A stretch of DNA of 64,000 nt. Origin: Sutcliffiella horikoshii. GTDB taxonomy: Bacteria > Bacillota > Bacilli > Bacillales > Bacillaceae_I. Shown one piece after another: positions 1 to 64,000 of this stretch. The notes beneath the pieces were generated by a model. That model ran no database searches and was not told where the DNA came from. It was given only the letters and a program-made list of their open reading frames with translations. Positions within the stretch are counted from its first letter, which is position 1. Each line of letters starts with the position of its first letter. Where the stretch lies: positions 3,782,001-3,846,000 of the forward strand of contig NZ_CP020880.1 in the NCBI RefSeq assembly GCF_002157855.1, given 5' to 3'. A program made the translations under genes and the position numbers.

Positions 1-1835
1 GCAGCATGAGATGCAACAGATAGTGCATCAGGTGAAGTAGAGCTACCTGATGTGATGATAACTTCCCCTCTAGCATCAATTTGACCTGCTACTTCCACTG
101 AAGTGTCATAACGGTCACTACCTTTAATTCGTATAACCTGTGTAGCATATTTTCTTAATTCCGCTACTGTTTTATCAGAAACAGCAGCTTGTCCACCTAG
201 AACAAAAATCTGGTGAATGGTTTGTGTTGCTAACAGTTCTTTAACTGAATTTGGAATTTCGTCTGTTTTCACTAATAATAGAGGTGCATCATACTTTTTC
301 GCCAACACACTTCCAGTCAGCGCATCAACAGGATTGTCTCCGCGCCCAATAACTACTGTTTGGAACCCTTTATCCCAGCCATACTCAGCAATTGCAGTAC
401 TTGTTTCATAACGATCAGAGCCTCTTAAACTATTATTAATATGATCCATAAAATAATTGGAAAAAGTAGTTCCAGAATAGTAGAAACCAAGAATATCAAC
501 ATAGGAATCTCCTTGATCTGCCATTGCCTTGGCACCGTATTGACTCATTCCTACGCCATGCCCCCAGCCTTTACCTTTAATGTCATACACGCCATCTTTT
601 AAAGAAATCGTAGTGACAAAGTGACTTTTAAAATCATTTATTCCGAAGATGGAACGCATGTTAGTGATTGGGCTGTTCACTTGTTGGTAAGAATGCACCT
701 TGATTTCTGTGTGCTCTTCACCGTCAACTTCCTTTGTTTCCATTACAAAGCTTCCATCTTTATGTTGAACCATATACTCCACAGTATAACTACCATGTGT
801 TCTTCTTTGACCTGGTGTTGTAGTATTGGAAACAGCCACATCTTTAATTGAAATTATTTTAATAGTTGCATCTTTTAGATCCGAAGTTTCCTTTTTTAAA
901 TAATTCTTTACGTTCGTTAACACTTTTGACTCATTTGTATTAGCAAATTTCAACGGGTTTTTCAATCCACTTTCTTGAGTGGATGCCCACCAGTCTTGAG
1001 GGTTTTTAAGGTCAAGCTCCTTTACTTCGATTTGTTGCTCTCTTAGAGAAAGATTCCAATCAAAAGCTGGATCGTTTGGATCTTCTTTTGCAATTAAATA
1101 GTCTAACTGGCTACCACCTGGCCACGCCCCTTTATTACTTTCAATATAACCTCCGTTATTCGAGCTAAATACTGCATCGATTAGACGGTCATTATATGTA
1201 AGGACTTGTCCTTTTGTTTCATTAACAGCTCTATTAGTATTCTCATACTTCGTATGATCCCACCAGATGTAGCCATCATAACGTTGGGAACCAACATCAT
1301 CCGTCATTACTTGATGGACTCGTTTCATAGCGTAAGTCCTTGCCGCAACAGCTTGAGCCTTTAGAGCTTCAATATTCCAACTAGGATAAATCTCACTCGG
1401 CAAAACGCCTTTAAGGTAATCTTCCATCGGCAATTTATTAACAGGTACCAGATAGTTATTTTCAATCATAAAACGAATGCTTCCTAGATAGGGACGACCA
1501 TTTAAGCGGATGTAATTGCTTTTTCCGTACTTAACAGGCTTTATTTCAAACGTTTGATTAAAACTTTTAATTTTTTTGCTATTTTCATAAAGTTCAATGA
1601 CACTGCCATTTAATTTCACTTCATAAGTTCTATCTTGCTTAAGCTCAAAACCGCTATCTACCAATTGATACGTTCCGTTAAAATTGAAAGGAATTGCTTT
1701 TTTCTCTTTCAGATGGTACTTCAATTTCACTGAAACTTCATTTGGAATGGAAGCTGCAGATGAAGCCTCTACTTGTGTGAGGCTCGGCAGGAATACAAGA
1801 CAAGCCACTAGCAATGAAACAATCCACTTTTTCAT
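1..1835 (-). CDS. SpoIID/LytB-domain protein with CWB2 wall-binding repeats (3' end outside window)
   Basis: The reading frame opens at an ATG at 1835 behind GGGGGAAG and runs off the left edge, so the C-terminus is missing. An N-terminal signal peptide is followed by a SpoIID/LytB-type domain whose hallmark is GHGVGMSQYGAKAMA. CWB2 repeats follow; the first begins RGSDRYETSTAIAEYGW and the second IKGSDRYDTSVEVA. SpoIID in sporulating bacteria is a lytic transglycosylase, and LytB stimulates wall hydrolases. Here the domain would be held in the wall by non-covalent CWB2 binding. The gene starts 27 nt after the lipoprotein stop, so the two are probably co-transcribed. Catalytic activity is inferred from family. 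Confidence 0.92.
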   Translation of the reverse strand, partial: MKKWIVSLLVACLVFLPSLTQVEASSAASIPNEVSVKLKYHLKEKKAIPFNFNGTYQLVDSGFELKQDRTYEVKLNGSVIELYENSKKIKSFNQTFEIKPVKYGKSNYIRLNGRPYLGSIRFMIENNYLVPVNKLPMEDYLKGVLPSEIYPSWNIEALKAQAVAARTYAMKRVHQVMTDDVGSQRYDGYIWWDHTKYENTNRAVNETKGQVLTYNDRLIDAVFSSNNGGYIESNKGAWPGGSQLDYLIAKEDPNDPAFDWNLSLREQQIEVKELDLKNPQDWWASTQESGLKNPLKFANTNESKVLTNVKNYLKKETSDLKDATIKIISIKDVAVSNTTTPGQRRTHGSYTVEYMVQHKDGSFVMETKEVDGEEHTEIKVHSYQQVNSPITNMRSIFGINDFKSHFVTTISLKDGVYDIKGKGWGHGVGMSQYGAKAMADQGDSYVDILGFYYSGTTFSNYFMDHINNSLRGSDRYETSTAIAEYGWDKGFQTVVIGRGDNPVDALTGSVLAKKYDAPLLLVKTDEIPNSVKELLATQTIHQIFVLGGQAAVSDKTVAELRKYATQVIRIKGSDRYDTSVEVAGQIDARGEVIITSGSSTSPDALSVASHA

Positions 1836-1862
1836 TTCTCTTCCCCCATTGTGTTTCTCTTC

Positions 1863-2600
1863 TTATTTTTCTACAACTTCAAGCTCGGATTTTCCTGAAT
1901 AACCATATTCTCCTGTTACCTCATATGTTTCTTTTACTAAGCCATATCCAGGAGCATAATAGCGTGTATAAATGGTATCAGCATCTTCTACTTCATCTGT
2001 CACTTTCTGAATGACATAGACATCCTCAAATGAACCATATTCTACATCTAGCTTAACTCCGCTTTCTACTAATTCCCATTGTGCTGTTGTTTCAGAAAGC
2101 AACACTTCCGGATTCTCATTTGGTGTAAAGGAATCTAGCATGTTTACAGAAGCATCATCCACGGAAACCTCTTCATAAACTAGTGCCACTTCAGATGGTG
2201 TCCATTTATAGATTTGAATAGATTGATTTCCACCAACCATCATAGCAAGTTGTACATATTCTTCATTTGAAGCAATTACTTTTTCTGTAACGACAATGTC
2301 CTCGCCATCGGTGAATTTCTTTTCCCAGCCAACGCTTGGTTGATAAACCTTTAAGCCAGGATCTGAGGGAGCTTCACTTTCCTCTGCCTCTTCGGTTGAA
2401 GAATCTTCTTCAGGCTTTTCTTCTTTTTCAGTAGTTTCCTCTTCATTAGTATCGGCAGAACCGGTATCTTCTGAAGTGGTATCTCTCGTTTCTTCACTAC
2501 TTTCATTGTTTGTTACGATTTCTTTTTCTTCTGTCTTTGAGCAAGCAGAAATAATTAATAATAAGCAAGTTAAAACAATTAATAGATAAGACTTTTGCAA
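1863..2600 (-). CDS. Lipoprotein with acidic linker, function unknown
   Basis: The N-terminus is hydrophobic and ends in a lipobox (IISAC), so the protein should be lipidated and held on the outer membrane face. Residues after the Cys are rich in Glu, Ser and Thr for about 60 positions, followed by a compact domain of about 165 residues with an end motif YYAPGYGLVKETYE. I place the start at TTG 2600 rather than GTG 2609, because AAAGGTGAT sits about 6 nt before the TTG but overlaps the GTG. The gene is followed at 27 nt by the SpoIID-CWB2 gene and preceded by a hairpin terminator. I do not recognise a function. Confidence 0.8.
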   Translation of the reverse strand: MQKSYLLIVLTCLLLIISACSKTEEKEIVTNNESSEETRDTTSEDTGSADTNEEETTEKEEKPEEDSSTEEAEESEAPSDPGLKVYQPSVGWEKKFTDGEDIVVTEKVIASNEEYVQLAMMVGGNQSIQIYKWTPSEVALVYEEVSVDDASVNMLDSFTPNENPEVLLSETTAQWELVESGVKLDVEYGSFEDVYVIQKVTDEVEDADTIYTRYYAPGYGLVKETYEVTGEYGYSGKSELEVVEK

Positions 2601-2617
2601 AACAATCACCTTTCAAA

Positions 2618-2652
2618 AGAAGCTCGATAAGATGATTCTTATCGAGTCTTCT
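2618..2652 (-). terminator. Intrinsic terminator between amidase and lipoprotein genes
   Basis: A long inverted repeat (arms CTCGATAAG and CTTATCGAG, extended by AGAAG/CTTCT with one bulge) is followed on the minus strand by TTCTTTTG. It lies between the amidase stop and the lipoprotein ribosome binding site, so it would end the amidase transcript or attenuate read-through. Confidence 0.7.
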
Positions 2653-2657
2653 GTTTG

Positions 2658-4760
2658 TTATTTTAATTTTGTAGTAATAGTAGAAATTTGAGTATTATTT
2701 ATCGCGCTTGTTCCGCCGATAACTTCTACTTTATTTACACGGACATCATTTGTATAAGCCATAAGGAATGACTCAACATTTCTGTTTCTGCTGTCTCCTA
2801 CTAATACTAGTGGAGCACCATTATGAATGGCTAATGGGGCAGAAACTAAAGCATCAGGGAAGTTTTGACCTGTTGACACAAGAACCGTCTCACCTGTAAG
2901 GTCACTTGAAAAATGCCACAATAGCTGTGCCAATGTTTCATATCTATTTGCTCCGGATAATCTGGAGATTTTACTTGCACCTGTTATGGAACCTTCTACT
3001 TTAGTTGAAACCGCTGCATTTCCACCAACAATGACAACTTCTTTACCTGCCAAATAAGGGATTGCTTGTTGCGAAATCCAGCTTTGTTCTGTGAGGAGAA
3101 TTCCCCAGCCCTTTTTAGCTGCAATCGGTGCAGCCGCAAGAGCATCAGCAAATCCTTGACCAGATGCTAAAAACACACCACTTACATCACCTAGTTCAGA
3201 TAGGATGGCTCTGTTCGTTTCATAGCGATCTTTACCTGAAATACGCTCTACTTCTAAACCGCTATCGCGGAGAGTGGTTTCCGCATTTTCGGGAACCGCA
3301 CCATGTCCTCCGATAATCACCACTTTATTTGCTCCCAGACGAGTAATTTCAGCGAATACTTCTTTGTTAAGTTCTGTATTCCTAGAAAGTAAGATTGGAG
3401 CATTTCCGTATTTTGAAGCTAGCGGCCCAGCAGAAAGGGCATCTGCAAATGTTTTACCAGTTGCTAGGATGACCGTTTTTTCTTCTTTTGCTCCGTCAAA
3501 ACCATTTGGATAGATTTTTTTTGATGTCTCAATAGCAGTCAAATATCTATCTGTACCAGAAAGTCTCTCTACATCTACGACACGACTGACTGGAACCCCG
3601 CTGATATTTGTCCAAATCACTTCGCCTGTCCCGATAACAGTAAGTTTGGAATTGGAGCTCGCCTTAGCCTTACTTAGTGCATAATCATAATCAAGATAGT
3701 TTCCTAGAAGCTTATCCTGACTGTATACTTCATATTTAGGAGTTATATAGTTCGACCAAACGATGAACCCGGTTTTGTCTTGAATAACTCTTGAATCTTT
3801 TCGATTCTTTGCAAAATTAATGGCATCTTGTTCTGTATAGAACTCTTGCAATAAACCATTTACCTTATCGTAAACTTTATATTTATCACTTGTGAAGATG
3901 GTTTGTTGCTTATCTTTGTCCCAAACTTCAACAAATTTAGTTTGTTTTTTTGCATAGTTCAGTGCATCTTCTTTTTTATCAAAAGTAGCTAATTTATTGC
4001 GATCTTTATCATACACTTCATAAATTTTGAAGTAATTGATGACCGCTGTAGCCAATCCTTGAGCAGCATTTTGCTGGAATTGAGAAGTTTTGATTATCTT
4101 CTCTTCGTCCTTGTTCGACATGAAGCCAAGCTCAACAAGTACAGATGGCATTTGCGCATTTCTAATAACGAAAAATGCTTGGTGGTTGTGAATACCTCTG
4201 TCAATGTATCCCTTTTCAAACTGTCTAATTTTACCTAGAGTTGAATTATGTACTAATCTAGCAAACTTTCCACTTTCTTCAGCTAATCCGATCTGTATTG
4301 GGTCTGGTGGATATTGCTTTTCCGACTCACTCATCGCACTGTAATCATAGTAATAAGTTTCAAACCCTTTTGCCACTTGAGAAGTTGGATGTGCGTTATG
4401 GTGAATCGAAAGGAACAAACTTTCATCATTGTTGCCTTTAATAAAGTTATTTGCCACTACCATTCTTTGAATCAAGTCTTCTTTTGAGGTTGCAGCGAAA
4501 TCTTTATTATTGGATTCACGTGTCATATAAACCTTGATGTCTGTATTCTTTAGTAATTCTTTTAAACGGATTGCTACATCTAAATTAGCATGTTTCTCAC
4601 AATAACCAGTTTGGTTACCTGAGAATCCACACGTACCGGAGAATTTCCCACCATGCCCCGGATCAATAACTAGTACCTTCTCTGCAAAAGAAACAATCGG
4701 TGCCATAAAAAATAGGAACACTAGCAAACTACAAATCTTAAAATAATTCACAATTAACAC
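2658..4760 (-). CDS. N-acetylmuramoyl-L-alanine amidase (amidase_3) with three CWB2 repeats
   Basis: This predicted exported murein amidase cleaves the bond between N-acetylmuramic acid and the stem peptide. After a signal peptide (about 1-27), the amidase_3 domain (about 28-245) shows VIDPGHGG, SIHHNAH and the catalytic Glu context VLVELGFMSN. A middle stretch (about 245-385) has three imperfect repeats of about 45 residues, each starting like YEVYDKD and containing a DAL..AK core. Three CWB2 repeats (about 395-700) complete it. The start is GTG 4760 behind GGGAGG; a second in-frame GTG nine bases downstream is possible. An extended -10 promoter lies upstream. Confidence 0.93.
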   Translation of the reverse strand: MLIVNYFKICSLLVFLFFMAPIVSFAEKVLVIDPGHGGKFSGTCGFSGNQTGYCEKHANLDVAIRLKELLKNTDIKVYMTRESNNKDFAATSKEDLIQRMVVANNFIKGNNDESLFLSIHHNAHPTSQVAKGFETYYYDYSAMSESEKQYPPDPIQIGLAEESGKFARLVHNSTLGKIRQFEKGYIDRGIHNHQAFFVIRNAQMPSVLVELGFMSNKDEEKIIKTSQFQQNAAQGLATAVINYFKIYEVYDKDRNKLATFDKKEDALNYAKKQTKFVEVWDKDKQQTIFTSDKYKVYDKVNGLLQEFYTEQDAINFAKNRKDSRVIQDKTGFIVWSNYITPKYEVYSQDKLLGNYLDYDYALSKAKASSNSKLTVIGTGEVIWTNISGVPVSRVVDVERLSGTDRYLTAIETSKKIYPNGFDGAKEEKTVILATGKTFADALSAGPLASKYGNAPILLSRNTELNKEVFAEITRLGANKVVIIGGHGAVPENAETTLRDSGLEVERISGKDRYETNRAILSELGDVSGVFLASGQGFADALAAAPIAAKKGWGILLTEQSWISQQAIPYLAGKEVVIVGGNAAVSTKVEGSITGASKISRLSGANRYETLAQLLWHFSSDLTGETVLVSTGQNFPDALVSAPLAIHNGAPLVLVGDSRNRNVESFLMAYTNDVRVNKVEVIGGTSAINNTQISTITTKLK

Positions 4761-4800
4761 TTAACCTCCCAAGAATGAAAAAATTATCGAATCTTGCTAT

Positions 4801-4809
4801 ATTATACCA
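4801..4809 (-). promoter_or_regulatory. Extended -10 promoter of the amidase-CWB2 gene
   Basis: On the minus strand the sequence is TGGTATAAT, an extended -10 (TGnTATAAT), about 45 nt before the amidase start. No good -35 is visible at 17 nt. Confidence 0.5.
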
Positions 4810-4971
4810 TCGTATATTACAGAATTGTGTCGTTTTTTACATTTTTTCCTTTTACAAATTGAACCAATTTTAAAAATAGTTATTAAGCTTAGACTTGACG
4901 CACGTATCAAGGTGATTTTACCTAGTAAAAATGATTACTATCTACTATATATATCGAATAAATTTTAATAG

Positions 4972-5005
4972 AAAAAGCCGCCAGAGGATTCCCCCTAGCG
5001 GCTTT
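4972..5005 (-). terminator. Intrinsic terminator after the S8 protease gene
   Basis: Minus-strand stem AAAGCCGC/GCGGCTTT is followed by a run of T. It lies 16 nt past the protease stop. Confidence 0.85.
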
Positions 5006-5020
5006 AACTTAATTAATCTA

Positions 5021-8000
5021 TTACTTTACGATTTTTGCTAAGTGCTCTAACACTGAAGCAGATACAGCATTTTCTCCACCAATAACAGTTAAAGTATCTA
5101 CTTCCTCAGAAGTTAAGAAACCTTCAACATGGCCAGAAACGCTAGTTCCAACTAGTAAAATACCAGTATGGTGATTTGCAGCAAGTGCCGCACCAGCTAG
5201 TGCATCGGCAAACTGCTTGCCTGTTGCAACATAGTAATGATTTGCATCTAAATCAAAATGCTTTGCAACATTTACAGCAGTTTCATAACGATCTTTTCCG
5301 CCAATTCTCTTAGGATTTGGTAGAGATTTCAATACGTTATCAGAAACAGCTGCTGTTCCACCAACAACAATAGCTTGTTTAGGGCTAAGTGCGATTAATG
5401 CTGCATTCGTTTGTTTTGGTAATTCGTTTTGATCCGTTAATAGAATTGGCATGCCGTTTTGTGCTGCATAAGAAGCAACAGATAAAGCATCCGGGAAGTT
5501 CTTGCCATTAACAACAACTACTCCATTCGCTCCATTTGGTGCAACTTCTGTAGCAATTGCTCCAGCAGTAGACCATCTATCAGAACCGGATAGACGTTTT
5601 ACTTCAAGACCATGCGCTTTGAAAGTATCTTCTACATCTTTGCTTACAGCTGCAGTTCCACCAAGGATGTAAACTTTCTTCGCACCTAATCTCTCAATCT
5701 CAGCTTTTGTAGCATCTGGTAGAGATGCAGTTTTTGTTAATAATAGTGGTGCATTGTATTTATGAGCCAACGGTACACCAGCAAGTGCATCTGCATAGTT
5801 GTCTCCACGCGCAATCACTACTACATCAGACTGTTCCCAACCTTCTTTACTTAATTCTACTGCAGTAGCATAACGATCTGCACCTCTTAAGCGATCAACA
5901 CGCTCTGCAACTTCATTACGGTAAACAGTTACTTCTTTCGTTACTGTGTTTCCACCTAGGTCTGTTAAAGTGAAAACAAAGTGGTTGTTTCCTGGTTTTA
6001 AGCTTAAAGTAGTTTCATATTCCACGCTAGCAGGCTCCATGATTTTAACAGGACTTGTGAAAGGCTGTTCAAATTCATGATTATCATCTACGTGAAGAGA
6101 AACATAGTTGAAGTTATCTTCTAATAGAGTAGTAGCTGTTACTTCTTCTACATCCATATCAACAAACTTCGGCACATCTACAGTTAAAGTTGGCACTGTT
6201 GTGTCAACGAAAACCTTTCTGGAAATTCCAAATTCATTACCTCCGCCATCTAGGGCAGTGATAAGAACATCGTAATATCCATCTTCTTCATATGTTACTG
6301 TCGTTTCGAAGTAGTAGCGGTCTTCTCCTTCTTCATTTACAAGAGTCGTAGCTACTTCATTACCATTTACCATCACTTTTTCAACACGAACGTCATCTGT
6401 AACATAACCAGACACAGGAACCTCATTTGTTGCATATGCGCCAAATGGCTCTGGATGCATCATAAATATTACAGGTTCTGTACCATCACCAAAAGTGTAG
6501 GTATCGAAACCGATATTCATTACTTTGTCAACTGCAAGTACTTCAATGTCATTAATATCAGAAGTAGGTAATGTTACATTTTTAGCATCAGCGTCAAGAA
6601 CCATTGCTTTACCATTAACATAAACAACGATTAAGTCAAGACCAACTCCTGCATCAGTAGCATTCCACTCAAGCTCACCAGTTTCTTCATTGAAAGATGT
6701 GATTTCCACTGTAGGAACAGTAGTATCAACAACAACTGGGATCTTTTTAGATTGCCACTTATCCGTGCCATCAACTAGAGCGTTGATTTCATAATAATAT
6801 TTCCCGTCTGCAACTACACTGCCCTTAACCGTACCATCCCAAGCACGATCAGCATCCAATGAGAAATATGTGCCATTTCCAGCATTAAAGTAATTCTTTC
6901 TTACGTAGTTCGAAGATAAAATTCTACGAACTTCCTTTCCATTCTCATCAAGTACATTATAGTGTACTTCTTTAGCGTTACGCAGGTATGCGTTAAGGAA
7001 ATTGATGCTATCGTTCCACCCGTCTTCATTAGGGCTTAATCCATAGAAAGCATTTCCTTCTTCATCATTTAAGTGAGTCATCCAGAACTGTGCATCTTCC
7101 ACTCCATCTTCAAAAACTGCATCAGCCGGGAAGCCAACGTCATAGTACTTTTCTTCCCCAAAAGCCATAAATCCATCTAATACAGAAGGCTCGCTCCAAT
7201 CACCATAGAAACCTAAGAATGGAACAGAAAGATCTGCTTCGTATTTATGAGAAAGCGTTACAAAACCTTCTACAAAAATATTTTCTACAAGATCCATACT
7301 TGTAGGTGTGCCATCCGCTGTGTAACCAGGAACTTTTGCATTTGCCAAGTCTATGGAAACAGTGAATTCTTTCGTTTCACCAGCTGCTAATGTAAGCTCT
7401 TTAGGAGCTGTCACTTTCGCACCTTCTAAAGCACCAGTTGTTAATGCATTTAGAGTTGGTCCATTTTCTTGCTCTAAGAAAGAGTCTGTTAAAACAGAAG
7501 TATCAACTTTGTATGAAACTTCGTAATCAGCAATATTAGTAGCAGAAAGAGTGAAACTTACTTTAGTGGAATCAAATGCTTTTAATTCTACTTTACCTTC
7601 ACCGCTATTCTTTTCTACTACATATGCAGGTGTATCGACTGCTGCAAAAAGTTGCATCATTCCTGCACCTTGTCGGCGAGGAGAATAGTCATTACCATTT
7701 AAATCTTCGATGCTGTCAGCAGTGTTCATCATCAAAGCTTTTGCTAATCTAGTACGCTCTTCAGCGTTCAAATCAGTAAATCTCTCATCAGTTTTCAAGT
7801 ATTGTTGAACTAGTGCAGCACCACCAGCTACGTGAGGAGCAGCCATGGAAGTACCACTTTTCACTCCATACTTGTCATCATTTAGAGTAGAGTAGATGTT
7901 TCCACCAGGTGCTGTGATTTCTGGCTTTAATTCTAAGCTTGGAGTAGTACCCCAAGATGTAAAGTCTGTCATTCTACCCATTTCAGGGCTTTCTTTTTGG

Positions 8001-9589
8001 TTCAATTGTTCTACGTTTCCATCAGTATTACCATTTTCAAGTGTTTCTACGATAGCTTGTCCGTCCTCATAGCTTAGTTTCATGAACGGAACAGCCCAAC
8101 CACCTTGGTCTTCATGGAACAATGCTTCTGGATCATGGTTGTAAACGACAATCCCTGCTGCTCCAGCTGCAGCAGCATTTTGCGTTTTGTCGAAGAACGT
8201 TAATTCTCCACGTGACATTACTACTACTTTGCCAGTAACGTCCACACCTTGGTAATCTTCAGGATGACCAAGTCCATCTAATAAAAACAGTTCCACCTCT
8301 GCAAGGTCTTCCCAGCTATCGATGCCGTATCCAACCCCTTCAAAGTCTGTTCCATCAATAGTTAAAGAATGTTGATATAAGTAAGCTGTGTTACCTGAAG
8401 CAGCCACTTGTAAAGTGTCTTTATTAAGACCTGGCGCTCCCACTACACCAATATCAGGATTTTGGAATAATGGATTATCCCAACCGTATCCGATATGACC
8501 GGAGTTACCAGCAGATACAGAAGAAACGATTCCGTTTTCTACTGCACGTGTAATTGCTACATCCTCAGCACTATCCGCTTCATAGAAAGAAGCAGTAGAA
8601 CCTAAACTCATGTTCAAGACATCTGCACCTAGTTTGATAGAATCATCGATTGCAGCTAGGTAAATATCTGACCAAGTAGAAGGATATAAAGGATCATTTG
8701 AGAACACTTTCATCCCTAATACTTGCGCTTCAGGTGCAACACCCATGATCTCTCCATTTGCAACTACGGTACCCGCGACGTGCATCCCGTGCTCAGATGG
8801 AGCAGGTCCTACATCTTTAATTTCGTAGTTTTGGTCATAGTAGTTATAGCCATAAGGTACTTTTTCAGTATAGAATTTCCCTTTAAGGCCTTCAGAGTTT
8901 ACTAGGCCATCTACTAGGTCTTTCGTTAAGTATTCTTCCGTGCCATCACTTATCACGAAATCTTTGTGAGAAGGATCTACTCCGGAGTCAATTACCGAAA
9001 CGACCATACCTTCTCCTTTGAAATGAGCATCAGCCCAGACTTGCATGGATTGAATATAATCATGACTAGTAGTCATATTTGGTTCAAATTCTGGACGATT
9101 ATACTCATTTGCTAAGTATACGTTCGCTACCCCATTTAAAGCTTCGATTTTCTTAATGTCACCAAACATCACTTCACCACTGAAACCATTGAAGGCAGTA
9201 GTAAATTGGTGCTTGTACTCCACAGTTAAACCTTTAGAAGAAATAGCAGATTTAACAGTAGCCTGCTGTTTTTCAACTGTATCTACCAAAGATTTTTTAG
9301 TAGACTCATCAAGGTCCTTATAAAGAACATTTTTCTTTGTTGCATATTGAATCGGTGCTTCTCCATCCAACTCAACAATTACACGGACTTTATCCGTTGC
9401 TGAAAAAGCAGCTTTTGCCGCGTCAGCAGCTTCCTCAAACTTTTGTCTTTCATCAAGCATTTCTCTTACTTCTTTTAGATCAATCCCATTTGGTGTTTTC
9501 GTTACCGATGTAGCCCCAACAGCAAATTGCAGGTTGGAGAACACTAGTAAGAAAGCCACAAAGCCTAGAAAGTACTTACGAAGTTGCAC
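5021..9589 (-). CDS. Large S8 (subtilisin-like) serine protease with PA domain and three CWB2 repeats
   Basis: This is a cell-wall protease of about 1,520 residues. Its parts in order are: a signal peptide; an I9-type propeptide (about 68-165); an S8 catalytic domain with Asp in VIDSGVD (about 203), His in EHGMHVAGT (about 269) and Ser in GTSMAAPHVAGG; an inserted PA domain (around 430-540); Fn3/Ig-like domains, including a FlgD-like segment starting SPNEDGWND; and three CWB2 repeats at the end. The layout resembles Vpr and lactocepin-type proteases. I choose GTG 9589 because GGGGGAGG is 9 nt upstream; TTG 9595 is only 3 nt from it. A sigma-A promoter and a separate upstream Shine-Dalgarno-like site precede it. 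It is monocistronic, with its own terminator. Confidence 0.95.
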   Translation of the reverse strand: MQLRKYFLGFVAFLLVFSNLQFAVGATSVTKTPNGIDLKEVREMLDERQKFEEAADAAKAAFSATDKVRVIVELDGEAPIQYATKKNVLYKDLDESTKKSLVDTVEKQQATVKSAISSKGLTVEYKHQFTTAFNGFSGEVMFGDIKKIEALNGVANVYLANEYNRPEFEPNMTTSHDYIQSMQVWADAHFKGEGMVVSVIDSGVDPSHKDFVISDGTEEYLTKDLVDGLVNSEGLKGKFYTEKVPYGYNYYDQNYEIKDVGPAPSEHGMHVAGTVVANGEIMGVAPEAQVLGMKVFSNDPLYPSTWSDIYLAAIDDSIKLGADVLNMSLGSTASFYEADSAEDVAITRAVENGIVSSVSAGNSGHIGYGWDNPLFQNPDIGVVGAPGLNKDTLQVAASGNTAYLYQHSLTIDGTDFEGVGYGIDSWEDLAEVELFLLDGLGHPEDYQGVDVTGKVVVMSRGELTFFDKTQNAAAAGAAGIVVYNHDPEALFHEDQGGWAVPFMKLSYEDGQAIVETLENGNTDGNVEQLNQKESPEMGRMTDFTSWGTTPSLELKPEITAPGGNIYSTLNDDKYGVKSGTSMAAPHVAGGAALVQQYLKTDERFTDLNAEERTRLAKALMMNTADSIEDLNGNDYSPRRQGAGMMQLFAAVDTPAYVVEKNSGEGKVELKAFDSTKVSFTLSATNIADYEVSYKVDTSVLTDSFLEQENGPTLNALTTGALEGAKVTAPKELTLAAGETKEFTVSIDLANAKVPGYTADGTPTSMDLVENIFVEGFVTLSHKYEADLSVPFLGFYGDWSEPSVLDGFMAFGEEKYYDVGFPADAVFEDGVEDAQFWMTHLNDEEGNAFYGLSPNEDGWNDSINFLNAYLRNAKEVHYNVLDENGKEVRRILSSNYVRKNYFNAGNGTYFSLDADRAWDGTVKGSVVADGKYYYEINALVDGTDKWQSKKIPVVVDTTVPTVEITSFNEETGELEWNATDAGVGLDLIVVYVNGKAMVLDADAKNVTLPTSDINDIEVLAVDKVMNIGFDTYTFGDGTEPVIFMMHPEPFGAYATNEVPVSGYVTDDVRVEKVMVNGNEVATTLVNEEGEDRYYFETTVTYEEDGYYDVLITALDGGGNEFGISRKVFVDTTVPTLTVDVPKFVDMDVEEVTATTLLEDNFNYVSLHVDDNHEFEQPFTSPVKIMEPASVEYETTLSLKPGNNHFVFTLTDLGGNTVTKEVTVYRNEVAERVDRLRGADRYATAVELSKEGWEQSDVVVIARGDNYADALAGVPLAHKYNAPLLLTKTASLPDATKAEIERLGAKKVYILGGTAAVSKDVEDTFKAHGLEVKRLSGSDRWSTAGAIATEVAPNGANGVVVVNGKNFPDALSVASYAAQNGMPILLTDQNELPKQTNAALIALSPKQAIVVGGTAAVSDNVLKSLPNPKRIGGKDRYETAVNVAKHFDLDANHYYVATGKQFADALAGAALAANHHTGILLVGTSVSGHVEGFLTSEEVDTLTVIGGENAVSASVLEHLAKIVK

Positions 9590-9646
9590 TAACAAAAACC
9601 TCCCCCAAATATTGTTGAAAAATGAAACGATACGTAAAAAGATAAT

Positions 9647-9655
9647 CCTCCTTTC
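9647..9655 (-). promoter_or_regulatory. Orphan Shine-Dalgarno in the protease leader (possible mRNA stabiliser)
   Basis: The minus strand reads GAAAGGAGG about 24 nt after the predicted transcription start and about 60 nt before the real start codon. No ATG, GTG or TTG follows at a usable distance. The motif matches the STAB-SD known from the cry3A leader, where a bound 30S subunit protects the 5' end. Confidence 0.45.
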
Positions 9656-9685
9656 TTCCTACATAAGATTTCAAATTACACTATA

Positions 9686-9714
9686 ATTTTACAGAGGGTT
9701 TACTTTTTAGTCAA
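9686..9714 (-). promoter_or_regulatory. Sigma-A promoter of the S8 protease gene
   Basis: TTGACT, a 17-nt spacer and TAAAAT lie on the minus strand about 100 nt before the start codon. The predicted transcript starts near 9679. Confidence 0.7.
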
Positions 9715-9796
9715 TTGTTTATCTTTTAAATATTTTGAATATTATTTGTTGCATAGAAATAGAAACCTCTAGTAATAGATTGGCTCCTTTATAAAA

Positions 9797-10536
9797 CTAT
9801 TTTACTATATTTGCATTTACTGACTTTGTCCCGCCATAGATGTAATAATGCTCTACCTTCGCTTCTTTTAAATAACCGGTAAGATCATTTATCATCGCTT
9901 GCCCATTTACTAATACTAATGGCATATTGTTCTTGGATGCAAAATTGATTCCGCTCAATGCATCTGGGAACATTTTGCCGCTTGCTACTCCTACAGCTAC
10001 ACTTTCTATATAGAACTACTCGGCTACTTCAACTGAAGTCAAGTATCTATTAGTACCTGACACTCTAGAAACATCTTTGACCCCGGCAGCTTTCAACTTA
10101 TTTACCGCATCTTCTGTAACCACCTACCTTCCACCTACTACAGTGACTTTTTTATTTTGTTTTGTATTACATAATCCTCCAATTCTTTTGTCAGAGTAAT
10201 CTTGGTGGTATTAAGCAATAAAGGTGTCGTAGTATTTGATGCGTATGGGGCGATACTTAAAGCATCAGCAAAGTCTAAACCTGATACTACTATAATTTCC
10301 TGTAGATTTTTCTTCACTTTTTTTGCTATTTCAATAGAAGTTTTTGTTCTATTTTCACCAGAGATTCTATCTATTTTAAAGGACTTTTTTATGCTTTTTT
10401 CCATATTGGAAGAAATTTCATTTGTTCCTCCAAGGATAATTACTTTGCCTTCTTTCTTCAAAAGACGCTTCAATTCATTTATTGCATTTTGTAGAACTTT
10501 GTCGTTATCGTTAACTAGCAGAGTTGTTCCGTTCAT
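9797..10536 (-). pseudogene. Decayed gene for a CWB2-repeat protein
   Basis: An open stretch at 10138-10536 encodes most of a first CWB2 repeat and a second one (IDRISGENRTKTSIEIAKK, VSGLDFADALSIAPYA). A +1 frameshift then gives KKVTVVGGR, an in-frame TAG, and VSRVSGTNRYLTSVEVAE followed by another TAG. A third repeat continues to a TAG at 9797 (SGKMFPDALSGINFASK, IYGGTKSVN). The N-terminal signal peptide and any catalytic domain are gone. It is therefore a relic of a three-repeat CWB2 protein within the cluster. Confidence 0.85.
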
Positions 10537-10590
10537 AACTTAATTCAATACGACCCCTGCCTCCTGCTAGAATCGCTCAATTTTGCAGAC

Positions 10591-10618
10591 AAAAAAAGAA
10601 CGCAACCTTAGTCACGTT
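10591..10618 (-). terminator. Intrinsic terminator after the acetyltransferase-like gene
   Basis: The minus strand has stem AACGTGAC/GTTGCGTT with loop TAAG, followed by CTTTTTTT. It lies 15 nt after the stop of the membrane protein. Confidence 0.8.
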
Positions 10619-10632
10619 TTTCAGATCAGAAC

Positions 10633-11745
10633 CTACACTCTCACATATTTCTTATTAGCATGCATGACCACCGCAACGACGGACCAGAACACTATAAATA
10701 AGCCACTGTAGAAGAAATGCGGATACGCCACTCTTCCCTCTAAAAACTCAAACAATAATGAAGCCAGAGATCCTTCTCTTTCAAATAGATTAATAACAAT
10801 CTTCCCGAATAACAGGAATACAAGCATCTTCCCAAAATAAATTAAAAAGCTGTTTCGTCCAAATGCCTCTAAGTACCAAAGAGGGATTCCTGTAAGCTTC
10901 CCTTGCTTCCTTTCTCTTGTATCAATAAGGTAAAAGAGGATCGCCAGAAGTAGCAAGGTCAATCCGCTTGCTAGGATCGCAAAAGAAGGCGTCCATAACC
11001 GCTTATTTAATTCTATAAAGTTATTAAAAATAAATGCTAACGATATGAGTCCTATAGAGATACCAAAAACTCGTTGAAGAATCTGTTTTCTACCATTTAA
11101 CACCAGCCCCACCGCAAAACCAAAAGCTACATTAGACAGTGCACTAAACATTGATAGGATTCCCTCAGGATCAAATCCTTTCTCTCCTTGTGCATACATA
11201 TGTTTTTCACCGAACACCAACACATCTACCACTCCTGAAGGATTACAATCTCGCTGAGGCACTCCACCTTCACAACTTCCACCGGAAAGTACTAGTACCG
11301 TTAAGTAAATACTTGCTATAAGTAACCCTAAGGCCATCATACTCTTCCAGCCTTTAGCCAAGTAGGATAGAATCACCACTCCCAAACCAGTTATGGCAAA
11401 CAATTGCAACACACCTGTAAACCTTAAAGTGGATAAATCAAAACTCCAAGAAGCTATTAAATTAAATAGAAGGCCATATAGAACCAGTAAAAATGTTCTC
11501 CTTAAAAGGTCTTTCCACCTCACACCCTTCCGATATACAATAGCTAAACCGATACCGTAAACAGTTAAAAAAGCTGGAAACACAATATCTGTTATCGTCA
11601 AACCGTACCAATATGCATGGCGGAGATAATCATAACCCCCTCCTCCAGGCAAGGCACTGACAAATACTGATACTAGGACGACAATCCCCCTAGTAATATC
11701 TATTGATCTATATCTTTTTTTCGCGCTAGAATTATTGGCTGCCAT
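10633..11745 (-). CDS. Polytopic membrane protein of the heparan-alpha-glucosaminide N-acetyltransferase-like family
   Basis: The protein is about 370 residues with roughly ten membrane segments. The N-terminal motif RYRSIDITRGIVVLVSVFV is typical of the HGSNAT/DUF5009-YeiB-like group of acyl transferases, which carry acyl groups across the membrane. The ATG at 11745 (MAANNSSAKKRYRS) follows AGGAA at suitable spacing. The frame stays open 45 codons further upstream, but that would run into the divergent gene. Its divergent neighbour is a PIG-L deacetylase lipoprotein, which hints at addition and removal of acetyl groups on amino sugars outside the cell. Substrate unknown. Confidence 0.78.
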   Translation of the reverse strand: MAANNSSAKKRYRSIDITRGIVVLVSVFVSALPGGGGYDYLRHAYWYGLTITDIVFPAFLTVYGIGLAIVYRKGVRWKDLLRRTFLLVLYGLLFNLIASWSFDLSTLRFTGVLQLFAITGLGVVILSYLAKGWKSMMALGLLIASIYLTVLVLSGGSCEGGVPQRDCNPSGVVDVLVFGEKHMYAQGEKGFDPEGILSMFSALSNVAFGFAVGLVLNGRKQILQRVFGISIGLISLAFIFNNFIELNKRLWTPSFAILASGLTLLLLAILFYLIDTRERKQGKLTGIPLWYLEAFGRNSFLIYFGKMLVFLLFGKIVINLFEREGSLASLLFEFLEGRVAYPHFFYSGLFIVFWSVVAVVMHANKKYVRV

Positions 11746-11778
11746 AAAATTTGTTCCTACACTTTCATAGATAAAGTT

Positions 11779-11787
11779 TGATAAAAT
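11779..11787 (+). promoter_or_regulatory. Extended -10 promoter of the PIG-L lipoprotein gene
   Basis: TGATAAAAT matches TGnTAAAAT. It lies about 38 nt before ATG 11825 in the short divergent intergenic region. No clear -35 is visible. Confidence 0.4.
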
Positions 11788-11824
11788 GATTGTAGCATAC
11801 TTGTCGAACAGGAAAGGACCACTG

Positions 11825-12547
11825 ATGAAAAAATTAATACTTCTATTAACCATTATATTAGCAGGTTGCTCTGCCACCAAAAATGATCAGCTTGAAGTAT
11901 TTTATTCCCCCCATCCGGATGATGAAGTTCTTAGCTTGGGACCAGCAATCATTCATGCTTTATCTGCAAGTAAAGAAGTCCATGTTGTATTACTGTCTAA
12001 AGGGAAAGCTAGCAAAGCTATCAATACAGTAAACGAACAGTTGGAATTGGAAGGCCAACCTCCAATCTCAGTTGATGAGTTTGGGGATGCAAGAGCAACA
12101 GAATTTAAGACTGCAGTTAGTGCTCTTGGTGTGAAAGCATCCAACGTCACAATCCTTGATCTGCCAGATGGAAAACTAAACAAAGATGATATATCACATA
12201 TCATTCTCCACAAAGATAAACTTGATGATAAAGTCATACACCATGTTATGAGTGATAAAGATCCTCACTCTGATCATTCTGTCACTGGAGAGGCACTTCA
12301 AGACTTAATAGATGAAGAAATAGTGCATAATGGAAAATTCTATTTTCCTGTCCAAGAACACGAAAATTTCCCTTTTGATAACAAAATAAAACTTATAAAC
12401 AAAGATCAAAAATCCCGCATGAAAGATGCATTAGAAGCTTATGAAAAATGGGATCCTGCTTCCGGCAGTTATTCCATAGGCAAAATTTCTGTCCCAGATT
12501 ACTTTATTTCAGCAAAAAACAATATGGAAAGCCGGTACCATTACTAA
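11825..12547 (+). CDS. PIG-L (LmbE-like) family deacetylase lipoprotein
   Basis: The protein has 240 residues. It opens with MKKLILLLTIILAGCSA, a lipoprotein signal with lipobox LAGC, then the PIG-L metal-binding signature SPHPDDEVLSLG and a downstream DPHSDHS motif that supplies the third ligand. Family members are zinc enzymes that N-deacetylate GlcNAc-type amino sugars or related amides. Here the enzyme would act outside, tethered to the membrane. The start at 11825 is set by AGGAAAGGA upstream and by the signal peptide; an upstream in-frame ATG at 11786 lacks both. It is divergent from the membrane acetyltransferase-like gene and ends in a strong shared terminator. Confidence 0.88.
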   Translation: MKKLILLLTIILAGCSATKNDQLEVFYSPHPDDEVLSLGPAIIHALSASKEVHVVLLSKGKASKAINTVNEQLELEGQPPISVDEFGDARATEFKTAVSALGVKASNVTILDLPDGKLNKDDISHIILHKDKLDDKVIHHVMSDKDPHSDHSVTGEALQDLIDEEIVHNGKFYFPVQEHENFPFDNKIKLINKDQKSRMKDALEAYEKWDPASGSYSIGKISVPDYFISAKNNMESRYHY

Positions 12548-12551
12548 CAAT

Positions 12552-12594
12552 AAAAAACAGGAGGGAAAACAATTGTTTTCCCTCCTGTTTTTTT
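12552..12594. terminator. Bidirectional intrinsic terminator
   Basis: Near-perfect inverted repeat with arms AAACAGGAGGGAAAAC and GTTTTCCCTCCTGTTT, flanked by A and T runs. It serves both converging genes and overlaps the stop codon of the minus-strand NlpC/P60 gene. Confidence 0.92.
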
Positions 12595-13930
12595 AATGAT
12601 AACGTTTAGCTCCAAGATATCTTGGGTAAAAGTAACTATTGGACATTTCATCAATTGTCACGCCAATATTAGATCCAGCTGATTTGGCATGGATGAATTT
12701 GTTATTCCCGATATAAATGCCTGCATGGGAAGCTCCATTGTAGCTTGGGTCTGTTTTGAAAAATACAATGTCTCCAACCTCTAGCTTGGAAACCGATTTA
12801 CCACCAGAATATAGGTCCCGCGTAGTTCTAGGTGTACTAATTCCATGTTTCTCAAACACGAATTTAATGTATCCACTACAATCAAAACCAGATGGAGTGG
12901 TACCGCCATATTGATAAGGAGTACCTAAGTACTGTTTAGCAGTGTTCACTAGGGCATCTGTGTTGAAACCAAGTACATTTTCCACATTCGAAGAAACCGC
13001 ACTTGTCCCACCAATAATGGAAGCTTGAGAAGAGCTTACAGAATTTAAAACAGTCTGAACAGGTGAAGGAACCTTGTCCTTTTGAACCAATACAAGGGAT
13101 GAATTTTTCTTTGCAGCTAAGACAGAACCTGTTAATGCATCTGCATAACTTTGACCTGTTGCCACATATACATTTTCCCCAAATTTAACATGAAGACCAT
13201 TGACTACTTTTGATACAGTATCATACCTATCTTTTCCGGAATATCTTTTCGCATTTGGTACATCTTTCATAATCTTGTCAGAAATCACGCCTGTTCCACC
13301 AACAACAATTGTATTTTTATATTTAGAGAGTACCTTTTTGGTTGTAGCAGGCAAAGAATCTGTTTTCGTTAACAAAATCGGATAGCCTTTTCTGGCTGCA
13401 TGCGCAGCAATCGCTAAGCTATCAGGAAAATTTTTACCATAAACTAGTACTGCAGTATCCGTCTGACCAGCTAACTTTTCTGCAATTTTAACAGATGTTG
13501 AATATCTGTCTGTGCCGCTAATTCTTTCAATATTAGTAATACCCATTTTTTTTAACTGAGTTTCTACATTTGCAGTCACTACACTTGTGCCACCAAGGAT
13601 AATGACATGTTTCGCTTTTAATCTAGTTATTTCATTCTTTGTTTCACTAGGAAGAGAACTATTTTGTGTTAATAAGATAGGTGCATTCAGTGAATAGGCA
13701 AGCGGTGTACCGGTCAGTGCATCAGGAAATTGATTTCCAGCTGCGATAATAACAGTATTAGAACTTGTCCATCCTTTTTTAGAAACCGCCACTGCAGTTT
13801 CATATCTATTTTCCCCATTAATTCTGTCAACATTAAAACTGTTTGCATAATTAACGGAAGGCAAAGTGACAATAACGACCATACCAAGAACTAGAGCGAC
13901 TATGTATCGTTTCCATGCTGAAGTCTTCAT
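12593..13930 (-). CDS. CWB2-repeat protein with C-terminal NlpC/P60 endopeptidase
   Basis: Signal peptide (1-29) is followed by three CWB2 repeats (about 33-325; repeat starts INGENRYETAV, ISGTDRYSTSV, YSGKDRYDTVS). The C-terminal NlpC/P60 cysteine peptidase (about 330-445) has the nucleophile in GFDCSGY (near 350), the His in ASHAGIYIG and a NNKFIHAK tail. Such enzymes cut D-Glu to diamino acid bonds in stem peptides. Its catalytic domain is C-terminal, unlike the transglycosylases of the cluster. ATG 13930 follows AGGGGGA. An extended -10 lies upstream and a terminator overlaps the stop. Confidence 0.94.
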   Translation of the reverse strand: MKTSAWKRYIVALVLGMVVIVTLPSVNYANSFNVDRINGENRYETAVAVSKKGWTSSNTVIIAAGNQFPDALTGTPLAYSLNAPILLTQNSSLPSETKNEITRLKAKHVIILGGTSVVTANVETQLKKMGITNIERISGTDRYSTSVKIAEKLAGQTDTAVLVYGKNFPDSLAIAAHAARKGYPILLTKTDSLPATTKKVLSKYKNTIVVGGTGVISDKIMKDVPNAKRYSGKDRYDTVSKVVNGLHVKFGENVYVATGQSYADALTGSVLAAKKNSSLVLVQKDKVPSPVQTVLNSVSSSQASIIGGTSAVSSNVENVLGFNTDALVNTAKQYLGTPYQYGGTTPSGFDCSGYIKFVFEKHGISTPRTTRDLYSGGKSVSKLEVGDIVFFKTDPSYNGASHAGIYIGNNKFIHAKSAGSNIGVTIDEMSNSYFYPRYLGAKRYH

Positions 13931-13974
13931 TTTTTCCCCCTAAATCTACATATTATTACATAATTTACTTACTC

Positions 13975-13983
13975 ATTATAACA
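13975..13983 (-). promoter_or_regulatory. Extended -10 promoter of the NlpC/P60-CWB2 gene
   Basis: The minus strand reads TGTTATAAT (TGnTATAAT), 45 nt before ATG 13930. Confidence 0.5.
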
Positions 13984-14017
13984 CTAGTAAAATAGTCCGA
14001 ATATTAAAATTCAGTAA

Positions 14018-14055
14018 CAAAAAAGCGCTATAATGTAATATTATAGACGCTTTTT
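14018..14055 (-). terminator. Intrinsic terminator after the 759-residue transglycosylase gene
   Basis: Minus-strand inverted repeat with arms AAAAAGCG and CGCTTTTT and an inner TATAAT/ATTATA pairing. It ends 10 nt from the stop at 14065. Confidence 0.85.
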
Positions 14056-14064
14056 GGGCCAAGA

Positions 14065-16344
14065 CTATTTAACTAAATTAATAACGGTATCTGTTCGTAC
14101 AGCAGAAGTACCACCCAAAACAAATATACTGGAAAAATCTCTAGCACGTGCCAACTGCAACGTTTCTGTTGGTAAGTATGTTGGATTCACAAGTAGAAGT
14201 GGTGCATTCCTTTTAGCAGCCAATACTGATCCAGTCAAAGCATCTGGAAAGTCTGTCCCACTTACAGCCAACCCTTCTTTTGATGAAAAGTCGAACTGTG
14301 TGCCAATTTTATAAGCTGTTTCATACCTTGTTGCTCCTGAAATCCTGGTAGCTTTAGGCATTCCATTTAATAGATTTTTATTCACAACAGCAGTACCACC
14401 AACAACAATAGTTTTACTCGCTGAGTTAAGAATCGTTTTCGTAGCACCTGGGATATAGGTCTTTTCAGTCAATAAAATCGGGATACCGTTTCTTGCTGCA
14501 TATGGAGCGATAGCAAGTGCATCAGGGAATCCATACCCATTTGCTACAACAACAGTGGAGAAGTTTGTCCCCATTTCATTTGCAATCAATTTAGCCGTTT
14601 CAAAACGGTTAGCTCCTGCAATTCTTTTTACCTCTATCCCCATACTACGGACATTTGTTGAGATTGTATTAGAAACAGCCCCTGTTCCTCCGAGGATAAT
14701 AACATTCTTAGCACCCAAACGCACTAACTCGTTTTTCGTTTCTTCTGTTAGTTCATTTTTCTTAGTCAGAAGAATAGGTGCATTCAACTTATATGCAAGT
14801 GGAGTTCCAGCCAATGCATCAGGGAAATTGTCGCCACGAGCGAGCACTACTGTGTCTGCTTTATCCCAGCCGGCTTTAGAAATACTTACGGCTGTGGCAT
14901 AACGATTAGGTCCTGAAATACGGACGTTTTCAAGATAACTTGACGCGATGAAATACGTTTCATCTGAATTCATATCTTTCACAGGGTACCAGACAAAATG
15001 GTTGCTACTATTATTCCCTGTTTGATAAGGACCCACAATTTGAAGCGACTCACCTGCTGTAGTCATTCTTATCTCCGAACCTTCCGGAGACTTTCTTAAC
15101 CTGACCCCGCTTTCCGTCGCCTTTACAAGGTCATGTTTTGAGAAGAAGTGCTTGGAAGTGGTGAAAGGCCCACTCACATAATAGTGATCTTTTCTAAAAA
15201 GAAGTGATCCTGATTCGTTGTAGTAAATATCGCTTCTTAACTGAGATTCTGGAAACTTTGTAACCGTCAACTGTGCCATACGCTCAATATGACGATAAAT
15301 AACATCTTGGTAAGTATTATCTGGATAATATTGCGGATCATTTCGACGTGAAATGCCATTATAAGCCATGACTGCAAAGTACCAATCCTCAATTACAGCC
15401 ATGTCATTCCCATTAATTTTTGGGATACGCCCCCAACTGCTGTAGTTCCATTTTTCCTTTAAAATCCTTAATCCTTCTTGAATATTGTAACGAATATCCA
15501 CTTTTAACCTAAGTTCACGATCAGCAGTCATATTCGGCTCGGTAATTTGCATGATACCTATACCACCGTCAAAAGAAACCACTGGATCTCCCTTTTTCCA
15601 CAGACCACTTGGATCATCTGTTGTACGGAATTGTCTCCAAGAACTTTCTTGCCATGCAATCGCCTTTACAAGTTCTGGAGGAACACCTGCGATAATTGCT
15701 TCCTGTGTTAACATGCTATTCATTTCAGCGTTCGAAGGATTCTCACCTAAAATACGATTATCCCCAGTAGATTGAAAAGAAAAGCTCTCTGTAACAGTTT
15801 CTTTAGTAATTCTTTGTTTTTCACCTTGCTCTACTAAAATTAAAGAACCATTATCAGCATGCGTATATGTATCTTTTAGTAGCATGACACTATCTATAAG
15901 ATTTTTATTCGCATCTACATAGGTTACTTCTATTCCGTCAGTATCAACATTTACAGAACCCATCTTATACTCTTCGGATAAGTACAATTGCTTTGAAATA
16001 CCTCCTGTCAATTCCAATAAGATGAATTGCATGTAACCGCCTGTACCTTGTTTTTTATTTTCTAATAAAACATACCCTTTATTGTTTACATTCCAAGTGG
16101 ATACTGAGGAAAATTCAGCAAGATCCATCACTAATTCCTCTAGCAATTTTCCTTCGAAATAAACACTTGCGGTAGAAGTTTCTCCATTAGAAACCGTTAC
16201 TTCATAATTCCCTAGCGACACTGTAGCATTTCCGCTTGGATGAACAGAATGTTTCTCCCCCTTCCATTCTGCGTGGCCTTTATCTACAGCCAGTACCAGC
16301 AAAAGCAACAAACACAACTTTACGGCAATAATACTTTTTTGCAC
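14065..16344 (-). CDS. SLT-type lytic transglycosylase with SH3-like domain and three CWB2 repeats
   Basis: After the signal peptide (1-26) comes a unique beta-rich region (about 27-205) not found in the two sister proteins. The SLT domain (about 210-360) has the catalytic Glu in WQESSW, then GIGIMQIT and AVMAYNG, as in Slt/MltE enzymes that cut MurNAc-GlcNAc bonds with anhydro-ring formation. A short SH3-like region (about 405-470) and three CWB2 repeats (480-759; ISGPNRYATAV, IAGANRFETAK, ISGATRYETAY) follow. The start is GTG 16344 behind AAGGAGG. It is a separate unit with its own promoter and terminator. Confidence 0.92.
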   Translation of the reverse strand: MQKSIIAVKLCLLLLLVLAVDKGHAEWKGEKHSVHPSGNATVSLGNYEVTVSNGETSTASVYFEGKLLEELVMDLAEFSSVSTWNVNNKGYVLLENKKQGTGGYMQFILLELTGGISKQLYLSEEYKMGSVNVDTDGIEVTYVDANKNLIDSVMLLKDTYTHADNGSLILVEQGEKQRITKETVTESFSFQSTGDNRILGENPSNAEMNSMLTQEAIIAGVPPELVKAIAWQESSWRQFRTTDDPSGLWKKGDPVVSFDGGIGIMQITEPNMTADRELRLKVDIRYNIQEGLRILKEKWNYSSWGRIPKINGNDMAVIEDWYFAVMAYNGISRRNDPQYYPDNTYQDVIYRHIERMAQLTVTKFPESQLRSDIYYNESGSLLFRKDHYYVSGPFTTSKHFFSKHDLVKATESGVRLRKSPEGSEIRMTTAGESLQIVGPYQTGNNSSNHFVWYPVKDMNSDETYFIASSYLENVRISGPNRYATAVSISKAGWDKADTVVLARGDNFPDALAGTPLAYKLNAPILLTKKNELTEETKNELVRLGAKNVIILGGTGAVSNTISTNVRSMGIEVKRIAGANRFETAKLIANEMGTNFSTVVVANGYGFPDALAIAPYAARNGIPILLTEKTYIPGATKTILNSASKTIVVGGTAVVNKNLLNGMPKATRISGATRYETAYKIGTQFDFSSKEGLAVSGTDFPDALTGSVLAAKRNAPLLLVNPTYLPTETLQLARARDFSSIFVLGGTSAVRTDTVINLVK

Positions 16345-16395
16345 GAAAAACTTTCCTCCTTGTTATAAAACTACAATTATTTCATTACAGTATTA

Positions 16396-16404
16396 ATTTT
16401 ATCA
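16396..16404 (-). promoter_or_regulatory. Extended -10 promoter of the 759-residue transglycosylase gene
   Basis: The minus strand reads TGATAAAAT, the same extended -10 form found upstream of several genes in this cluster, about 50 nt before GTG 16344. Confidence 0.4.
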
Positions 16405-16616
16405 AATAGATTACAAGAGAATGAATAGGTAATTTGTCTATTATTTGCCGATATTGTCGTGTTTCCACTAAAAATGTAAATAACTGCGTTTTAAATTTCT
16501 ATAAAAGTTGTGAAATCAATGTTACAAATCTAGTAATTGGGGAATAAAGTAAAGTAGGAATATTACTAGAATGGCATACATATGTTGAGAATAGAAGATT
16601 AAAGGGGAGGTTTCTA

Positions 16617-16982
16617 ATGGAATTTACAAAACGTTTTCTACCTGCACTAAAACTCAAACGGCCAAAGTTAAACATTGCCTTTGAAAGAGAAAACTTCTCA
16701 GTTTTTTTTGAAACATACTGGATACAAATGATTATAGTGTCTTGCCTATCCAGTGTGGCACTGGGACTGCCGGCATACATCATTAAATTCGCCCACACCG
16801 AAGGAATCTTTACCTTTTATTTGCTTGCTCTATTACTCTCCATTCCTTGGTTTTTAGTTCCATTACTTTTTGTTTTGTATTATGTGAAAGACACTACCCT
16901 TGCCAAAAAGGTAGTTGGAATTACTAGCGGAGTATTACTTTTAACTTTCACTATTTGGATTATTGCACTTTTTCAATTATAA
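16617..16982 (+). CDS. Small membrane protein, function unknown
   Basis: The protein has 121 residues: an N-terminal soluble stretch of about 35 residues rich in Lys, Arg and Phe, then three hydrophobic segments (about 36-56, 64-86 and 98-119). The ATG follows AAAGGGGAGG at good spacing and the gene is closed by a hairpin terminator, so it is a real single-gene unit. It is the only plus-strand gene between two transglycosylase genes. I do not recognise a family. Confidence 0.75.
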   Translation: MEFTKRFLPALKLKRPKLNIAFERENFSVFFETYWIQMIIVSCLSSVALGLPAYIIKFAHTEGIFTFYLLALLLSIPWFLVPLLFVLYYVKDTTLAKKVVGITSGVLLLTFTIWIIALFQL

Positions 16983-16999
16983 AGCTTGGCACGAAAGTT

Positions 17000-17030
17000 A
17001 ATCCCCACTCCGTTATAGGGAGTGGGGATT
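17000..17030. terminator. Hairpin terminator between converging genes
   Basis: Perfect stem AATCCCCACTCC/GGAGTGGGGATT with a 7-nt loop. T runs are weak on both sides, so efficiency is uncertain. It separates the small membrane gene from the 618-residue transglycosylase gene. Confidence 0.75.
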
Positions 17031-17036
17031 GTTGTA

Positions 17037-18893
17037 TTATTTAAGGATAAGTCTACTCAAAACATCATTATTGACTGCAGAGTCTCCTCCTAGTACATAG
17101 AAAGTATCAATGTTGTGTTTAGCAATGAGATTTGTAGTTTCTATGCTCTCTTGGTTTTGTATATTTCCAATTAACAAGATTGCTGCATTCTCCTTTGCTG
17201 CTAAAACAGAGCCAGTCAATGCATCAGCAAAGCTCTTTCCTGTTGCAACATAAAGCATATCTATTGGCATCTTAAGTTCTTCAATAATCGCAACAGATGT
17301 AGCATAACGATCCTTACCTGCAATTCTATCAGCTTTAGGGAGGGCATTGAATGCTTTTTTACTTACCACATTGTCTCCACCTACTACAATAGTTGAAGTA
17401 ACCTTATGGTTGTTAATGGTATTAGCCACAACTGAATTTAAAGGTTCGCTTCCTCCACCCTTTGTTAACAAGATAGGGATGCCATTTTTTGCGGCATAAG
17501 GTGCAATGGCAAGAGCATCTGGGAAGTTGCTACCACTAGCTACAACTGCTTGAGAAGTAACTCCTAGTTCTTTTGCAATGAGGGCAGATGTTTCATATCT
17601 ATCTTTCCCTCCAATTCGTTTAACTGTTAACCCCATTTCCTTTATGGTGCTTTGAACCTTAGAAGACACGGCACTTTTACTACCCAAAATAATAGCCTCT
17701 GTTGCTCCTAGCTCTTTTATTTTTGCTTTGGTAGATTCATTGAGCTCTGCCTTTTTATGTGAAGTAAGCAAGATTGGTGCATCTAACTTATACGCTAAAG
17801 GGGCACCGGATAGTGCATCTGGAAAGTTGCTTCCGTCTGCAATAATGACAGTATCCGCTTTGTTTCCCCATCCCTCTTCGGAAATCTTGGTAGCAGTTTC
17901 ATATCGATCCTCTCCTGCAATTCTTTTACCGAAAGGCTTTAAGTAACTGGAAGCGACATGACCCGTTAATTTATTTTCAACCCCACCATTAGAAGCTAAA
18001 TACCAGCCAAAATGGTTGTATGAGCCGTGTATATTTTCTTTATCGGTTTCATCAGTTTTCACCAAGCTTTTTATGGTGAGAATACCCGGATTGAAATAAG
18101 GTTCAAAATCCTTAATGGTTCTTGGTTGTGCCCTTCTTCTAACTTTTGTATCCACTCTTACTAAATCATCTGGTCCGAATAAATAAGCTGTGTGTGTAAG
18201 CGGACCAAAAGTAGTGTAACTTTTCTTCTTGAAACGAATTATTTCTTTCCCACCTGCAACTTCAACATACTCTAAATCTTCCAGTTTAATTTGGTCGAAT
18301 GTTCGATTTAATTCAATACCAGGATTCCCCTTTTCTAATGCTGTCAACACTCGGTCCTGGTAAGATTTAATATTTCTTTGTCCCTTTTTATCTTTATTTT
18401 CATCAGATAAATAAATAGGGCTATTCATAGGCACAATACCATTGTATGCCATGATTGCAAAATACCAATTCTCAATATACATACGATTACCATCATTAAG
18501 CATCGGAATTACATTACCACTGAATCTCTCAAACTTATCATTTAGAATCATAACACCACTTTTAATATTATATTGAATGTCGGTTACTAATCTTTTCTGA
18601 TCTAGTTTATACTCACCTTCAGGATCTGTAACTTGCATAATTCCAATTCCACCATCTCCAGAGATAATCGCCTTATCACCAACACAGTGGGCCCACCCTA
18701 GTGACTCAACAAATGCAATCGCTTTAACTATTTCAGCTGGTACATCCTGTTTAATTGCCTCTTCTGTTAACATGCGGTCAATCTCATTCAATGAAGATGG
18801 TTGCTTACATCCCGTGTTCTCTTGTGCACTAATGGATTGCGGCAGGAACAGAGTAAGTGTTAATAGTACAACTAGAAATTTCATTTTTTTCAC
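17037..18893 (-). CDS. SLT-type lytic transglycosylase with three CWB2 repeats
   Basis: The signal peptide (1-23) leads directly into an SLT domain (about 30-185) with the catalytic Glu in AFVESLGW, then GIGIMQVT and AIMAYNG. A linker with a possible degenerate SH3 fold reaches about residue 320, followed by three CWB2 repeats (325-618; IAGEDRYETAT, IGGKDRYETSA, IAGKDRYATSV). Two Cys residues flank the SLT active region, as in its 726-residue neighbour. GTG 18893 fits GGGGG 10 nt upstream better than ATG 18884. It is a close paralogue of the next gene and shares its promoter block. Confidence 0.92.
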   Translation of the reverse strand: MKKMKFLVVLLTLTLFLPQSISAQENTGCKQPSSLNEIDRMLTEEAIKQDVPAEIVKAIAFVESLGWAHCVGDKAIISGDGGIGIMQVTDPEGEYKLDQKRLVTDIQYNIKSGVMILNDKFERFSGNVIPMLNDGNRMYIENWYFAIMAYNGIVPMNSPIYLSDENKDKKGQRNIKSYQDRVLTALEKGNPGIELNRTFDQIKLEDLEYVEVAGGKEIIRFKKKSYTTFGPLTHTAYLFGPDDLVRVDTKVRRRAQPRTIKDFEPYFNPGILTIKSLVKTDETDKENIHGSYNHFGWYLASNGGVENKLTGHVASSYLKPFGKRIAGEDRYETATKISEEGWGNKADTVIIADGSNFPDALSGAPLAYKLDAPILLTSHKKAELNESTKAKIKELGATEAIILGSKSAVSSKVQSTIKEMGLTVKRIGGKDRYETSALIAKELGVTSQAVVASGSNFPDALAIAPYAAKNGIPILLTKGGGSEPLNSVVANTINNHKVTSTIVVGGDNVVSKKAFNALPKADRIAGKDRYATSVAIIEELKMPIDMLYVATGKSFADALTGSVLAAKENAAILLIGNIQNQESIETTNLIAKHNIDTFYVLGGDSAVNNDVLSRLILK

Positions 18894-18926
18894 TAGCTAA
18901 AATCCCCCTTAAAATTTGTCTGTCCT

Positions 18927-18942
18927 GTTCTATGATAACAAG
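18927..18942 (-). promoter_or_regulatory. Promoter block shared with the neighbouring transglycosylase gene
   Basis: The minus strand reads CTTGTTATCATAGAAC, containing an extended -10 (TGTTATCAT). It differs by one base from the block at 21265-21280, which sits at the same place upstream of the paralogue. Confidence 0.5.
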
Positions 18943-19000
18943 ATTACTAGATAAATACACTAATTTTTACCACAAAAAGAACATTTTAATATATTTAAAT

Positions 19001-19033
19001 AAAAAATGGAGAACCTCTTCAAAGAGATTCTCC
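19001..19033 (-). terminator. Intrinsic terminator after the 726-residue gene
   Basis: The minus strand has GGAGAATCTCTT pairing with AAGAGGTTCTCC, followed by ATTTTTTATTT. Confidence 0.85.
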
Positions 19034-19046
19034 CTCGTTTTCTTCA

Positions 19047-21227
19047 TCATTTTCCAATAAACATCTGAGTCCAATGCTTGAACTCTTTCTCGTACCCTAC
19101 GCCAATATGCGTCAAATCAGGATTTAATATATTTAACCTGTGACCATCTGAATTCATCCAAGCATTAACAACCTGCTCAGGACTTACATGACCTCTAGCA
19201 ATATTCTCAGCACCGATTGTGTACTCGATATTGAAGTGATTCATCATGTCAAATGGGCTACCATACACAGGACTTGTGTGATGGAAGTATTCGTTCTCTT
19301 TCATATCTAATGATTTTTCCCTTGCCACAAGACTAAGTTGAATATGAGTAGATAATGGCGGAACTCCATGCTTTGTACGTTCCACATTGACTAGCTCAAT
19401 TACTTTTCTTTCCTCAGTACTTAATTCAGCAGTATTATAAACACCTTTACTAGCTTTAAAGAGTAGATTAAGAGCTTTGTCATTGACCGCACTTCTCCCT
19501 CCAAGCACTTGGAAGTTAGAAATGTTTCTATTACTTACCAATTCAGAAACTACTGATCTTTTTTTGTCATCGACAAGTAAAATGGAAGTTCCCTTCTTCG
19601 CAGCGAGAACAGAGCCTGTCAAAGCATCAGCAAATGACCTGCCTGTTGCAGTATAAATATTCTCAGTAGGCAAGTTAAGTTCTTTGATAATTTCCACTGA
19701 GGTAGCGTAGCGGTCACTACCTGAAATACGCTCTGCTTTAGGCAGTGCTTTCATTACCGCATCGCTCACTGCAGACGGACCTCCAGCTATTATGGTTTGG
19801 CTAATTTTCCTATCTGTTAATAATTCCGCTGTCGGGGCATTAATTGTTTTTGATCCACCTTTAATTAAAAGGATTGGATAACCGTTTTCCGCTGCATATG
19901 GTGCGATTGAAAGGGCATCAGGGAAATTGGAACCATTAGCAATTATCGCTTTTTCTGGTGTCCCTCCCAGACGTTCTGCAATTCTGACAGCAGTTTCATA
20001 TCGAGTAGTACCGCTAATACGTTCTACTTCCACGCCTTTAATATTCTCAATGCTCTGTTTAACCTCATTACTGACAGCACCCGTCCCGCCTAACAAAATG
20101 ACTTTACTCGCACCGAGCTCTTCTATCATCTTCTTGGTCTGAAGTGGTAAGCTATCTTTTTTAGTTAAAAGGATTGGAGCATCTAATTTATAGGCCAGCG
20201 GTGCGCCTGCTAAAGCATCAGGGAAGTTCTGTCCACTAGCAATAACAATTGTTTCTGCCTTAGCCCAGCCTTCGCGGGCAATTTCATTAGCAGTAGAATA
20301 TCTATCTGGTCCAGATATTCTCTTACCAAAAGAAGTTAAATAAGAAGAAGCGACATACCCATGTTTCTCCTTACCTTCCAAGTCGTTAGAAATAGGATAC
20401 CAACCAAAATGATTAAAGTTTCTATTAGCCGTATCATAGACATATGAATCTTCAATCATGATTACTTCTTGATTAAGCTTTCCAAGTCTTGTACCTGTAG
20501 CGCTAGGCGTATCCCTAACATTTACTTCCTCCGTTGCTATAACCAGTTCTTTTGGTTGAAATTTATGCTTAGTTTTATGTACGATTCCTTCTTGCTTATA
20601 GTCTAGCTTATCAAAGGATAAAGAACCATTTTCACCATATGTTAGATGAGATAATTCTATTTCTTCTAGAGCAGTATTTAAATTTAAATCAGAGCTTTTT
20701 CCAATGCGTTGAAAAACACGATCCTGATAGGAATCAAAATTTCTCTCCCTTGATGCTCGTATTAACGGACTGTTAACCTGCTTAATCCCGTTATATGCCA
20801 TAACTGCGAAATACCAGTTCTCAATAGTATCGCGGTTACCATCATTTAGCACAGGGATGTCAACGCCACTATATTCAAATTTCTCATTCAGGATACTTAT
20901 TCCAACACGAACGTTATAGTCTATGTCATATTTTAATCTTTCTTCATCATACTGATTTGCATGGTCCGTTATTTGCATAATCCCAATGCCATTGTCAGGT
21001 GCAACCAAAGGTTCTCCCTCCACGCATTGTAACCAGCCTGATTCTTCAAACGCAATTGCCTTTACTATCTCTGGCGGGATGTCAGCTAGAAGCGCTTCTT
21101 TTGTAAGCTTTTCGTCGATTTCATTAAAGCTAGGTTGCGCACATTCTTTATATTCTTGTCCCAAAATCGACGTTGGCATCGTTAGCGAAAATAGTAAAAT
21201 TAACATGATGTACCTAATAGTCTGCAA
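19047..21227 (-). CDS. SLT-type transglycosylase with SH3-like domain, three CWB2 repeats and C-terminal CAP domain
   Basis: Parts in order: signal peptide (1-23); SLT domain (about 25-175) with Glu in FEESGW, GIGIMQIT and AVMAYNG; SH3-like domain (about 240-300); three CWB2 repeats (about 310-595; ISGPDRYSTAN, ISGTTRYETAV, ISGSDRYATSV); and a CAP/SCP domain (about 605-726) like B. subtilis YkwD, with AENIARG, AWMNSDGHR and HIGVGY. The CAP domain is absent from the sister proteins. The start is TTG 21227, 10 nt after GGGGG; the next ATG (21206) would cut into the signal peptide. Expressed alone. Confidence 0.92.
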   Translation of the reverse strand: MQTIRYIMLILLFSLTMPTSILGQEYKECAQPSFNEIDEKLTKEALLADIPPEIVKAIAFEESGWLQCVEGEPLVAPDNGIGIMQITDHANQYDEERLKYDIDYNVRVGISILNEKFEYSGVDIPVLNDGNRDTIENWYFAVMAYNGIKQVNSPLIRASRERNFDSYQDRVFQRIGKSSDLNLNTALEEIELSHLTYGENGSLSFDKLDYKQEGIVHKTKHKFQPKELVIATEEVNVRDTPSATGTRLGKLNQEVIMIEDSYVYDTANRNFNHFGWYPISNDLEGKEKHGYVASSYLTSFGKRISGPDRYSTANEIAREGWAKAETIVIASGQNFPDALAGAPLAYKLDAPILLTKKDSLPLQTKKMIEELGASKVILLGGTGAVSNEVKQSIENIKGVEVERISGTTRYETAVRIAERLGGTPEKAIIANGSNFPDALSIAPYAAENGYPILLIKGGSKTINAPTAELLTDRKISQTIIAGGPSAVSDAVMKALPKAERISGSDRYATSVEIIKELNLPTENIYTATGRSFADALTGSVLAAKKGTSILLVDDKKRSVVSELVSNRNISNFQVLGGRSAVNDKALNLLFKASKGVYNTAELSTEERKVIELVNVERTKHGVPPLSTHIQLSLVAREKSLDMKENEYFHHTSPVYGSPFDMMNHFNIEYTIGAENIARGHVSPEQVVNAWMNSDGHRLNILNPDLTHIGVGYEKEFKHWTQMFIGK

Positions 21228-21264
21228 TTCTCAATTTCCCCCTTTAGTTTGAATAATTGTACTG

Positions 21265-21280
21265 GTTCTATGATAGCAAG
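21265..21280 (-). promoter_or_regulatory. Promoter block shared with the 618-residue paralogue
   Basis: The minus strand reads CTTGCTATCATAGAAC with extended -10 TGCTATCAT, about 40 nt before TTG 21227. See the matching site at 18927-18942. Confidence 0.5.
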
Positions 21281-21359
21281 TTATTATACAAAATAATACT
21301 AAACTATGTAAAATAATGTTTATTTTTCTATAATCTATAAATATTCTTTGAGAGAAATG

Positions 21360-21368
21360 TGCTAAAAT
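21360..21368 (+). promoter_or_regulatory. Extended -10 promoter of the Pro-Glu repeat gene
   Basis: TGCTAAAAT lies 30 nt before ATG 21399, just upstream of an AGGAGG ribosome binding site. Confidence 0.45.
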
Positions 21369-21398
21369 AACGGATAGAAGAGTTATTAGGAGGAAACT

Positions 21399-22328
21399 AT
21401 GAAAAACAAATGTTTTAAACCAATATTAACTATCCTGTTTGCTTCTTCCCTACTGTACTTACTAGAAGAAGAAACTACCGTTTTAGCCAATACCAATGAT
21501 AGTAATATGGAGGCTATAAAGTTAACTACTTTTTCTTTTGCTAGTCCTATTATTAATCCAATAACAGAACCTGAGCCCGAACCGGAACCCGAGCCCGAAC
21601 CAGTTCCGGAGCCGGAGCCTGAACCCGAGCCAAAACCGGAACCAAAGCCCGAACCAAAGCCCGAACCAAAACCAGAACCAAAACCAGAACCAAAGCCCGA
21701 ACCAAAGCCAGAACCAAAACCGGAACCGGAACCTGTTCCAGCACCACAACCTAAACCTGAGCCTAAGCCTGAACCTGCTCCACAGCCGGAGCCAGTAGTT
21801 GAACTGGAACCTGAGCCAGATGCTATTGAGGAAGAGGACACTGTGTTGGAAGAAGAGATGACTGAGTTTAATGTCGATGAAGCCTTGTACTTATACCATA
21901 TCAATCAATCGACTTACCCTTCCTTTAATTATTACATTCTAGACAATATCTTAAGGATGATGTCTGATAGCAGCAATTCGGATGAGGAGCACAGTTTAGA
22001 AGAACTGGTAAAAAAATTATCAGATAAGCAAATGAAAGAGTTAGATGTATTAATTAATTCTGAGGAATTCCAATCTTTAAGTCAGTCCGTTTTAATGGTT
22101 GAAGTATATAATAGGATGATGGAACTCCGAGAAGAGTATAAAAATGAAGTTAAAGGAAAAAAGCCTAAAATAATTTCAAATAAAGAAACCAAAAAAAGTA
22201 CAGATAAGAAGATAGAAGAAACAAATAGTACAGAACAAACTATTAATGAAAAAGAAGCGGAAGAAAGCAACGTATTTGTCAGAGTTTATAAATCAGTAAT
22301 CTCTTTTATTACAAATATATTTAACTAA
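21399..22328 (+). CDS. Exported protein with long Pro-Glu/Lys-Pro repeat
   Basis: The N-terminus has a signal-like hydrophobic stretch ending near TVLANT. Residues about 56-145 are an almost pure EP and KPEP repeat, a pattern expected to form a stiff extended rod through wall layers. The C-terminal half is acidic and helical, with a Lys/Glu-rich stretch and a hydrophobic end ([14 protein letters not shown]). No LPxTG signal, CWB2 repeat or catalytic motif is visible. AGGAGG lies 5-7 nt before the ATG. The repeated DNA (about 21567-21810) could vary in length by slippage. Function unknown; a wall spacer or adhesin stalk is possible. Confidence 0.82.
21567..21810 (+). repeat. Low-complexity Pro-Glu/Lys-Pro coding repeat
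   Basis: Tandem 6- and 12-bp units such as GAACCG and AAGCCCGAACCA encode (EP)n and (KPEP)n inside the exported protein gene. Synonymous variation between units shows it is not perfectly homogenised. Confidence 0.85.
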
Positions 22329-22335
22329 CCTAAAC

Positions 22336-22376
22336 AAAAAAACTTGTAAGAATTGTATATCTTACAAGTTTTTTTA
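22336..22376. terminator. Bidirectional intrinsic terminator
   Basis: Stem AAACTTGTAAGA/TCTTACAAGTTT is flanked by A and T runs. It serves the Pro-Glu repeat gene and the end of the tagGH unit. Confidence 0.9.
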
Positions 22377-23168
22377 TTACTCTTTATTTGTAAAGTATTT
22401 GATAAGATAGCTTGCCCAAATATCCTGACCTTCTTGTTTAGAAATGGTAGGTGTATTTTCCTCTTCAGATGGCCATGTTTCCCAGTGATCTAGGTATACA
22501 TAATTATTTTCACTTGCAAAATTCTCTAATTCCTTTACTTGATCAAGATAATACTCATTATCTGCGATTGGGTTGGCCGGTTGCAGCATTATTGTAACGT
22601 TTGGTTTAATTATTTTTACCGTACTTAACAAAATATCTAAATGGTAAAGGGTGTCTTTCATGGTGGTATACCCTAAATCATTTAAAAGAAATGGCTCAAT
22701 TATTAGAATGTCTGGTTGAAGTGTGACAACCTTTTCATGGATATTTTCCTCGATTACTTGGCTAGAGTTTTTTGTTCCAACGTTTTCAATGTGATATTCA
22801 AACAGATCTGCATATGATGCATTTAGTTCTTCTACAAAACGTTTTGTCCACGAAGTCCCTTCCTCATGCTCTCCAATAGCCTGGGATCCAAGTATAACTA
22901 AAGTAAGCTTTTTCTCTTCTTCAAGAGCGTTTGAAATTTTCTGTGCTAACGGCTCTTGTAGATTAGCTGTTAGAGTAGATAGTTCCTTTGTATCCATTAG
23001 TTGAGGCTTACTAGTTTCCTTTTCTTCATCAACATTAGTATCTGTTTCAGCAATCTTTAACTTGGCTTGCTCACTAGTCGTTTCAATTTTCTTGTCATAT
23101 TGAAAAATACCAAAAGCAATTACCCCTATTGATAATACACAAATTATACTTATTACTAGTTTCCCCAT
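22377..23168 (-). CDS. Membrane-anchored SGNH/GDSL-like hydrolase
   Basis: The N-terminal membrane anchor (about 5-25) is followed by a charged linker and an SGNH-like domain (about 85-263). Visible blocks are VILGSQAIGEH (block I, with GSQ where most members have GDS), VGTKNSSQV, LQPANPI and LDHWETWP, which could supply the Asp/His pair. SGNH enzymes often add or remove O-acyl groups on surface polymers. It sits 21 nt after tagH, so it may modify or release the exported polymer. ATG 23168 has better spacing from GGGAG than ATG 23171. The unusual block I makes the catalytic claim moderate. Confidence 0.75.
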   Translation of the reverse strand: MGKLVISIICVLSIGVIAFGIFQYDKKIETTSEQAKLKIAETDTNVDEEKETSKPQLMDTKELSTLTANLQEPLAQKISNALEEEKKLTLVILGSQAIGEHEEGTSWTKRFVEELNASYADLFEYHIENVGTKNSSQVIEENIHEKVVTLQPDILIIEPFLLNDLGYTTMKDTLYHLDILLSTVKIIKPNVTIMLQPANPIADNEYYLDQVKELENFASENNYVYLDHWETWPSEEENTPTISKQEGQDIWASYLIKYFTNKE

Positions 23169-23189
23169 CATTGTACTCCCAATCTTTAC

Positions 23190-24791
23190 TTATTCGTTAT
23201 TTACAGTAATCATTAAAATCTTTTTCTCCAGATTAATGACTATATCATATCCATCAATAGGTATAAAAATCTGTTTTCCATCTTCAGAAACTACATGTGC
23301 ATTATTTTTAATGGCATCTAGCAGATCTTGGTCACTATAAATCTGAGAGATAATCAGTTGATGTCCAATACCATTTTCGTTAAAAGTGAAAGTGACATTA
23401 TCATATGAGTATTCTAAGAAAGCATATCCTTCGTTATTTACTCCTTCATTCGTTAAGCCGTTCAATTGATTTTTCACATTTTCAAAATCCATATTCAAGT
23501 GAGCTAAGAAGAATAGGTAGGAACTAGATAATCCTTCGGGAAGCAATGGATCAAATTCTAAAATAGTAAAGTTCGCAACAGGAGTGTCCTTCATGATCTC
23601 TACATTTTTTTGGTCGGTATAGTATACATTAGAATCGTAGTTTACTTTGTACACCTCTCCAATTTGTTCAAGTACCTGCACTTCACTTCCAAACGCTAGG
23701 TTAGTGACTTTATTTGTCAATTCAACATTATCGTAGAAATTAGAAACCTCTACTTTTACCCTCCCTTGTTTATCAACCTTCTCTGGAACAAGATCACTAT
23801 TATTAGGGACCTCTTCTTGAAGTTCTATCGGGATTACTTCCTTTTCTGAATTAAAAAATGCCAACGGTGATCGTTCAGTGTACATAAAGAAAGCACTAAC
23901 TACTGTGAAAAGGAATATTACGGAAAGCTGTAAAAAGGTACTTAAAAACATTTTATTTGTAGGAACTACATTTTCTGCGTAAGATCTTTGTTTAGCTACA
24001 TCTCCCTGCTTATCCAACATATCTTTTCTATATGCTTTCTTTTCCTCATTCGATAATGTATTTAGCCATTCAATAAACTCATTGTAGTTTTCCAATACTT
24101 TATTAGTTTCGCCAAACTCTTTAATTTCACCATAATGTAACCATAGCACTCTATCTGATATATACTTTGTTTGTTTCATGGAATGACTAATGAAAAAGAT
24201 AGTTTTGCCGGCTGCCTTAAATTCATTAATTTTCTTTATACATTTTTTATAAAAAACTCTATCACCAACGGAAAGGGCTTCGTCAATAATTAGAACATCA
24301 GGATTTGTAAATGTTGAAATGGCGAAACCTAATCTTGATTTCATCCCACTTGAATAGTTTTTTATTGGTTGGTCTATAAATTCACCAATATCAGCAAACT
24401 CAATGATTTGAGGGGTTATTTCTTCTATTTCTTTTTTATCTAATCCCATCATAATGCATTTAAGCTCTATGTTCTCAAGGCCTGTCAATTGCTTGTTTAA
24501 CCCCTCATTAATTGCAATGAGTGATGCTTCTCCTCTAATAGTTAGCTCTCCTGAAGTAGGAGGAATAATGCCAGCTAAAATATTCGATAGAGTGGACTTC
24601 CCAGACCCATTTATTCCAATGACTCCTATTGCCTCTCCTTCAAAAACTTCGAAGGATATATCGTTTAAAGCAGTAAAGGTACGCTCTTTACTCTTTTTCT
24701 TAAATGATAAAGCATCATATAATTTATCAGATTGTCTTTTATATAGTTGATAACTTTTAGATATGTTTTCAAATTTCACTTTTGGCTTCAT
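23190..24791 (-). CDS. tagH: TagH-like teichoic acid exporter ATP-binding subunit
   Basis: This is the ABC ATPase of a TagGH-type exporter, which moves a lipid-linked wall polymer across the membrane. Walker A is GINGSGKST (about 59-67), the signature region is YSSGM, and Walker B is DVLIIDEALS, followed by the H-loop FFISHSM. After the ATPase (about 1-240) come a membrane segment (about 285-305) and an extracellular C-terminal domain with an SH3-like stretch, as in B. subtilis TagH. The total of 533 residues matches that protein's size. The gene follows tagG by 19 nt. GGAGG lies 10 nt before the ATG. Confidence 0.93.
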   Translation of the reverse strand: MKPKVKFENISKSYQLYKRQSDKLYDALSFKKKSKERTFTALNDISFEVFEGEAIGVIGINGSGKSTLSNILAGIIPPTSGELTIRGEASLIAINEGLNKQLTGLENIELKCIMMGLDKKEIEEITPQIIEFADIGEFIDQPIKNYSSGMKSRLGFAISTFTNPDVLIIDEALSVGDRVFYKKCIKKINEFKAAGKTIFFISHSMKQTKYISDRVLWLHYGEIKEFGETNKVLENYNEFIEWLNTLSNEEKKAYRKDMLDKQGDVAKQRSYAENVVPTNKMFLSTFLQLSVIFLFTVVSAFFMYTERSPLAFFNSEKEVIPIELQEEVPNNSDLVPEKVDKQGRVKVEVSNFYDNVELTNKVTNLAFGSEVQVLEQIGEVYKVNYDSNVYYTDQKNVEIMKDTPVANFTILEFDPLLPEGLSSSYLFFLAHLNMDFENVKNQLNGLTNEGVNNEGYAFLEYSYDNVTFTFNENGIGHQLIISQIYSDQDLLDAIKNNAHVVSEDGKQIFIPIDGYDIVINLEKKILMITVNNE

Positions 24792-24810
24792 TTAAGTCAA
24801 GCCTCCATTA

Positions 24811-25614
24811 TTACAAATAATCCACAAACTTATTTCTAAATTTAATGTGTAAAAAAGCCCCAATAAATAAAACTAGTAGAACAAAGGACCAAAAATAAAT
24901 AGTTAATAGTAAATCCTCGTAAAACCATGTCCCATTTAATAGAGTATTTCTAAATCCCTCGATAATATAATAAAAAGGGTTTAACTTCAGTAGATTAATC
25001 AAAGAATTAGAAAGGCTACTCGCATCCCATAATATAGGCGTCAAGAAGAAAAACATCCTCATAAGGGAACTAATTGCAGTTTGAAAATCTCTTATCAAAA
25101 CTGAAATGGTAGAACTTAATAATGTGACGGAAAAGAGTAAAGCAATTAATGCAAAAAGGTAGTATGGCAACTGCAGAAAATAAATCCCTGGATAAATCTT
25201 ATTTAAAAGTAAAATTATTAATAAACCACAGAATAATAGTAAAAAATTGTTTGCATTTTTTATTATCGTAATTGTAGGTAATACACTAACTGGAAACTTC
25301 ATTTTAGCTACTAAACTGACCTTTTTATATATACTATTTGATCCTTGAGTTATAGAGGAACTTATAAAGAACCAAGGAACAATCCCTACCAATAACCAAA
25401 TAAAAAATGGTGTATCCCCTACAGGAGCTCCTCCCCTTATTCCAATACCAAATACAAACCAATAAGCAAGAATTTGTACGATCGGGTTAAGGAACTGCCA
25501 AATAGTACCTAAGTAATGCATTTGATATGCACTCTTAATATCGTATCCAGCCAACCGGAAAATTAGAGGGATATTTGATATTTGCTCTCTTACTATTTGT
25601 AAAACAAATTTCAT
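24811..25614 (-). CDS. tagG: TagG-like teichoic acid exporter permease
   Basis: The ABC-2 type permease has 267 residues and six predicted membrane helices. It has the typical start IPLIFRLAGYDIKSAYQMHYLG and the conserved core IWQFLNPIVQILAYWFVFG. It pairs with TagH to export a polyprenyl-linked polymer. It is the first gene of the tagG-tagH-SGNH unit, placed behind a terminator for the ligase genes and its own promoter. The start ATG follows AAAGGAAG. Nothing in the permease shows whether the substrate is teichoic acid or another polymer; the neighbouring genes favour an unusual polymer. Confidence 0.93.
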   Translation of the reverse strand: MKFVLQIVREQISNIPLIFRLAGYDIKSAYQMHYLGTIWQFLNPIVQILAYWFVFGIGIRGGAPVGDTPFFIWLLVGIVPWFFISSSITQGSNSIYKKVSLVAKMKFPVSVLPTITIIKNANNFLLLFCGLLIILLLNKIYPGIYFLQLPYYLFALIALLFSVTLLSSTISVLIRDFQTAISSLMRMFFFLTPILWDASSLSNSLINLLKLNPFYYIIEGFRNTLLNGTWFYEDLLLTIYFWSFVLLVLFIGAFLHIKFRNKFVDYL

Positions 25615-25684
25615 TATGTCAACTTCCTTTTTGTTTTGCTTAACGAGAAATATAAATGAGTTTTGAGTTGGACCCCAAAATAAT

Positions 25685-25713
25685 ATTATACGATATAATT
25701 ACTATAGATTGAA
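25685..25713 (-). promoter_or_regulatory. Promoter of the tagG-tagH-SGNH unit
   Basis: The minus strand has TTCAAT, a 17-nt spacer and a consensus TATAAT, about 70 nt before tagG. The -35 is weak. Confidence 0.5.
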
Positions 25714-25752
25714 CAAAAATAACATAATTTACAACATTATCCACAGCTAACT

Positions 25753-25783
25753 TAAAAAGTCCGTCAAGAAGCTCTCAACGGAC
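25753..25783 (-). terminator. Intrinsic terminator after the ligase genes
   Basis: The minus strand has stem GTCCGT/ACGGAC with a 13-nt loop, followed by TTTTTAAG. It closes the glycosyltransferase-ligase operon before tagG. Confidence 0.75.
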
Positions 25784-25790
25784 ACTATTC

Positions 25791-27215
25791 TTAAATAATA
25801 GTAAAACCAATTTTTATAGGCTTAGAATACGATTTTTCTGTAACATTCTTCACAGTGGCATCTTTTGGACTTGTTTTATCTAATGTCTTACGCATTTTTT
25901 CTAAGTTATCACTTGGCCCTGATACAACCACAAGTACATCCCCGTTTTTTAAGTTTTTCGCGTACCCATTTAACTTTAAACTAATAGCTTTTTTCATAAC
26001 CCATTTTCTATAACCTACATTTTGAACCTTACCTGATACCCGAATAGCTCTTACTTTATGTTTATACTTTGGTACGTTAGGGACTTTTATTTCTTTAAAT
26101 AACCCAGCTTCTATAGGCTGTATTATGCTATCAAAGTCAAAAAACAACTTAGTGTTTCTGATATTTACCATATTTTTGGTCTCAGGGAAGTAATAATCAA
26201 TAATATCTGAAGGCAAGTCTCTAGGCTCTCCCTCCGCCGGAAATGTATGAAGTGAAACTTCCGCCTTTGAGTTAATTTCTAGAACTACCCCATTGTTCGT
26301 TTCTTTATTTACCACCATGTCAACAGCACCTTGAACCAGTCCTGGAATGGCGTTTAGAGCACCAATAGCCATCTCTTTAATTTCAGGCGTAAGAGTGTTG
26401 GTAATATCTACAGGATCCCCTCCTGCAGAAACATTGCTTTTTTCGGCTAAGAAAATTCTTCGTCCCTCTTCTAGCACACTATTAAAATTAAGATTTAATG
26501 CTGTCAGTAGTTTTTTTGCCTCATTATTTAATCGTATTGGTTTATTAAACATATAAGGATTTTTATCTCTATTAATATTCTTTGCTTCTACTAATTCTTT
26601 AATAGTGCTTTTTCCATCTCCTATTACATTAGCCGGAATTCTGGTTACAGCCCCCAAAACTCTATCTTCAATAACATAGATTCGGAAGTCTTCCCCTTTT
26701 ACGAATTGTTCTAACATGACCGCAGGAAGTTTAAGATTCTTCCTTACATAAACTAGAGCTTCTCTCAGCTCTTGTTCGTTCTGGATGTTAGCAACAACTC
26801 CCTTTCCAGCAGATCCATCAGAAGGCTTAACCACCAAAGGGAAGCCGATTTTTTTTGCAACCTCTACGATTTGATCATCTGTTGCTGTTTCATCAAAATT
26901 ATCTCCAAGCGGCACTGATACTCCTGCATCTGACAAAAATTCCTTTGTCAAATTTTTATTAATACAAATCTTAACAGCACCTTTAGTCGTTAAGTCACCT
27001 CTAGTAGCGGAAAAATGATGAGTTTTTTTGCCATTACTTAAACTGTATCTTAAGTTCAGCTTCCCATTTATAAAGCTACTATAAAAAAACAGCTCTAGTC
27101 CTCTTCTCCATCCTTCAAGTGCTACTGTATAAGTGCAAATTTTATATCCGTAGGCTTCTTGTGGTATTGCGTTTGTTAAGTGTGGTAACCATTCTGTTGT
27201 GGTATTTACTGTCAT
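25791..27215 (-). CDS. ATP-grasp ligase fused to an intact acylphosphatase domain
   Basis: The N-terminal module (about 1-95) carries VALEGWRRGLE and THHFSATRGD, shared by all three paralogues here. An ATP-grasp domain follows (about 95-345) with FPLVVKPSDGSAGKGV for nucleotide binding and VDMVVNKETNNGVVLEIN for metal binding, similar to cyanophycin synthetase and peptide ligases. The C-terminal acylphosphatase domain (about 385-474) reads VSGKVQNVGYRKWV with the catalytic Arg, and AKNLKNGD with the catalytic Asn. ATP-grasp enzymes activate carboxylates as acyl phosphates and join them to amines, so a wall-polymer or peptide ligase is likely. Substrate unknown. It is the last gene of the operon; GGAGG precedes the ATG. 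Confidence 0.85.
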   Translation of the reverse strand: MTVNTTTEWLPHLTNAIPQEAYGYKICTYTVALEGWRRGLELFFYSSFINGKLNLRYSLSNGKKTHHFSATRGDLTTKGAVKICINKNLTKEFLSDAGVSVPLGDNFDETATDDQIVEVAKKIGFPLVVKPSDGSAGKGVVANIQNEQELREALVYVRKNLKLPAVMLEQFVKGEDFRIYVIEDRVLGAVTRIPANVIGDGKSTIKELVEAKNINRDKNPYMFNKPIRLNNEAKKLLTALNLNFNSVLEEGRRIFLAEKSNVSAGGDPVDITNTLTPEIKEMAIGALNAIPGLVQGAVDMVVNKETNNGVVLEINSKAEVSLHTFPAEGEPRDLPSDIIDYYFPETKNMVNIRNTKLFFDFDSIIQPIEAGLFKEIKVPNVPKYKHKVRAIRVSGKVQNVGYRKWVMKKAISLKLNGYAKNLKNGDVLVVVSGPSDNLEKMRKTLDKTSPKDATVKNVTEKSYSKPIKIGFTII

Positions 27216-27269
27216 TTTTGTTGCGCCTCCAAAGTAGTATATTCTTCGACTATAATACTAGTTTTTTAG

Positions 27270-28931
27270 TTACACGGTATATTCAGGAACTGCCCTTCTC
27301 TTTCCTTTAACCTTGGTTCCAATCTTTCTAATTATGCTTGTATATCTCCAAGACCTACTTTGTTGCAATTTAACTTTTTCATAGTCTAATTTTCTTTTCA
27401 CTTTTTTCAGCCTGTCCAATTCTTTCTCGATTGCTTTTAAATTGGTTTCTACTGATTTCAAGTTTCTAACATTAACTTCCTTACTAACATTAAAGCCAAT
27501 TTTCACAGCCAGGTTCCAGTCTTGTTCGATAACCTCTGTTATGTTGGCATGGTTTGTTTTATTACTTATAACATCTATAAATTCAGCTAATACTTTTTCA
27601 TTAGTACCAGATACAACTACTTCTATTTGGCCTTCGAATAAGTTATCAATATGGCCATACAACCCTCGGTTAATTGCTTCTCTTTTTATTTGTCTGTGGA
27701 AAGATAGGTTTGTAACATCCCCCATCAGAATTAATTTCTTCGAATAAAGTTCTCCTATAGGAGCTTTTGGCAACTCTACCTCAAGTGCAGATCTATTCTG
27801 TAATGGTTCCAGCACATTTGTTAAATCAAAGTACGCTTGAGACTTTGGTAAGTTTACAGTCTCAGGAAAATAATAATCAATAATAGCAGAAGGTATATCT
27901 CGAGCTTGTCCCTCTACAGGGAATAATATCCCACCAATTTGTGCCGTTGGATTAAGCTCAATAACTACAGCTGCTCTTTCGATTGGTTTGGTCTTATCCC
28001 AAATAATATCTACTCCACCATGGTAAAGTCCAGGTATTGCCTTCACAGAATCAATGGCGATTTGCTTTATTTCATCACGTAATTGATCCGTAGCATCAAT
28101 GGGATCTCCCCCAGCAGAAACATTTGTCTTTTCCTGTAGAAGTACAAATGTTCCCTTTGAAGGAATGCTCTTAAGTGTGTATCCAGACTTACTAAGGAAT
28201 TCCGTAGTCTCCTTGTCAATGGTAATTAAGCAATCATGTAAACGAGCGTTCTTTTTTCTCTGCCTATTCTTTAGACTTATTAACTCACGGATTGTGTGCA
28301 CACCATCTCCAACTACATTGGCAGGTATACGGTTGTAAGCCGCTACCACTTTGTCTTCAATGACATAAACTCTATATTCTTCCCCAGTTGCAAACCGTTC
28401 AAGTATAACATCTGGGTACCCTAGTTCTTCCCTTACATATTTAATGGCATTTTTTAATTCTTTAACATCTTTAATATTAGTAACTACACCATTTCCTAAA
28501 CTACCGTTTGTTGGCTTAAGTACTAGAGGAAAATCAATGGTATTAGAGAAATTAATAATCTCCTCATCGACTGACTCCTCCGTGAACCTTTTACCCATCG
28601 GTGTTGGTACCTTCGCTCTAGAAAGCCAAATCTTGGTTTCGTCCTTATCTGATCCAATCTCTACGGCTTGCTTAGTTACTTTATCACCTCTAGTTCGAAA
28701 GAAGTAATGCGTTCTATCTTTAGAACTAAGAGAAAATAACCTTCCAGGTGGATTTACCCCAAAAGTAATCATGTGATCAAATTTGTCAGAATCCTTTGTG
28801 TACCATTTAAGAGTTAGGCCTCTTCTCCAACCTTCAAGTGCTACGGAATAAGCACATAATTTTGTTTTTCTTGCACCTACGAGCACTTCTTTAGGTAAGT
28901 GAGGCAGACTTATTACTTCATTCTGATTCAA
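27270..28931 (-). CDS. ATP-grasp ligase with degenerate acylphosphatase domain and coiled-coil tail
   Basis: Architecture: N-terminal VALEGWRRGLT module; ATP-grasp with FPLVLKPTNGSLGNGV, DVILERFATGEEYRVYV and AAVVIELNPTAQIGG; an acylphosphatase-like domain in which GDVTNLSFHRQ replaces the catalytic Arg position by His while the later Asn is kept (HIDNLFEG). A coiled coil (about 490-530) and a basic tail with SRSWRYTSIIRK end it. I prefer TTG 28931, with GGAGG 8 nt upstream, over ATG 28946, which has only a weak site; the ATG would sit 2 nt after the upstream stop. Tight coupling to its neighbours marks it as part of one operon. Confidence 0.83.
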   Translation of the reverse strand: MNQNEVISLPHLPKEVLVGARKTKLCAYSVALEGWRRGLTLKWYTKDSDKFDHMITFGVNPPGRLFSLSSKDRTHYFFRTRGDKVTKQAVEIGSDKDETKIWLSRAKVPTPMGKRFTEESVDEEIINFSNTIDFPLVLKPTNGSLGNGVVTNIKDVKELKNAIKYVREELGYPDVILERFATGEEYRVYVIEDKVVAAYNRIPANVVGDGVHTIRELISLKNRQRKKNARLHDCLITIDKETTEFLSKSGYTLKSIPSKGTFVLLQEKTNVSAGGDPIDATDQLRDEIKQIAIDSVKAIPGLYHGGVDIIWDKTKPIERAAVVIELNPTAQIGGILFPVEGQARDIPSAIIDYYFPETVNLPKSQAYFDLTNVLEPLQNRSALEVELPKAPIGELYSKKLILMGDVTNLSFHRQIKREAINRGLYGHIDNLFEGQIEVVVSGTNEKVLAEFIDVISNKTNHANITEVIEQDWNLAVKIGFNVSKEVNVRNLKSVETNLKAIEKELDRLKKVKRKLDYEKVKLQQSRSWRYTSIIRKIGTKVKGKRRAVPEYTV

Positions 28932-28948
28932 CTTTACAACCTCCATAG

Positions 28949-30574
28949 TTAATTCTTCTTTTTAAAATAATTTTTTATAGGTAAAGTTACCTTCCTTACC
29001 GGTTGAGTCAGCTTCCACGAAGAACTATTCTTCGTGTTTCTAATTTCCTTTTTTGCTAACCTGATTTCTTTTTCTAACTGTTCTTTCTCAGATATTAACC
29101 TTTGAAGGTCTTCAAGTCCTGTTTTCAGATCGGCTCTTATTTCAAAACCTACTTTAACGGGTTTATTCCAGTCAATTTCTTCAATTTCCAAAACTTCAGC
29201 TCTTTCGGTGTCTTCATAGAAAGCTTCTTTAAATTGTTCAACTTCCTCTTTGCTTGTACCACTTATAACGACCTCAATATCTCCATTATCTAAATTACTT
29301 AGGTAACCTACGAGTCCTCTCTCAAAAGCTTGCTTCCTTAAGCCACGATGAAATCCTTTGTTTTGAACAGAGCCTGAAACTGTATATTTTTTCGAGTAAA
29401 TAGTCCCTACCGGTGCCATTTTTACAGTTGTAACTAGAGCATTTCTATTAAATAGAGGTTCAAGAGCATCTGAAAAATCATAATAGATTTTCTGACGGTC
29501 AGTTTGTAATCCTTTTGTTTCTGGAAAATAAAAATCAATAATATATTTTGGGATATCTGTCGCTTTTCCTACTAATGGAAATAGCAAAGAGCCGATTTGA
29601 GGAGTAGGATTTATTTCAATAACATGTACTCCTGCTTCATTAACAATGATATCTATTGCTCCATGTGGAAGTCCCGGAATGGCTCGTATTGCTTTAATAC
29701 ATATTTCCTTAATATCAGTAGACAGAGAACTTAATGCTTCTTCAGAATCTCCTCCTAAAGAGATGTTACTCTTATCTGTTAAGTAGACTTCTACTCCCGA
29801 CTCTGGAACTGATTCGTATGTGTATTTGTTTGCGAGAATATACTCAACCATTTCAGCATTTGGCTTAATCATGCAACTAACCAATCTAGGGTTATCTTCT
29901 CGCTTCTGATTCTTCATTTCAATTAATTGTTTTATAGAATGCTTTCCATCCCCGATTACATTGGCTGGTATTCTTTTAATCGCTCCTACCACTTTTCCAT
30001 CACAAACAAATACTCTATAATCCTGACCCACAATATGTTTTTCAATAACAATATTAGTTGCACTATGAGTAGTTCTTACTTTTTTTATCGCTGCTTTTAA
30101 TTCTCCAGTGGATTTAATATTTGTATAAACACCTTTACCGAAGCTTCCGTCAGATGGTTTGATTACTACTGGAAATCCTAGTGAAGAAGCGTGTCTAACA
30201 ATTTCTTCATCCGTATTCTCTGATTTAAACCCTTTTCCTGGAGCTATAGGTATACCCGCTTCTTCTAACCATCTCTTAGTTACAGCTTTATCAGTGCAAA
30301 TATCTACCGCTGAGTTAGCAATCTTATCCCCTCTAGTTTTAAAGAAATAATGTACTCTAACTCCATTACTCAGTGAAAATAATTTACCTGGTTTATCTGT
30401 AAACCAGGTTTTCATCCCTGAGAAATCCTCCGAATCTTTCGTATACCATTTTAGTTCTAGGCCTCGTCTCCAACCTTCCAACGCAAGTGCATATGCATCA
30501 AGTTCGGGGCCACGTGCGTCAGCTACTATTTCGGTTGTTAAGTGTGGTAATTGCCCCTCATAATTGTCTTCCAT
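28949..30574 (-). CDS. ATP-grasp ligase with degenerate acylphosphatase domain and coiled-coil tail
   Basis: This is the third paralogue in the tandem array, with 541 residues. The N-terminus has ALALEGWRRGLE and HYFFKTRGD. The ATP-grasp core has FPVVIKPSDGSFGKGV, NIVIEKHIVGQDYRVFV and GVHVIEINPTPQIGS. The acylphosphatase-like domain reads GSVQNKGFHRGL, with His where the catalytic Arg belongs, and SNLDNGD. A coiled coil and the tail motif SSSWKLTQPVRK end it. AGGAGG stands 7 nt before the ATG. The substrate is unknown; the family logic is carboxylate-amine ligation driven by ATP. Confidence 0.85.
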   Translation of the reverse strand: MEDNYEGQLPHLTTEIVADARGPELDAYALALEGWRRGLELKWYTKDSEDFSGMKTWFTDKPGKLFSLSNGVRVHYFFKTRGDKIANSAVDICTDKAVTKRWLEEAGIPIAPGKGFKSENTDEEIVRHASSLGFPVVIKPSDGSFGKGVYTNIKSTGELKAAIKKVRTTHSATNIVIEKHIVGQDYRVFVCDGKVVGAIKRIPANVIGDGKHSIKQLIEMKNQKREDNPRLVSCMIKPNAEMVEYILANKYTYESVPESGVEVYLTDKSNISLGGDSEEALSSLSTDIKEICIKAIRAIPGLPHGAIDIIVNEAGVHVIEINPTPQIGSLLFPLVGKATDIPKYIIDFYFPETKGLQTDRQKIYYDFSDALEPLFNRNALVTTVKMAPVGTIYSKKYTVSGSVQNKGFHRGLRKQAFERGLVGYLSNLDNGDIEVVISGTSKEEVEQFKEAFYEDTERAEVLEIEEIDWNKPVKVGFEIRADLKTGLEDLQRLISEKEQLEKEIRLAKKEIRNTKNSSSWKLTQPVRKVTLPIKNYFKKKN

Positions 30575-30594
30575 TTCAAATCCTCCTAGATTGC

Positions 30595-32091
30595 TTATCT
30601 AAACGAAATTTTTTCGTTATATCTGTTTTTCTGTAGATATTGATATTGAATAAATTGTTTCCCATTAATGAGGTCAGCTGAAAGCCTTGACTCTGCATCT
30701 AAATAATAATTACCTAGCAACGTATCTATTTCCGAGTTAAACTCATCATAATTGCCTGGCTTAGGTGTAAATTCTCCAAACACTAATTCATTATTTGTTT
30801 TCAAAAAATCTATTCTCATAAATGGAGCTGGTATTTCCGAGCTTAAAGACGCTGCTATTTCTTTATCATACTCGGAAAATCCACTCCCTTTAAATAAATC
30901 ATTTTCGTATTTCCCTGTACTAATCCTTGTACCATCAGGTTTCCACCAACAATAATTCAATGTTGGAAAACGCTGAATCTCTAATATTAATGCTACTTTT
31001 CCGTAGAAACAATAGAATTTCAAATCTTTTGCTGGGGTAAATGTTTGAGTTTGTTCCAATATAAGTTCTTCTATCATCCATTCATCATTTTCGACCCAAC
31101 TTGTTTCTATATCATTAAGCATGCTAACAGTGAGGGCCTCCCAACCATGTAGAATTCTCCCTCTTCGTACATCTTGAATATAGTCTTTTTCAAAGACTAA
31201 ATATACGCCTCTCGATCCAGACCCTTTAACAGGTTTGATAACTACACCTGTATCTCTTGGAATAGTTAAATAAGTAAAAGTTTTATCTTGTACGCTGGGT
31301 CTTCTCAGTCCCAAAAAATCTACCCAGCTATAGGCTATTCGTTTATCATCAAGAATCGATTGTGGGCTGTCTTGTATGAATTGAATTCGTCTCGTTTGTA
31401 AAGCCATGCTTGTCTTAAACGATCCAACCTCTTTAAAAGGAAAAAACACATCATTATCTTGAGTACGAAAAATAAATTCAGGTATTTCTTCAGTCGGTAA
31501 AGCCGAAAGCACCCGACTATATACTAGGTTTTTTAGTTCTACTCTTTCATTTTTGAACAATTTAGCCGCATATTTTAACGATTCAATGTACTTTTTTTGA
31601 TTAAGCTGCTTATCGTCAATAATAGAATCCAATAATTCGATAAAATTACCATCATCTTTTGCTTCCTTAAGCAACATAAAGATAGACTCCCTATTGTACC
31701 CCTCATCGTCTACATCCGATATTTCAAGTAGCTTTTTTCTGTTAGCTTCTTGCTTTAGGACCTCCACTTGACCCTTTAAATAATTATTCTCTTGATGGAG
31801 CTCATCATTTATGCCCTTTTTTACTGGATTGATAGAGTCTCTTAGAAAACTAACTAACCAGGAGATTTTATTTAAATGTTTAGACGTTTGCCAAATCTTA
31901 GTACTTCTAATTTTTTTACATTCTTTTTCAAGCCTTTTATTATCTCTTAATAAGTTCTTTTTCTCAGCATCTTTTTTCAATAATATTTGGAGCAGTTTTC
32001 TTTCTCTTTCTTCTTCTTTATCTATTTCCCCTGACAAACTCTCTATTTGTGACATTTCATAATAACTTGTTTCTTTTGGATTAGTATTCAT
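30595..32091 (-). CDS. TupA-like ATP-grasp protein with N-terminal coiled coil
   Basis: The N-terminal third (about 15-115) is a coiled coil interrupted by a STKIWQTSKHLNK motif like the tails of the neighbouring ligases. The C-terminal part (about 215-470) resembles TupA-type ATP-grasp proteins: VIKPVKGSGSRGVYLV, WMIEELIL, DLKFYCFYGKVALI and FGEFTPKPGNYDEF. TupA of Bacillus halodurans is needed for teichuronopeptide, a wall polymer of glucuronic acid with polyglutamate. I place the start at ATG 32091, with AGGTG nine bases upstream; GTG 32103 overlaps that site. The gene starts 15 nt after the upstream transferase stop. Confidence 0.82.
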   Translation of the reverse strand: MNTNPKETSYYEMSQIESLSGEIDKEEERERKLLQILLKKDAEKKNLLRDNKRLEKECKKIRSTKIWQTSKHLNKISWLVSFLRDSINPVKKGINDELHQENNYLKGQVEVLKQEANRKKLLEISDVDDEGYNRESIFMLLKEAKDDGNFIELLDSIIDDKQLNQKKYIESLKYAAKLFKNERVELKNLVYSRVLSALPTEEIPEFIFRTQDNDVFFPFKEVGSFKTSMALQTRRIQFIQDSPQSILDDKRIAYSWVDFLGLRRPSVQDKTFTYLTIPRDTGVVIKPVKGSGSRGVYLVFEKDYIQDVRRGRILHGWEALTVSMLNDIETSWVENDEWMIEELILEQTQTFTPAKDLKFYCFYGKVALILEIQRFPTLNYCWWKPDGTRISTGKYENDLFKGSGFSEYDKEIAASLSSEIPAPFMRIDFLKTNNELVFGEFTPKPGNYDEFNSEIDTLLGNYYLDAESRLSADLINGKQFIQYQYLQKNRYNEKISFR

Positions 32092-32106
32092 AAAGGACAT
32101 CACCTA

Positions 32107-34785
32107 TTATAGTAATTTTAGTACATGATTTGATAGCCTGGAGATATGTTGACTGTGTCCAAAGTTTCTCTCTACAAACTCATGGGCAATCTTAACCTGT
32201 TTTTCATATAGTTGACTATCATTCATTAACTCGTTAATTCTTTCTTTAACTTCATGTACTTCTGCATATATGGCTGCATTACTAAAAAGAGTTTGATATT
32301 TAGGGTGTATAATTACTGGTACGCCAACTGCCATAGCTTCAAAAATTACCCTTCCAAAAGCTTCTACCCAATCCGGATGTGTATAATATACAAAAACATC
32401 CAAGTCTTTAAGAAACTCTTTTGGCTCCATTTCACCGAACTCGTACACTTTCCAGTTATCAGGCAGCTTTCCTAGAAGCTTTCTTGGACTCTCTGCCCCC
32501 CCTAGAATATGGACCTCGTATTCGGGGGTTGGAGGATATAGCTCAAGTAGCTCACTTTTCGTATTTGGCCATTTTACGTATTGGGACCGAGAATGACGAC
32601 CTATTTTTATCACAGAATCTTGAACTTGAGGTGTTCGCAAATCCCTTTTCCATTCATTAACATCAATTATGTTAACCCAGTCATCAGTAGAGAGTTTTAT
32701 ATGTTTTAAATCATTGGAATGATAGCGATTTAAGGTATCTCTTACTTGCGGCCCTATTGGATACCATTTTCCTTTACTACCAGTGTAATCATATAGGTTC
32801 TTTACACATTTTTTTATCTCGTATAATGTTACACCTTGTTTGCTATAATCTCGTTTAGGAGGTTGATTTATTATTACTTTCACTGACTTGGCATCAATAT
32901 TTGGCAAATACCTCTGCCATTCTTGTAAAACAGGGGGATGCCTAACAATAAGTAAATCGCAAGATACACTTTCACCATAAACAATTAACTGAACTTGTTC
33001 TCCATCTATCAGATTCCTGACATGGTAATTCATCTCTCTTTGAGATTCAAAATCAAACCTCGACAGCTGAATTAAACCTGTTGTAAGACCTGCAGCATTT
33101 TGGGCTTTAATTTCTTCTATATTTGACATGTTGGTGCCACCTTGCAACCGAAATTCAGAAGCGATAATGACATCAAAATGCTTTCTTTTATATGCATTTT
33201 CCCGTTTAGGAAGCATAGTATCTGGTACAGCAAACGGGCGTTGTTTCAACTCAGCTGAATAATATAAGTAGTCTCTATTATGTTCATGAAAAGCGCTGTA
33301 TGCTTCATGGTATGCTTTTCTGGCTCCCATAAAATACCCATGATAGCCGAATTCTTTATTGCCTGTTAAAGAAGAGTTGGATTGACGCTGAAAAGAAAGA
33401 GGACCTGTTGCTAAATCTACTACTGCCTCTGCTCCAAAGACCAATATTAACCTCTTTTTAAATTCTCCATCTGCTCCAAAACGAACAGAATCCCAAGAAC
33501 CCAACAACTTTATTACTTTTTCCCGTCTAAACATAAGTGATGAAAGGTTGGAGAAAATAAAGCCTCCTGGTTTTCCTCTTCTAAAGAAACTTAGTTGATC
33601 TGTGGCTCTTGCTTGTTGTGAAGTGTTTGCAATTACGTCATCGTTTTCCATCATGTGTCTAACTTGAGTTTCAATTTTTTGCGGATGAGACCAATCATCT
33701 ACATCATTAACCGTAACAAACTCTCCAGTTGCTACCGTTAGTGCACGGTTTCTAGCAACATAAGCTCCACTATTTGAATCGAGTGTAATTAATTTCACTC
33801 TATTATCGAGAGCCATGTACTCTTCTATAATTAATCTAGAAGTGTCCTTGCTAGAATCATCTACAACAATTAACTCTAGGTTCTTCCAAGTTTGACCTAA
33901 TATTGATTTAAGCGAAGTTTGTAAATACTCTGCTCCGTTGTATACGGGCATTATAATGGAGACCTTTGGTAACTGTTTATTAGTTTCGATTTCTACATTA
34001 TTTACACTTGAAGACAATCCATCATAAGGGACTAAATAGTTATCTTTAGTCAGATTAATGTCACTTAGATTATGATAATTAAATGCTTTATTAATCCACT
34101 TGATTTTCTCCGAAATAACTGTTTCCAAATTTGCAGCAGCCAAATACAGGTCTGGGTGGGTTTCTCTTGTCATTGCATTATGAATGATCTGTTTGCCCTT
34201 AGTACTTTCCCCCAACAAATGTATAGATTCAGCTTCTAATATAGCAATTCTTCGGAGCTTATCTTTAGATTTTTCTCCATTTTTAACAACCGAAAGATAA
34301 TGTACAGTGTACTTAGCATCGTCTACAGTTTGCTTATTGGCATACCAAAGAGCAAGTTCCCAAGCTGCTGAACGAACCAAATATCTATCCTCTGAAAATT
34401 TCACATAATGTTGCAATTCTTTTAATACGGCATGAGTAAAGCCTAACTCATATAGTTTATACCTTAATTTCTTCACTCTTTTTTCTACTCTGTTAATCTT
34501 CCAAGTCTGATTAAAAAGTTGTTTCCAGTGACGTTTACCAGTAATGTATAGTTTAAAAGAAGAGGCAACTTTTCTTTGTCTATATATGAATTTAATTATT
34601 CCAAGAATCTTGCCTTCCTTAATTTTCATATACTGTTGGTTCAGTCGATAATATTCATTATACCTTTCTTGGTTTAACACTTTTAAATCTTGTACTTCTT
34701 GGTCTAATTTCTTTATTTCAAGTTCAAGCTTTAGGTTGCGAGTCTGCATTTTTTTTAGTAGTATCTGTTCATTGCTCTCTTCCAT
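32107..34785 (-). CDS. Bifunctional GT2-GT4 glycosyltransferase with N-terminal coiled coil
   Basis: The protein has 892 residues. A coiled coil (about 1-60) and a helical repeat region (about 90-255) precede a GT2 domain starting PKVSIIMPVYNGAEYLQTS, with the metal/nucleotide Asp motifs VVDDSSKD and NDVDDW. The C-terminal half (about 510-890) is a GT4-like transferase ending in EAFGRVIFEAMAVGVPVII. It may add two successive sugars to a growing polymer. ATG 34785 is chosen because TGGAGA lies 9-10 nt before it; this gives a 17-nt overlap with the upstream gene. The frame is open to 34887, but that would overlap much more. It is a tandem paralogue of the upstream gene. Confidence 0.88.
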   Translation of the reverse strand: MEESNEQILLKKMQTRNLKLELEIKKLDQEVQDLKVLNQERYNEYYRLNQQYMKIKEGKILGIIKFIYRQRKVASSFKLYITGKRHWKQLFNQTWKINRVEKRVKKLRYKLYELGFTHAVLKELQHYVKFSEDRYLVRSAAWELALWYANKQTVDDAKYTVHYLSVVKNGEKSKDKLRRIAILEAESIHLLGESTKGKQIIHNAMTRETHPDLYLAAANLETVISEKIKWINKAFNYHNLSDINLTKDNYLVPYDGLSSSVNNVEIETNKQLPKVSIIMPVYNGAEYLQTSLKSILGQTWKNLELIVVDDSSKDTSRLIIEEYMALDNRVKLITLDSNSGAYVARNRALTVATGEFVTVNDVDDWSHPQKIETQVRHMMENDDVIANTSQQARATDQLSFFRRGKPGGFIFSNLSSLMFRREKVIKLLGSWDSVRFGADGEFKKRLILVFGAEAVVDLATGPLSFQRQSNSSLTGNKEFGYHGYFMGARKAYHEAYSAFHEHNRDYLYYSAELKQRPFAVPDTMLPKRENAYKRKHFDVIIASEFRLQGGTNMSNIEEIKAQNAAGLTTGLIQLSRFDFESQREMNYHVRNLIDGEQVQLIVYGESVSCDLLIVRHPPVLQEWQRYLPNIDAKSVKVIINQPPKRDYSKQGVTLYEIKKCVKNLYDYTGSKGKWYPIGPQVRDTLNRYHSNDLKHIKLSTDDWVNIIDVNEWKRDLRTPQVQDSVIKIGRHSRSQYVKWPNTKSELLELYPPTPEYEVHILGGAESPRKLLGKLPDNWKVYEFGEMEPKEFLKDLDVFVYYTHPDWVEAFGRVIFEAMAVGVPVIIHPKYQTLFSNAAIYAEVHEVKERINELMNDSQLYEKQVKIAHEFVERNFGHSQHISRLSNHVLKLL

Positions 34786-37258
34786 GAAGAAATTTCTCCA
34801 ATCTTGAAGCGTGTGTAGAATATCCAAAATGTTTTTCCAAGTAATCCAATCCTTTTTCCACCTGGTCATCATATAATTCACGGTCATTCATTAGAAGGTG
34901 TATTTTATCTTTCACCTCTTCAGGTTCTGCATATATTGCAGCTTCTTGAAAAAGTTCCTCATAAAAGGGTGGAATAATTACTGGTACGCCTGTTGCCATA
35001 GCTTCAAAAATAACTCTTCCAAATGCCTCCACCCAATCTTTATGTGTATAATAAACAAACACATCTAGTTCTTTTAAGAAAGCTTGGGGAGTAATCTCTC
35101 CAAATTCATATACCGTCCAATTTGGAGGTATTTCACCTAATATTTTTTTAGGCGACTTTGCACCACCAAGTATTTTAACATCAAAGTCGTTAGAATAAAC
35201 CTGTAATATTCCTTGACTAGACTCTGGCCATTTAACATACTGATCACGAGAATGGCGTCCAATCCGAATTCTGTTTGCATGCTGTGGCCGCTTCTCTCTT
35301 TTCCACTTTATAACATCTATAATATTTGACCAATCTATGGGCATTAGTTTAATATTTACTAACTCTTCTTTATGAAACTCATCCAATACCTCTCTTACTT
35401 TTGGTCCAATCGGATACCAATAAGCATTTTTGCCGAAATATTCATATAAGTTAGTTGCGCAAGTTTCAAAGTCGTACAGGGTTACACCAGAATCCCCATA
35501 ATCCCTTTTTGGAGGTTGATTAATAATTACATGTATACTATCTGCTTTAACGTTTGGTATATAACGTTGAAATTCTTGTAAGACAGGGGGATGTCTTATA
35601 ATGAGAACATCACAACTAACTTCTTCTCCGTAGACAATCATTTGGACAGTTTCTCCATCTATTAACTCCCGGATCTTTAAGTTAGTTGCTCCAACCGTAT
35701 TTATATCAAATCGATTCATTTGAATGAGACCGGTTTTTAACCCTATCTTTTTTTGTGCTTTTATTTCCTCCGCATTAGACATGTTAGTGCCACCTAATAA
35801 TCGGAATTCTGAGGCGATAATAACATCAAAATGCTTTGTATTTTTCATTCTATCTGGCTTCATGGGTTCAGGTACTGGAAACAAACGTTTTTTAAGTGGG
35901 AAATCATAGAATAAGTTATTACCATTCATTTCATGATAGTAATCATGTGCCTCAGCATATTCTTTCCGCGCTCCCATAAAAAAGCCAGGGAATCCAAAAG
36001 CAGAATGACCTGTCAGGGAAGTTTCTGATTGCCGTTGGAAAGATAAAGGGCCAGTTTTTAAAGATACAATTGACTTCTCACCAAATACCTTCTTAATTCT
36101 TTTAACATATTCAGAATCCCCTCCGAACCTTACGGAATCCCAATAGCCTATTTTGGAGAATACAGTCTCTTTTCTAAACATAAAAGAAGACATGTTAGGA
36201 AAAGCGTATATCCCAGGCTTACCTCTTCTATAAAAAGTTAGATTGTTTGTAGTTCTCGCCTGCTGAGAAAAATTACCCACTATATCTGAGTGTTTAAGAA
36301 GATGGACAACCTGGGTTTCAATTTTTTGAGGATGAGACCAATCGTCTGCATCATTAATAGTAATAAATTCACCAGTCGCTTGTTTTAAAGCTAGATTTCT
36401 TGAGGCATATGCCCCTCCATTTGTAGGAGCCTTTATTAGACTAATCCTTGCATCAAGCCTCGCATACTCTTCAACTATTCTCACTGTAGCATCACTAGAA
36501 CAATCATCAACTACCAATATTTCAATATTACTCCACGTTTGATTTCGCAAAGAATTAATGGAAGTTTCAATTAGATCTTCTGCATTATATGCAGGTACAA
36601 TAACTGTCACTTTCGGCCCGGATGATAGTGATGTTTGTTTAGAATCACTACTTAATTGATCATATAATGGTGAAGCATTCTGCTTAAGTTTAACCTGTGA
36701 ATAGTCATATAAATCGAATGCTTTGTTAATCCAAACTAACTTCTTTGAAGAGGAGGTTTCAATACTTGCTAATGCTAAATACAAGTCTTCGTGCTTTTGC
36801 TTTTTTAAGACATTAGTTAAAACCTCTCTGGCGGCTTCTAGTTCACCTAGAAGTCTGTAACTTTCCGCAGAAAGTATTGCAGCTCTTCTAATTAAATCTT
36901 TATCTTTCTCTTTTTTTATTGCTATTTCTAGATATTGCAAACATAACAATGCGCTTTCTTTAGTATATTGATTTGCATACCATGTAGCTATTTCCCAAGA
37001 TGCTAATTTGCGCTTGAAAATATCTTCTGCATTTGCACATATATATTTTAGTTCTTCGAGTGCTTTTTCTGTAAAACCCAAACTATTAAGTTTATGTTTT
37101 AATCTTTCAATTTCTCTTAATGATTTTCTTTTCTGTCCTGGAGAAATAGCATTTTTAATGGAGCTTTTTTGCTTATTTGTTAGTAAGTTGGATAAGTGTT
37201 TTTTTTTGCTTTCACTTAAGAATGTATATAGGAACCAATCGATAACATTGACCGACAT
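34769..37258 (-). CDS. Bifunctional GT2-GT4 glycosyltransferase
   Basis: This paralogue of the downstream gene has a helical repeat N-terminus, a GT2 domain starting PKVTVIVPAYNAEDLIETS with VVDDCSSD and NDADDW, and a GT4-like C-terminus with WVEAFGRVIFEAMATGVPVII. Unlike its partner it lacks the long N-terminal coiled coil. The start is unclear: GTG 37303 and ATG 37258 are both in frame and neither has a normal ribosome binding site, although a GGCGGTGGTC stretch lies between them. It is the first gene of the long operon and follows a leader hairpin terminator, so expression may be controlled by antitermination. Confidence 0.86.
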   Translation of the reverse strand: MSVNVIDWFLYTFLSESKKKHLSNLLTNKQKSSIKNAISPGQKRKSLREIERLKHKLNSLGFTEKALEELKYICANAEDIFKRKLASWEIATWYANQYTKESALLCLQYLEIAIKKEKDKDLIRRAAILSAESYRLLGELEAAREVLTNVLKKQKHEDLYLALASIETSSSKKLVWINKAFDLYDYSQVKLKQNASPLYDQLSSDSKQTSLSSGPKVTVIVPAYNAEDLIETSINSLRNQTWSNIEILVVDDCSSDATVRIVEEYARLDARISLIKAPTNGGAYASRNLALKQATGEFITINDADDWSHPQKIETQVVHLLKHSDIVGNFSQQARTTNNLTFYRRGKPGIYAFPNMSSFMFRKETVFSKIGYWDSVRFGGDSEYVKRIKKVFGEKSIVSLKTGPLSFQRQSETSLTGHSAFGFPGFFMGARKEYAEAHDYYHEMNGNNLFYDFPLKKRLFPVPEPMKPDRMKNTKHFDVIIASEFRLLGGTNMSNAEEIKAQKKIGLKTGLIQMNRFDINTVGATNLKIRELIDGETVQMIVYGEEVSCDVLIIRHPPVLQEFQRYIPNVKADSIHVIINQPPKRDYGDSGVTLYDFETCATNLYEYFGKNAYWYPIGPKVREVLDEFHKEELVNIKLMPIDWSNIIDVIKWKREKRPQHANRIRIGRHSRDQYVKWPESSQGILQVYSNDFDVKILGGAKSPKKILGEIPPNWTVYEFGEITPQAFLKELDVFVYYTHKDWVEAFGRVIFEAMATGVPVIIPPFYEELFQEAAIYAEPEEVKDKIHLLMNDRELYDDQVEKGLDYLEKHFGYSTHASRLEKFLHGREQ

Positions 37259-37312
37259 TTTTTTAAAACCGAAAATTGAGACCACCGCCAGATTTTTTAT
37301 CACTTAAACAGA

Positions 37313-37338
37313 ACAAAAAGCTACATTTTAGTAGCTTT
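37313..37338 (-). terminator. Leader terminator upstream of the glycosyltransferase-ligase operon
   Basis: The minus strand has AAAGCTAC, loop TAAAAT, then GTAGCTTTTTG. It lies between the predicted promoter and the first gene, only about 10 nt before the earliest start codon. It therefore cannot belong to an upstream gene's end and is a candidate attenuator. Confidence 0.7.
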
Positions 37339-37363
37339 ATGGTAAAAAGAATCTATACGTATA

Positions 37364-37392
37364 ATAACACAAAAAAATACAGATTTAGACAA
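37364..37392 (-). promoter_or_regulatory. Promoter of the glycosyltransferase-ligase operon
   Basis: TTGTCT, a 17-nt spacer and TGTTAT lie on the minus strand. The predicted transcript starts near 37357, about 20 nt before the leader terminator. Confidence 0.4.
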
Positions 37393-37406
37393 CATCTATA
37401 AAATTC

Positions 37407-37460
37407 AAACACCCATTTTGTGTATTAGAAACCACATTATTGTAACTTGGGTGTTTTTTG
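37407..37460 (-). terminator. Possible terminator after the GT4 pair
   Basis: Arms AACACCCA and TGGGTGTT are separated by about 38 nt that contain a second short TGTG/CACA pairing. The T run on the minus strand is weak (TTTGAATTTT). Confidence 0.35.
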
Positions 37461-37468
37461 GAAGTTTG

Positions 37469-38674
37469 TTAATGAGATTTTTGCTTAATTAATGCCATTT
37501 TACTTCTTTTGAAGCGATACGAAAGCTCAGGGAAGACGTTTCGCTCTAATATTTCTCCATACCACTCCTGTAGTTTTGAAGCTTCATTATCCCAATTTAA
37601 ATGCTTTTTAACAGCTTGTTGGCCATTAATGCCCATTCTTTCAGCTTCTTCAGGATTATTTTTCAGGTATTCTATTGCCTCTTTAATTTGGTTGTTATCA
37701 AGAGGGTTTACTGCTATTCCACAATTATATTTTTCCACAAGCTCTTTCCAAGCCGGAAAATCAGAACAAATAATAGGAAGGCCCGCACTCATATATTCAA
37801 AGAATTTCGTTAGTTCCTTTTTCATATAGTGCTCTGTTGGTGGGAATAAAGCTAGCCCTGCCAACCATTCTCCATTTTGATATTGGAGATCAATTTCATC
37901 CTTAGGTACATACCTTCCCTTTCCTTCAATGAAGAGTCTGTCTTTTTTGTTTCCGGCTATTTCATTCATTTCCCTTGCTAAACTGTTCGGGCATTTACCA
38001 AAGAAGTGAACCGAGATTTTTTCATCCAAAGAAGGTAATTGCGCATGTATAGCGGCACCCCTATCTTGAGATATATTTCCTGTATAAATCAATTTAGCAG
38101 TTGAATTGTTGTTTCTTTTTAACTTATATTCAGTTTTTATTGTGTTTTCTTCTATTATAGGATAGTTAAGAACACATTCACCATTTGGATACTTTTCTTT
38201 ATAATATTTCTCTGCTAGACATAATTCTAAGTTGAAAGAGAGTACTTTTTCAGCAAATTTAAAACCCTTAGACATTAATAGTCTAATTGGCTTCTTTAGA
38301 TATTCCTTTTGCATAATACTAGTTTCATAGTCTTCATGTATATCGTAGACTACAACGTTCCCCTTTTTCTTCAACAACCACGCAACCAAAAGCAATTCAG
38401 GATCATGGATATGGTAAATATCAGCATTTAGACTGCGGGCTTGTTTTAATGCTTCTAAAGTTGATAAAACTACTCGCTTAATACGCGATTTTCTCTTTTT
38501 AATCGATAAGATATTAATAGGGCTTTCAACCTGTACATCCTCTTCCTCTGGTACAATAAGAGTGACATCAAACCCCGCTTTGTGTAGAGACAGACATTCC
38601 TTATAATAAATCCTTGGATCTAATGGATGATGCACAGTTGTAATATGAACTACCTTTTTATCTTTAAAATCCAT
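37469..38674 (-). CDS. GT4-family glycosyltransferase
   Basis: The protein has 401 residues with the GT-B fold. The N-terminal Rossmann domain has VVHITTVHHPLDPRIYYKE and DIYHIHDPELL. The C-terminal nucleotide-sugar domain has KLIYTGNISQDRGAAIH and the E-x7-E region with FFEYMSAGLPIICSDFPAWKE. It transfers a sugar from a nucleotide donor to a lipid-linked or polymer acceptor on the cytoplasmic side. It lies 17 nt after the preceding GT4 gene, so the two are co-transcribed. A ribosome binding site close to ATG 38674 is poorly spaced (GAGGAG 15 nt upstream). Confidence 0.88.
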   Translation of the reverse strand: MDFKDKKVVHITTVHHPLDPRIYYKECLSLHKAGFDVTLIVPEEEDVQVESPINILSIKKRKSRIKRVVLSTLEALKQARSLNADIYHIHDPELLLVAWLLKKKGNVVVYDIHEDYETSIMQKEYLKKPIRLLMSKGFKFAEKVLSFNLELCLAEKYYKEKYPNGECVLNYPIIEENTIKTEYKLKRNNNSTAKLIYTGNISQDRGAAIHAQLPSLDEKISVHFFGKCPNSLAREMNEIAGNKKDRLFIEGKGRYVPKDEIDLQYQNGEWLAGLALFPPTEHYMKKELTKFFEYMSAGLPIICSDFPAWKELVEKYNCGIAVNPLDNNQIKEAIEYLKNNPEEAERMGINGQQAVKKHLNWDNEASKLQEWYGEILERNVFPELSYRFKRSKMALIKQKSH

Positions 38675-38691
38675 ACCCCTTTTTACACTCC

Positions 38692-39816
38692 TCAGTGATT
38701 ATCCCTTTTATGATAACTTATTACATCACAAAATACTTCTTCGTATTTTTTTACGATAATTTCCGCATTAAATTCTTTTGCCCTTGTATAACCTTGATCA
38801 ACCATTTTTTTATAAGACTTAGGTGCAAGTGTAAGAACTCTTAGCATCTCCCTTGCTAAGCTCTCTTCGTCTGCAACTTCACAAAGCACTCCGTATTTCC
38901 CTTTATCCAACACTTCTTCTGGCCCAGACAAGCAATTAGTTGAAACAACCGGAAGTCCTGTGGCCAAGGCCTCAGCAATCACGTGACTGAACCCCTCATG
39001 GATGGAAGATAAAACAAAAAGGTCGGATTCTCTCATATATGTATAAGGATTTTTTTGAAACCCAACAAAATGAACATTACCGTGAACCCCTAACTCTTTT
39101 GCGTATTCTATCAATTCATTTTTGAGAGGTCCTTCTCCAAGGATAACCAACCTACAATTCAAGTCTTTTACTACTATGGAAAAAGCTTTAAGTAATGTTT
39201 TGTGATCCTTTTGGGGAACTAATCTACCCGCGGTCATAATAGTTTTACAATCTCCTTTTGTGAAAATATACCTATGCATAGGACATATTTCCGCCTCTGT
39301 GAGTTTATTTTTAATCACAGCTAGGTCTATAGGGTTATATATTACTTTAATTCTATCCGCTTTTACTTTATATCGATTAATTAAATTAACTTTCACGCCT
39401 TCAGAAAGAGATATTATTTGAGATGATAATTTATAAATAGCACCAAATGCCAATAGCCTTAAATTCTCAGTAAAACTACCTCCAAGATTATCAGCTTCTC
39501 TTATTACATTTTTTGCTTTGGAAAACGATAGTAAGTTTGCAATAATCGCAATTGTATTAACTCTCGGGATGGTACTGAAAACAATATCTATTTCTTCGGT
39601 TCTAATTAACTTTGATAGACTGAATATAGATCTACTTAACCTTTTTGTATTTAATTTTATTACCTTCACATCTGACTTTAATTCTGTTTCATAAGAACCT
39701 TCATAATTTAAAGTCACCAGTACAGGGCTGAACCTTTCCCGATCCAGATTATTGATAATATTAAGGAGCGTACGTGCTGCTCCACCTGCACCCATTTGAT
39801 ATATAAAAAATAACAC
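38692..39816 (-). CDS. GT4-family glycosyltransferase
   Basis: GT-B fold transferase with N-terminal LLFFIYQMGAGGAARTLLN and C-terminal AGRLVPQKDHKTLLKAF and SSIHEGFSHVIAEALATGLPVV. These are typical of GT4 enzymes that build capsular or wall polysaccharide. The listed GTG 39816 has no clear ribosome binding site. A start five codons upstream at a CTG (39831) would give the usual LKKIRVLFFIYQ start and sits 7 nt after AAAGGTAG, so a rare CTG initiation is possible. It is the first gene of the two-gene GT4 unit. Confidence 0.86.
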   Translation of the reverse strand: MLFFIYQMGAGGAARTLLNIINNLDRERFSPVLVTLNYEGSYETELKSDVKVIKLNTKRLSRSIFSLSKLIRTEEIDIVFSTIPRVNTIAIIANLLSFSKAKNVIREADNLGGSFTENLRLLAFGAIYKLSSQIISLSEGVKVNLINRYKVKADRIKVIYNPIDLAVIKNKLTEAEICPMHRYIFTKGDCKTIMTAGRLVPQKDHKTLLKAFSIVVKDLNCRLVILGEGPLKNELIEYAKELGVHGNVHFVGFQKNPYTYMRESDLFVLSSIHEGFSHVIAEALATGLPVVSTNCLSGPEEVLDKGKYGVLCEVADEESLAREMLRVLTLAPKSYKKMVDQGYTRAKEFNAEIIVKKYEEVFCDVISYHKRDNH

Positions 39817-40016
39817 TCTTATTTTCTTCAGTTTTATTCTACCTTTCTTAAAAGCAATTTACTCTACAAATGTTGAAAAATATCAAAATTACACTTATTA
39901 TGCCGTTTTTATAATAACAAAAATACTTTCATTAATAAACACTAATTTCATATTTTTTACAATAAATTTTCAATCCGCTTACAGAGTAATAGGGTGTGTA
40001 TTACTTTATAAAAATA

Positions 40017-40042
40017 AAATGCCCTTGTAAAAAAACAAGGGC
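40017..40042 (-). terminator. Intrinsic terminator after the six-repeat NlpC/P60 gene
   Basis: Minus-strand GCCCTTGT/ACAAGGGC stem is followed by ATTTTATTTTTA. Confidence 0.85.
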
Positions 40043-40061
40043 GTGAAGATAAGTGTTTACA

Positions 40062-42173
40062 TTAATTTGAAATTACCAATGTATATTTCGTGTTTGTTGT
40101 TATAAATCCGTATGTTCCGTTGTAGTCTACCTTATACCACCAGCTATTATATTTTTCAATTAATGGCACACTTTGACTTCCTTCTAAAATTCCTAATTTT
40201 TCACCACCTGTACTAGGACTTCCGTATATTGTTACCCAGCCACCATTTGTCTTTACTACTGGTCCTTCATATACCTCTTCAGGTATCTCACCAATCAACT
40301 GTGTATATTTCGTATTTGTCGTGATATAGCCGGTTTTGCCATTGTATTCTACTTCATACCACCAGTTATTGTATTGAGAAAGTACCGTTACTGCTTGATG
40401 GCCTTCTAATACTCCTAATTTTTCGGCACTAGTACTCGGGCTCCCAAAGATACTTACCCATCCACCAGTTGTCTTAATTACCGGACCTTCATATTCCTCT
40501 TCCGGTATCTCACCGATCAACTGTGTATATTTCGTATTTGTCGTGATATAACCTGTTTTGCCATTGTATTCTACTTCATACCACCAGTCATTGTATTGAG
40601 AAAGTACCGTTACTGCTTGCTGGCCTTCTAATACACCTAGTTTTTCACTACTAGTACTTGGATTCCCAAAGATACTTACCCATCCACCAGTTGTCTTGAT
40701 TACCGGACTATCATATTCCTCTTCCGGTATTTCACCGATTAACTTTGTATACTTTGTATTTGTTGTAATATAGCCAGTTTTACCATTGTATTCTACTTCA
40801 TACCACCAGTTGTTGTATTGAGAAATCACCCCTACTACTTCATGACCTTCTAATGCTCCTAATTTTTTACTGCTAGTACTTGGGCTCCCAAAGATACTTA
40901 CCCATCCACCAGTTGTCTTAATTACCGGACCTTCATATTCCTCTTCCGGTAACTCTCCAATCAACTTCGTATATTTCGTATTTGTTGTAATATAGCCAGT
41001 TTCACCATTGTATTTAACTTCATACCACCAGTTGTTGTATTTCCTAATAAGAGGAGCTTTCTCAGTATCACTTAAATTACCAAGCCTTTCACTTTTTAGA
41101 CTAGGCCCTTTAAACACTCCTACCCATTCACCATTAGTCATAATTACAGGACCATCATAATCTATCTCTTCTACAGGTTCTTCATTCTTAAGATTAGTAT
41201 ATTTAGAATTAGTAGTTATGTATCCTACTTGATTTTCAAACTGAATTTCATACCAGTATTTGTTATATTGTCTTATATATGGAGCCTCTTCCCCAAATTG
41301 CAGGTTCCCTAATTTACCACTATTAATACTTGGTAATTCGTAAACTGATACCCAACCATAATTTGTCATGACTATTGGATTTGTGTTTACAGGTTGCTCA
41401 GGTACTTCTGGTATAATTATTTCATTTTGAGGAGGCAACACATAACTTTCAGGAATAACAGGCTCTTTTTCAATATGTTTGGAAAATTCCTTAGTAGGGT
41501 CCGTCGAACCTTCTGGTAGGACTCTTTGAACAGAAAAAAGGTTCTCCCCAAACCAGTAATCAAAGTTATTAATTATTCCAAGTGCAGTTGGGTTATCGGG
41601 CGCAGTTCCAATTACAGCAGGTTGCCCATTTAGTTCTCCCATATAAATCGCTACATGCGATATATACTTCGTACCATCTTCTTCAAAGTCCCACCACGTT
41701 AAAATATCACCTATTCGAAGATTTTCCATACCTTCTAATTTCCATTTTCCATCTATATTAATAGGTTTAACTCCCTCTACAGGGGTGCCTACCGTTGCAT
41801 AGTTTCTTGAAACATCTGTAATGATAAAATTAAAATCACCAAAAACTAGTTTTGTAAACTCTGAACAGTCCATCACTCCATGATAATGATATGACAGCAA
41901 TCCATGGCCATAAACAGAATAACCATTCTCCATATACCAAATTGCTCTTTCTATTACCTTACCCGCTAAACTATTTTCTAAATGTCCGTATTTTTCACGA
42001 TATTGATTAATAAGTAAACGTTCGTTAGACTCATAATCAGCAAGATTTTGATTATAAAGTTCTATTGCTTGTTCTGTTGTATACAGAGGTGTAACAGGTA
42101 ATGCAGCATTAATTTGTTTTGGCTGAATAATAAGAGAAAAAATTAAAAGTACGCATAAAACTAGTTGCTTCAC
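40062..42173 (-). CDS. Exported NlpC/P60-like protein with six SH3-like repeats
   Basis: After a signal peptide (1-23), a papain-like NlpC/P60 domain (about 60-225) shows the nucleophile in VMDCSEFTKLVF and His in YISHVAIYMGE. A Pro-rich linker leads to six tandem SH3-like repeats of about 74 residues (about 265-703), each with a GGWVSI start, a YNxWWYEV core and a GYITTNTKYT end. SH3 repeats usually bind peptidoglycan or wall polymer. The middle repeats are nearly identical. This is the only large wall hydrolase in the window that uses SH3 repeats instead of CWB2. It is next to the polymer locus, with its own terminator. Confidence 0.88.
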   Translation of the reverse strand: MKQLVLCVLLIFSLIIQPKQINAALPVTPLYTTEQAIELYNQNLADYESNERLLINQYREKYGHLENSLAGKVIERAIWYMENGYSVYGHGLLSYHYHGVMDCSEFTKLVFGDFNFIITDVSRNYATVGTPVEGVKPINIDGKWKLEGMENLRIGDILTWWDFEEDGTKYISHVAIYMGELNGQPAVIGTAPDNPTALGIINNFDYWFGENLFSVQRVLPEGSTDPTKEFSKHIEKEPVIPESYVLPPQNEIIIPEVPEQPVNTNPIVMTNYGWVSVYELPSINSGKLGNLQFGEEAPYIRQYNKYWYEIQFENQVGYITTNSKYTNLKNEEPVEEIDYDGPVIMTNGEWVGVFKGPSLKSERLGNLSDTEKAPLIRKYNNWWYEVKYNGETGYITTNTKYTKLIGELPEEEYEGPVIKTTGGWVSIFGSPSTSSKKLGALEGHEVVGVISQYNNWWYEVEYNGKTGYITTNTKYTKLIGEIPEEEYDSPVIKTTGGWVSIFGNPSTSSEKLGVLEGQQAVTVLSQYNDWWYEVEYNGKTGYITTNTKYTQLIGEIPEEEYEGPVIKTTGGWVSIFGSPSTSAEKLGVLEGHQAVTVLSQYNNWWYEVEYNGKTGYITTNTKYTQLIGEIPEEVYEGPVVKTNGGWVTIYGSPSTGGEKLGILEGSQSVPLIEKYNSWWYKVDYNGTYGFITTNTKYTLVISN
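40065..41380 (-). repeat. Six tandem coding repeats of about 222 bp
   Basis: Each unit encodes one SH3-like repeat plus an acidic linker (GEIPEEEYEG). Units three to five are the most alike at DNA level, while the first and last have diverged, as expected from unequal crossover in the middle of an array. Confidence 0.85.
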
Positions 42174-42356
42174 GTCTTCACTTCCTTCATTAAATTTACT
42201 ACGTTATCCTAACGGGTAAAACTTAACATATTTCAAGCTATTCATAGTAATTATACTATAATAAATCAATAGTTTTACATTTTTTTCACAGTCTTACAGT
42301 TCATCGCCCTCATATATGAGTTTCATAGTAGATTTTGTTATATCGTGAATCAAATA

Positions 42357-42388
42357 AAAGCCCCAACTCCTTTATAGAAGTTAGGGCT
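42357..42388 (-). terminator. Intrinsic terminator after the UDP-sugar dehydrogenase gene
   Basis: The minus strand has AGCCCTAACTTCT pairing with AGGAGTTGGGGCT (with G-U pairs), followed by TTTATTTG. Confidence 0.8.
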
Positions 42389-42407
42389 CTCTTTCAGATA
42401 TGTTCTT

Positions 42408-43688
42408 TTATAACCTCCAAAGAGTAACCCCTTCAGGGCATTCCTCTTTTGGCAATTTACTTTTTATATCTACAACGACTCCTTTGCCGTCTTTCAGGAG
42501 CGTTCCAAATTGACTCCAGCCTTTCTCTACATAAACCGTATGTGGAACTGCGAAAATAACAGCATCGGCCGGCTCAAGTGCATCGTAGTCAATTAATTCA
42601 ATTCCATACTCTTTGTAAGCATCTTCCTTTTCAGATAATGCGTCCGTAACTTGCACCTCAATGCCGAACTCTTTTAGTTCATCAATTACATCGATTACTC
42701 GAGAGTTGCGCAGATCCGGGACATTCTCTTTGAACGTCAGTCCAAGGATGGTTACTTTTGCACCTTGGATGGTCATTTTTTTGTGTATCATTTGTTTAAT
42801 AAGAGAAGTTGCAATAAACTTCCCCATGTTACCGTTGATACGGCGGCCAGATAGAATAACTTCTGGGTGATAGCCAACACTTTCTGCTTTAGATGTCAGA
42901 TAGTATGGGTCTACTCCAATACAATGCCCTCCAACAAGGCCAGGAGAGAACGGCAGGAAGTTCCATTTTGTACCTGCTGCCTTTAGTACTTCTTCCGTGT
43001 CAATATCAAGGCGGTCAAAGATTAGTGCTAGTTCATTCATAAGAGCAATATTGACATCACGTTGCGTGTTTTCTATAACCTTAGCAGCTTCTGCAACTTT
43101 GATAGAGCTTGCACGGTACACACCAGCTTCTACTACTGAATTATAAACAGCTGCCACTTCTTCCAAAATCTCTTCATTCTGACCTGAAACAACCTTTGTA
43201 ATTGTTCTAAAAGTACGTTCTTTGTCACCAGGATTTATTCGTTCAGGAGAATAGCCAATGAAAAAGTCTTCTCCTCCTTTTAAGCCAGAACGCTCTTCTA
43301 AGATCGGCAAGCAAACTTCTTCTGTCGCACCAGGATAAACGGTGGATTCATATACCACAATAGCTCCTTTTGACAGGTTGCTACCAACTGTTTCAGAAGC
43401 TTTGACAAGCGGCGTCAAGTCTGGTTGATTGTTTTGATTGATTGGAGTTGGTACTGCAACAATAATGAAGTCTGCCGCTTTTAGAGCAGACGCATCCATT
43501 GTGAAATCAATATCCGCTTTTGCAAGTTCTTCAGGTGATACCTCGTTCGTATAGTCTATTCTTTGTTTCAAGGTGTTTATTCTATGTTCATTTATATCAA
43601 ATCCAATAATTCTATGGCTTTTGCCGAATTCCACCGCTACAGGTAATCCCACGTAACCTAATCCGACTACAGCAATCTTCTTGTTCAT
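42408..43688 (-). CDS. UDP-N-acetylhexosamine 6-dehydrogenase (TviB/WbpA-like)
   Basis: This NAD-dependent dehydrogenase oxidises C6 of a UDP-sugar twice to give a uronic acid. The NAD site is VVGLGYVGLPVAVEFG; the catalytic Cys lies in SPGLVGGHCIGVDPYY, and VYESTVYPGATEE is also conserved. The KWNFLPFSPGLVGGHC context matches the UDP-GlcNAc/GalNAc group (Vi antigen TviB, WbpA) better than UDP-glucose dehydrogenase. It could supply acidic sugars to the polymer locus. ATG 43688 lies 10 nt after AAGGAGG; an upstream ATG in frame (43724) has no such site. It is a separate unit, divergent from the LCP gene. Confidence 0.9.
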   Translation of the reverse strand: MNKKIAVVGLGYVGLPVAVEFGKSHRIIGFDINEHRINTLKQRIDYTNEVSPEELAKADIDFTMDASALKAADFIIVAVPTPINQNNQPDLTPLVKASETVGSNLSKGAIVVYESTVYPGATEEVCLPILEERSGLKGGEDFFIGYSPERINPGDKERTFRTITKVVSGQNEEILEEVAAVYNSVVEAGVYRASSIKVAEAAKVIENTQRDVNIALMNELALIFDRLDIDTEEVLKAAGTKWNFLPFSPGLVGGHCIGVDPYYLTSKAESVGYHPEVILSGRRINGNMGKFIATSLIKQMIHKKMTIQGAKVTILGLTFKENVPDLRNSRVIDVIDELKEFGIEVQVTDALSEKEDAYKEYGIELIDYDALEPADAVIFAVPHTVYVEKGWSQFGTLLKDGKGVVVDIKSKLPKEECPEGVTLWRL

Positions 43689-44023
43689 TAAGTTATATCC
43701 TCCTTGGATGAATAGCTTCATCAACTAATTGGTTCTATATAAAAAAGGAAAGTTTGATTTAAAATATATAGAAAAGTATCCGAAAAAACAAGTTTCACTC
43801 TAATGTCCTATTATAAGTACAACCTTAACGAAAATCCACTTTCACCCCTTAATGTAATGTGAAAGTAATATTGGGCCTTCTTATGTAAATTTCCCTACTT
43901 ATTATTCACCAAATCTACAAAAAGTTACAATATAAAGAAGTAAATGACTGTTCCTATATTGTATAAATGTCGGAATACCCATATAATTAACTGTACGATT
44001 ATTAAAAAAAGGAAGAGTGCTGA
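43689..44023. other. AT-rich divergent intergenic region
   Basis: 335 bp separate the divergent dehydrogenase and LCP genes. It must hold both promoters. A TATAAA at 43962 could be a -10 for the LCP gene, but I find no convincing -35. No gene or strong hairpin is seen. Confidence 0.5.
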
Positions 44024-44950
44024 ATGTTCAAGAAAAAATGGTTCGTTTTTTTAGTTAGTATTTTAGGCATTGCTACTATAGGGGTTGGAATTTTTGCTTT
44101 CAGTGTCTATAAATCTCTCGAAAGTACTGTAACTTCCATGCATACCCCATTAGAAAGACCAAGTTCTGAAAAAAGGCCTTCTGAAGTTGATTTCAGCCAA
44201 AAAGACCCTTTAGCATTCCTAATTCTAGGAGTGGACGAAAGACCTGGCGATAAAGGGCGCTCAGATTCCATGATCGTATTGACAGTAAACCCGAACGATA
44301 AATCAATGCAGATGGTCAGCATTCCTCGTGATACAAGAACGGAGATTATCGGAAAAGGATTTGACGACAAAATTAATCATGCTTATGCATTTGGTGGACC
44401 GGAAATGTCCATAGCGACTGTAGAGAATTTTTTAGATATCCCGATTGATTATTTTGTCCAAGTCAACATGGAAAGCTTTAAAGATATTGTAGATGCCGTT
44501 GGCGGAGTAACCGTAAACAATAAACTAGAGTTCAGTCAGAGCGGACATCATTTTCCATTAGGGGAAATTGAGCTGAATGGTGAAGAAGCATTAAGTTTTT
44601 CTCGCATGCGTAAATTAGATAGCGACTTTGGTCGCCAACAAAGACAACGAGATATTATTCAAGGTGTAATCAACAAAGGTGCTTCCATCTCTTCGGTCAC
44701 TAAGTTTGATGATATTCTTGACGTCTTGGGTAACAATGTTCGAACAAACCTAACTTTCAATGAAATGATCGATATCCAGAGTAATTATAAAGAGGCACGT
44801 CATAACCTTTCCCAACATCAATTAACAGGGTCAGGCACAAGAATTAATAATATCTATTATCTAATTGTGGCAGAAAAAGACCGTCTCGAAATTTCTAACC
44901 AATTGAAAAAACATCTTGAACTTGATTCAGAAATCGCTAGTAATAACTAA
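44024..44950 (+). CDS. LytR-CpsA-Psr (LCP) family wall-polymer ligase
   Basis: The N-terminal membrane anchor (about 7-30) is followed by the LCP domain (about 60-240), with FLILGVDERPGDKGRSDSMIVL, SIPRDTRTEI, INHAYAFGG and FSRMRKLDSDFGRQQRQRDII. The conserved Arg and Asp residues bind the pyrophosphate of the polyprenyl-linked polymer. LCP enzymes attach teichoic acid, capsule or other glycopolymers to peptidoglycan MurNAc outside the cell. In this context it may attach the polymer exported by TagGH. GGAAGAG precedes the ATG and a strong terminator follows. Its exact paralogue in B. subtilis (TagT, TagU or TagV) cannot be told by eye. Confidence 0.92.
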   Translation: MFKKKWFVFLVSILGIATIGVGIFAFSVYKSLESTVTSMHTPLERPSSEKRPSEVDFSQKDPLAFLILGVDERPGDKGRSDSMIVLTVNPNDKSMQMVSIPRDTRTEIIGKGFDDKINHAYAFGGPEMSIATVENFLDIPIDYFVQVNMESFKDIVDAVGGVTVNNKLEFSQSGHHFPLGEIELNGEEALSFSRMRKLDSDFGRQQRQRDIIQGVINKGASISSVTKFDDILDVLGNNVRTNLTFNEMIDIQSNYKEARHNLSQHQLTGSGTRINNIYYLIVAEKDRLEISNQLKKHLELDSEIASNN

Positions 44951-44997
44951 AAAAGGAGAGGGAACCGCTTTATATTGCGGGTGCCCTCTCCTTTTTA
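44949..44997. terminator. Bidirectional intrinsic terminator
   Basis: Long inverted repeat: AAAAAGGAGAGGG/CCCTCTCCTTTTT with inner AACCGC/GCGGGT. It ends both the LCP and the YwqE-like genes. Confidence 0.92.
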
Positions 44998-45000
44998 TAA

Positions 45001-45771
45001 TCATCCTAATAAGCCGAACAACTTCTTCTTTTTAATTCTCTCAGGGATTTCCTTCACGATCATCGAACCTTCCACTAACAGTTCTGCATTTTCCATTAGT
45101 AGAAATTTCGCCTCGGTTCCACACTCTTTTTCTATAACCCTATATGCCTCAGTCATATGAAAATTTCTATTCTTAAGGTTATGCGCATCAGATGCGACCA
45201 GATGGGTAAGGTTTGCGTCTATTAAGTCCAGAGAAAACTTCTTAATCTTCTTCCCGAACTTACCTGCTATACTCGCAGCTGTCACCTGTGTACAGGCACC
45301 CTTTTTCACTAATTGATATATCTTTTCTGGGTTTTCAATCAATTCTGCATTTCGCTCAGGGTGCACAATGATAGGAGTTAATCCTTTTAACTGGATATCA
45401 TAAATGATTTTTTCCGTATAAAGAGGCACTTGGCTCGAAGGGAGTTCGATAAAAACATACCTATCTGTATTGTTAATAGTTAGCAACTCATCTCTTTCAT
45501 ATTGTTCAAATAGTTCCCCTGAAATTCGGCATTCCTGTCCTGGTAGAATAGTTATATTAATACCTTCCTTGGCTAATCGCTCGTTAAGCTCCTTAACCTT
45601 TTCCAAGATCTCTATTTTCGAATTCATGTATTGCCCATTATTATGATGGGGAGTAGCAACTATTTTGGTTATTCCCTCTTTCACAGCAGCCCTGGCCATC
45701 TCCAGGCTCTCAGTCATATGTCTTGCTCCATCATCAGCAGCCGGAAGTATATGGCAATGAACATCAATCAT
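45001..45771 (-). CDS. ywqE: CpsB/YwqE-type protein tyrosine phosphatase (PHP family)
   Basis: The 256-residue PHP-type metal phosphatase has MIDVHCHILPAADDGARH, VATPHH, LPGQECR, IVHPERN and VASDAHNL, which place the metal ligands as in CpsB and YwqE. These enzymes dephosphorylate bacterial tyrosine kinases and their targets, including UDP-sugar dehydrogenases, and so control capsule or wall-polymer synthesis. No BY-kinase or adaptor gene is in the window, although the likely target, a UDP-HexNAc dehydrogenase, is 1.3 kb away. GGAGGGG lies upstream of the ATG. Single-gene unit. Confidence 0.92.
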   Translation of the reverse strand: MIDVHCHILPAADDGARHMTESLEMARAAVKEGITKIVATPHHNNGQYMNSKIEILEKVKELNERLAKEGINITILPGQECRISGELFEQYERDELLTINNTDRYVFIELPSSQVPLYTEKIIYDIQLKGLTPIIVHPERNAELIENPEKIYQLVKKGACTQVTAASIAGKFGKKIKKFSLDLIDANLTHLVASDAHNLKNRNFHMTEAYRVIEKECGTEAKFLLMENAELLVEGSMIVKEIPERIKKKKLFGLLG

Positions 45772-46070
45772 TTTTTCCCCTCCAAATATAGTGCTTTTGT
45801 ACTATCTATCGTTCTTTATATAGTCTACCTTTATATTATCATAGTAGAGAATCATTGAGAATGGGTGTATTTTGTCGAATTAAGTAAATACAGTACTTTT
45901 TTCATCTTTTTAAAAAATACGAGATTGCGTAAATATTATATCAATATAAGAAAATAATACTTTTCCATTCTATATTACGCATGTTTTTCTTAGTTTTCCT
46001 TAATAAAAAGTTTTTGCAAATAACTACTTTCTAACTATTAAGATTTTCCGGCTCTTGTCGATAAAGAGGA
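45772..46070. other. AT-rich intergenic region without visible gene
   Basis: This stretch between the YwqE-like gene and the sortase terminator holds the YwqE promoter region. I see no open frame with a ribosome binding site and no strong secondary structure. Confidence 0.4.
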
Positions 46071-46097
46071 AAAATAAAAAACACCCCGCAAGGTGTT
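46071..46097 (-). terminator. Intrinsic terminator after the sortase gene
   Basis: Minus-strand AACACC/GGTGTT stem followed by TTTTATTTTT. Confidence 0.75.
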
Positions 46098-46098
46098 A

Positions 46099-46782
46099 TT
46101 ATCTTGAATCAACAGGTTTTGCATATAAAATATATCTTTCCGGCGCCGCACCAGTTAGAGTAAAGGGATAACATGTGGTGAGAAGCAGATCTTCCTTTTC
46201 CTTTTGAAGGGTAATAACTGTTCTGTCATCTTCATCCACTATCTTAGAGTCATAGATTTCATACATATATTCCCCATATGGCATATTCACATAAAATTTA
46301 TCACCGATTTCCAGTTCACCCAAGCGAAGGAAAACAGTATCTCTATGCCCTGATAACACGTTTTGCCCCACTTCACCTGGATAAGATGCACCTTTATAGT
46401 GCCCTACTCCCTTTTCCAGCTCTGCAGGGTCCGTTCCTTCTACTATTGGCAGCTCGGCTTCAAGTCTAGGTATTTTCAGCAGTCCGACTACTTCTCCTGT
46501 CTCAGGTGCAAAATCATCGGGCTTTTTCGGACGGTCTTTTTTATCTGGTGTATCCTTTTCGCCCACCATTCCCTTAGTTATAGAAACAGCATCTTTAAGG
46601 GCCGCCTCCGTTTTTCTATCCATACTGATTTTTTCAAATAGGCCATACCCTATAAAGGAAATACCGGTAACAATAAACAGAAATGCTACAATCATTCCTT
46701 TTTTCAACTTGTCCTGTCTCCTCTTCATTCTTTTTTTCTTTATTATATTTATTCTATCTGTTATACGGAAGACATCAACCAC
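46099..46782 (-). CDS. Class D sortase
   Basis: The cysteine transpeptidase has one N-terminal membrane helix (about 30-50) and a sortase barrel (about 95-225). The catalytic His lies in VLSGHRDTVF, Cys in LLTTCYPF, and Arg in APERYILY. Sortases join LPxTG-like proteins to peptidoglycan. No protein with a sorting signal is visible in this window, so its substrates are elsewhere. The start is uncertain: GTG 46782 overlaps its GGTGG site, while later in-frame ATG and TTG codons before the membrane helix are also possible. It lies 15 nt after the upstream small membrane gene. Confidence 0.88.
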   Translation of the reverse strand: MVDVFRITDRINIIKKKRMKRRQDKLKKGMIVAFLFIVTGISFIGYGLFEKISMDRKTEAALKDAVSITKGMVGEKDTPDKKDRPKKPDDFAPETGEVVGLLKIPRLEAELPIVEGTDPAELEKGVGHYKGASYPGEVGQNVLSGHRDTVFLRLGELEIGDKFYVNMPYGEYMYEIYDSKIVDEDDRTVITLQKEKEDLLLTTCYPFTLTGAAPERYILYAKPVDSR

Positions 46783-46797
46783 CTATTGTTCGACAAA

Positions 46798-47115
46798 TTA
46801 TAGGACTCTATCAAACACTCCAGACAGATTTCTCATTAAAATAGGCAGGAATGCGGCAAAAAAATGCAGCCCTATCAAAGCAAAATAATAAAACTTAAAC
46901 CTAGCCAACTTAAATACAAGCGGAATGATTACAAGAAGAATACCCGCTACGCTAATTAAAGAATAAATCATGGTCCCTTGAGTTTCCCCATAAGTTACAA
47001 GTAAATAAAAGAACCCCACGATACTAATATTGTAGATTAATAATATTAGTGAAAGTGCAAAGCATATGAAATTAGCAGTTCTCTTAAAAAATGATTTCCA
47101 ATCGATATTTTTCAT
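46798..47115 (-). CDS. Small membrane protein upstream of sortase, function unknown
   Basis: The protein has 105 residues with three hydrophobic segments (about 14-40, 48-67 and 74-93) and short charged ends. GGGGG lies 10 nt before the ATG. It ends 15 nt before the sortase start, so the two are probably one transcript, and it might assist the sortase. No family is recognised. Confidence 0.72.
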   Translation of the reverse strand: MKNIDWKSFFKRTANFICFALSLILLIYNISIVGFFYLLVTYGETQGTMIYSLISVAGILLVIIPLVFKLARFKFYYFALIGLHFFAAFLPILMRNLSGVFDRVL

Positions 47116-47225
47116 CGTTCAATATCCCCCTATAAAACACCATTCTTATGTCTATTTCTATAGTTCGATATATAAGTACATTTTCCCTGTTTTTTTCCTA
47201 ATTTCGAAGTAAATATTGTCGAATT

Positions 47226-47250
47226 TAAAAAAGACCCGTAGAAAGGGTCT
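47226..47250 (-). terminator. Intrinsic terminator after the SPOR-amidase gene
   Basis: Minus-strand AGACCC/GGGTCT stem followed by TTTTTTAAA. Confidence 0.8.
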
Positions 47251-47252
47251 CA

Positions 47253-48041
47253 TTAGATGCTGATAAAGGTCGTATAGCCTTGGGATCTTAAAGTCGCAGC
47301 CAAACGGTCTGCGTTTTCTTTTTGCGAGAACGCTCCTGCCTGTACCTTGTATAGATTATCTTCTCTGAACACAAATGTGTTAAAGCCTTTTCTGTTAAGT
47401 TCTGTGGCAAGGCTGTCTGCGTTTTCCTTTGCACGGAATGCCCCTACCTGCACCTTGTATACCCTTGTTACCGGGGGTGTTGTTGGTTTTAGCTTTAAGT
47501 TGAAATATTCTACTAAGCCACCGGCAATGGCCAAGGCACAAGTTCTACGGTAGCTATCCGTTTTCAACAACTGTGCTTCTGGGTAGTAAGTCATAAAGCC
47601 ACACTCACAAAGAATAGATGCCATCGTTGTTTCGCGGAGAACATGGAAATTGGCTGATTTAATGCCTCTATCTCTTCTACCTGTTGCTTGGATGAGTCTG
47701 CGGTGGACCATATTGGCGAGGCGATTGGAATTTGGGGACTGAACAATAGGTGTATATGTTTCTATTCCTTGAGCCGTATTCCATCCTCCATTACCAAATG
47801 CATTTGCATGAATGGAGACAAACGCTCGTGCCCCCCAGGCATTTGCTCTATCTGTGCGTTCTTGCAAAGGAACATCCCTATCGTCTGAGTGAGTGAAAAG
47901 CACCTCCACATCTTGATAGCGCAGTAATTCCTGTCTTGTATATTGGGCAACCACCCTATTGAACTCATATTCTCTCATTCCATCAGGTGTACGCTTTCCA
48001 GGGGTACTGTATCCATGGCCTGCGTCTAACACTATTTTCAT
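47253..48041 (-). CDS. N-acetylmuramoyl-L-alanine amidase (amidase_3) with two SPOR-type repeats
   Basis: No signal peptide is present; the protein starts directly with MKIVLDAGHGYSTPG. The amidase_3 domain (about 1-175) has zinc and catalytic motifs DAGHGY, SIHANAF and ILCECGFMTYY. Two SPOR-like repeats of about 35 residues follow (YKVQVGAFRAKENADSL and YKVQAGAFSQKENADRL). This is the layout of CwlC-type amidases made in the sporulation mother cell to lyse its wall. ATG 48041 is chosen because AGAGGTG is 6 nt upstream; the ATG at 48050 overlaps that site. A sporulation role is inferred from the family. Confidence 0.9.
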   Translation of the reverse strand: MKIVLDAGHGYSTPGKRTPDGMREYEFNRVVAQYTRQELLRYQDVEVLFTHSDDRDVPLQERTDRANAWGARAFVSIHANAFGNGGWNTAQGIETYTPIVQSPNSNRLANMVHRRLIQATGRRDRGIKSANFHVLRETTMASILCECGFMTYYPEAQLLKTDSYRRTCALAIAGGLVEYFNLKLKPTTPPVTRVYKVQVGAFRAKENADSLATELNRKGFNTFVFREDNLYKVQAGAFSQKENADRLAATLRSQGYTTFISI

Positions 48042-48264
48042 ACATTCCACCTCTTTCTACAATTTTAGACCATTTGTACTATTATCATATGTCCCATTTG
48101 TAAAAGATTTACAAAAACAGGCATATGACCTGTCCACCTCCTTGTAACTTTTTATATAATTAAACGTCTAACTATACAAAGAAGGGTATGGGTCATATAT
48201 AGTTGTGTAAGAGGAAGAAACGGCTCATTCGATAAGTCCATACCACCAAAACGGAGGTTGAACT

Positions 48265-48825
48265 ATGTATAAAATAACGTCATTACTACTAATGTTACTG
48301 ATACTGTCTTCATGTGGAACGACGAAAGACTCTTCCCAAGGTAGTCCTGATTCTTCAGATGGAAAAACACCAGTAAGTGAAGGGACGAATGTAGATGATT
48401 CTTCTACAGATCCAAAAGAATCAAAAGATCCTATCAAATCAAAGGAAGAAACTAGAAAGAAGCTAGAAACAAATAAGTTAAATAAAGAAGAATTGGCTGT
48501 TCATGTTGACCGAACAAACCGTGACTTCCTTTTCAAGGTTACTAACGACAAAGAGGAAGATGCCGAAATCCACTTTTCTTCCGGACAAGAGTACGATTAT
48601 GTTGTGTACGACGAATCGGGCAGCGAAGTTAAACGATTTTCCGAAGGCATGATGTACACCCAAGCCATAAAAGAGATGATTTTAGCTCCAGGGGAGTCAT
48701 TGGAGTACCCTATCCCCTACAGCGATTTGACTGCAAGCTTGCCCCCAGGAGAATACACCATCCAATTCATCTTTACTGATTCAAACCATCACGCTACAGC
48801 AAAAGAAACCTTTACTGTCGAATAA
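48265..48825 (+). CDS. Lipoprotein with BsuPI-like (proteinase inhibitor) domain
   Basis: The lipobox LSSC appears near residue 17 (MLLILSSCGTT), followed by a Ser/Asp/Lys-rich linker to about residue 80. The C-terminal domain (about 85-186) has HFSSGQEYDYVVYDESGSEVKRFSEG and GESLEYPIPY, which resemble the BsuPI intracellular proteinase inhibitor fold. As a lipoprotein it would act outside, perhaps protecting the cell from secreted proteases. AGGTTG and GGAGG precede the ATG. It stands alone, followed by a terminator hairpin about 70 nt downstream. Confidence 0.85.
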   Translation: MYKITSLLLMLLILSSCGTTKDSSQGSPDSSDGKTPVSEGTNVDDSSTDPKESKDPIKSKEETRKKLETNKLNKEELAVHVDRTNRDFLFKVTNDKEEDAEIHFSSGQEYDYVVYDESGSEVKRFSEGMMYTQAIKEMILAPGESLEYPIPYSDLTASLPPGEYTIQFIFTDSNHHATAKETFTVE

Positions 48826-48845
48826 GAAGTACCTGTGTCACGAGG

Positions 48846-48874
48846 TTGTAACTGCCACCCAAAAAACCTATAAT
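48846..48874 (+). promoter_or_regulatory. Strong sigma-A-like promoter in the spacer before ywqB
   Basis: TTGTAA, exactly 17 nt and TATAAT. The predicted start near 48881 is only about 16 nt before a terminator hairpin. Confidence 0.6.
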
Positions 48875-48896
48875 AGAATAAGAAGATTTTACCGGC

Positions 48897-48933
48897 AAAG
48901 GTCTACGCGATGAAGTAGACCTTTTCGTTTTTT
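48897..48933 (+). terminator. Intrinsic terminator between the BsuPI-like gene and ywqB
   Basis: AAAGGTCTAC/GTAGACCTTT stem with an 8-nt loop, followed by TCGTTTTTTG. It may end the lipoprotein transcript or attenuate the promoter at 48846. Confidence 0.8.
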
Positions 48934-48935
48934 GC

Positions 48936-49080
48936 AACAAGTCCCCCCTGAAGCCTGGAGAGCAAGGTGTGAGACTCCAGCGGGGGAGTAACGGTAGATT
49001 GAGACCCCGCAGGCAAAGCCGAGGAGGCTCAAGCACCGTCCCGCGGAAAGCGAACACCTGGATCGGAAGGTTGCAGGGAG
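48936..49080. repeat. GC-rich structured intergenic repeat of Bacillaceae type
   Basis: A block of about 140 bp has much higher GC content than its surroundings and several internal complementary pairs: CTGGAG/CTCCAG, GCGGGG/CCCCGC and AGGTGT/ACACCT. From memory, very similar blocks (pieces such as GACCCCGCAGG, CGAGGAGGCTC and CCGCGGAAAGCGA) recur in intergenic regions of many Bacillus genomes. Short open frames across it look spurious. Function unknown. Confidence 0.65.
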
Positions 49081-49119
49081 TTATAGAAACTTTTCAAACA
49101 CTAATGGATGGTGACAAAA

Positions 49120-50673
49120 ATGGAGCAGTTCGCAGCATGGCTGATAAATACATACCCACTCACTAACGACAACAACAGAAACATCCTAAAAGAAGGCCTA
49201 AAACTGTTCCGCCAAGGCAACGTCATACACGCCTACCAAGAAGGATCCAGCATGACCGGAAAAGTACAAGACAACGGCCAAAAACACGTCCTGCTTGACG
49301 AAGAAATCGGTGACCTCAGCAGATGTTCATGTGGCGCAACGACCCTATGCCCCCATCAGCTAGCCACCTTTCTTTCCGTTTGGTCACAATCCAAAACAAT
49401 CGCATCCCTTATCGACGGCTGGAAGGAACAAAGTACGGACAACATCCTTCCAACTTTTGCATCAGCAACAATAAAAAAAGAAGCAACAACCTATGAGGAC
49501 AGCTCCCTTTCAAGCTGGCTGGAATTTGTCGACTACCAGCATCAACAATATAAAAGCTCCATTCCCAGTAAAAGAACGTATCTGACCGGGCTGACACATG
49601 CGTTTTTCCCTAAACTGCGTACACAGGCTCCGAAAAAAGCGGAAATACGTCCATTGTTTTTATTACACGCTTCTCTCTATTGTATGGAACAGGTGATAGA
49701 CAGCTATGATAGCTCCCAGCCTTATCAATACATCGCTGATATCCTGCACCGTTTTGTAGATACGGTGGAAGAGGAATCAAAAGGCTTGTTTCACAGCGCC
49801 ATCGCCTTTCAACTTGACTCTTTGCTGAAGGAAAGCAGGCAACTGATCCGTGAAAAGCTGTTGCAACAAGAGGAACCTTTTATAAGAGAAATGTTTTATG
49901 TATATCAATTCACCTGGAATGATGTGTTCCAGCGTCGCAATTGGATGTCCTCAGAGCTGAAGGAGCTAGAAGGCGAGACGTCCCTGCAGGCTGAGTTGGC
50001 TAAAACCCATTTGTTATTTTTACTAAAAAAAGATGAGGATGCGTTGAAGCTCGTCAAGAAAAACGGCAACCAGTATGCGCCATATCTTTTCCATTGGCTA
50101 CAATCCCTAGTCTCCACCAAAGCGAAGGACCGATTGGAAAGTTGGCTTGCTATCTCACTGCCGATTGTGACGTCCTATATCCATTCGGAACCGACCTATG
50201 ACCGCAAAAGGCAACTGACGAAACATTTGCTTAAATTGTTGACGGATTATGCAATGGAAACAAGGCAAGACAAACTTTATAAGGATGCGATGCGCCAGCT
50301 GATGCCATATAGTTACGGAGAATATGAATGGTATCTGTTTGAAACGAAAAACTACCGTCAATGGGTGGAGTTGCAGCTTTGGATGGGGTTTGAGCTAAGC
50401 GGGTTGGAGGCTTATAAGCTAAAAGAGATAAAGAAAACGGACGCCTATGCGCTTTTCCCGCTCTATCATGTGGCAATAAACAAGGCATTGGAACAGCGCA
50501 ATAAAACCGCTTATAAAGAGGCTACATCTCTGTTGAAGACCCTACATAGTCTGTATAAAAAAGAGAAACTTGAAGACATCTGGCTTCAGTATTTACTGCA
50601 ATTAAAAGAAGGAACAAAGCGACTCCGCTCCTTCCAAGAAGAATTAAAAAAGGGAAGATTCAGTTATGATTAA
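49120..50673 (+). CDS. ywqB: SWIM zinc-finger protein, YwqB-like
   Basis: The N-terminal SWIM zinc finger (about 60-85) reads RCSCGATTLCPHQLA, giving the CxC...CxH ligand set. The remainder is helical with no other recognised domain. SWIM proteins often partner SNF2 helicases; here the gene overlaps the helicase gene by 8 nt, which implies translational coupling and joint function. I start at ATG 49120 (MEQFAAWL) because GGATGGTGA lies just upstream, overlapping the earlier ATG 49108. The role in DNA or RNA handling is inferred. Confidence 0.85.
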   Translation: MEQFAAWLINTYPLTNDNNRNILKEGLKLFRQGNVIHAYQEGSSMTGKVQDNGQKHVLLDEEIGDLSRCSCGATTLCPHQLATFLSVWSQSKTIASLIDGWKEQSTDNILPTFASATIKKEATTYEDSSLSSWLEFVDYQHQQYKSSIPSKRTYLTGLTHAFFPKLRTQAPKKAEIRPLFLLHASLYCMEQVIDSYDSSQPYQYIADILHRFVDTVEEESKGLFHSAIAFQLDSLLKESRQLIREKLLQQEEPFIREMFYVYQFTWNDVFQRRNWMSSELKELEGETSLQAELAKTHLLFLLKKDEDALKLVKKNGNQYAPYLFHWLQSLVSTKAKDRLESWLAISLPIVTSYIHSEPTYDRKRQLTKHLLKLLTDYAMETRQDKLYKDAMRQLMPYSYGEYEWYLFETKNYRQWVELQLWMGFELSGLEAYKLKEIKKTDAYALFPLYHVAINKALEQRNKTAYKEATSLLKTLHSLYKKEKLEDIWLQYLLQLKEGTKRLRSFQEELKKGRFSYD

Positions 50674-53485
50674 TGAGGCGTTATTTGCCAAGTCGAACTA
50701 CATCGAGGAACGGAATCAGTTTTTTCTGTATGTGAAAATTCGCTCTTCCGTCCTGCCGCCATCTCGTTTCACCCCATTGCTCTTTACCTGGCATGAGGGG
50801 TCCTTTTTCGGCTCTGTCCTTGAAGAGTCTACTTATGACGGGATTTCCGGCATATTTTTAAATCCGAGTGACGCACTTGAACTGTATGCCAATAATACCG
50901 AGAATTCTTTTATCGAGCTGGAGTGGTGTGATCAGTCGGAACAATATCGCCTTATTGCTCCCACCGTCGCTGATTTGTTGAACGAAAGAGCCTTTCAACC
51001 AAGCTTTGCCGCGTGGCAAGAAGGCAAACTTTCGTTTTCTTTAACAAAGGAAGGTCAGGAGATGATTGCACAAAATCCTCTCCTCCCTTCTTATGCCGGT
51101 AAAATGGAAGAATGGTTGGACGCCATCATGAAAGATTGGATGGAACGCAAGGAAGAAGGGTACCTCCAAACATACTGGATGGACTATACAAAGGACCCGC
51201 GCCAATTAGCAGCGGAAGGTTCCCTAGTAGAATATTTAGATGAAGAAGACTGGCTTCGAGACATCGGCTGGACGAAAGATACCACTCCATTTAAGCTAGG
51301 GCTCCGTCTTTTGGAACCAGAAAAAGGGGAACAAGACTGGAAGCTGGAAACGTTGCTGAAAGATAAGAAAACAGAAGAATTATATGTGTGGGAGCAGGAT
51401 AGCCTCCCTCCTTCTTATAAAAAATACAAAAAAGAAGTGAACCGCGGCTTCAAAAAGTGGCAGCAGCTGACTCCTTCTTTATTTTCAAATGGCCAGATCC
51501 GGTCCTATTTGACGGAAGAAGATGCATGGCGTTTTCTTGTAGAGGGCAGCGAAAGGCTGTTGGCAATCGGAAGCTTCATCTTCCTTCCGCCATGGTGGCA
51601 AGCTATTAAGGATTCCCGAATCAAGGTAAAAGCAAGAGTGAACGGATCCAAAAAGGGAGGAAACCACTCTCAGTCTTTTGTAGGTCTGCAGTCGTTAGTT
51701 AACTTTGAATGGCGCTTTTCCACCCGCAACACGGAGCTTTCCGAAGAGGAGTTCCTAGCGCTAGTGGAAGAAAACCGCCGTCTTGTACAGATTAAAGGCG
51801 AATGGGTTGTGCTTGATCCAGGGTTTATTGAAGAAATAAAGCGGATGATGAAGCATGCAGAAGAAAATGGGATCCGTATGGAAGACCTGTTGAAAAGCAA
51901 TGCGGCTGGCATGGGTGGGGAAATTCCGGATGATGCCTCGCTGGATGCGGGGGCAAGTTATTCTATCCAGGATATCTCCTACGAGCTAACAGGATCTGCT
52001 GAGCGCTTGATTGAACAGCTTTATCAAGGCAAGGAAATTCCGCCATTTGATGTACCTGAGACATTTAAAGGCGAGCTCAGACCATACCAGGAGCAAGGTG
52101 CAGCATGGCTAACCTTTTTAAGGGATCACGGCTTTGGGGCTTGTCTTGCAGATGACATGGGACTTGGAAAGACTATCCAGCTGATTGCGTATTTCTTATC
52201 ATGCAAGGAAAAAGAGCCAGAAGGTCCACCAGTTCTCATCATTTGCCCGACATCTGTTCTTGGAAACTGGCAAAAAGAACTGGAGAAATTCGCCCCAAGC
52301 TTGGATGTTATGTTGCATTACGGACCTAATCGTGGAAAAGGGTCTATTTTTCGAGAAGCCGTTTTAGATTCAGATGTCGTGTTGACCTCCTATGCCATTT
52401 CGCATCTGGATGAAGAGGAATTGGCAAGTATCGGCTGGCGCACCATCTGCTTGGATGAGGCGCAAAACATCAAGAACGCTGACACGAAGCAATCTCAAGC
52501 AGTGCGAAATTTAAGCGGTGGCCATCACATCGCGCTTACCGGTACCCCAATGGAAAACCGTTTGTCAGAGCTTTGGGCAATCTTTGATTTTATTAACCCT
52601 GGCTATTTGGGGTCACTTGGCTCCTTTCATAAGCAGTTTGTGTTGGCGATCGAGAAGGATCAGGACAAAAAGAAGATTCAACAATTGCAGATGCTCATTC
52701 AACCGTTCCTACTGCGCCGCACCAAGCAGGATGAACAGGTGGCACTGAACCTGCCAGCCAAGCAGGAGCAGAAGGAATATTGCCCGTTGACCATTGAGCA
52801 GGCTTCTATTTATGAACAGCTCGTAAAAGAAACCTTGGATAAGGTGGAAGAGTTGGGTGGGATTCAACGCCGCGGACTTGTGTTGAAAATGCTTGGCCAG
52901 TTGAAGCAGGTGTGTGATCACCCTGCTCTTTATCTGAAAGAGGAAACTCCAGAGAATCTCTTGATGCGCTCCAGTAAGATGGAAAAGCTGGTGGAGTTAG
53001 TGGAGCAGATTCGTTTACGCGGAGAAAGCTGCCTTATTTTCACCCAGTACATTTCCATGGGGAATATGATTATTGAGGCATTAGAATCCTCACTCGGGGA
53101 AAAAGGAAGATTTCTAAACGGCAGTGTCGTTAAAAAAAACCGCGATCAGCTGATTCAAGAATTCCAGGACGGCGAGTTTCATGTGCTGGTGCTTTCTTTG
53201 AAGGCCGGGGGCACCGGCTTAAACCTGACAGCAGCCAACCATGTTATCCATTATGACCGCTGGTGGAACCCGGCCGTGGAGAATCAGGCAACAGACAGAG
53301 CGTACCGGATCGGCCAGAGCAGATTTGTCCACGTTCATAAGTTTATTGCGACAGGCACGCTGGAGGAAAAAATCGATGCGATGATCGAATCCAAGCAGGC
53401 GCTGAACAATCAGATCATCACAAGCGAGGGTTGGATTACTGAACTTGATAATGAGGAATTAAGGGATTTGTTGACGTTGAGGTGA
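50666..53485 (+). CDS. ywqA: SNF2-family helicase, YwqA-like
   Basis: The protein has 939 residues. An N-terminal bacterial SNF2-associated region (about 1-450) precedes the two RecA-like domains. Motifs are CLADDMGLGKTIQLIA (I), CLDEAQNIKNAD (II), ALTGTPMENRLSELW (III), and in the C-terminal domain CLIFTQYISMG, VLVLSLKAGGTGLNLT (V) and DRAYRIGQ (VI). These indicate ATP-driven translocation on double-stranded DNA. The ATG at 50666 overlaps the ywqB stop (ATGATTAA). A strong terminator follows. The nearby ywqE-like gene and ssb relic recall the B. subtilis ywp/ywq neighbourhood. Confidence 0.95.
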   Translation: MINEALFAKSNYIEERNQFFLYVKIRSSVLPPSRFTPLLFTWHEGSFFGSVLEESTYDGISGIFLNPSDALELYANNTENSFIELEWCDQSEQYRLIAPTVADLLNERAFQPSFAAWQEGKLSFSLTKEGQEMIAQNPLLPSYAGKMEEWLDAIMKDWMERKEEGYLQTYWMDYTKDPRQLAAEGSLVEYLDEEDWLRDIGWTKDTTPFKLGLRLLEPEKGEQDWKLETLLKDKKTEELYVWEQDSLPPSYKKYKKEVNRGFKKWQQLTPSLFSNGQIRSYLTEEDAWRFLVEGSERLLAIGSFIFLPPWWQAIKDSRIKVKARVNGSKKGGNHSQSFVGLQSLVNFEWRFSTRNTELSEEEFLALVEENRRLVQIKGEWVVLDPGFIEEIKRMMKHAEENGIRMEDLLKSNAAGMGGEIPDDASLDAGASYSIQDISYELTGSAERLIEQLYQGKEIPPFDVPETFKGELRPYQEQGAAWLTFLRDHGFGACLADDMGLGKTIQLIAYFLSCKEKEPEGPPVLIICPTSVLGNWQKELEKFAPSLDVMLHYGPNRGKGSIFREAVLDSDVVLTSYAISHLDEEELASIGWRTICLDEAQNIKNADTKQSQAVRNLSGGHHIALTGTPMENRLSELWAIFDFINPGYLGSLGSFHKQFVLAIEKDQDKKKIQQLQMLIQPFLLRRTKQDEQVALNLPAKQEQKEYCPLTIEQASIYEQLVKETLDKVEELGGIQRRGLVLKMLGQLKQVCDHPALYLKEETPENLLMRSSKMEKLVELVEQIRLRGESCLIFTQYISMGNMIIEALESSLGEKGRFLNGSVVKKNRDQLIQEFQDGEFHVLVLSLKAGGTGLNLTAANHVIHYDRWWNPAVENQATDRAYRIGQSRFVHVHKFIATGTLEEKIDAMIESKQALNNQIITSEGWITELDNEELRDLLTLR

Positions 53486-53491
53486 TAAACT

Positions 53492-53536
53492 AAAAAAGCG
53501 CAGCACCCATCTACATAGATGAGTCTGCGCTTTTTT
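53492..53536. terminator. Bidirectional intrinsic terminator
   Basis: AAAAAAGCGCAG/CTGCGCTTTTTT with inner CATCTA/TAGATG. Shared by ywqA and the VanZ gene, and it covers the VanZ stop codon. Confidence 0.92.
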
Positions 53537-54041
53537 GTTTGCCCTCTTTACGATTCTTTTTAACGTAAGTAGAAAGAAATCCCGTAATAATCCCTTTCAG
53601 TCCGCCCATCCCATCCAGCCAAACATCTGCCCACTGCCCGCTGCGGTCTGGATGGTGGAATTGCAAAAATTCATCAAGCATTGCAATAACAAGGAGAATG
53701 GATAAACTGAAAGCAAACACTCTCCAATACTTTCTTCCTAGAGAACTGGCAAAGTACCGGACAAGCAAATAACCAAGAACACTATAAAAAAATAGATGAG
53801 CTCCTTTTCGAAAAAGGAATTCTACAAACTGATACCCTCCCATATTGTCCACACTCATTTTGTTATTCACATACGGAATCTCCACTCCCGCAAACACTGC
53901 AGCAATATGTTCCTCTGCCACAAGCATTCGCAAATATGGCCTGATATCCTGCTCAGCATAGGACATGGAAGACAAATAGAACAATATGACGGTCCAGCCA
54001 AAGGCCAGAAACAGATAGTATAGAATCCTCTTATTTCTCAT
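53511..54041 (-). CDS. VanZ family membrane protein
   Basis: The protein has 176 residues with about four membrane helices and a typical VanZ start (LYYLFLAFGWTVILFYLSSM), a middle RKGAHLFFYSVLGYLLVRY and the conserved DEFLQFHHPDRSGQWADVWLDGMGG. VanZ proteins are linked to low-level teicoplanin resistance in enterococci, but most chromosomal relatives have no known role. ATG 54041 has GGTGG 5 nt upstream; the frame opens slightly earlier without a better site. Confidence 0.9.
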   Translation of the reverse strand: MRNKRILYYLFLAFGWTVILFYLSSMSYAEQDIRPYLRMLVAEEHIAAVFAGVEIPYVNNKMSVDNMGGYQFVEFLFRKGAHLFFYSVLGYLLVRYFASSLGRKYWRVFAFSLSILLVIAMLDEFLQFHHPDRSGQWADVWLDGMGGLKGIITGFLSTYVKKNRKEGKQKSADSSM

Positions 54042-54129
54042 ATGAGCCACCACCGTAATTGAGTTAGAAGCTGAAAAAATCCACTTAATTACGGTGTGTC
54101 CTATCTAGGCATGCCTTATACCTTTCTAC

Positions 54130-54624
54130 TCAAATTCTATTCTTACTGGTCACTCCATGTTTTGATTGCTTTAAACTTAGATAGGCCGTTTTCCCATTGT
54201 ATTTGACAAAGATCCTTTGTAATAGCCCTTCCACTAATTTCTGGCAGACTTGTTCCGGGCATTCTAGCTTAAGGAACGCTTTACGCTGTCTGTACCAGGC
54301 ATAAGAGGAGATATCAAGTTGGTAGCTTGGGAGGTTGATGGTTACCGAGATAATCCTTTTATCCTCGTATGAGCGAAAATGCAGTTCAACAGACTGGTTG
54401 GAACTTGTCGAAATGCAACGCCAATTTCCACTTTTAGTCGTTTCTTCCTTAGAAAGTTCCAATGCATCAAAGAAAGAGGATCTCGGTGCTGATGAGTAGT
54501 CATCCTTTGGTTCTCTTACATAAATATAATAATCTTGTCCTTCTTGAATCTGATCTTCCCTGCCTGGAAGGAAACTTACCGTAGTCAACTTAAAATCAGC
54601 CACATCCATCACTCCCTCTTTCAT
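54130..54624 (-). CDS. Hypothetical protein
   Basis: The protein has 164 residues with no signal peptide or membrane segment. It is mixed alpha/beta with patches of charge and a basic C-terminus. AAGGAGG lies 8 nt before ATG 54624, so the gene is well supported. It is divergent from an XRE regulator gene, with about 230 bp between them, and might be under its control, although the operators lie on the regulator's side. I do not recognise a family. Confidence 0.7.
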   Translation of the reverse strand: MKEGVMDVADFKLTTVSFLPGREDQIQEGQDYYIYVREPKDDYSSAPRSSFFDALELSKEETTKSGNWRCISTSSNQSVELHFRSYEDKRIISVTINLPSYQLDISSYAWYRQRKAFLKLECPEQVCQKLVEGLLQRIFVKYNGKTAYLSLKQSKHGVTSKNRI

Positions 54625-54753
54625 CCTAAACTCCTCCTTAGTATAGATAAATTTACTTTTTATAGAAAATATAGGTAATTAGACGATTTACGGTGTTTTT
54701 CTGGGTATTCTGCCCTATTCTCATTCATTCTCTTTCTTTTGCAAAATTCGACA

Positions 54754-54800
54754 ATGTTCTATTTAAGAACATAAAAGAATATTGTTCTAGACGAGAACAA
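54754..54800 (+). promoter_or_regulatory. Two palindromic operators upstream of the XRE regulator gene
   Basis: Two 19-bp elements, ATGTTCTATTTAAGAACAT (54754-54772) and TTGTTCTAGACGAGAACAA (54782-54800), share perfect TGTTCT/AGAACA arms with 5-nt centres that differ. Their centres are 28 bp apart. The first fills the spacer of a possible promoter (TCGACA at 54748, TAAAAG at 54772). They probably bind the XRE protein encoded just downstream. Confidence 0.7.
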
Positions 54801-54858
54801 CCACTTCTTCCCTTTTCCATTACGTTAAAAGAAATGCGGAAAAGAGGCAGGAGATATG

Positions 54859-55260
54859 ATGAACAACACGTCCTTTTTAGCCAGAAACATTAAATCCCTT
54901 CGTAATCAAAAAAACTGGTCGCAACAAGATCTTGCTGATCGCCTTAACAGGGTTCACGGTACCATCAGCAAATGGGAAACGGAAAAAGAAGTGCCACCAA
55001 TTGAAACACTCATTGAGCTGAGCAAACTATTTCAAGTTTCCATTGATTACTTGGTCGGAAACCACTACGAACAAGAACATTATGTAAAAGAATTCAACCA
55101 ACTCTATCAAATCAAGCAAGCTGATGAAGAACTAATGCACATTGTTGACTATTTAAAACAACACCCAAACTTTAAGGATATCCTACATAAGTACATCAAC
55201 CAAAGCATCTCAGATAGAAAATTGATGGAAGACATGATGAGTATCTACGTGAATAAATGA
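54859..55260 (+). CDS. XRE-family transcriptional regulator
   Basis: The protein has 133 residues. The N-terminal helix-turn-helix (about 5-62) reads NIKSLRNQKNWSQQDLADRLN and TISKWETEKEVPPIETLIELSK, as in Xre, SinR and related repressors. The C-terminal half is helical and may oligomerise. ATG 54859 has GGAG 5 nt upstream; ATG 54856 is too close. Two palindromic sites with the TGTTCT half-site lie in the leader and suggest autoregulation. SinR is known to bind GTTCTYT-type half-sites, so a similar recognition helix is plausible. Confidence 0.9.
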   Translation: MNNTSFLARNIKSLRNQKNWSQQDLADRLNRVHGTISKWETEKEVPPIETLIELSKLFQVSIDYLVGNHYEQEHYVKEFNQLYQIKQADEELMHIVDYLKQHPNFKDILHKYINQSISDRKLMEDMMSIYVNK

Positions 55261-55265
55261 AATTG

Positions 55266-55418
55266 TTCAAAAAAAGCCAACCCTTAATAAGGCTGGCACC
55301 AAGGAATGGAGATCAAAGAGGCACATCTTCTCTCTAGAGGAACCAAGAGGGCTTATCCTCTGCTACATGCTGATAAGCGTAAAAAGAAAGGCAGCTTGTT
55401 TCCGCAAGTTGCCTTTTT
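55266..55418 (+). ncRNA. Candidate structured RNA or leader-like element
   Basis: About 150 nt with no open frame contain several hairpins: GCCA..CCTT/AAGG..TGGC (55276-55297), GCTTATC/GATAAGC (around 55349-55378) and a final terminator at 55388-55418. It could be the XRE gene's 3' UTR, an independent small RNA, or a remnant. I cannot assign it to a known RNA family. Confidence 0.35.
55388..55418 (+). terminator. Intrinsic terminator downstream of the XRE gene
   Basis: AAAGGCA..CTTG / CAAG..TGCCTTT stem-loop followed by TTTTTT on the plus strand. Confidence 0.75.
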
Positions 55419-55527
55419 TAATGAAAGGCTAAAGCAAAAATGGGAGGGGAGCCCTTTGCTTTATAGGTAAAATATAGATTACTTGTTACGTTGCTTGGTT
55501 ATTGGGATGACCGCGCATGACTTTTAG

Positions 55528-56020
55528 CTACACTCCCACCTTTTCAGGCGTCTTCGGTTGTGTCGGAAAGTCTGGAAATTCAGATGTCCTTTGTGAGGAG
55601 TGGGTAGCAGGCGGCGGACCTTGGTGATGTTCCGGTTGCCTGTTTTCCTGCTGCGGAGGTTGGGACTGCTCCCAACTCTGCACCTCACTACGGACTTGGT
55701 TTGTACTCGAATCCAGCTTTTCTGGGTACGGTGGGATTGGTGGTGCAGAAGGTTTTTCTTCCTTCCTTTTTTCAAGAAACCGCACATTGTCCACCACCAC
55801 ATCGGTAACAAAAACTGTCGTCCCATCCTTGGATTCATATCGACTCGTTTGTATCCTACCAGTGACTGCCACCAGTGCGCCTTTTCGACAATAATTTGCC
55901 GTCGTTTCCGCCGTACCTCTCCACGCCGTACAAGAGACAAAGTCTGCCTCATAGACACCTTCCTGATTTTTGAAATTACGGTTAACAGCAAGCCTGAAGC
56001 TCGCAACAGGGGTTCCATCT
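55528..56020 (-). pseudogene. 5'-truncated single-stranded DNA-binding protein gene
   Basis: Read from about 56020 the frame gives DGTPVASFRLAVNRNFKN, YEADFVSCTAWRGTAE, ALVAVTGRIQTSRYE and VTDVVVDNVRFLE, a clear SSB OB-fold, then a Pro/Gln-rich tail. The first 20 or so residues that should precede (the start and first beta strand) are missing; a TAA stands just upstream and the DNA becomes unrelated AT-rich sequence. No start codon with a ribosome binding site is present. The tail ends without the usual acidic DDDLPF-type tip. It resembles an ssbA/ssbB relic. Confidence 0.82.
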
Positions 56021-56316
56021 GTGAGTTATAATTGATCTTGTCATAAAAAAAAGAAATTATTATTACATTTTTATAATTAAATTTTCATTTTATATATTTA
56101 AAGATGTCATAAATTGTTTAATTTATATTTAATAACGTCATAAAAAACTTAAAGTAAAACAGTAAGAATGTATTTGGCATTTAATTTATGTATGAAATGG
56201 CAGTATGATTTTTGTTATAAAACTTTGCATATTTTGTGGTCTTTTCATCTACTATTTATTCCATTTAAGCGCCAAAATGCCAAAGACTCGAATTTGAAAT
56301 AATTATTATAAAATCT
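56021..56316. other. Very AT-rich intergenic region
   Basis: Nearly 300 bp of AT-rich DNA with three GTCATAAA direct repeats (56040, 56106 and 56137). No gene, ribosome binding site or strong hairpin is seen. The ssb truncation point lies at its left end. Confidence 0.45.
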
Positions 56317-56847
56317 TCAATTAGAGCCCCCGTTGATGGAACTAATTTTTTTGAATTCTCCTTTTGCTTTTTCGATAATATCAATAATGAACGGTTCTTT
56401 TTGTTGGGTGTATGTTGATCTATCATACTTATATTTTGTAGCAAGTTCACCTTTTAGCAATGCGTATTCTTCTGCCACTTTAGGATAATTTCTAAGGTAA
56501 TTACGAAACAACAGTTTCTCAACCCATTCTGTACTATGTATTTCACAAATATGTAAATGACAAGTACCTCTACCCCATAATCCCAAAAAATCTCCTGTCT
56601 GTTAATTCTGGTTTGGGAACATACTCAAATTCAATTTTACTCAAAGGAGAAACAAGGAATGATATGTTACTTAAATCTTCTATGCCTACCATAATATCAA
56701 TGATCGGCTTTGCTTTGAAGTGCTTCCAATATGTTCAATTCCAGCTATTTTATCACCTATAGCTTCAGTAATTTTCTTTCTCTCATATTCAAATTGGTTT
56801 TCCCATTCTGAATTATACTCATTCAACTTTACAATTGTTTTTGTCAT
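56317..56847 (-). pseudogene. GrpB-family (UPF0157) gene with two frameshifts
   Basis: From ATG 56847 the frame reads TKTIVKLNEYNSEWENQFEYE and AGIEHIGSTS, then a small deletion near 56740 shifts frame. The family sequence resumes as AKPIIDIMVGIEDLSN and PKPELTDRRFF. A second shift near 56585 leads to LWGRGTCHLHICEIHSTEW, LLFRNYLRNYPKVAEEYALLK and FIIDIIEKAKGEF. All blocks match the GrpB nucleotidyltransferase-like family, so this is a recently broken gene. Sequencing error is possible but would need two events. Confidence 0.85.
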
Positions 56848-56961
56848 TACTTCTCCTCGCAAATAAATAGACTTATGAGTTAAGTTCTATGTGAAATGCC
56901 GGAAACCTACTTCGCGTTGAATATCTCAATTATGAAAAACATATTTATATTAGTTGAAAAA

Positions 56962-58005
56962 TTATAGATATATGGAAATCTCTTTGTACTTGTTTGATTT
57001 TAAAATTCGATTATAGACAAAAACTCTGAGACTTAATGCGGCCTCTAACGCATTATTTACTTCCTCAAATGAAGGATTATATCCAGAATGTATAATTTTG
57101 TTCCTGATCTTATAACAGTATTTAAACCATTTTCCAACATCATTTCTTATGTTTAAAATATCCCAAGATCCTCCTATTCTCTTAGAAAACTCTCTTTTCA
57201 CCATGCTAATAAAGTTAGTGTCTTCATGGAATTTTTCAATCTCCTCTAGCGTTAATTCTTCAATTTTTAAAAATTCACTCATTGTAGTCCTCAAGAAGGT
57301 TTCTATGCTAGTTTGGGTATTTATTATAGTTTCTTTATAGAATCCTTGCTTGAAATTTCTCTTTGCAGTTAACATTAATTCTTGAGAAAGAATAAAAGGG
57401 TTAATGCTATCTTTTACTACAACAGCATACTCTGCTACCTCGCTTTGGGTATTAAAATCTAAAAGTTCCTTCTTATGTTTAATGTTAAAATGCAACGTAA
57501 ATAACCCATTTTCTATATGTTTGAAACTATTTCCTTCAATATTTACCTTTCTAAAAACACATACAGGTTCCAACATTTCTTTTGAAATTTTATAGACGTC
57601 ATTATCTTTTTTCTTTATTAAATAGGCAATAATAAGATCATTTAGCCCCTCCAATAAAGTATTAAATATCTCGGATAAAACTTTCTCAGTCATATAATAA
57701 TAAGTTGTAGCTGTAAAGAAGGACATTTCTACTCTTGTTTCATAATATTCAATTTCATGTGATGATACCAAACTCCCCCCCGTGTATTTTTTTTCGTTTA
57801 TATGATTTGTTAGAGTGAAAGACAAAATTGAATCGTTTTCGGAAAATGATATGATTGAGTTGTCTTGAAAGGGTATCTGAAAAGGTAGAAAAACAGAAAA
57901 TTGAATAAGATGTTTGATATTTTTCACACTGTACCTTTTCTCAAAGACGGGTAGATACTGTTGTAGAAAAATTTCTTCGTCTATTCTAAAGGGGGTTGTT
58001 TCCAT
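56962..58005 (-). CDS. Putative HEPN-domain protein
   Basis: The protein has 347 residues with no signal or membrane segment. The N-terminal two thirds are not recognised. The C-terminal region (about 230-345) is helical and contains INTQTSIETFLRTTM and YKIRNKIIHSGYNPSFEEVNNALEAA. RNKIIH fits the R-x4-H motif of HEPN domains, many of which are RNases in defence or toxin systems. ATG 58005 has GGAGG 10 nt upstream; ATG 58014 is too close. It stands alone between broken and accessory genes. RNase activity is inferred from one motif. Confidence 0.65.
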   Translation of the reverse strand: METTPFRIDEEIFLQQYLPVFEKRYSVKNIKHLIQFSVFLPFQIPFQDNSIISFSENDSILSFTLTNHINEKKYTGGSLVSSHEIEYYETRVEMSFFTATTYYYMTEKVLSEIFNTLLEGLNDLIIAYLIKKKDNDVYKISKEMLEPVCVFRKVNIEGNSFKHIENGLFTLHFNIKHKKELLDFNTQSEVAEYAVVVKDSINPFILSQELMLTAKRNFKQGFYKETIINTQTSIETFLRTTMSEFLKIEELTLEEIEKFHEDTNFISMVKREFSKRIGGSWDILNIRNDVGKWFKYCYKIRNKIIHSGYNPSFEEVNNALEAALSLRVFVYNRILKSNKYKEISIYL

Positions 58006-58144
58006 GTATTTCATGCCTCCATAAATTTCTAGTATTCATAGCATAAAATTGCTCTTGAATAATCATCCTTATGGTAACGATTTTACCATAAACAACCAAC
58101 GGTTTTATTCCCTAATTCCATTAAGTGGCCCTTAACATAAATAA

Positions 58145-58187
58145 AGAGCACAATTCTTGCTGCAGAATTGCGCCCGTTTCTTGAATA
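58145..58187 (-). repeat. Hairpin repeat copy 1, at the end of the metG-like gene
   Basis: Stem GCaCAATTCT/AGAATTGcGC is followed on the plus strand by the family tail CCGTTTCTTGAATA. On the minus strand the hairpin is followed by TCTTTATTTAT, so it may terminate the methionyl-tRNA synthetase transcript. Confidence 0.6.
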
Positions 58188-58203
58188 ACAGATATCTTCA
58201 CTG

Positions 58204-59838
58204 TTATAAAATCCCTTCATTTAATCTCTCTAATTCCTCATCAATTCTTACTAAATCTATCCTTTCAAAAAGTGGTTTAATTTCTTTAAGGGACAGGGAT
58301 GAAATTTCAATTTCCTCCCATCTAAGTTCATTTAATCCTAACATTTCTTTAACATTTTCACTTGAAAAAGGAAGAAAAGGATTTAATAGCTGTGTAAGAT
58401 TTGAAATTATATAGATACAATTTGCCATTGTATTATCACATAAGGGTTTTTCTTCTTTAATTTGAATCCATGGCTTCTGCTCATCAAAATATTTATTAGC
58501 ATACCGGACAAATTCAAAGATATTCTCTAAGGATTTTTTAAAATGGGCATTCATAACTAGTGAGCCAACTTCTTTATATAGTTGACCAATCTTAGCCTTT
58601 ATTTCTAAATTAATCTTACCTTCTGGTGTTTTACCTTCATAAGATTTTTCGATGAACTTTAACGTGCGATTGACAAAATTACCATATGCACCTAGTAATT
58701 CACTGTTATGACTATATACAAATTCACGCCATGAAAAATCAGTATCTCGATTTTCAGGTGCATTGATTGTTAGAAAATACCTAATAGAGTCAGCATCATA
58801 TCTCTCTAAAAAATATGGAACCCAGACAGCCCAATTTTGACTCGTCGATAACTTCCGCTTTTCCAGGGTTAAATACTCATTGGAAATAATGTGTGTTGGT
58901 AGAGCAGGATTATTGATACCCATTAGAATAGAAGGCCAAATGACAGTATGGAATGGAATGTTATCCTTCCCATGAATGTAATAGGAAATGGTTTCTTTAT
59001 TCCACCAATCTTCTATATTTTCGTTATGTTGCTTCGACCATTCTATACATGCTGTTAAATAGCCTGCAACTGCTTCAATCCACACATAAATTTTCTTACC
59101 TTCAAAACCTGCTATGGGAACCTCAACACCATGCGGCAAGTCACGTGTAACTGCTCGGTCAGGTACACCCTCTTTTAAATATCTAGTTGTTAAAGAAATC
59201 GCATTTTCACGCCAACTATTTCCCTTTCGCGCGGTCTCCACAAAGGTTTCTAATTTTTTTTGGAATTGACTAAACGAGAAATAAAAATGCTCCGTTTCTT
59301 TAATGGTGGGCTGGTTCCCACAGATTTTACAACGCTTATCGATTAAATCAAGGGGATCTAAAATGGCAGAACAATTATCACATTGGTCTCCCCTTGCTTT
59401 CGCACCGCAATTCGGACAAATTCCTTCTACAAACCGATCTGGTAAAAATTGATGATCTGTTTCACAATAAGCCTGCTCAATCGGCTTTTTGTATAGATAA
59501 CCATTTTCAAGAAGCTTTGAAAAAATAACCTGTACAGACTTATGATGATGTATGGCATCTGTACGGGTGTACAAATCATAAGTGAAACCTAGCTTTTGAA
59601 AACACTCTACAAATTCTTGATGGTAACGATTTGCAATTGCTTCAGTTGTCGTATTTTCTTGATTTGCTCGTATAGATATGGGTGTCCCATTACAGTCACT
59701 ACCTGAAACATAAAGTACTGCTTCTCCTTTCTGTCTGTAATACCTTGCTAAAATATCTCCTGGCAATAAAGCTGCTATATGCCCTAAATGCAGTGATCCA
59801 TTAGCATATGGCCATGCTCCTCCTATAAAAATGGTCAT
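58204..59838 (-). CDS. metG: Methionyl-tRNA synthetase, short form
   Basis: Class I synthetase that charges tRNA-Met. It has the HIGH variant HLGH within [17 protein letters not shown], zinc-site cysteines in [18 protein letters not shown] and the second knuckle KRCKICG, the KMSKS variant KRKLSTS, and the anticodon-binding helical domain. At 544 residues it lacks the C-terminal tRNA-binding appendix found in the usual Bacillus MetS. ATG 59838 sits behind AAGGAGG. A T-box riboswitch with a Met specifier precedes it. It is likely a second, amino-acid-responsive MetRS; presence of a housekeeping copy elsewhere is not shown here. Confidence 0.94.
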
Positions 59839-59865
59839 ATTCTTCTTCCTCCTTAATAAAATCAA

Positions 59866-60170
59866 AAAAACCTCGCCCATAGACAAATTAATTGCCTAAG
59901 GACGAGGTATATCTCGTGTTACCACCTTTATTTACTAATAATTCACATTATCAGCCTCAATAAGTACGGAGTAAGTGTTTCACTCTTATACTTTGACATT
60001 TATAACGAGTGCCAAATCTCGTCAAGGTCTATTTCAATAACCGAAAGTCGACTTTGCTGCTCAAAGGCCATTTTCAATCAACTATTTTCTGCTTCTTTTC
60101 AGCTACCGAAGCTCTCTGTAAGAAAATGATGGTTGACTTACTTTCCTCATCATCGCGTTTCAAATATATT
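59866..60170 (-). promoter_or_regulatory. T-box riboswitch (Met specifier) controlling metG
   Basis: The minus strand holds GATGATGAGGAAAGTAAG at the start of Stem I, CAGAGAGC, a specifier region GAAAATGGCCTTTGAG with the AUG codon at 60069-60071, and the T-box AGGTGGTAACACG (59915-59927). This is followed by a terminator pairing CCTCGTCC with GGGCGAGG and a T run (59866-59908). Uncharged tRNA-Met would favour the antiterminator and turn metG on. Confidence 0.93.
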
Positions 60171-60171
60171 T

Positions 60172-60542
60172 TCATTATTATTACACAAAAATTGAAAATT
60201 TAAAAGCAACGTAAGAGGTAATTATTAAAATTTTCTTCAAATAAATGACCTATTCAATAAAAATAGATGATCCAGAAATGCGCCCGATTCTTGAATAAGC
60301 AGTTACCTACTATGAAGCTGATTTTGCTTAACAATAATTTGATTTAGTTCCATTATCTAATCCCCATAATTGAATAGGGAAAAGCTAATCCAATTGCAAA
60401 ATCTTTAGTACCTGTCCTGTTAGCTGTCTATATAGTCTGACTAGTAAGTTATAAGGATTTATCTATTTACAGTGACACCTGATTATGTAAAAGATAATAC
60501 GTAACTCATACTTACATTTCTCCTACAATATAGAAATGACTT
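60172..60542. other. Intergenic region with a partial hairpin repeat (copy 2)
   Basis: About 370 bp without a gene. A core GCGCCCGATTCTTGAATA at 60280 matches the tail of the hairpin repeat family, but its 5' arm is lost. The T-box promoter should lie near its left end. Nothing else is seen. Confidence 0.5.
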
Positions 60543-61424
60543 TTAGTTATATTTTTTAATAATTTTTATTGCCTCATCTACATCCCGAACTCCGATTATT
60601 TTAATTGATAGATTTAATCTTTCTTTCACTTCGTTGGCTTCTGTAAGATTTCCAATAGGGATTATCATAAATGAGAACTCACCTTCATTAGCAATCTGTA
60701 TTTTTTCTTTAATACCTCCAACTTTCTTTACTTCCCCAATTTTACTTATGGCTCCCGTTACAGCAATTGGGACATTATTTTGAAACTTACCTTGATCGAT
60801 AAAACTAGATAGTACTAAAGCTAGACCAGCACTGCTCCCGACATTTTCGTCACGTGCAAAAAATTCATCAATTGCATGGTTGTTTGTTTTTAAATAAGTT
60901 GTTACATTCTCAAAAGATTTTTCAACTTCACTTTTATATAAACCTATAAATTCAAAAATTGATGAATTTTTATCCTTGTAGAATTTAAAATTGGTGCCAG
61001 GAACTACATCATAAACTCTTTGATTATCATTATACATAGCCCGTATCTCATGTTCGTTATTTACATTACTTAAATGGTCAATTTTTACGGATAGTAAATA
61101 TATACTAGTTCCTTTTATTAATTCCTCTGGCTCACTGTATCTTGTAACCAAATAATCATTTTCACCAAAAAGTGTAAGTGGCAACTCGTAAATTAGTAGA
61201 AGCGAGGACAAAATCGTTGAATACACAAACGCACGTTTTGAAATTACTATATTTCTAATAACAAACAAGAATATAACAAACATAACACTCATAAATAACA
61301 GAAATTTCACAAAAACCGTGCCGGAAATGAGACCAGCAAGATATAAAATTAGTTGCGTTAAATAAAGAAGTATTGTTGCCATAAATGGAAGATTTTTATT
61401 TTTCATTTCAATTTCTATATTCAT
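60543..61424 (-). CDS. Membrane-anchored Lon-type (S16) serine protease
   Basis: Two or three N-terminal membrane segments (about 12-85) precede an extracellular or cytoplasmic linker and a Lon C-terminal proteolytic domain (about 175-290). The catalytic Ser lies in ENVGSSAGLALVLS and the Lys in VKKVGGIKEKIQIA, with TGAISKIGEV between. No AAA+ ATPase and no PDZ domain is present, unlike Lon and YlbL. TAGGAGATG precedes the ATG. The role is unknown; ATP-independent cleavage of membrane-associated substrates is plausible. Confidence 0.87.
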   Translation of the reverse strand: MNIEIEMKNKNLPFMATILLYLTQLILYLAGLISGTVFVKFLLFMSVMFVIFLFVIRNIVISKRAFVYSTILSSLLLIYELPLTLFGENDYLVTRYSEPEELIKGTSIYLLSVKIDHLSNVNNEHEIRAMYNDNQRVYDVVPGTNFKFYKDKNSSIFEFIGLYKSEVEKSFENVTTYLKTNNHAIDEFFARDENVGSSAGLALVLSSFIDQGKFQNNVPIAVTGAISKIGEVKKVGGIKEKIQIANEGEFSFMIIPIGNLTEANEVKERLNLSIKIIGVRDVDEAIKIIKKYN

Positions 61425-61541
61425 TATCCATCTCCTATTTTAATATCGTAAGAATAATTAATTTAACCCGTACATTATTCGGCAAATCAATATTCCACCC
61501 TATTTAACTAAATTTCCTTTATATTTAAGCCTATTACATTC

Positions 61542-62186
61542 TTACATCACAAAAATTTGTATAGATGATGCAATTAAGTTCCATAAGACATGAAGAATAA
61601 CTGGAACCATTAATCTGTTACTAAGATAATAGCTATAACTATATACTACGGAAAGAAAAAAATAATTCGGGAAGCTAGATAAGGATTGATGCCAAACAGC
61701 AAAAATTATGGATACAATAACGACAGCAACTAATAAATTATATTTCTTTGTAAAGGAAACAAGTAAAATCCTTCTAAAAATTATCTCCTCTATTATTGGA
61801 CCCATTAAAACCATTGGGATAATCATAATTGGGAATGACTTTAATATATTTACTGTTGGATTTTCATTGGGAGTAGATAGCAACAAGCTTCTTAGTATAG
61901 AAATAATTATTAATCCAATAACTATAATGAATAGACTCATAAATATAATGAGTAAAGATTTTCTTGTACTTGCTTGTTCCTTATTGAAAACCGTTATGCT
62001 TAAATCTTTCTTTAATAAATAGATGATTAAAAATAATAACAATGAAAAATGAATGAAACTAAATGTTACCAATGTTAAATGACTAAAATCATAAATTGAA
62101 TCTAATAAATCAGACATGATATAAGAACCAAAGTAAATAACTAAAGCTATCCATTGTTTTTTTTCAATATCAATTGGTGATTCCAT
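61542..62186 (-). CDS. CPBP-family intramembrane metalloprotease
   Basis: The protein has 214 residues with about six to seven membrane helices. The family motifs are visible: EEIIFRR (motif 1), FAVWHQSLSS (motif 2) and ILHVLWN (motif 3), which supply Glu and His for the metal. CPBP (Abi/CAAX) proteases include prenyl-protein proteases and bacteriocin self-immunity proteins. ATG 62186 is chosen because GGAGG lies 8 nt upstream; earlier in-frame codons add an implausible N-terminus. Confidence 0.88.
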   Translation of the reverse strand: MESPIDIEKKQWIALVIYFGSYIMSDLLDSIYDFSHLTLVTFSFIHFSLLLFLIIYLLKKDLSITVFNKEQASTRKSLLIIFMSLFIIVIGLIIISILRSLLLSTPNENPTVNILKSFPIMIIPMVLMGPIIEEIIFRRILLVSFTKKYNLLVAVVIVSIIFAVWHQSLSSFPNYFFLSVVYSYSYYLSNRLMVPVILHVLWNLIASSIQIFVM

Positions 62187-62351
62187 TTCTCTTTCCTCCA
62201 CTTTAAACTCCATATTAAAAGAAAATTCCACTTCGGTTGAAAAGTCGCTAACTATATAACGAAAAGGAAAAAGGAAAAGTTCACCAAAAAAGAAATTAGG
62301 TACCATTGTTTTTATTTCATTGAAACCTCTGCTTCCTAGCCCGGAACCTAA

Positions 62352-62398
62352 AAACGAGCGCTAATCCTTGTTAAAGGATCGCGCCCGATAATGGAATA
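62352..62398 (-). repeat. Hairpin repeat copy 3, after the GNAT gene
   Basis: AACGAGCGCTAATCCTTG is paired with AAGGATCGCGCCCG and followed by ATAATGGAATA. Read on the minus strand the hairpin is followed by CGTTTTTAGG, so it probably terminates the GNAT gene. Confidence 0.65.
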
Positions 62399-62410
62399 TG
62401 AACCTGAACC

Positions 62411-62857
62411 TTATATTACTTGAACTTTCATTAGGGGTAATTTTCTATCCGGAAAAACTGTTGATGGAGAATAACCGGTTTTTATTGCTCCCATTTTTAA
62501 ATAAAAACCCTCTGCTTTAGGCTCACTGTCGAGAGTAAACTCATTCATTCCTAGTTCTTTAGCTTTGTTAATTAAATGCGTCCACATTATTTTCCCTACC
62601 CCTTTCCCAATATAATCTGGATCAATAAACAATGCCTCGAGTTTATAGTTTGTAATGGAGAAGCTATAAAATGCTATTATCCTATTATTGTCCTCTAATA
62701 AGAATACAGCCTGTTCTTCTATATAATTTTTTGTTACTGTTAAGTCCTTTTTACATTGTTTCATAAATGATTCTGAATATCCCCAGTATGCCTTTGACTT
62801 ATAAGCTAATTTACTGAGTGATTCACTATCTTCTTTTACTGCTTTTCTATATTCCAT
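62411..62857 (-). CDS. GNAT-family N-acetyltransferase
   Basis: The protein has 148 residues with the GNAT acetyl-CoA site IDPDYIGKGVGKIMWTHL and the final FYLKMGAIKTG. The acceptor is unknown. ATG 62857 has GGGG 7 nt upstream. It stands between two hairpin repeats and may be a single-gene unit. Confidence 0.88.
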   Translation of the reverse strand: MEYRKAVKEDSESLSKLAYKSKAYWGYSESFMKQCKKDLTVTKNYIEEQAVFLLEDNNRIIAFYSFSITNYKLEALFIDPDYIGKGVGKIMWTHLINKAKELGMNEFTLDSEPKAEGFYLKMGAIKTGYSPSTVFPDRKLPLMKVQVI

Positions 62858-62947
62858 AAGCAATCCCCTCTACTTTTTTTAAGCTTAATTCCAATTATTT
62901 CAGAATCTAATAATCTCTACAACATGATATTTTCTTTTGCATTTAAA

Positions 62948-62997
62948 CAAACGAGCGCTGATCCTTGTTTGGATAGCGCCCAATTCCGGAATACGGA
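62948..62997 (-). repeat. Hairpin repeat copy 4
   Basis: AAACGAGCGCTGATCC/GGATAGCGCCC with loop TTGTTT, followed by AATTCCGGAATACGGAATA. Same family and orientation as the copies at 58145 and 62352. Confidence 0.65.
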
Positions 62998-63152
62998 ATA
63001 ATTTCTGCTCCTCCATTATCCTTTAAGAGGTTTATATTTTGAAGTTTTTACTTACCAGTTTTTACAAAAATATAAAAAAATTATCAACCATCATTTTCAT
63101 GCTACATGATACTATATGTTTACAGGAATAATGATAGAAATGTGGTGTGCAT

Positions 63153-64000
63153 ATGTCGGTCGTTTTCAATATTAGTGACTATTCCGTTATGATTGACGGA
63201 GAAGAGTTAAAGCTTTTACGAAAAGAATTTTTACTCCTTGATTACCTTTATCAAAATGGAAATAAGGCTTTATCGCGACATCAGCTCTTGGATGCAGTTT
63301 GGCCATTACAGGTTCCATCCGACCGGACCGTTGACGATCATGTTTATCGCCTTCGTAAAAAGCTAAAGAAGTGGGAGCATGCTTTGAAACTGGAGACGGT
63401 TAAAGGCTTTGGGTATAAATTAACAGTGTTTCAACAAAAAGAGTTCATGTCGTTTCCGTTTGTAGAGGACCAGGAGTTTCAACAACTTACCATAAATCTT
63501 ATTAGTAAATATCATCTTTTTGGACATGGAGAAGCCATTGAGGAGTTACTAAGTAAGCATACCTTTGGAATAGAAATAGATGAAAAGTTGCTACTAGTAA
63601 TGAAGTTATTACGTGGTGATTTTAAAGCATTTTTACATTCTCCATTACCTTTTAAGGAAAAAGCATTACCGTTGCTTTTCCTATACTCGACAGTTGAAGA
63701 AGACATCCACGCAATAAATTACTATTATCGTATATTTGAAGACAAACAACTTTTTGAAAATGAGGGCAAGGAAGAGATAGATTTTTTCAAAATTCTTCTT
63801 TGTTTAAAAGAAAAAAATTTTCGTCATGCTTTTGAAATTTTGGAAGCAACTGAAAAGACTATTTCTCTCGATGTACCTGGCTTCTATGGATTTTTCCAAG
63901 TTAATTGGCTAGCCTATGCTATTGGTCGGAAAGATTGGAAATTAGCAGAAGATAAAATAAAATGCCTACATGCGTTCTTTAAGGATAAACCATATCAAAG
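63153..64000 (+). CDS. Winged-helix transcriptional regulator (3' end outside window)
   Basis: The N-terminal OmpR/PhoB-type winged helix (about 1-95) reads LKLLRKEFLLLDYLYQNGNKA, SRHQLLDAVWP, TVDDHVYRLRKKL and ETVKGFGYKL. The remainder is a helical region without a receiver domain, so it is not a standard response regulator; it may sense through TPR-like repeats. ATG 63153 is the first good start, with a weak GGTG site. The frame runs off the right edge. Confidence 0.85.
   Translation, partial: MSVVFNISDYSVMIDGEELKLLRKEFLLLDYLYQNGNKALSRHQLLDAVWPLQVPSDRTVDDHVYRLRKKLKKWEHALKLETVKGFGYKLTVFQQKEFMSFPFVEDQEFQQLTINLISKYHLFGHGEAIEELLSKHTFGIEIDEKLLLVMKLLRGDFKAFLHSPLPFKEKALPLLFLYSTVEEDIHAINYYYRIFEDKQLFENEGKEEIDFFKILLCLKEKNFRHAFEILEATEKTISLDVPGFYGFFQVNWLAYAIGRKDWKLAEDKIKCLHAFFKDKPYQ

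Follow-up and report, generated by a model that had tools for sequence, protein, structure and literature searches.

A conserved locus of TupA-like and cyanophycin synthetase-like ATP-grasp ligases that may serve the synthesis of a teichuronopeptide-type wall polymer

Introduction

A single-strand run of genes in the window (i.e., the whole 64-kb stretch of DNA analyzed here) probably serves to build and export a uronic-acid wall polymer that carries peptides, akin to teichuronopeptide; we hold this reading with moderate confidence. The gene set is not a one-off; its carriers are for the most part salt- and alkali-loving bacteria, and it may hold the missing enzymes for teichuronopeptide, an alkaline-protective wall polymer and a standard example of an alkaliphile keeping its surface acidic. 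Teichuronopeptide consists of polyglucuronate and poly-γ-L-glutamate, and TupA is needed for it. According to a 2013 review, the enzyme for the glutamate part had not been identified, a new ATP-grasp synthetase was put forward as likely for this role, and B. halodurans is reported to be devoid of PgsB (PMC3815933). By supplying concrete, conserved candidates in many halophiles and alkaliphiles, the locus makes the question of the glutamate enzyme directly testable.

Gene Content of the Locus

All genes of the run (22377-39816, coordinates checked on the 64-kb window) lie on the minus strand. Domain calls for the window proteins were made with Pfam and NCBIfam, using the family cut-offs. They bear out the gene content given in a first-pass annotation (two GT4 transferases, two GT2-GT4 doubles, a TupA-like protein, three ligases, and TagGH), the end point of which, 39831, has to be moved to 39816, where the last cluster gene ends. 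Two further genes in the window are included below.

38692-39816, minus: gt4a, GT4 glycosyltransferase, PglJ-like, first of the run (NCBIfam ProtGlycPglJ 174.5 bits, below the cut-off of 500)
37469-38674, minus: gt4b, GT4 glycosyltransferase (Glycos_transf_1 39.4 bits)
34769-37303, minus: gtA, GT2+GT4 double glycosyltransferase (PF00535 119.2 bits; C-terminal PF00534 31.4 bits, cut-off 26.4)
32107-34887, minus: gtB, second GT2+GT4 double glycosyltransferase (PF00535 115.8 bits; PF00534 38.3 bits, cut-off 26.4)
30595-32103, minus: tupA, long-form TupA-like ATP-grasp protein with N-terminal coiled coil (PF14305 218.5 bits, cut-off 25)
28949-30574, minus: lig1, CphA/GshF-like ATP-grasp ligase with acylphosphatase-fold domain and coiled coil (Pfam/NCBIfam)
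27270-28946, minus: lig2, same build as lig1 (Pfam/NCBIfam)
25791-27215, minus: lig3, third ligase, without C-terminal coiled coil (Pfam/NCBIfam)
24811-25614, minus: tagG, ABC-2 permease of the exporter (PF01061, ABC2_membrane, 55.7 bits)
23190-24791, minus: tagH, exporter ATPase with C-terminal extension (PRK13546 317.5 bits, cut-off 320; PRK13545 377 bits, cut-off 538)
22377-23171, minus: SGNH-like protein with N-terminal membrane anchor, end of the run (judged from the sequence itself; no family reaches its Pfam cut-off)
42408-43724, minus: TviB-like nucleotide-sugar dehydrogenase (PRK15182 515.8 bits, cut-off 592)
44024-44950, plus: TagU, LCP-family glycopolymer-peptidoglycan transferase (PRK09379 461.6 bits, cut-off 441)

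Because the open reading frame listed for gtB shares 119 bp with gtA, translation of gtB probably starts at an internal codon. In structure comparisons, the GT2 half of gtA has heparosan synthase B and chondroitin synthase as its best solved relatives, and gtA, with its inverting GT2 and retaining GT4 halves, is proposed to be the backbone polymerase. Relatives of gt4b are present in 26 of the 44 related loci with a long TupA (from the best 80 of 150 relatives), within the limited stretches of DNA available around these loci. Ordinary teichuronic acid synthesis (TuaA-H) was rejected: the Tua matches among these genes cover parts of the models and fall well short of the cut-offs, with TuaG at ~100 bits against 400 (GT2 part only) and TuaC below 30 bits against 550.

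In a genome scan, TagH scores 319.6 bits (PRK13546 cut-off 320) and the next best protein 92.8, and, judged by this gap, tagH is the sole TagH-type ATPase of the genome. TagU is a candidate for wall attachment. The TviB-like dehydrogenase could possibly supply the uronic-acid precursor, its membership in the pathway being uncertain; a TviB-like gene (450 bits) also follows the ligases in locus L023. A TuaD-like UDP-glucose dehydrogenase (661.6 bits, cut-off 700) is encoded ~10 kb beyond the window, and in locus L113 such a gene lies ~4 kb from the ligases. Since the dehydrogenase inside the window is TviB-like and the TuaD-like one lies outside, the uronic acid might be GlcNAc-derived.

The Ligases and Their Acylphosphatase Domains

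The three ligases are paralogs (lig2 shares 45% and lig3 40% identity with lig1), and a search of the genome found no further full-length copy. Each combines a RimK-type ATP-grasp domain (49.6, 46.2, and 42.8 bits in lig1, lig2, and lig3; cut-off 21) with an acylphosphatase domain (61.0, 41.8, and 74.8 bits; cut-off 22.5), and the nearest solved structures are CphA and GshF. The cyanophycin synthetase model TIGR02068 matches at 200-216 bits (cut-off 850) in the ATP-grasp part only, spanning profile positions ~181-476 of 862, and across the CphA models the scores are 189-225 bits against cut-offs of 850-877. CphA and GshF extend peptides in the N-to-C direction, and the window ligases, which share the ATP-grasp build of CphA, CphA2, and GshF, likely do the same. 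Unlike CphA, however, they are devoid of the Mur-ligase half, and hence of the two-half build of cyanophycin synthetase, and have in its place the acylphosphatase-fold domain, in many cases together with a coiled coil at the C-terminus. A role in the tailoring of ribosomal peptides was rejected, as the ligases match CphA and GshF best and not graspetide ligases. In open-licence literature, no paper coupling ATP-grasp with acylphosphatase and no title describing this gene set was found.

Residue conservation was observed in 191 ligases, i.e., the three of the window plus 188 (>250 bits and >430 aa) from loci of the best 80 of 150 relatives, with a few counted twice (L039/L032 and L048/L058 overlap). 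Two Lys, an Arg, an Asp, and one Glu of the ATP-grasp domain, which we take to bind nucleotide, metal, and phosphate, are present in 191 of 191, an Asn in 190, and another Glu in 189. The Arg/Asn pair of the acylphosphatase domain, presumably its catalytic residues, is intact in just 36 of the 191, which suggests that the domain is mostly non-catalytic. In lig1 and lig2 the catalytic Arg is replaced by His; lig3 keeps Arg403 and Asn421. Because of this loss, the view that all ligases have a working acylphosphatase was rejected, and the acylphosphatase domains of lig1 and lig2, to judge from their residues, do not imply phosphatase chemistry. Such domains would be non-catalytic binding or docking modules, and lig3-type domains with both residues may hydrolyze stalled acyl phosphates.

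The C-terminal coiled coil of lig1 terminates in SSSWKLTQPVR. A Trp-containing motif is common to 106 of the 191 ligases and 9 of 44 TupA proteins (best 80 of 150 relatives), which suggests a single complex of ligases and TupA. This bears on the reading that the product of the ligases is a peptide or storage polyamide of its own, linked to a teichuronic-acid-like exporter by nothing more than a common operon. Their closest relatives, the cyanophycin synthetases, are indeed makers of a storage polymer; the lack of the Mur-ligase half, the tight linkage to tupA, glycosyltransferase, and TagGH genes, and the shared motif all speak against such a product, which we regard as very improbable.

TupA

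The tupA product (502 aa) is of the long form, as is TupA of strain C-125 with 489 aa. The AlphaFold model of the window protein shows a Ddl/RimK-like ATP-grasp core, and the profile for long TupA proteins, A3, matches no solved structure. TupA is proposed to form an amide at the uronic-acid C6 carboxylate. Cj1438C, an amidoligase of the Campylobacter jejuni capsule with the same TupA-like ATP-grasp fold, forms amides on the C6 carboxylate of GlcA (PMC11800379). In contrast to the window TupA, Cj1438C is fused to a GT2 domain and yields a simple amide, and the parts of that paper available to us mention no ligase array.

Co-Occurrence in Other Genomes

Scanning named genomes for the ligases alone yielded 67 loci from the best 80 of 150 relatives, to which the locus counts in this section refer. 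A long TupA (A3 above 400 bits) is encoded in 44 of them. In 42 of these 44, a ligase gene lies no more than 400 bp after tupA, in the same orientation; 40 have TagG/H, and 42 encode a long transferase of the gtA/gtB-like type. The Bacillota loci stem almost all from genera that we take to be halophilic or alkaliphilic. Of the remaining 23 loci, two (L039, L048) belong to contigs that had been counted before, of which they form the second half, three (L040, L052, L057) were left out as lying at a contig edge or on short contigs, and 15 (L060-L070, L072-L075) as distant; two of the latter encode weak TupA-like proteins (L060, 122 bits; L062, 168 bits). The other three (L043, L046, L047) are Bacillota stretches, not contig fragments, with ligases and no TupA: L047 has seven ligases, with just ~6 kb upstream covered, and L043 and L046 have one ligase each together with TagG/H.

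In an order sample of 299 genomes, full-length ligases were found in 14 of 14 genomes with a long TupA and in 1 of 21 with the short PF14305 form only; genome G087 of this sample and L043 appear to be one and the same, i.e., a single exception and not two. Chance clustering is ruled out by the co-occurrence across loci and in this sample. The expectation of the first-pass annotation that the ligases accompany TupA-like and TagGH genes elsewhere was thus confirmed. A possible Halalkalibacterium (G170) has only a short PF14305 gene; were it H. halodurans, this would count against the teichuronopeptide reading for that strain. Further stretches inspected alongside G170 yielded no ligases.

Instead of building a peptide chain, the ligases and TupA could add individual amino acids or amines to a capsule polymer or to one resembling teichoic acid, as in the glucuronamides of the Campylobacter capsule. 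Cj1438C with its simple GlcA amide, as far as described in the part of the paper considered, provides a precedent, and L043 and L046, of which the latter also encodes a TagF-like CDP-glycerol glycerophosphotransferase, would suit such a role. Nevertheless, we consider it unlikely, because the extension-type (CphA/GshF-like) ligases, at least three in 40 of the 44 TupA loci, exceed what single additions would need.

Additional genes in the TupA loci point to amino acids, as the first-pass annotation had supposed. CapA-like genes occur in 21 of the 44 (19 of them Pfam-checked; the seven proteins inspected have no hydrophobic N-terminal segment), and an Asp/Glu racemase is encoded between or beside the ligases in 5. 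The window locus has neither. In L010 and L114 the racemase resembles MurI and may have a housekeeping function.

The number of ligases per TupA locus ranges from 1 to 6 in the stretches seen. They fall into distinct clades, whose order along the locus is largely conserved: in many loci, tupA is followed by lig1, then by lig2, with other types coming next; YheCD-like and ATPgrasp_ST-like ATP-grasp genes are present in 18 and 6 of the 44, respectively. Together with the racemases, this variety would suit a polymer distinct from teichuronopeptide, in which each ligase adds one specific, different amino acid to build a defined mixed oligopeptide on a uronic-acid polymer. On the other hand, the CapA-like genes point to glutamate chains, and the clades could reflect a division of labor between ligases that start and ligases that extend chains of a single amino acid. 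We regard a mixed oligopeptide as possible, if rather doubtful, even though the ligase numbers and the frequent YheCD-type ATP-grasps by themselves agree equally well with polyglutamate and with a mixed peptide of ordered sequence.

Relation to Teichuronopeptide and Polyglutamate Synthesis

The first-pass annotation placed the ligases outside any teichuronopeptide pathway, and this part of its interpretation is not supported, in contrast to its co-occurrence and amino-acid claims. The glutamate enzyme was open in the 2013 review (PMC3815933), and the second TupA carrier in the parts of the literature considered, O. iheyensis (PMC8153356), appears to have the same array as the window. The genome that we take to be O. 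iheyensis contains exactly one PF14305 gene, directly before the same ligases, in the order tagH-gtA-gtA-tupA-lig1-lig2-CapA-lig3-lig2. It is through O. iheyensis that the window TupA is tied to TupA of Halalkalibacterium (Bacillus) halodurans C-125, and the window resembles the C-125 system in its TupA-type ATP-grasp protein, the haloalkaliphile setting, and the absence of PgsB. Given the gap named in the review and the O. iheyensis array, the locus is better read as a missing piece of teichuronopeptide synthesis, or as a close variant of that pathway, than as the source of an unrelated new polymer. Part of the gene set may have been noticed earlier: a 2004 review, in the portion available, states that a comparison with C-125 had revealed teichuronopeptide-synthesizing genes in O. 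iheyensis. It names OB2920 (tupA); the ligases, the GT2-GT4 polymerases, and TagGH are not named in the accessible parts of the teichuronopeptide literature.

The PgsBCA polyglutamate synthase was rejected as the source of the peptide, because the genome of the window has no PgsB: TIGR04012 scores at best 24.2 bits against a cut-off of 222.7, in a search that gives matches in 6 of 14 control genomes, including B. subtilis, and exceeds the cut-off in 1 of the 14. Related loci share the CapA-like PGA_cap proteins with PgsBCA/CapBCA, but ligation here would be of the ATP-grasp and not the Mur type. The locus offers an alternative to PgsBCA for polyamide synthesis, and adds a peptide-extending class of ATP-grasp enzymes with a repurposed acylphosphatase fold.

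Proposed Pathway

For the favored teichuronopeptide-type polymer, we infer substrates, order of steps, product, and wall location as follows. The GT2-GT4 doubles would polymerize the uronic-acid backbone, the GT2 half forming β and the GT4 half α linkages. TupA would then use ATP to activate the uronic-acid C6 carboxylate and couple the amine of the first amino acid, from whose free carboxylate lig1, lig2, and lig3 would elongate the chain by the acyl-phosphate chemistry of CphA and GshF. The ligases are thus proposed to fill the role of the teichuronopeptide glutamate polymerase, or of a close variant. The amino acids added would be acidic, most likely glutamate, and in some racemase-bearing loci D-Glu or D-Asp. 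Finally, TagGH would export the product, and an LCP enzyme would fix it to the peptidoglycan.

A bolder version, to which we give clearly less credence, is a modular assembly line that needs neither ribosome nor carrier and builds peptides directly on a sugar polymer of the wall. Here TupA would start chains on uronic-acid carboxylates, the CphA-like ligase clades would each contribute a particular amino acid, following the order of their genes, and the acylphosphatase folds would act as substrate-recognition modules, such that ligase number and type spell a strain-specific surface peptide in haloalkaliphiles. The pairing of an ATP-grasp amino-acid ligase with an Asp racemase has a parallel in the D-Asp ligase AslA and RacD of lactic acid bacteria, AslA being, as described in the part of the source considered, a single ligase that acts on the peptidoglycan stem peptide, unlike the array described here (PMC4155827).

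Gene Content of the Locus

Domain searches bore out the gene set that the first-pass annotation had described, i.e., two GT2-GT4 double glycosyltransferases, a TupA-like ATP-grasp (PF14305, 218.5 bits), and three proteins in which a cyanophycin synthetase/GshF-type ATP-grasp is followed by an acylphosphatase domain. This set is real and unusual, and is arranged as follows:

22377-39816, minus strand, in transcription order: gt4a and gt4b (GT4 glycosyltransferases), gtA and gtB (the GT2-GT4 doubles), tupA, lig1, lig2 and lig3 (the three ligases), tagG, tagH, and an SGNH-like gene

Lig1 shares 45% identity with Lig2 and 40% with Lig3, and no further full-length ligase copy was found in this genome. 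By score gap, the genome has one TagH-type ATPase, that of the locus. The flanks include a TviB-like dehydrogenase, an LCP enzyme of the TagU type, and Cps4B. Other features of the window are:

2658-21227, adjoining the locus: several secreted proteins (amidase, subtilase, NlpC/P60) that bear CW_binding_2 repeats, and three proteins in which a lytic-transglycosylase-like domain is followed by apparently similar repeats at the C-terminus
21399-22328, plus strand: putatively secreted protein bearing a long PEPKPEP repeat
21386-21904, minus strand, antisense to the PEPKPEP gene: open Gly-Ser repeat reading frame, most likely a repeat artefact
50666-53485, plus strand: SNF2-type helicase (SCO1167-family model, 661.5 bits, below the cut-off of 1200), preceded by a 521-aa gene

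Conservation and Distribution

Only an alignment of the three ligases was used to scan named genomes, such that TupA and the other genes had no influence on the choice of loci. The scan yielded 67 loci from the best 80 of 150 relatives, 44 of which contain a long TupA (profile score > 400 bits). A ligase on the same strand follows this gene at no more than 400 bp in 42/44 loci, at least one gtA/gtB-like transferase of at least 550 aa is present in 42/44, and TagG or TagH in 40/44; in the other four (L028, L033, L056, L071), the examined stretch starts part-way through the locus, with a transferase or with tupA. The gene set is thus a conserved system. The commonest order is gt4b, a small GT2, tagG, tagH, gtA, gtB, tupA, lig1, lig2, and further ligases, whereas tagGH of the window stands after the ligases. 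The stretches examined hold one to six ligases per TupA locus (one in 1 locus, two in 3, three in 18, four in 12, five in 7, and six in 3). Among Bacillota, the loci occur in Evansella, Oceanobacillus, Virgibacillus, Salinicoccus, Alkalicoccus, Salipaludibacillus, Lentibacillus and similar genera of halophiles and alkaliphiles.

Some loci are composed differently. The Lacicoccus alkaliphilus stretch (L047:1-18425) has seven ligase-type and three ATPgrasp_ST-like genes, with neither TupA nor TagGH. By best match, YheC/D-type ATP-grasps, which are spore-associated in Bacillus, occur in 18/44 TupA loci (L013, L014, L016, L019, L094, and others). Distant ligase relatives outside Bacillota were seen in Vreelandella (L060) and actinobacteria (L061, L063, L064, L067), some of them adjoining weak TupA-like, ATPgrasp_ST-like, or racemase-like genes.

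As a control, 299 genomes of the same order were searched (ligase profile, E 1e-60; TupA, E 1e-40). The ligase profile matched in 36/299, but 21 of these 36 match in the ATP-grasp part only (about 208–249 bits, frames of about 750–890 aa), as expected of cyanophycin synthetases and GshF. Full-length ligases (> 450 bits) occur in 15/299 genomes, and TupA in 14/299, all inside these 15. PF14305 itself is commoner (47/397 genomes) and has two forms, one short (about 270–340 aa) and one long (at least 400 aa). Among genomes of the first (299) sample, as assigned by handle number, the long form is accompanied by ligases in 14/14, and the short form alone in 1/21 (G087, apparently identical with the genome of locus L043). 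Of the 11 genomes listed for the genus of the window, the window's genome alone has full-length ligases; the locus is therefore patchy and may have been acquired (G+C 34.5%, compared with about 38% for the flanks).

Clues to the Chemistry

The predicted Lig1 model (mean pLDDT 88.1) finds its best Foldseek matches in cyanophycin synthetases and GshF (lowest E 5.9e-25, query TM-score about 0.5), enzymes that lengthen a peptide at its carboxyl end through acyl-phosphate chemistry. For TupA, the predicted model is of lower confidence (77.7) and has a Ddl/RimK-like core. In Campylobacter jejuni, the TupA-like ATP-grasp domain Cj1438C amidates glucuronic acid at its C6 carboxylate (PMC11800379). The solved structures closest to the GT2 half of GtA are heparosan synthase B and chondroitin synthase, both of which handle glucuronic acid, and an inverting and a retaining transferase within one polypeptide would suit a uronic-acid backbone. 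Three nucleotide-sugar dehydrogenases of the genome exceed the family cut-off, one of them TuaD-like (661.6 bits, against a cut-off of 700); a genome search found no PgsB.

In 191 ligases (188 from named loci plus the three of the window, a few counted twice), there is almost no variation in the ATP-grasp residues: two Lys, Arg, Asp, and one Glu are conserved in 191/191, Asn in 190, and another Glu in 189. The acylphosphatase Arg/Asn pair is kept in 36/191, including Lig3 of the window. In the first ligase after tupA (n = 44), the Arg position holds His in 30, mostly within (Y/F)HRGLRK, and Arg in 5. Judged from these residues, the known chemistry of the domain is mostly lost and its fold retained, a pattern that favours a role in binding or docking. 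A Trp-containing motif near SxSW(K/R)xTxPxR, a pattern drawn up after the window's ligases had been seen, lies 10–39 residues from the C-terminus in 106/191 ligases (including window:27270-30574; L009-L059, L071). It recurs in 9/44 TupA proteins, there nearer the N-terminus, but was found in 0/71 gtA/gtB-like enzymes and 1/266 other reading frames of at least 200 aa. The motif may hold the enzymes together, perhaps as a shared docking tag.

Proposed Relation to Teichuronopeptide

TupA was defined in Bacillus halodurans strain C-125, whose teichuronopeptide combines polyglucuronate and poly-gamma-L-glutamate. According to a 2004 review, OB2920 of Oceanobacillus iheyensis was the sole other TupA homologue at that time, and teichuronopeptide synthesis genes in this species were found through comparison with C-125 (PMC8153356). 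TupA occurs in 10/28 genomes of the genus of Oceanobacillus profundus (L012). One of them, which we infer to be O. iheyensis (G309), has one PF14305 gene only, in the array tagH-gtA-gtA-tupA-lig1-lig2-CapA-lig3(reversed)-lig2-YheCD, whose CapA-like protein matches PGA_cap at 241.6 bits. The second TupA gene described in the literature therefore appears to lie within such a ligase array. The ligases are more likely the missing ligase part of teichuronopeptide-type synthesis, or of a close variant, than part of an unrelated polymer pathway, although three named Bacillota loci (L043, L046, L047) have ligases and no TupA in the stretch examined. An ordered mixed peptide would also fit the several ligase clades per locus.

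Accessory Genes

CapA-like PGA_cap proteins are encoded in 21/44 TupA loci (19 checked by Pfam). Classical CapA has a hydrophobic N-terminal segment, whereas none was found in the seven CapA-like proteins inspected. Next to the ligases, PGA_cap is in four cases fused to a second TupA-like ATP-grasp domain (L022:12162-14315, L041:15437-17635, L049:12650-14854, L112:4176-6398). Asp/Glu racemases stand alongside ligases in 5/44 TupA loci (L010, L012, L019, L026, L036) and in L114; the L010 and L114 enzymes resemble MurI and may serve a housekeeping function. AslA/RacD is a precedent for the pairing of a ligase with a racemase (PMC4155827). An esterase step may also be part of the pathway, since PGA_cap is fused to a GDSL/SGNH hydrolase in L050:14963-17740 and the window's cluster ends with the SGNH-like gene.
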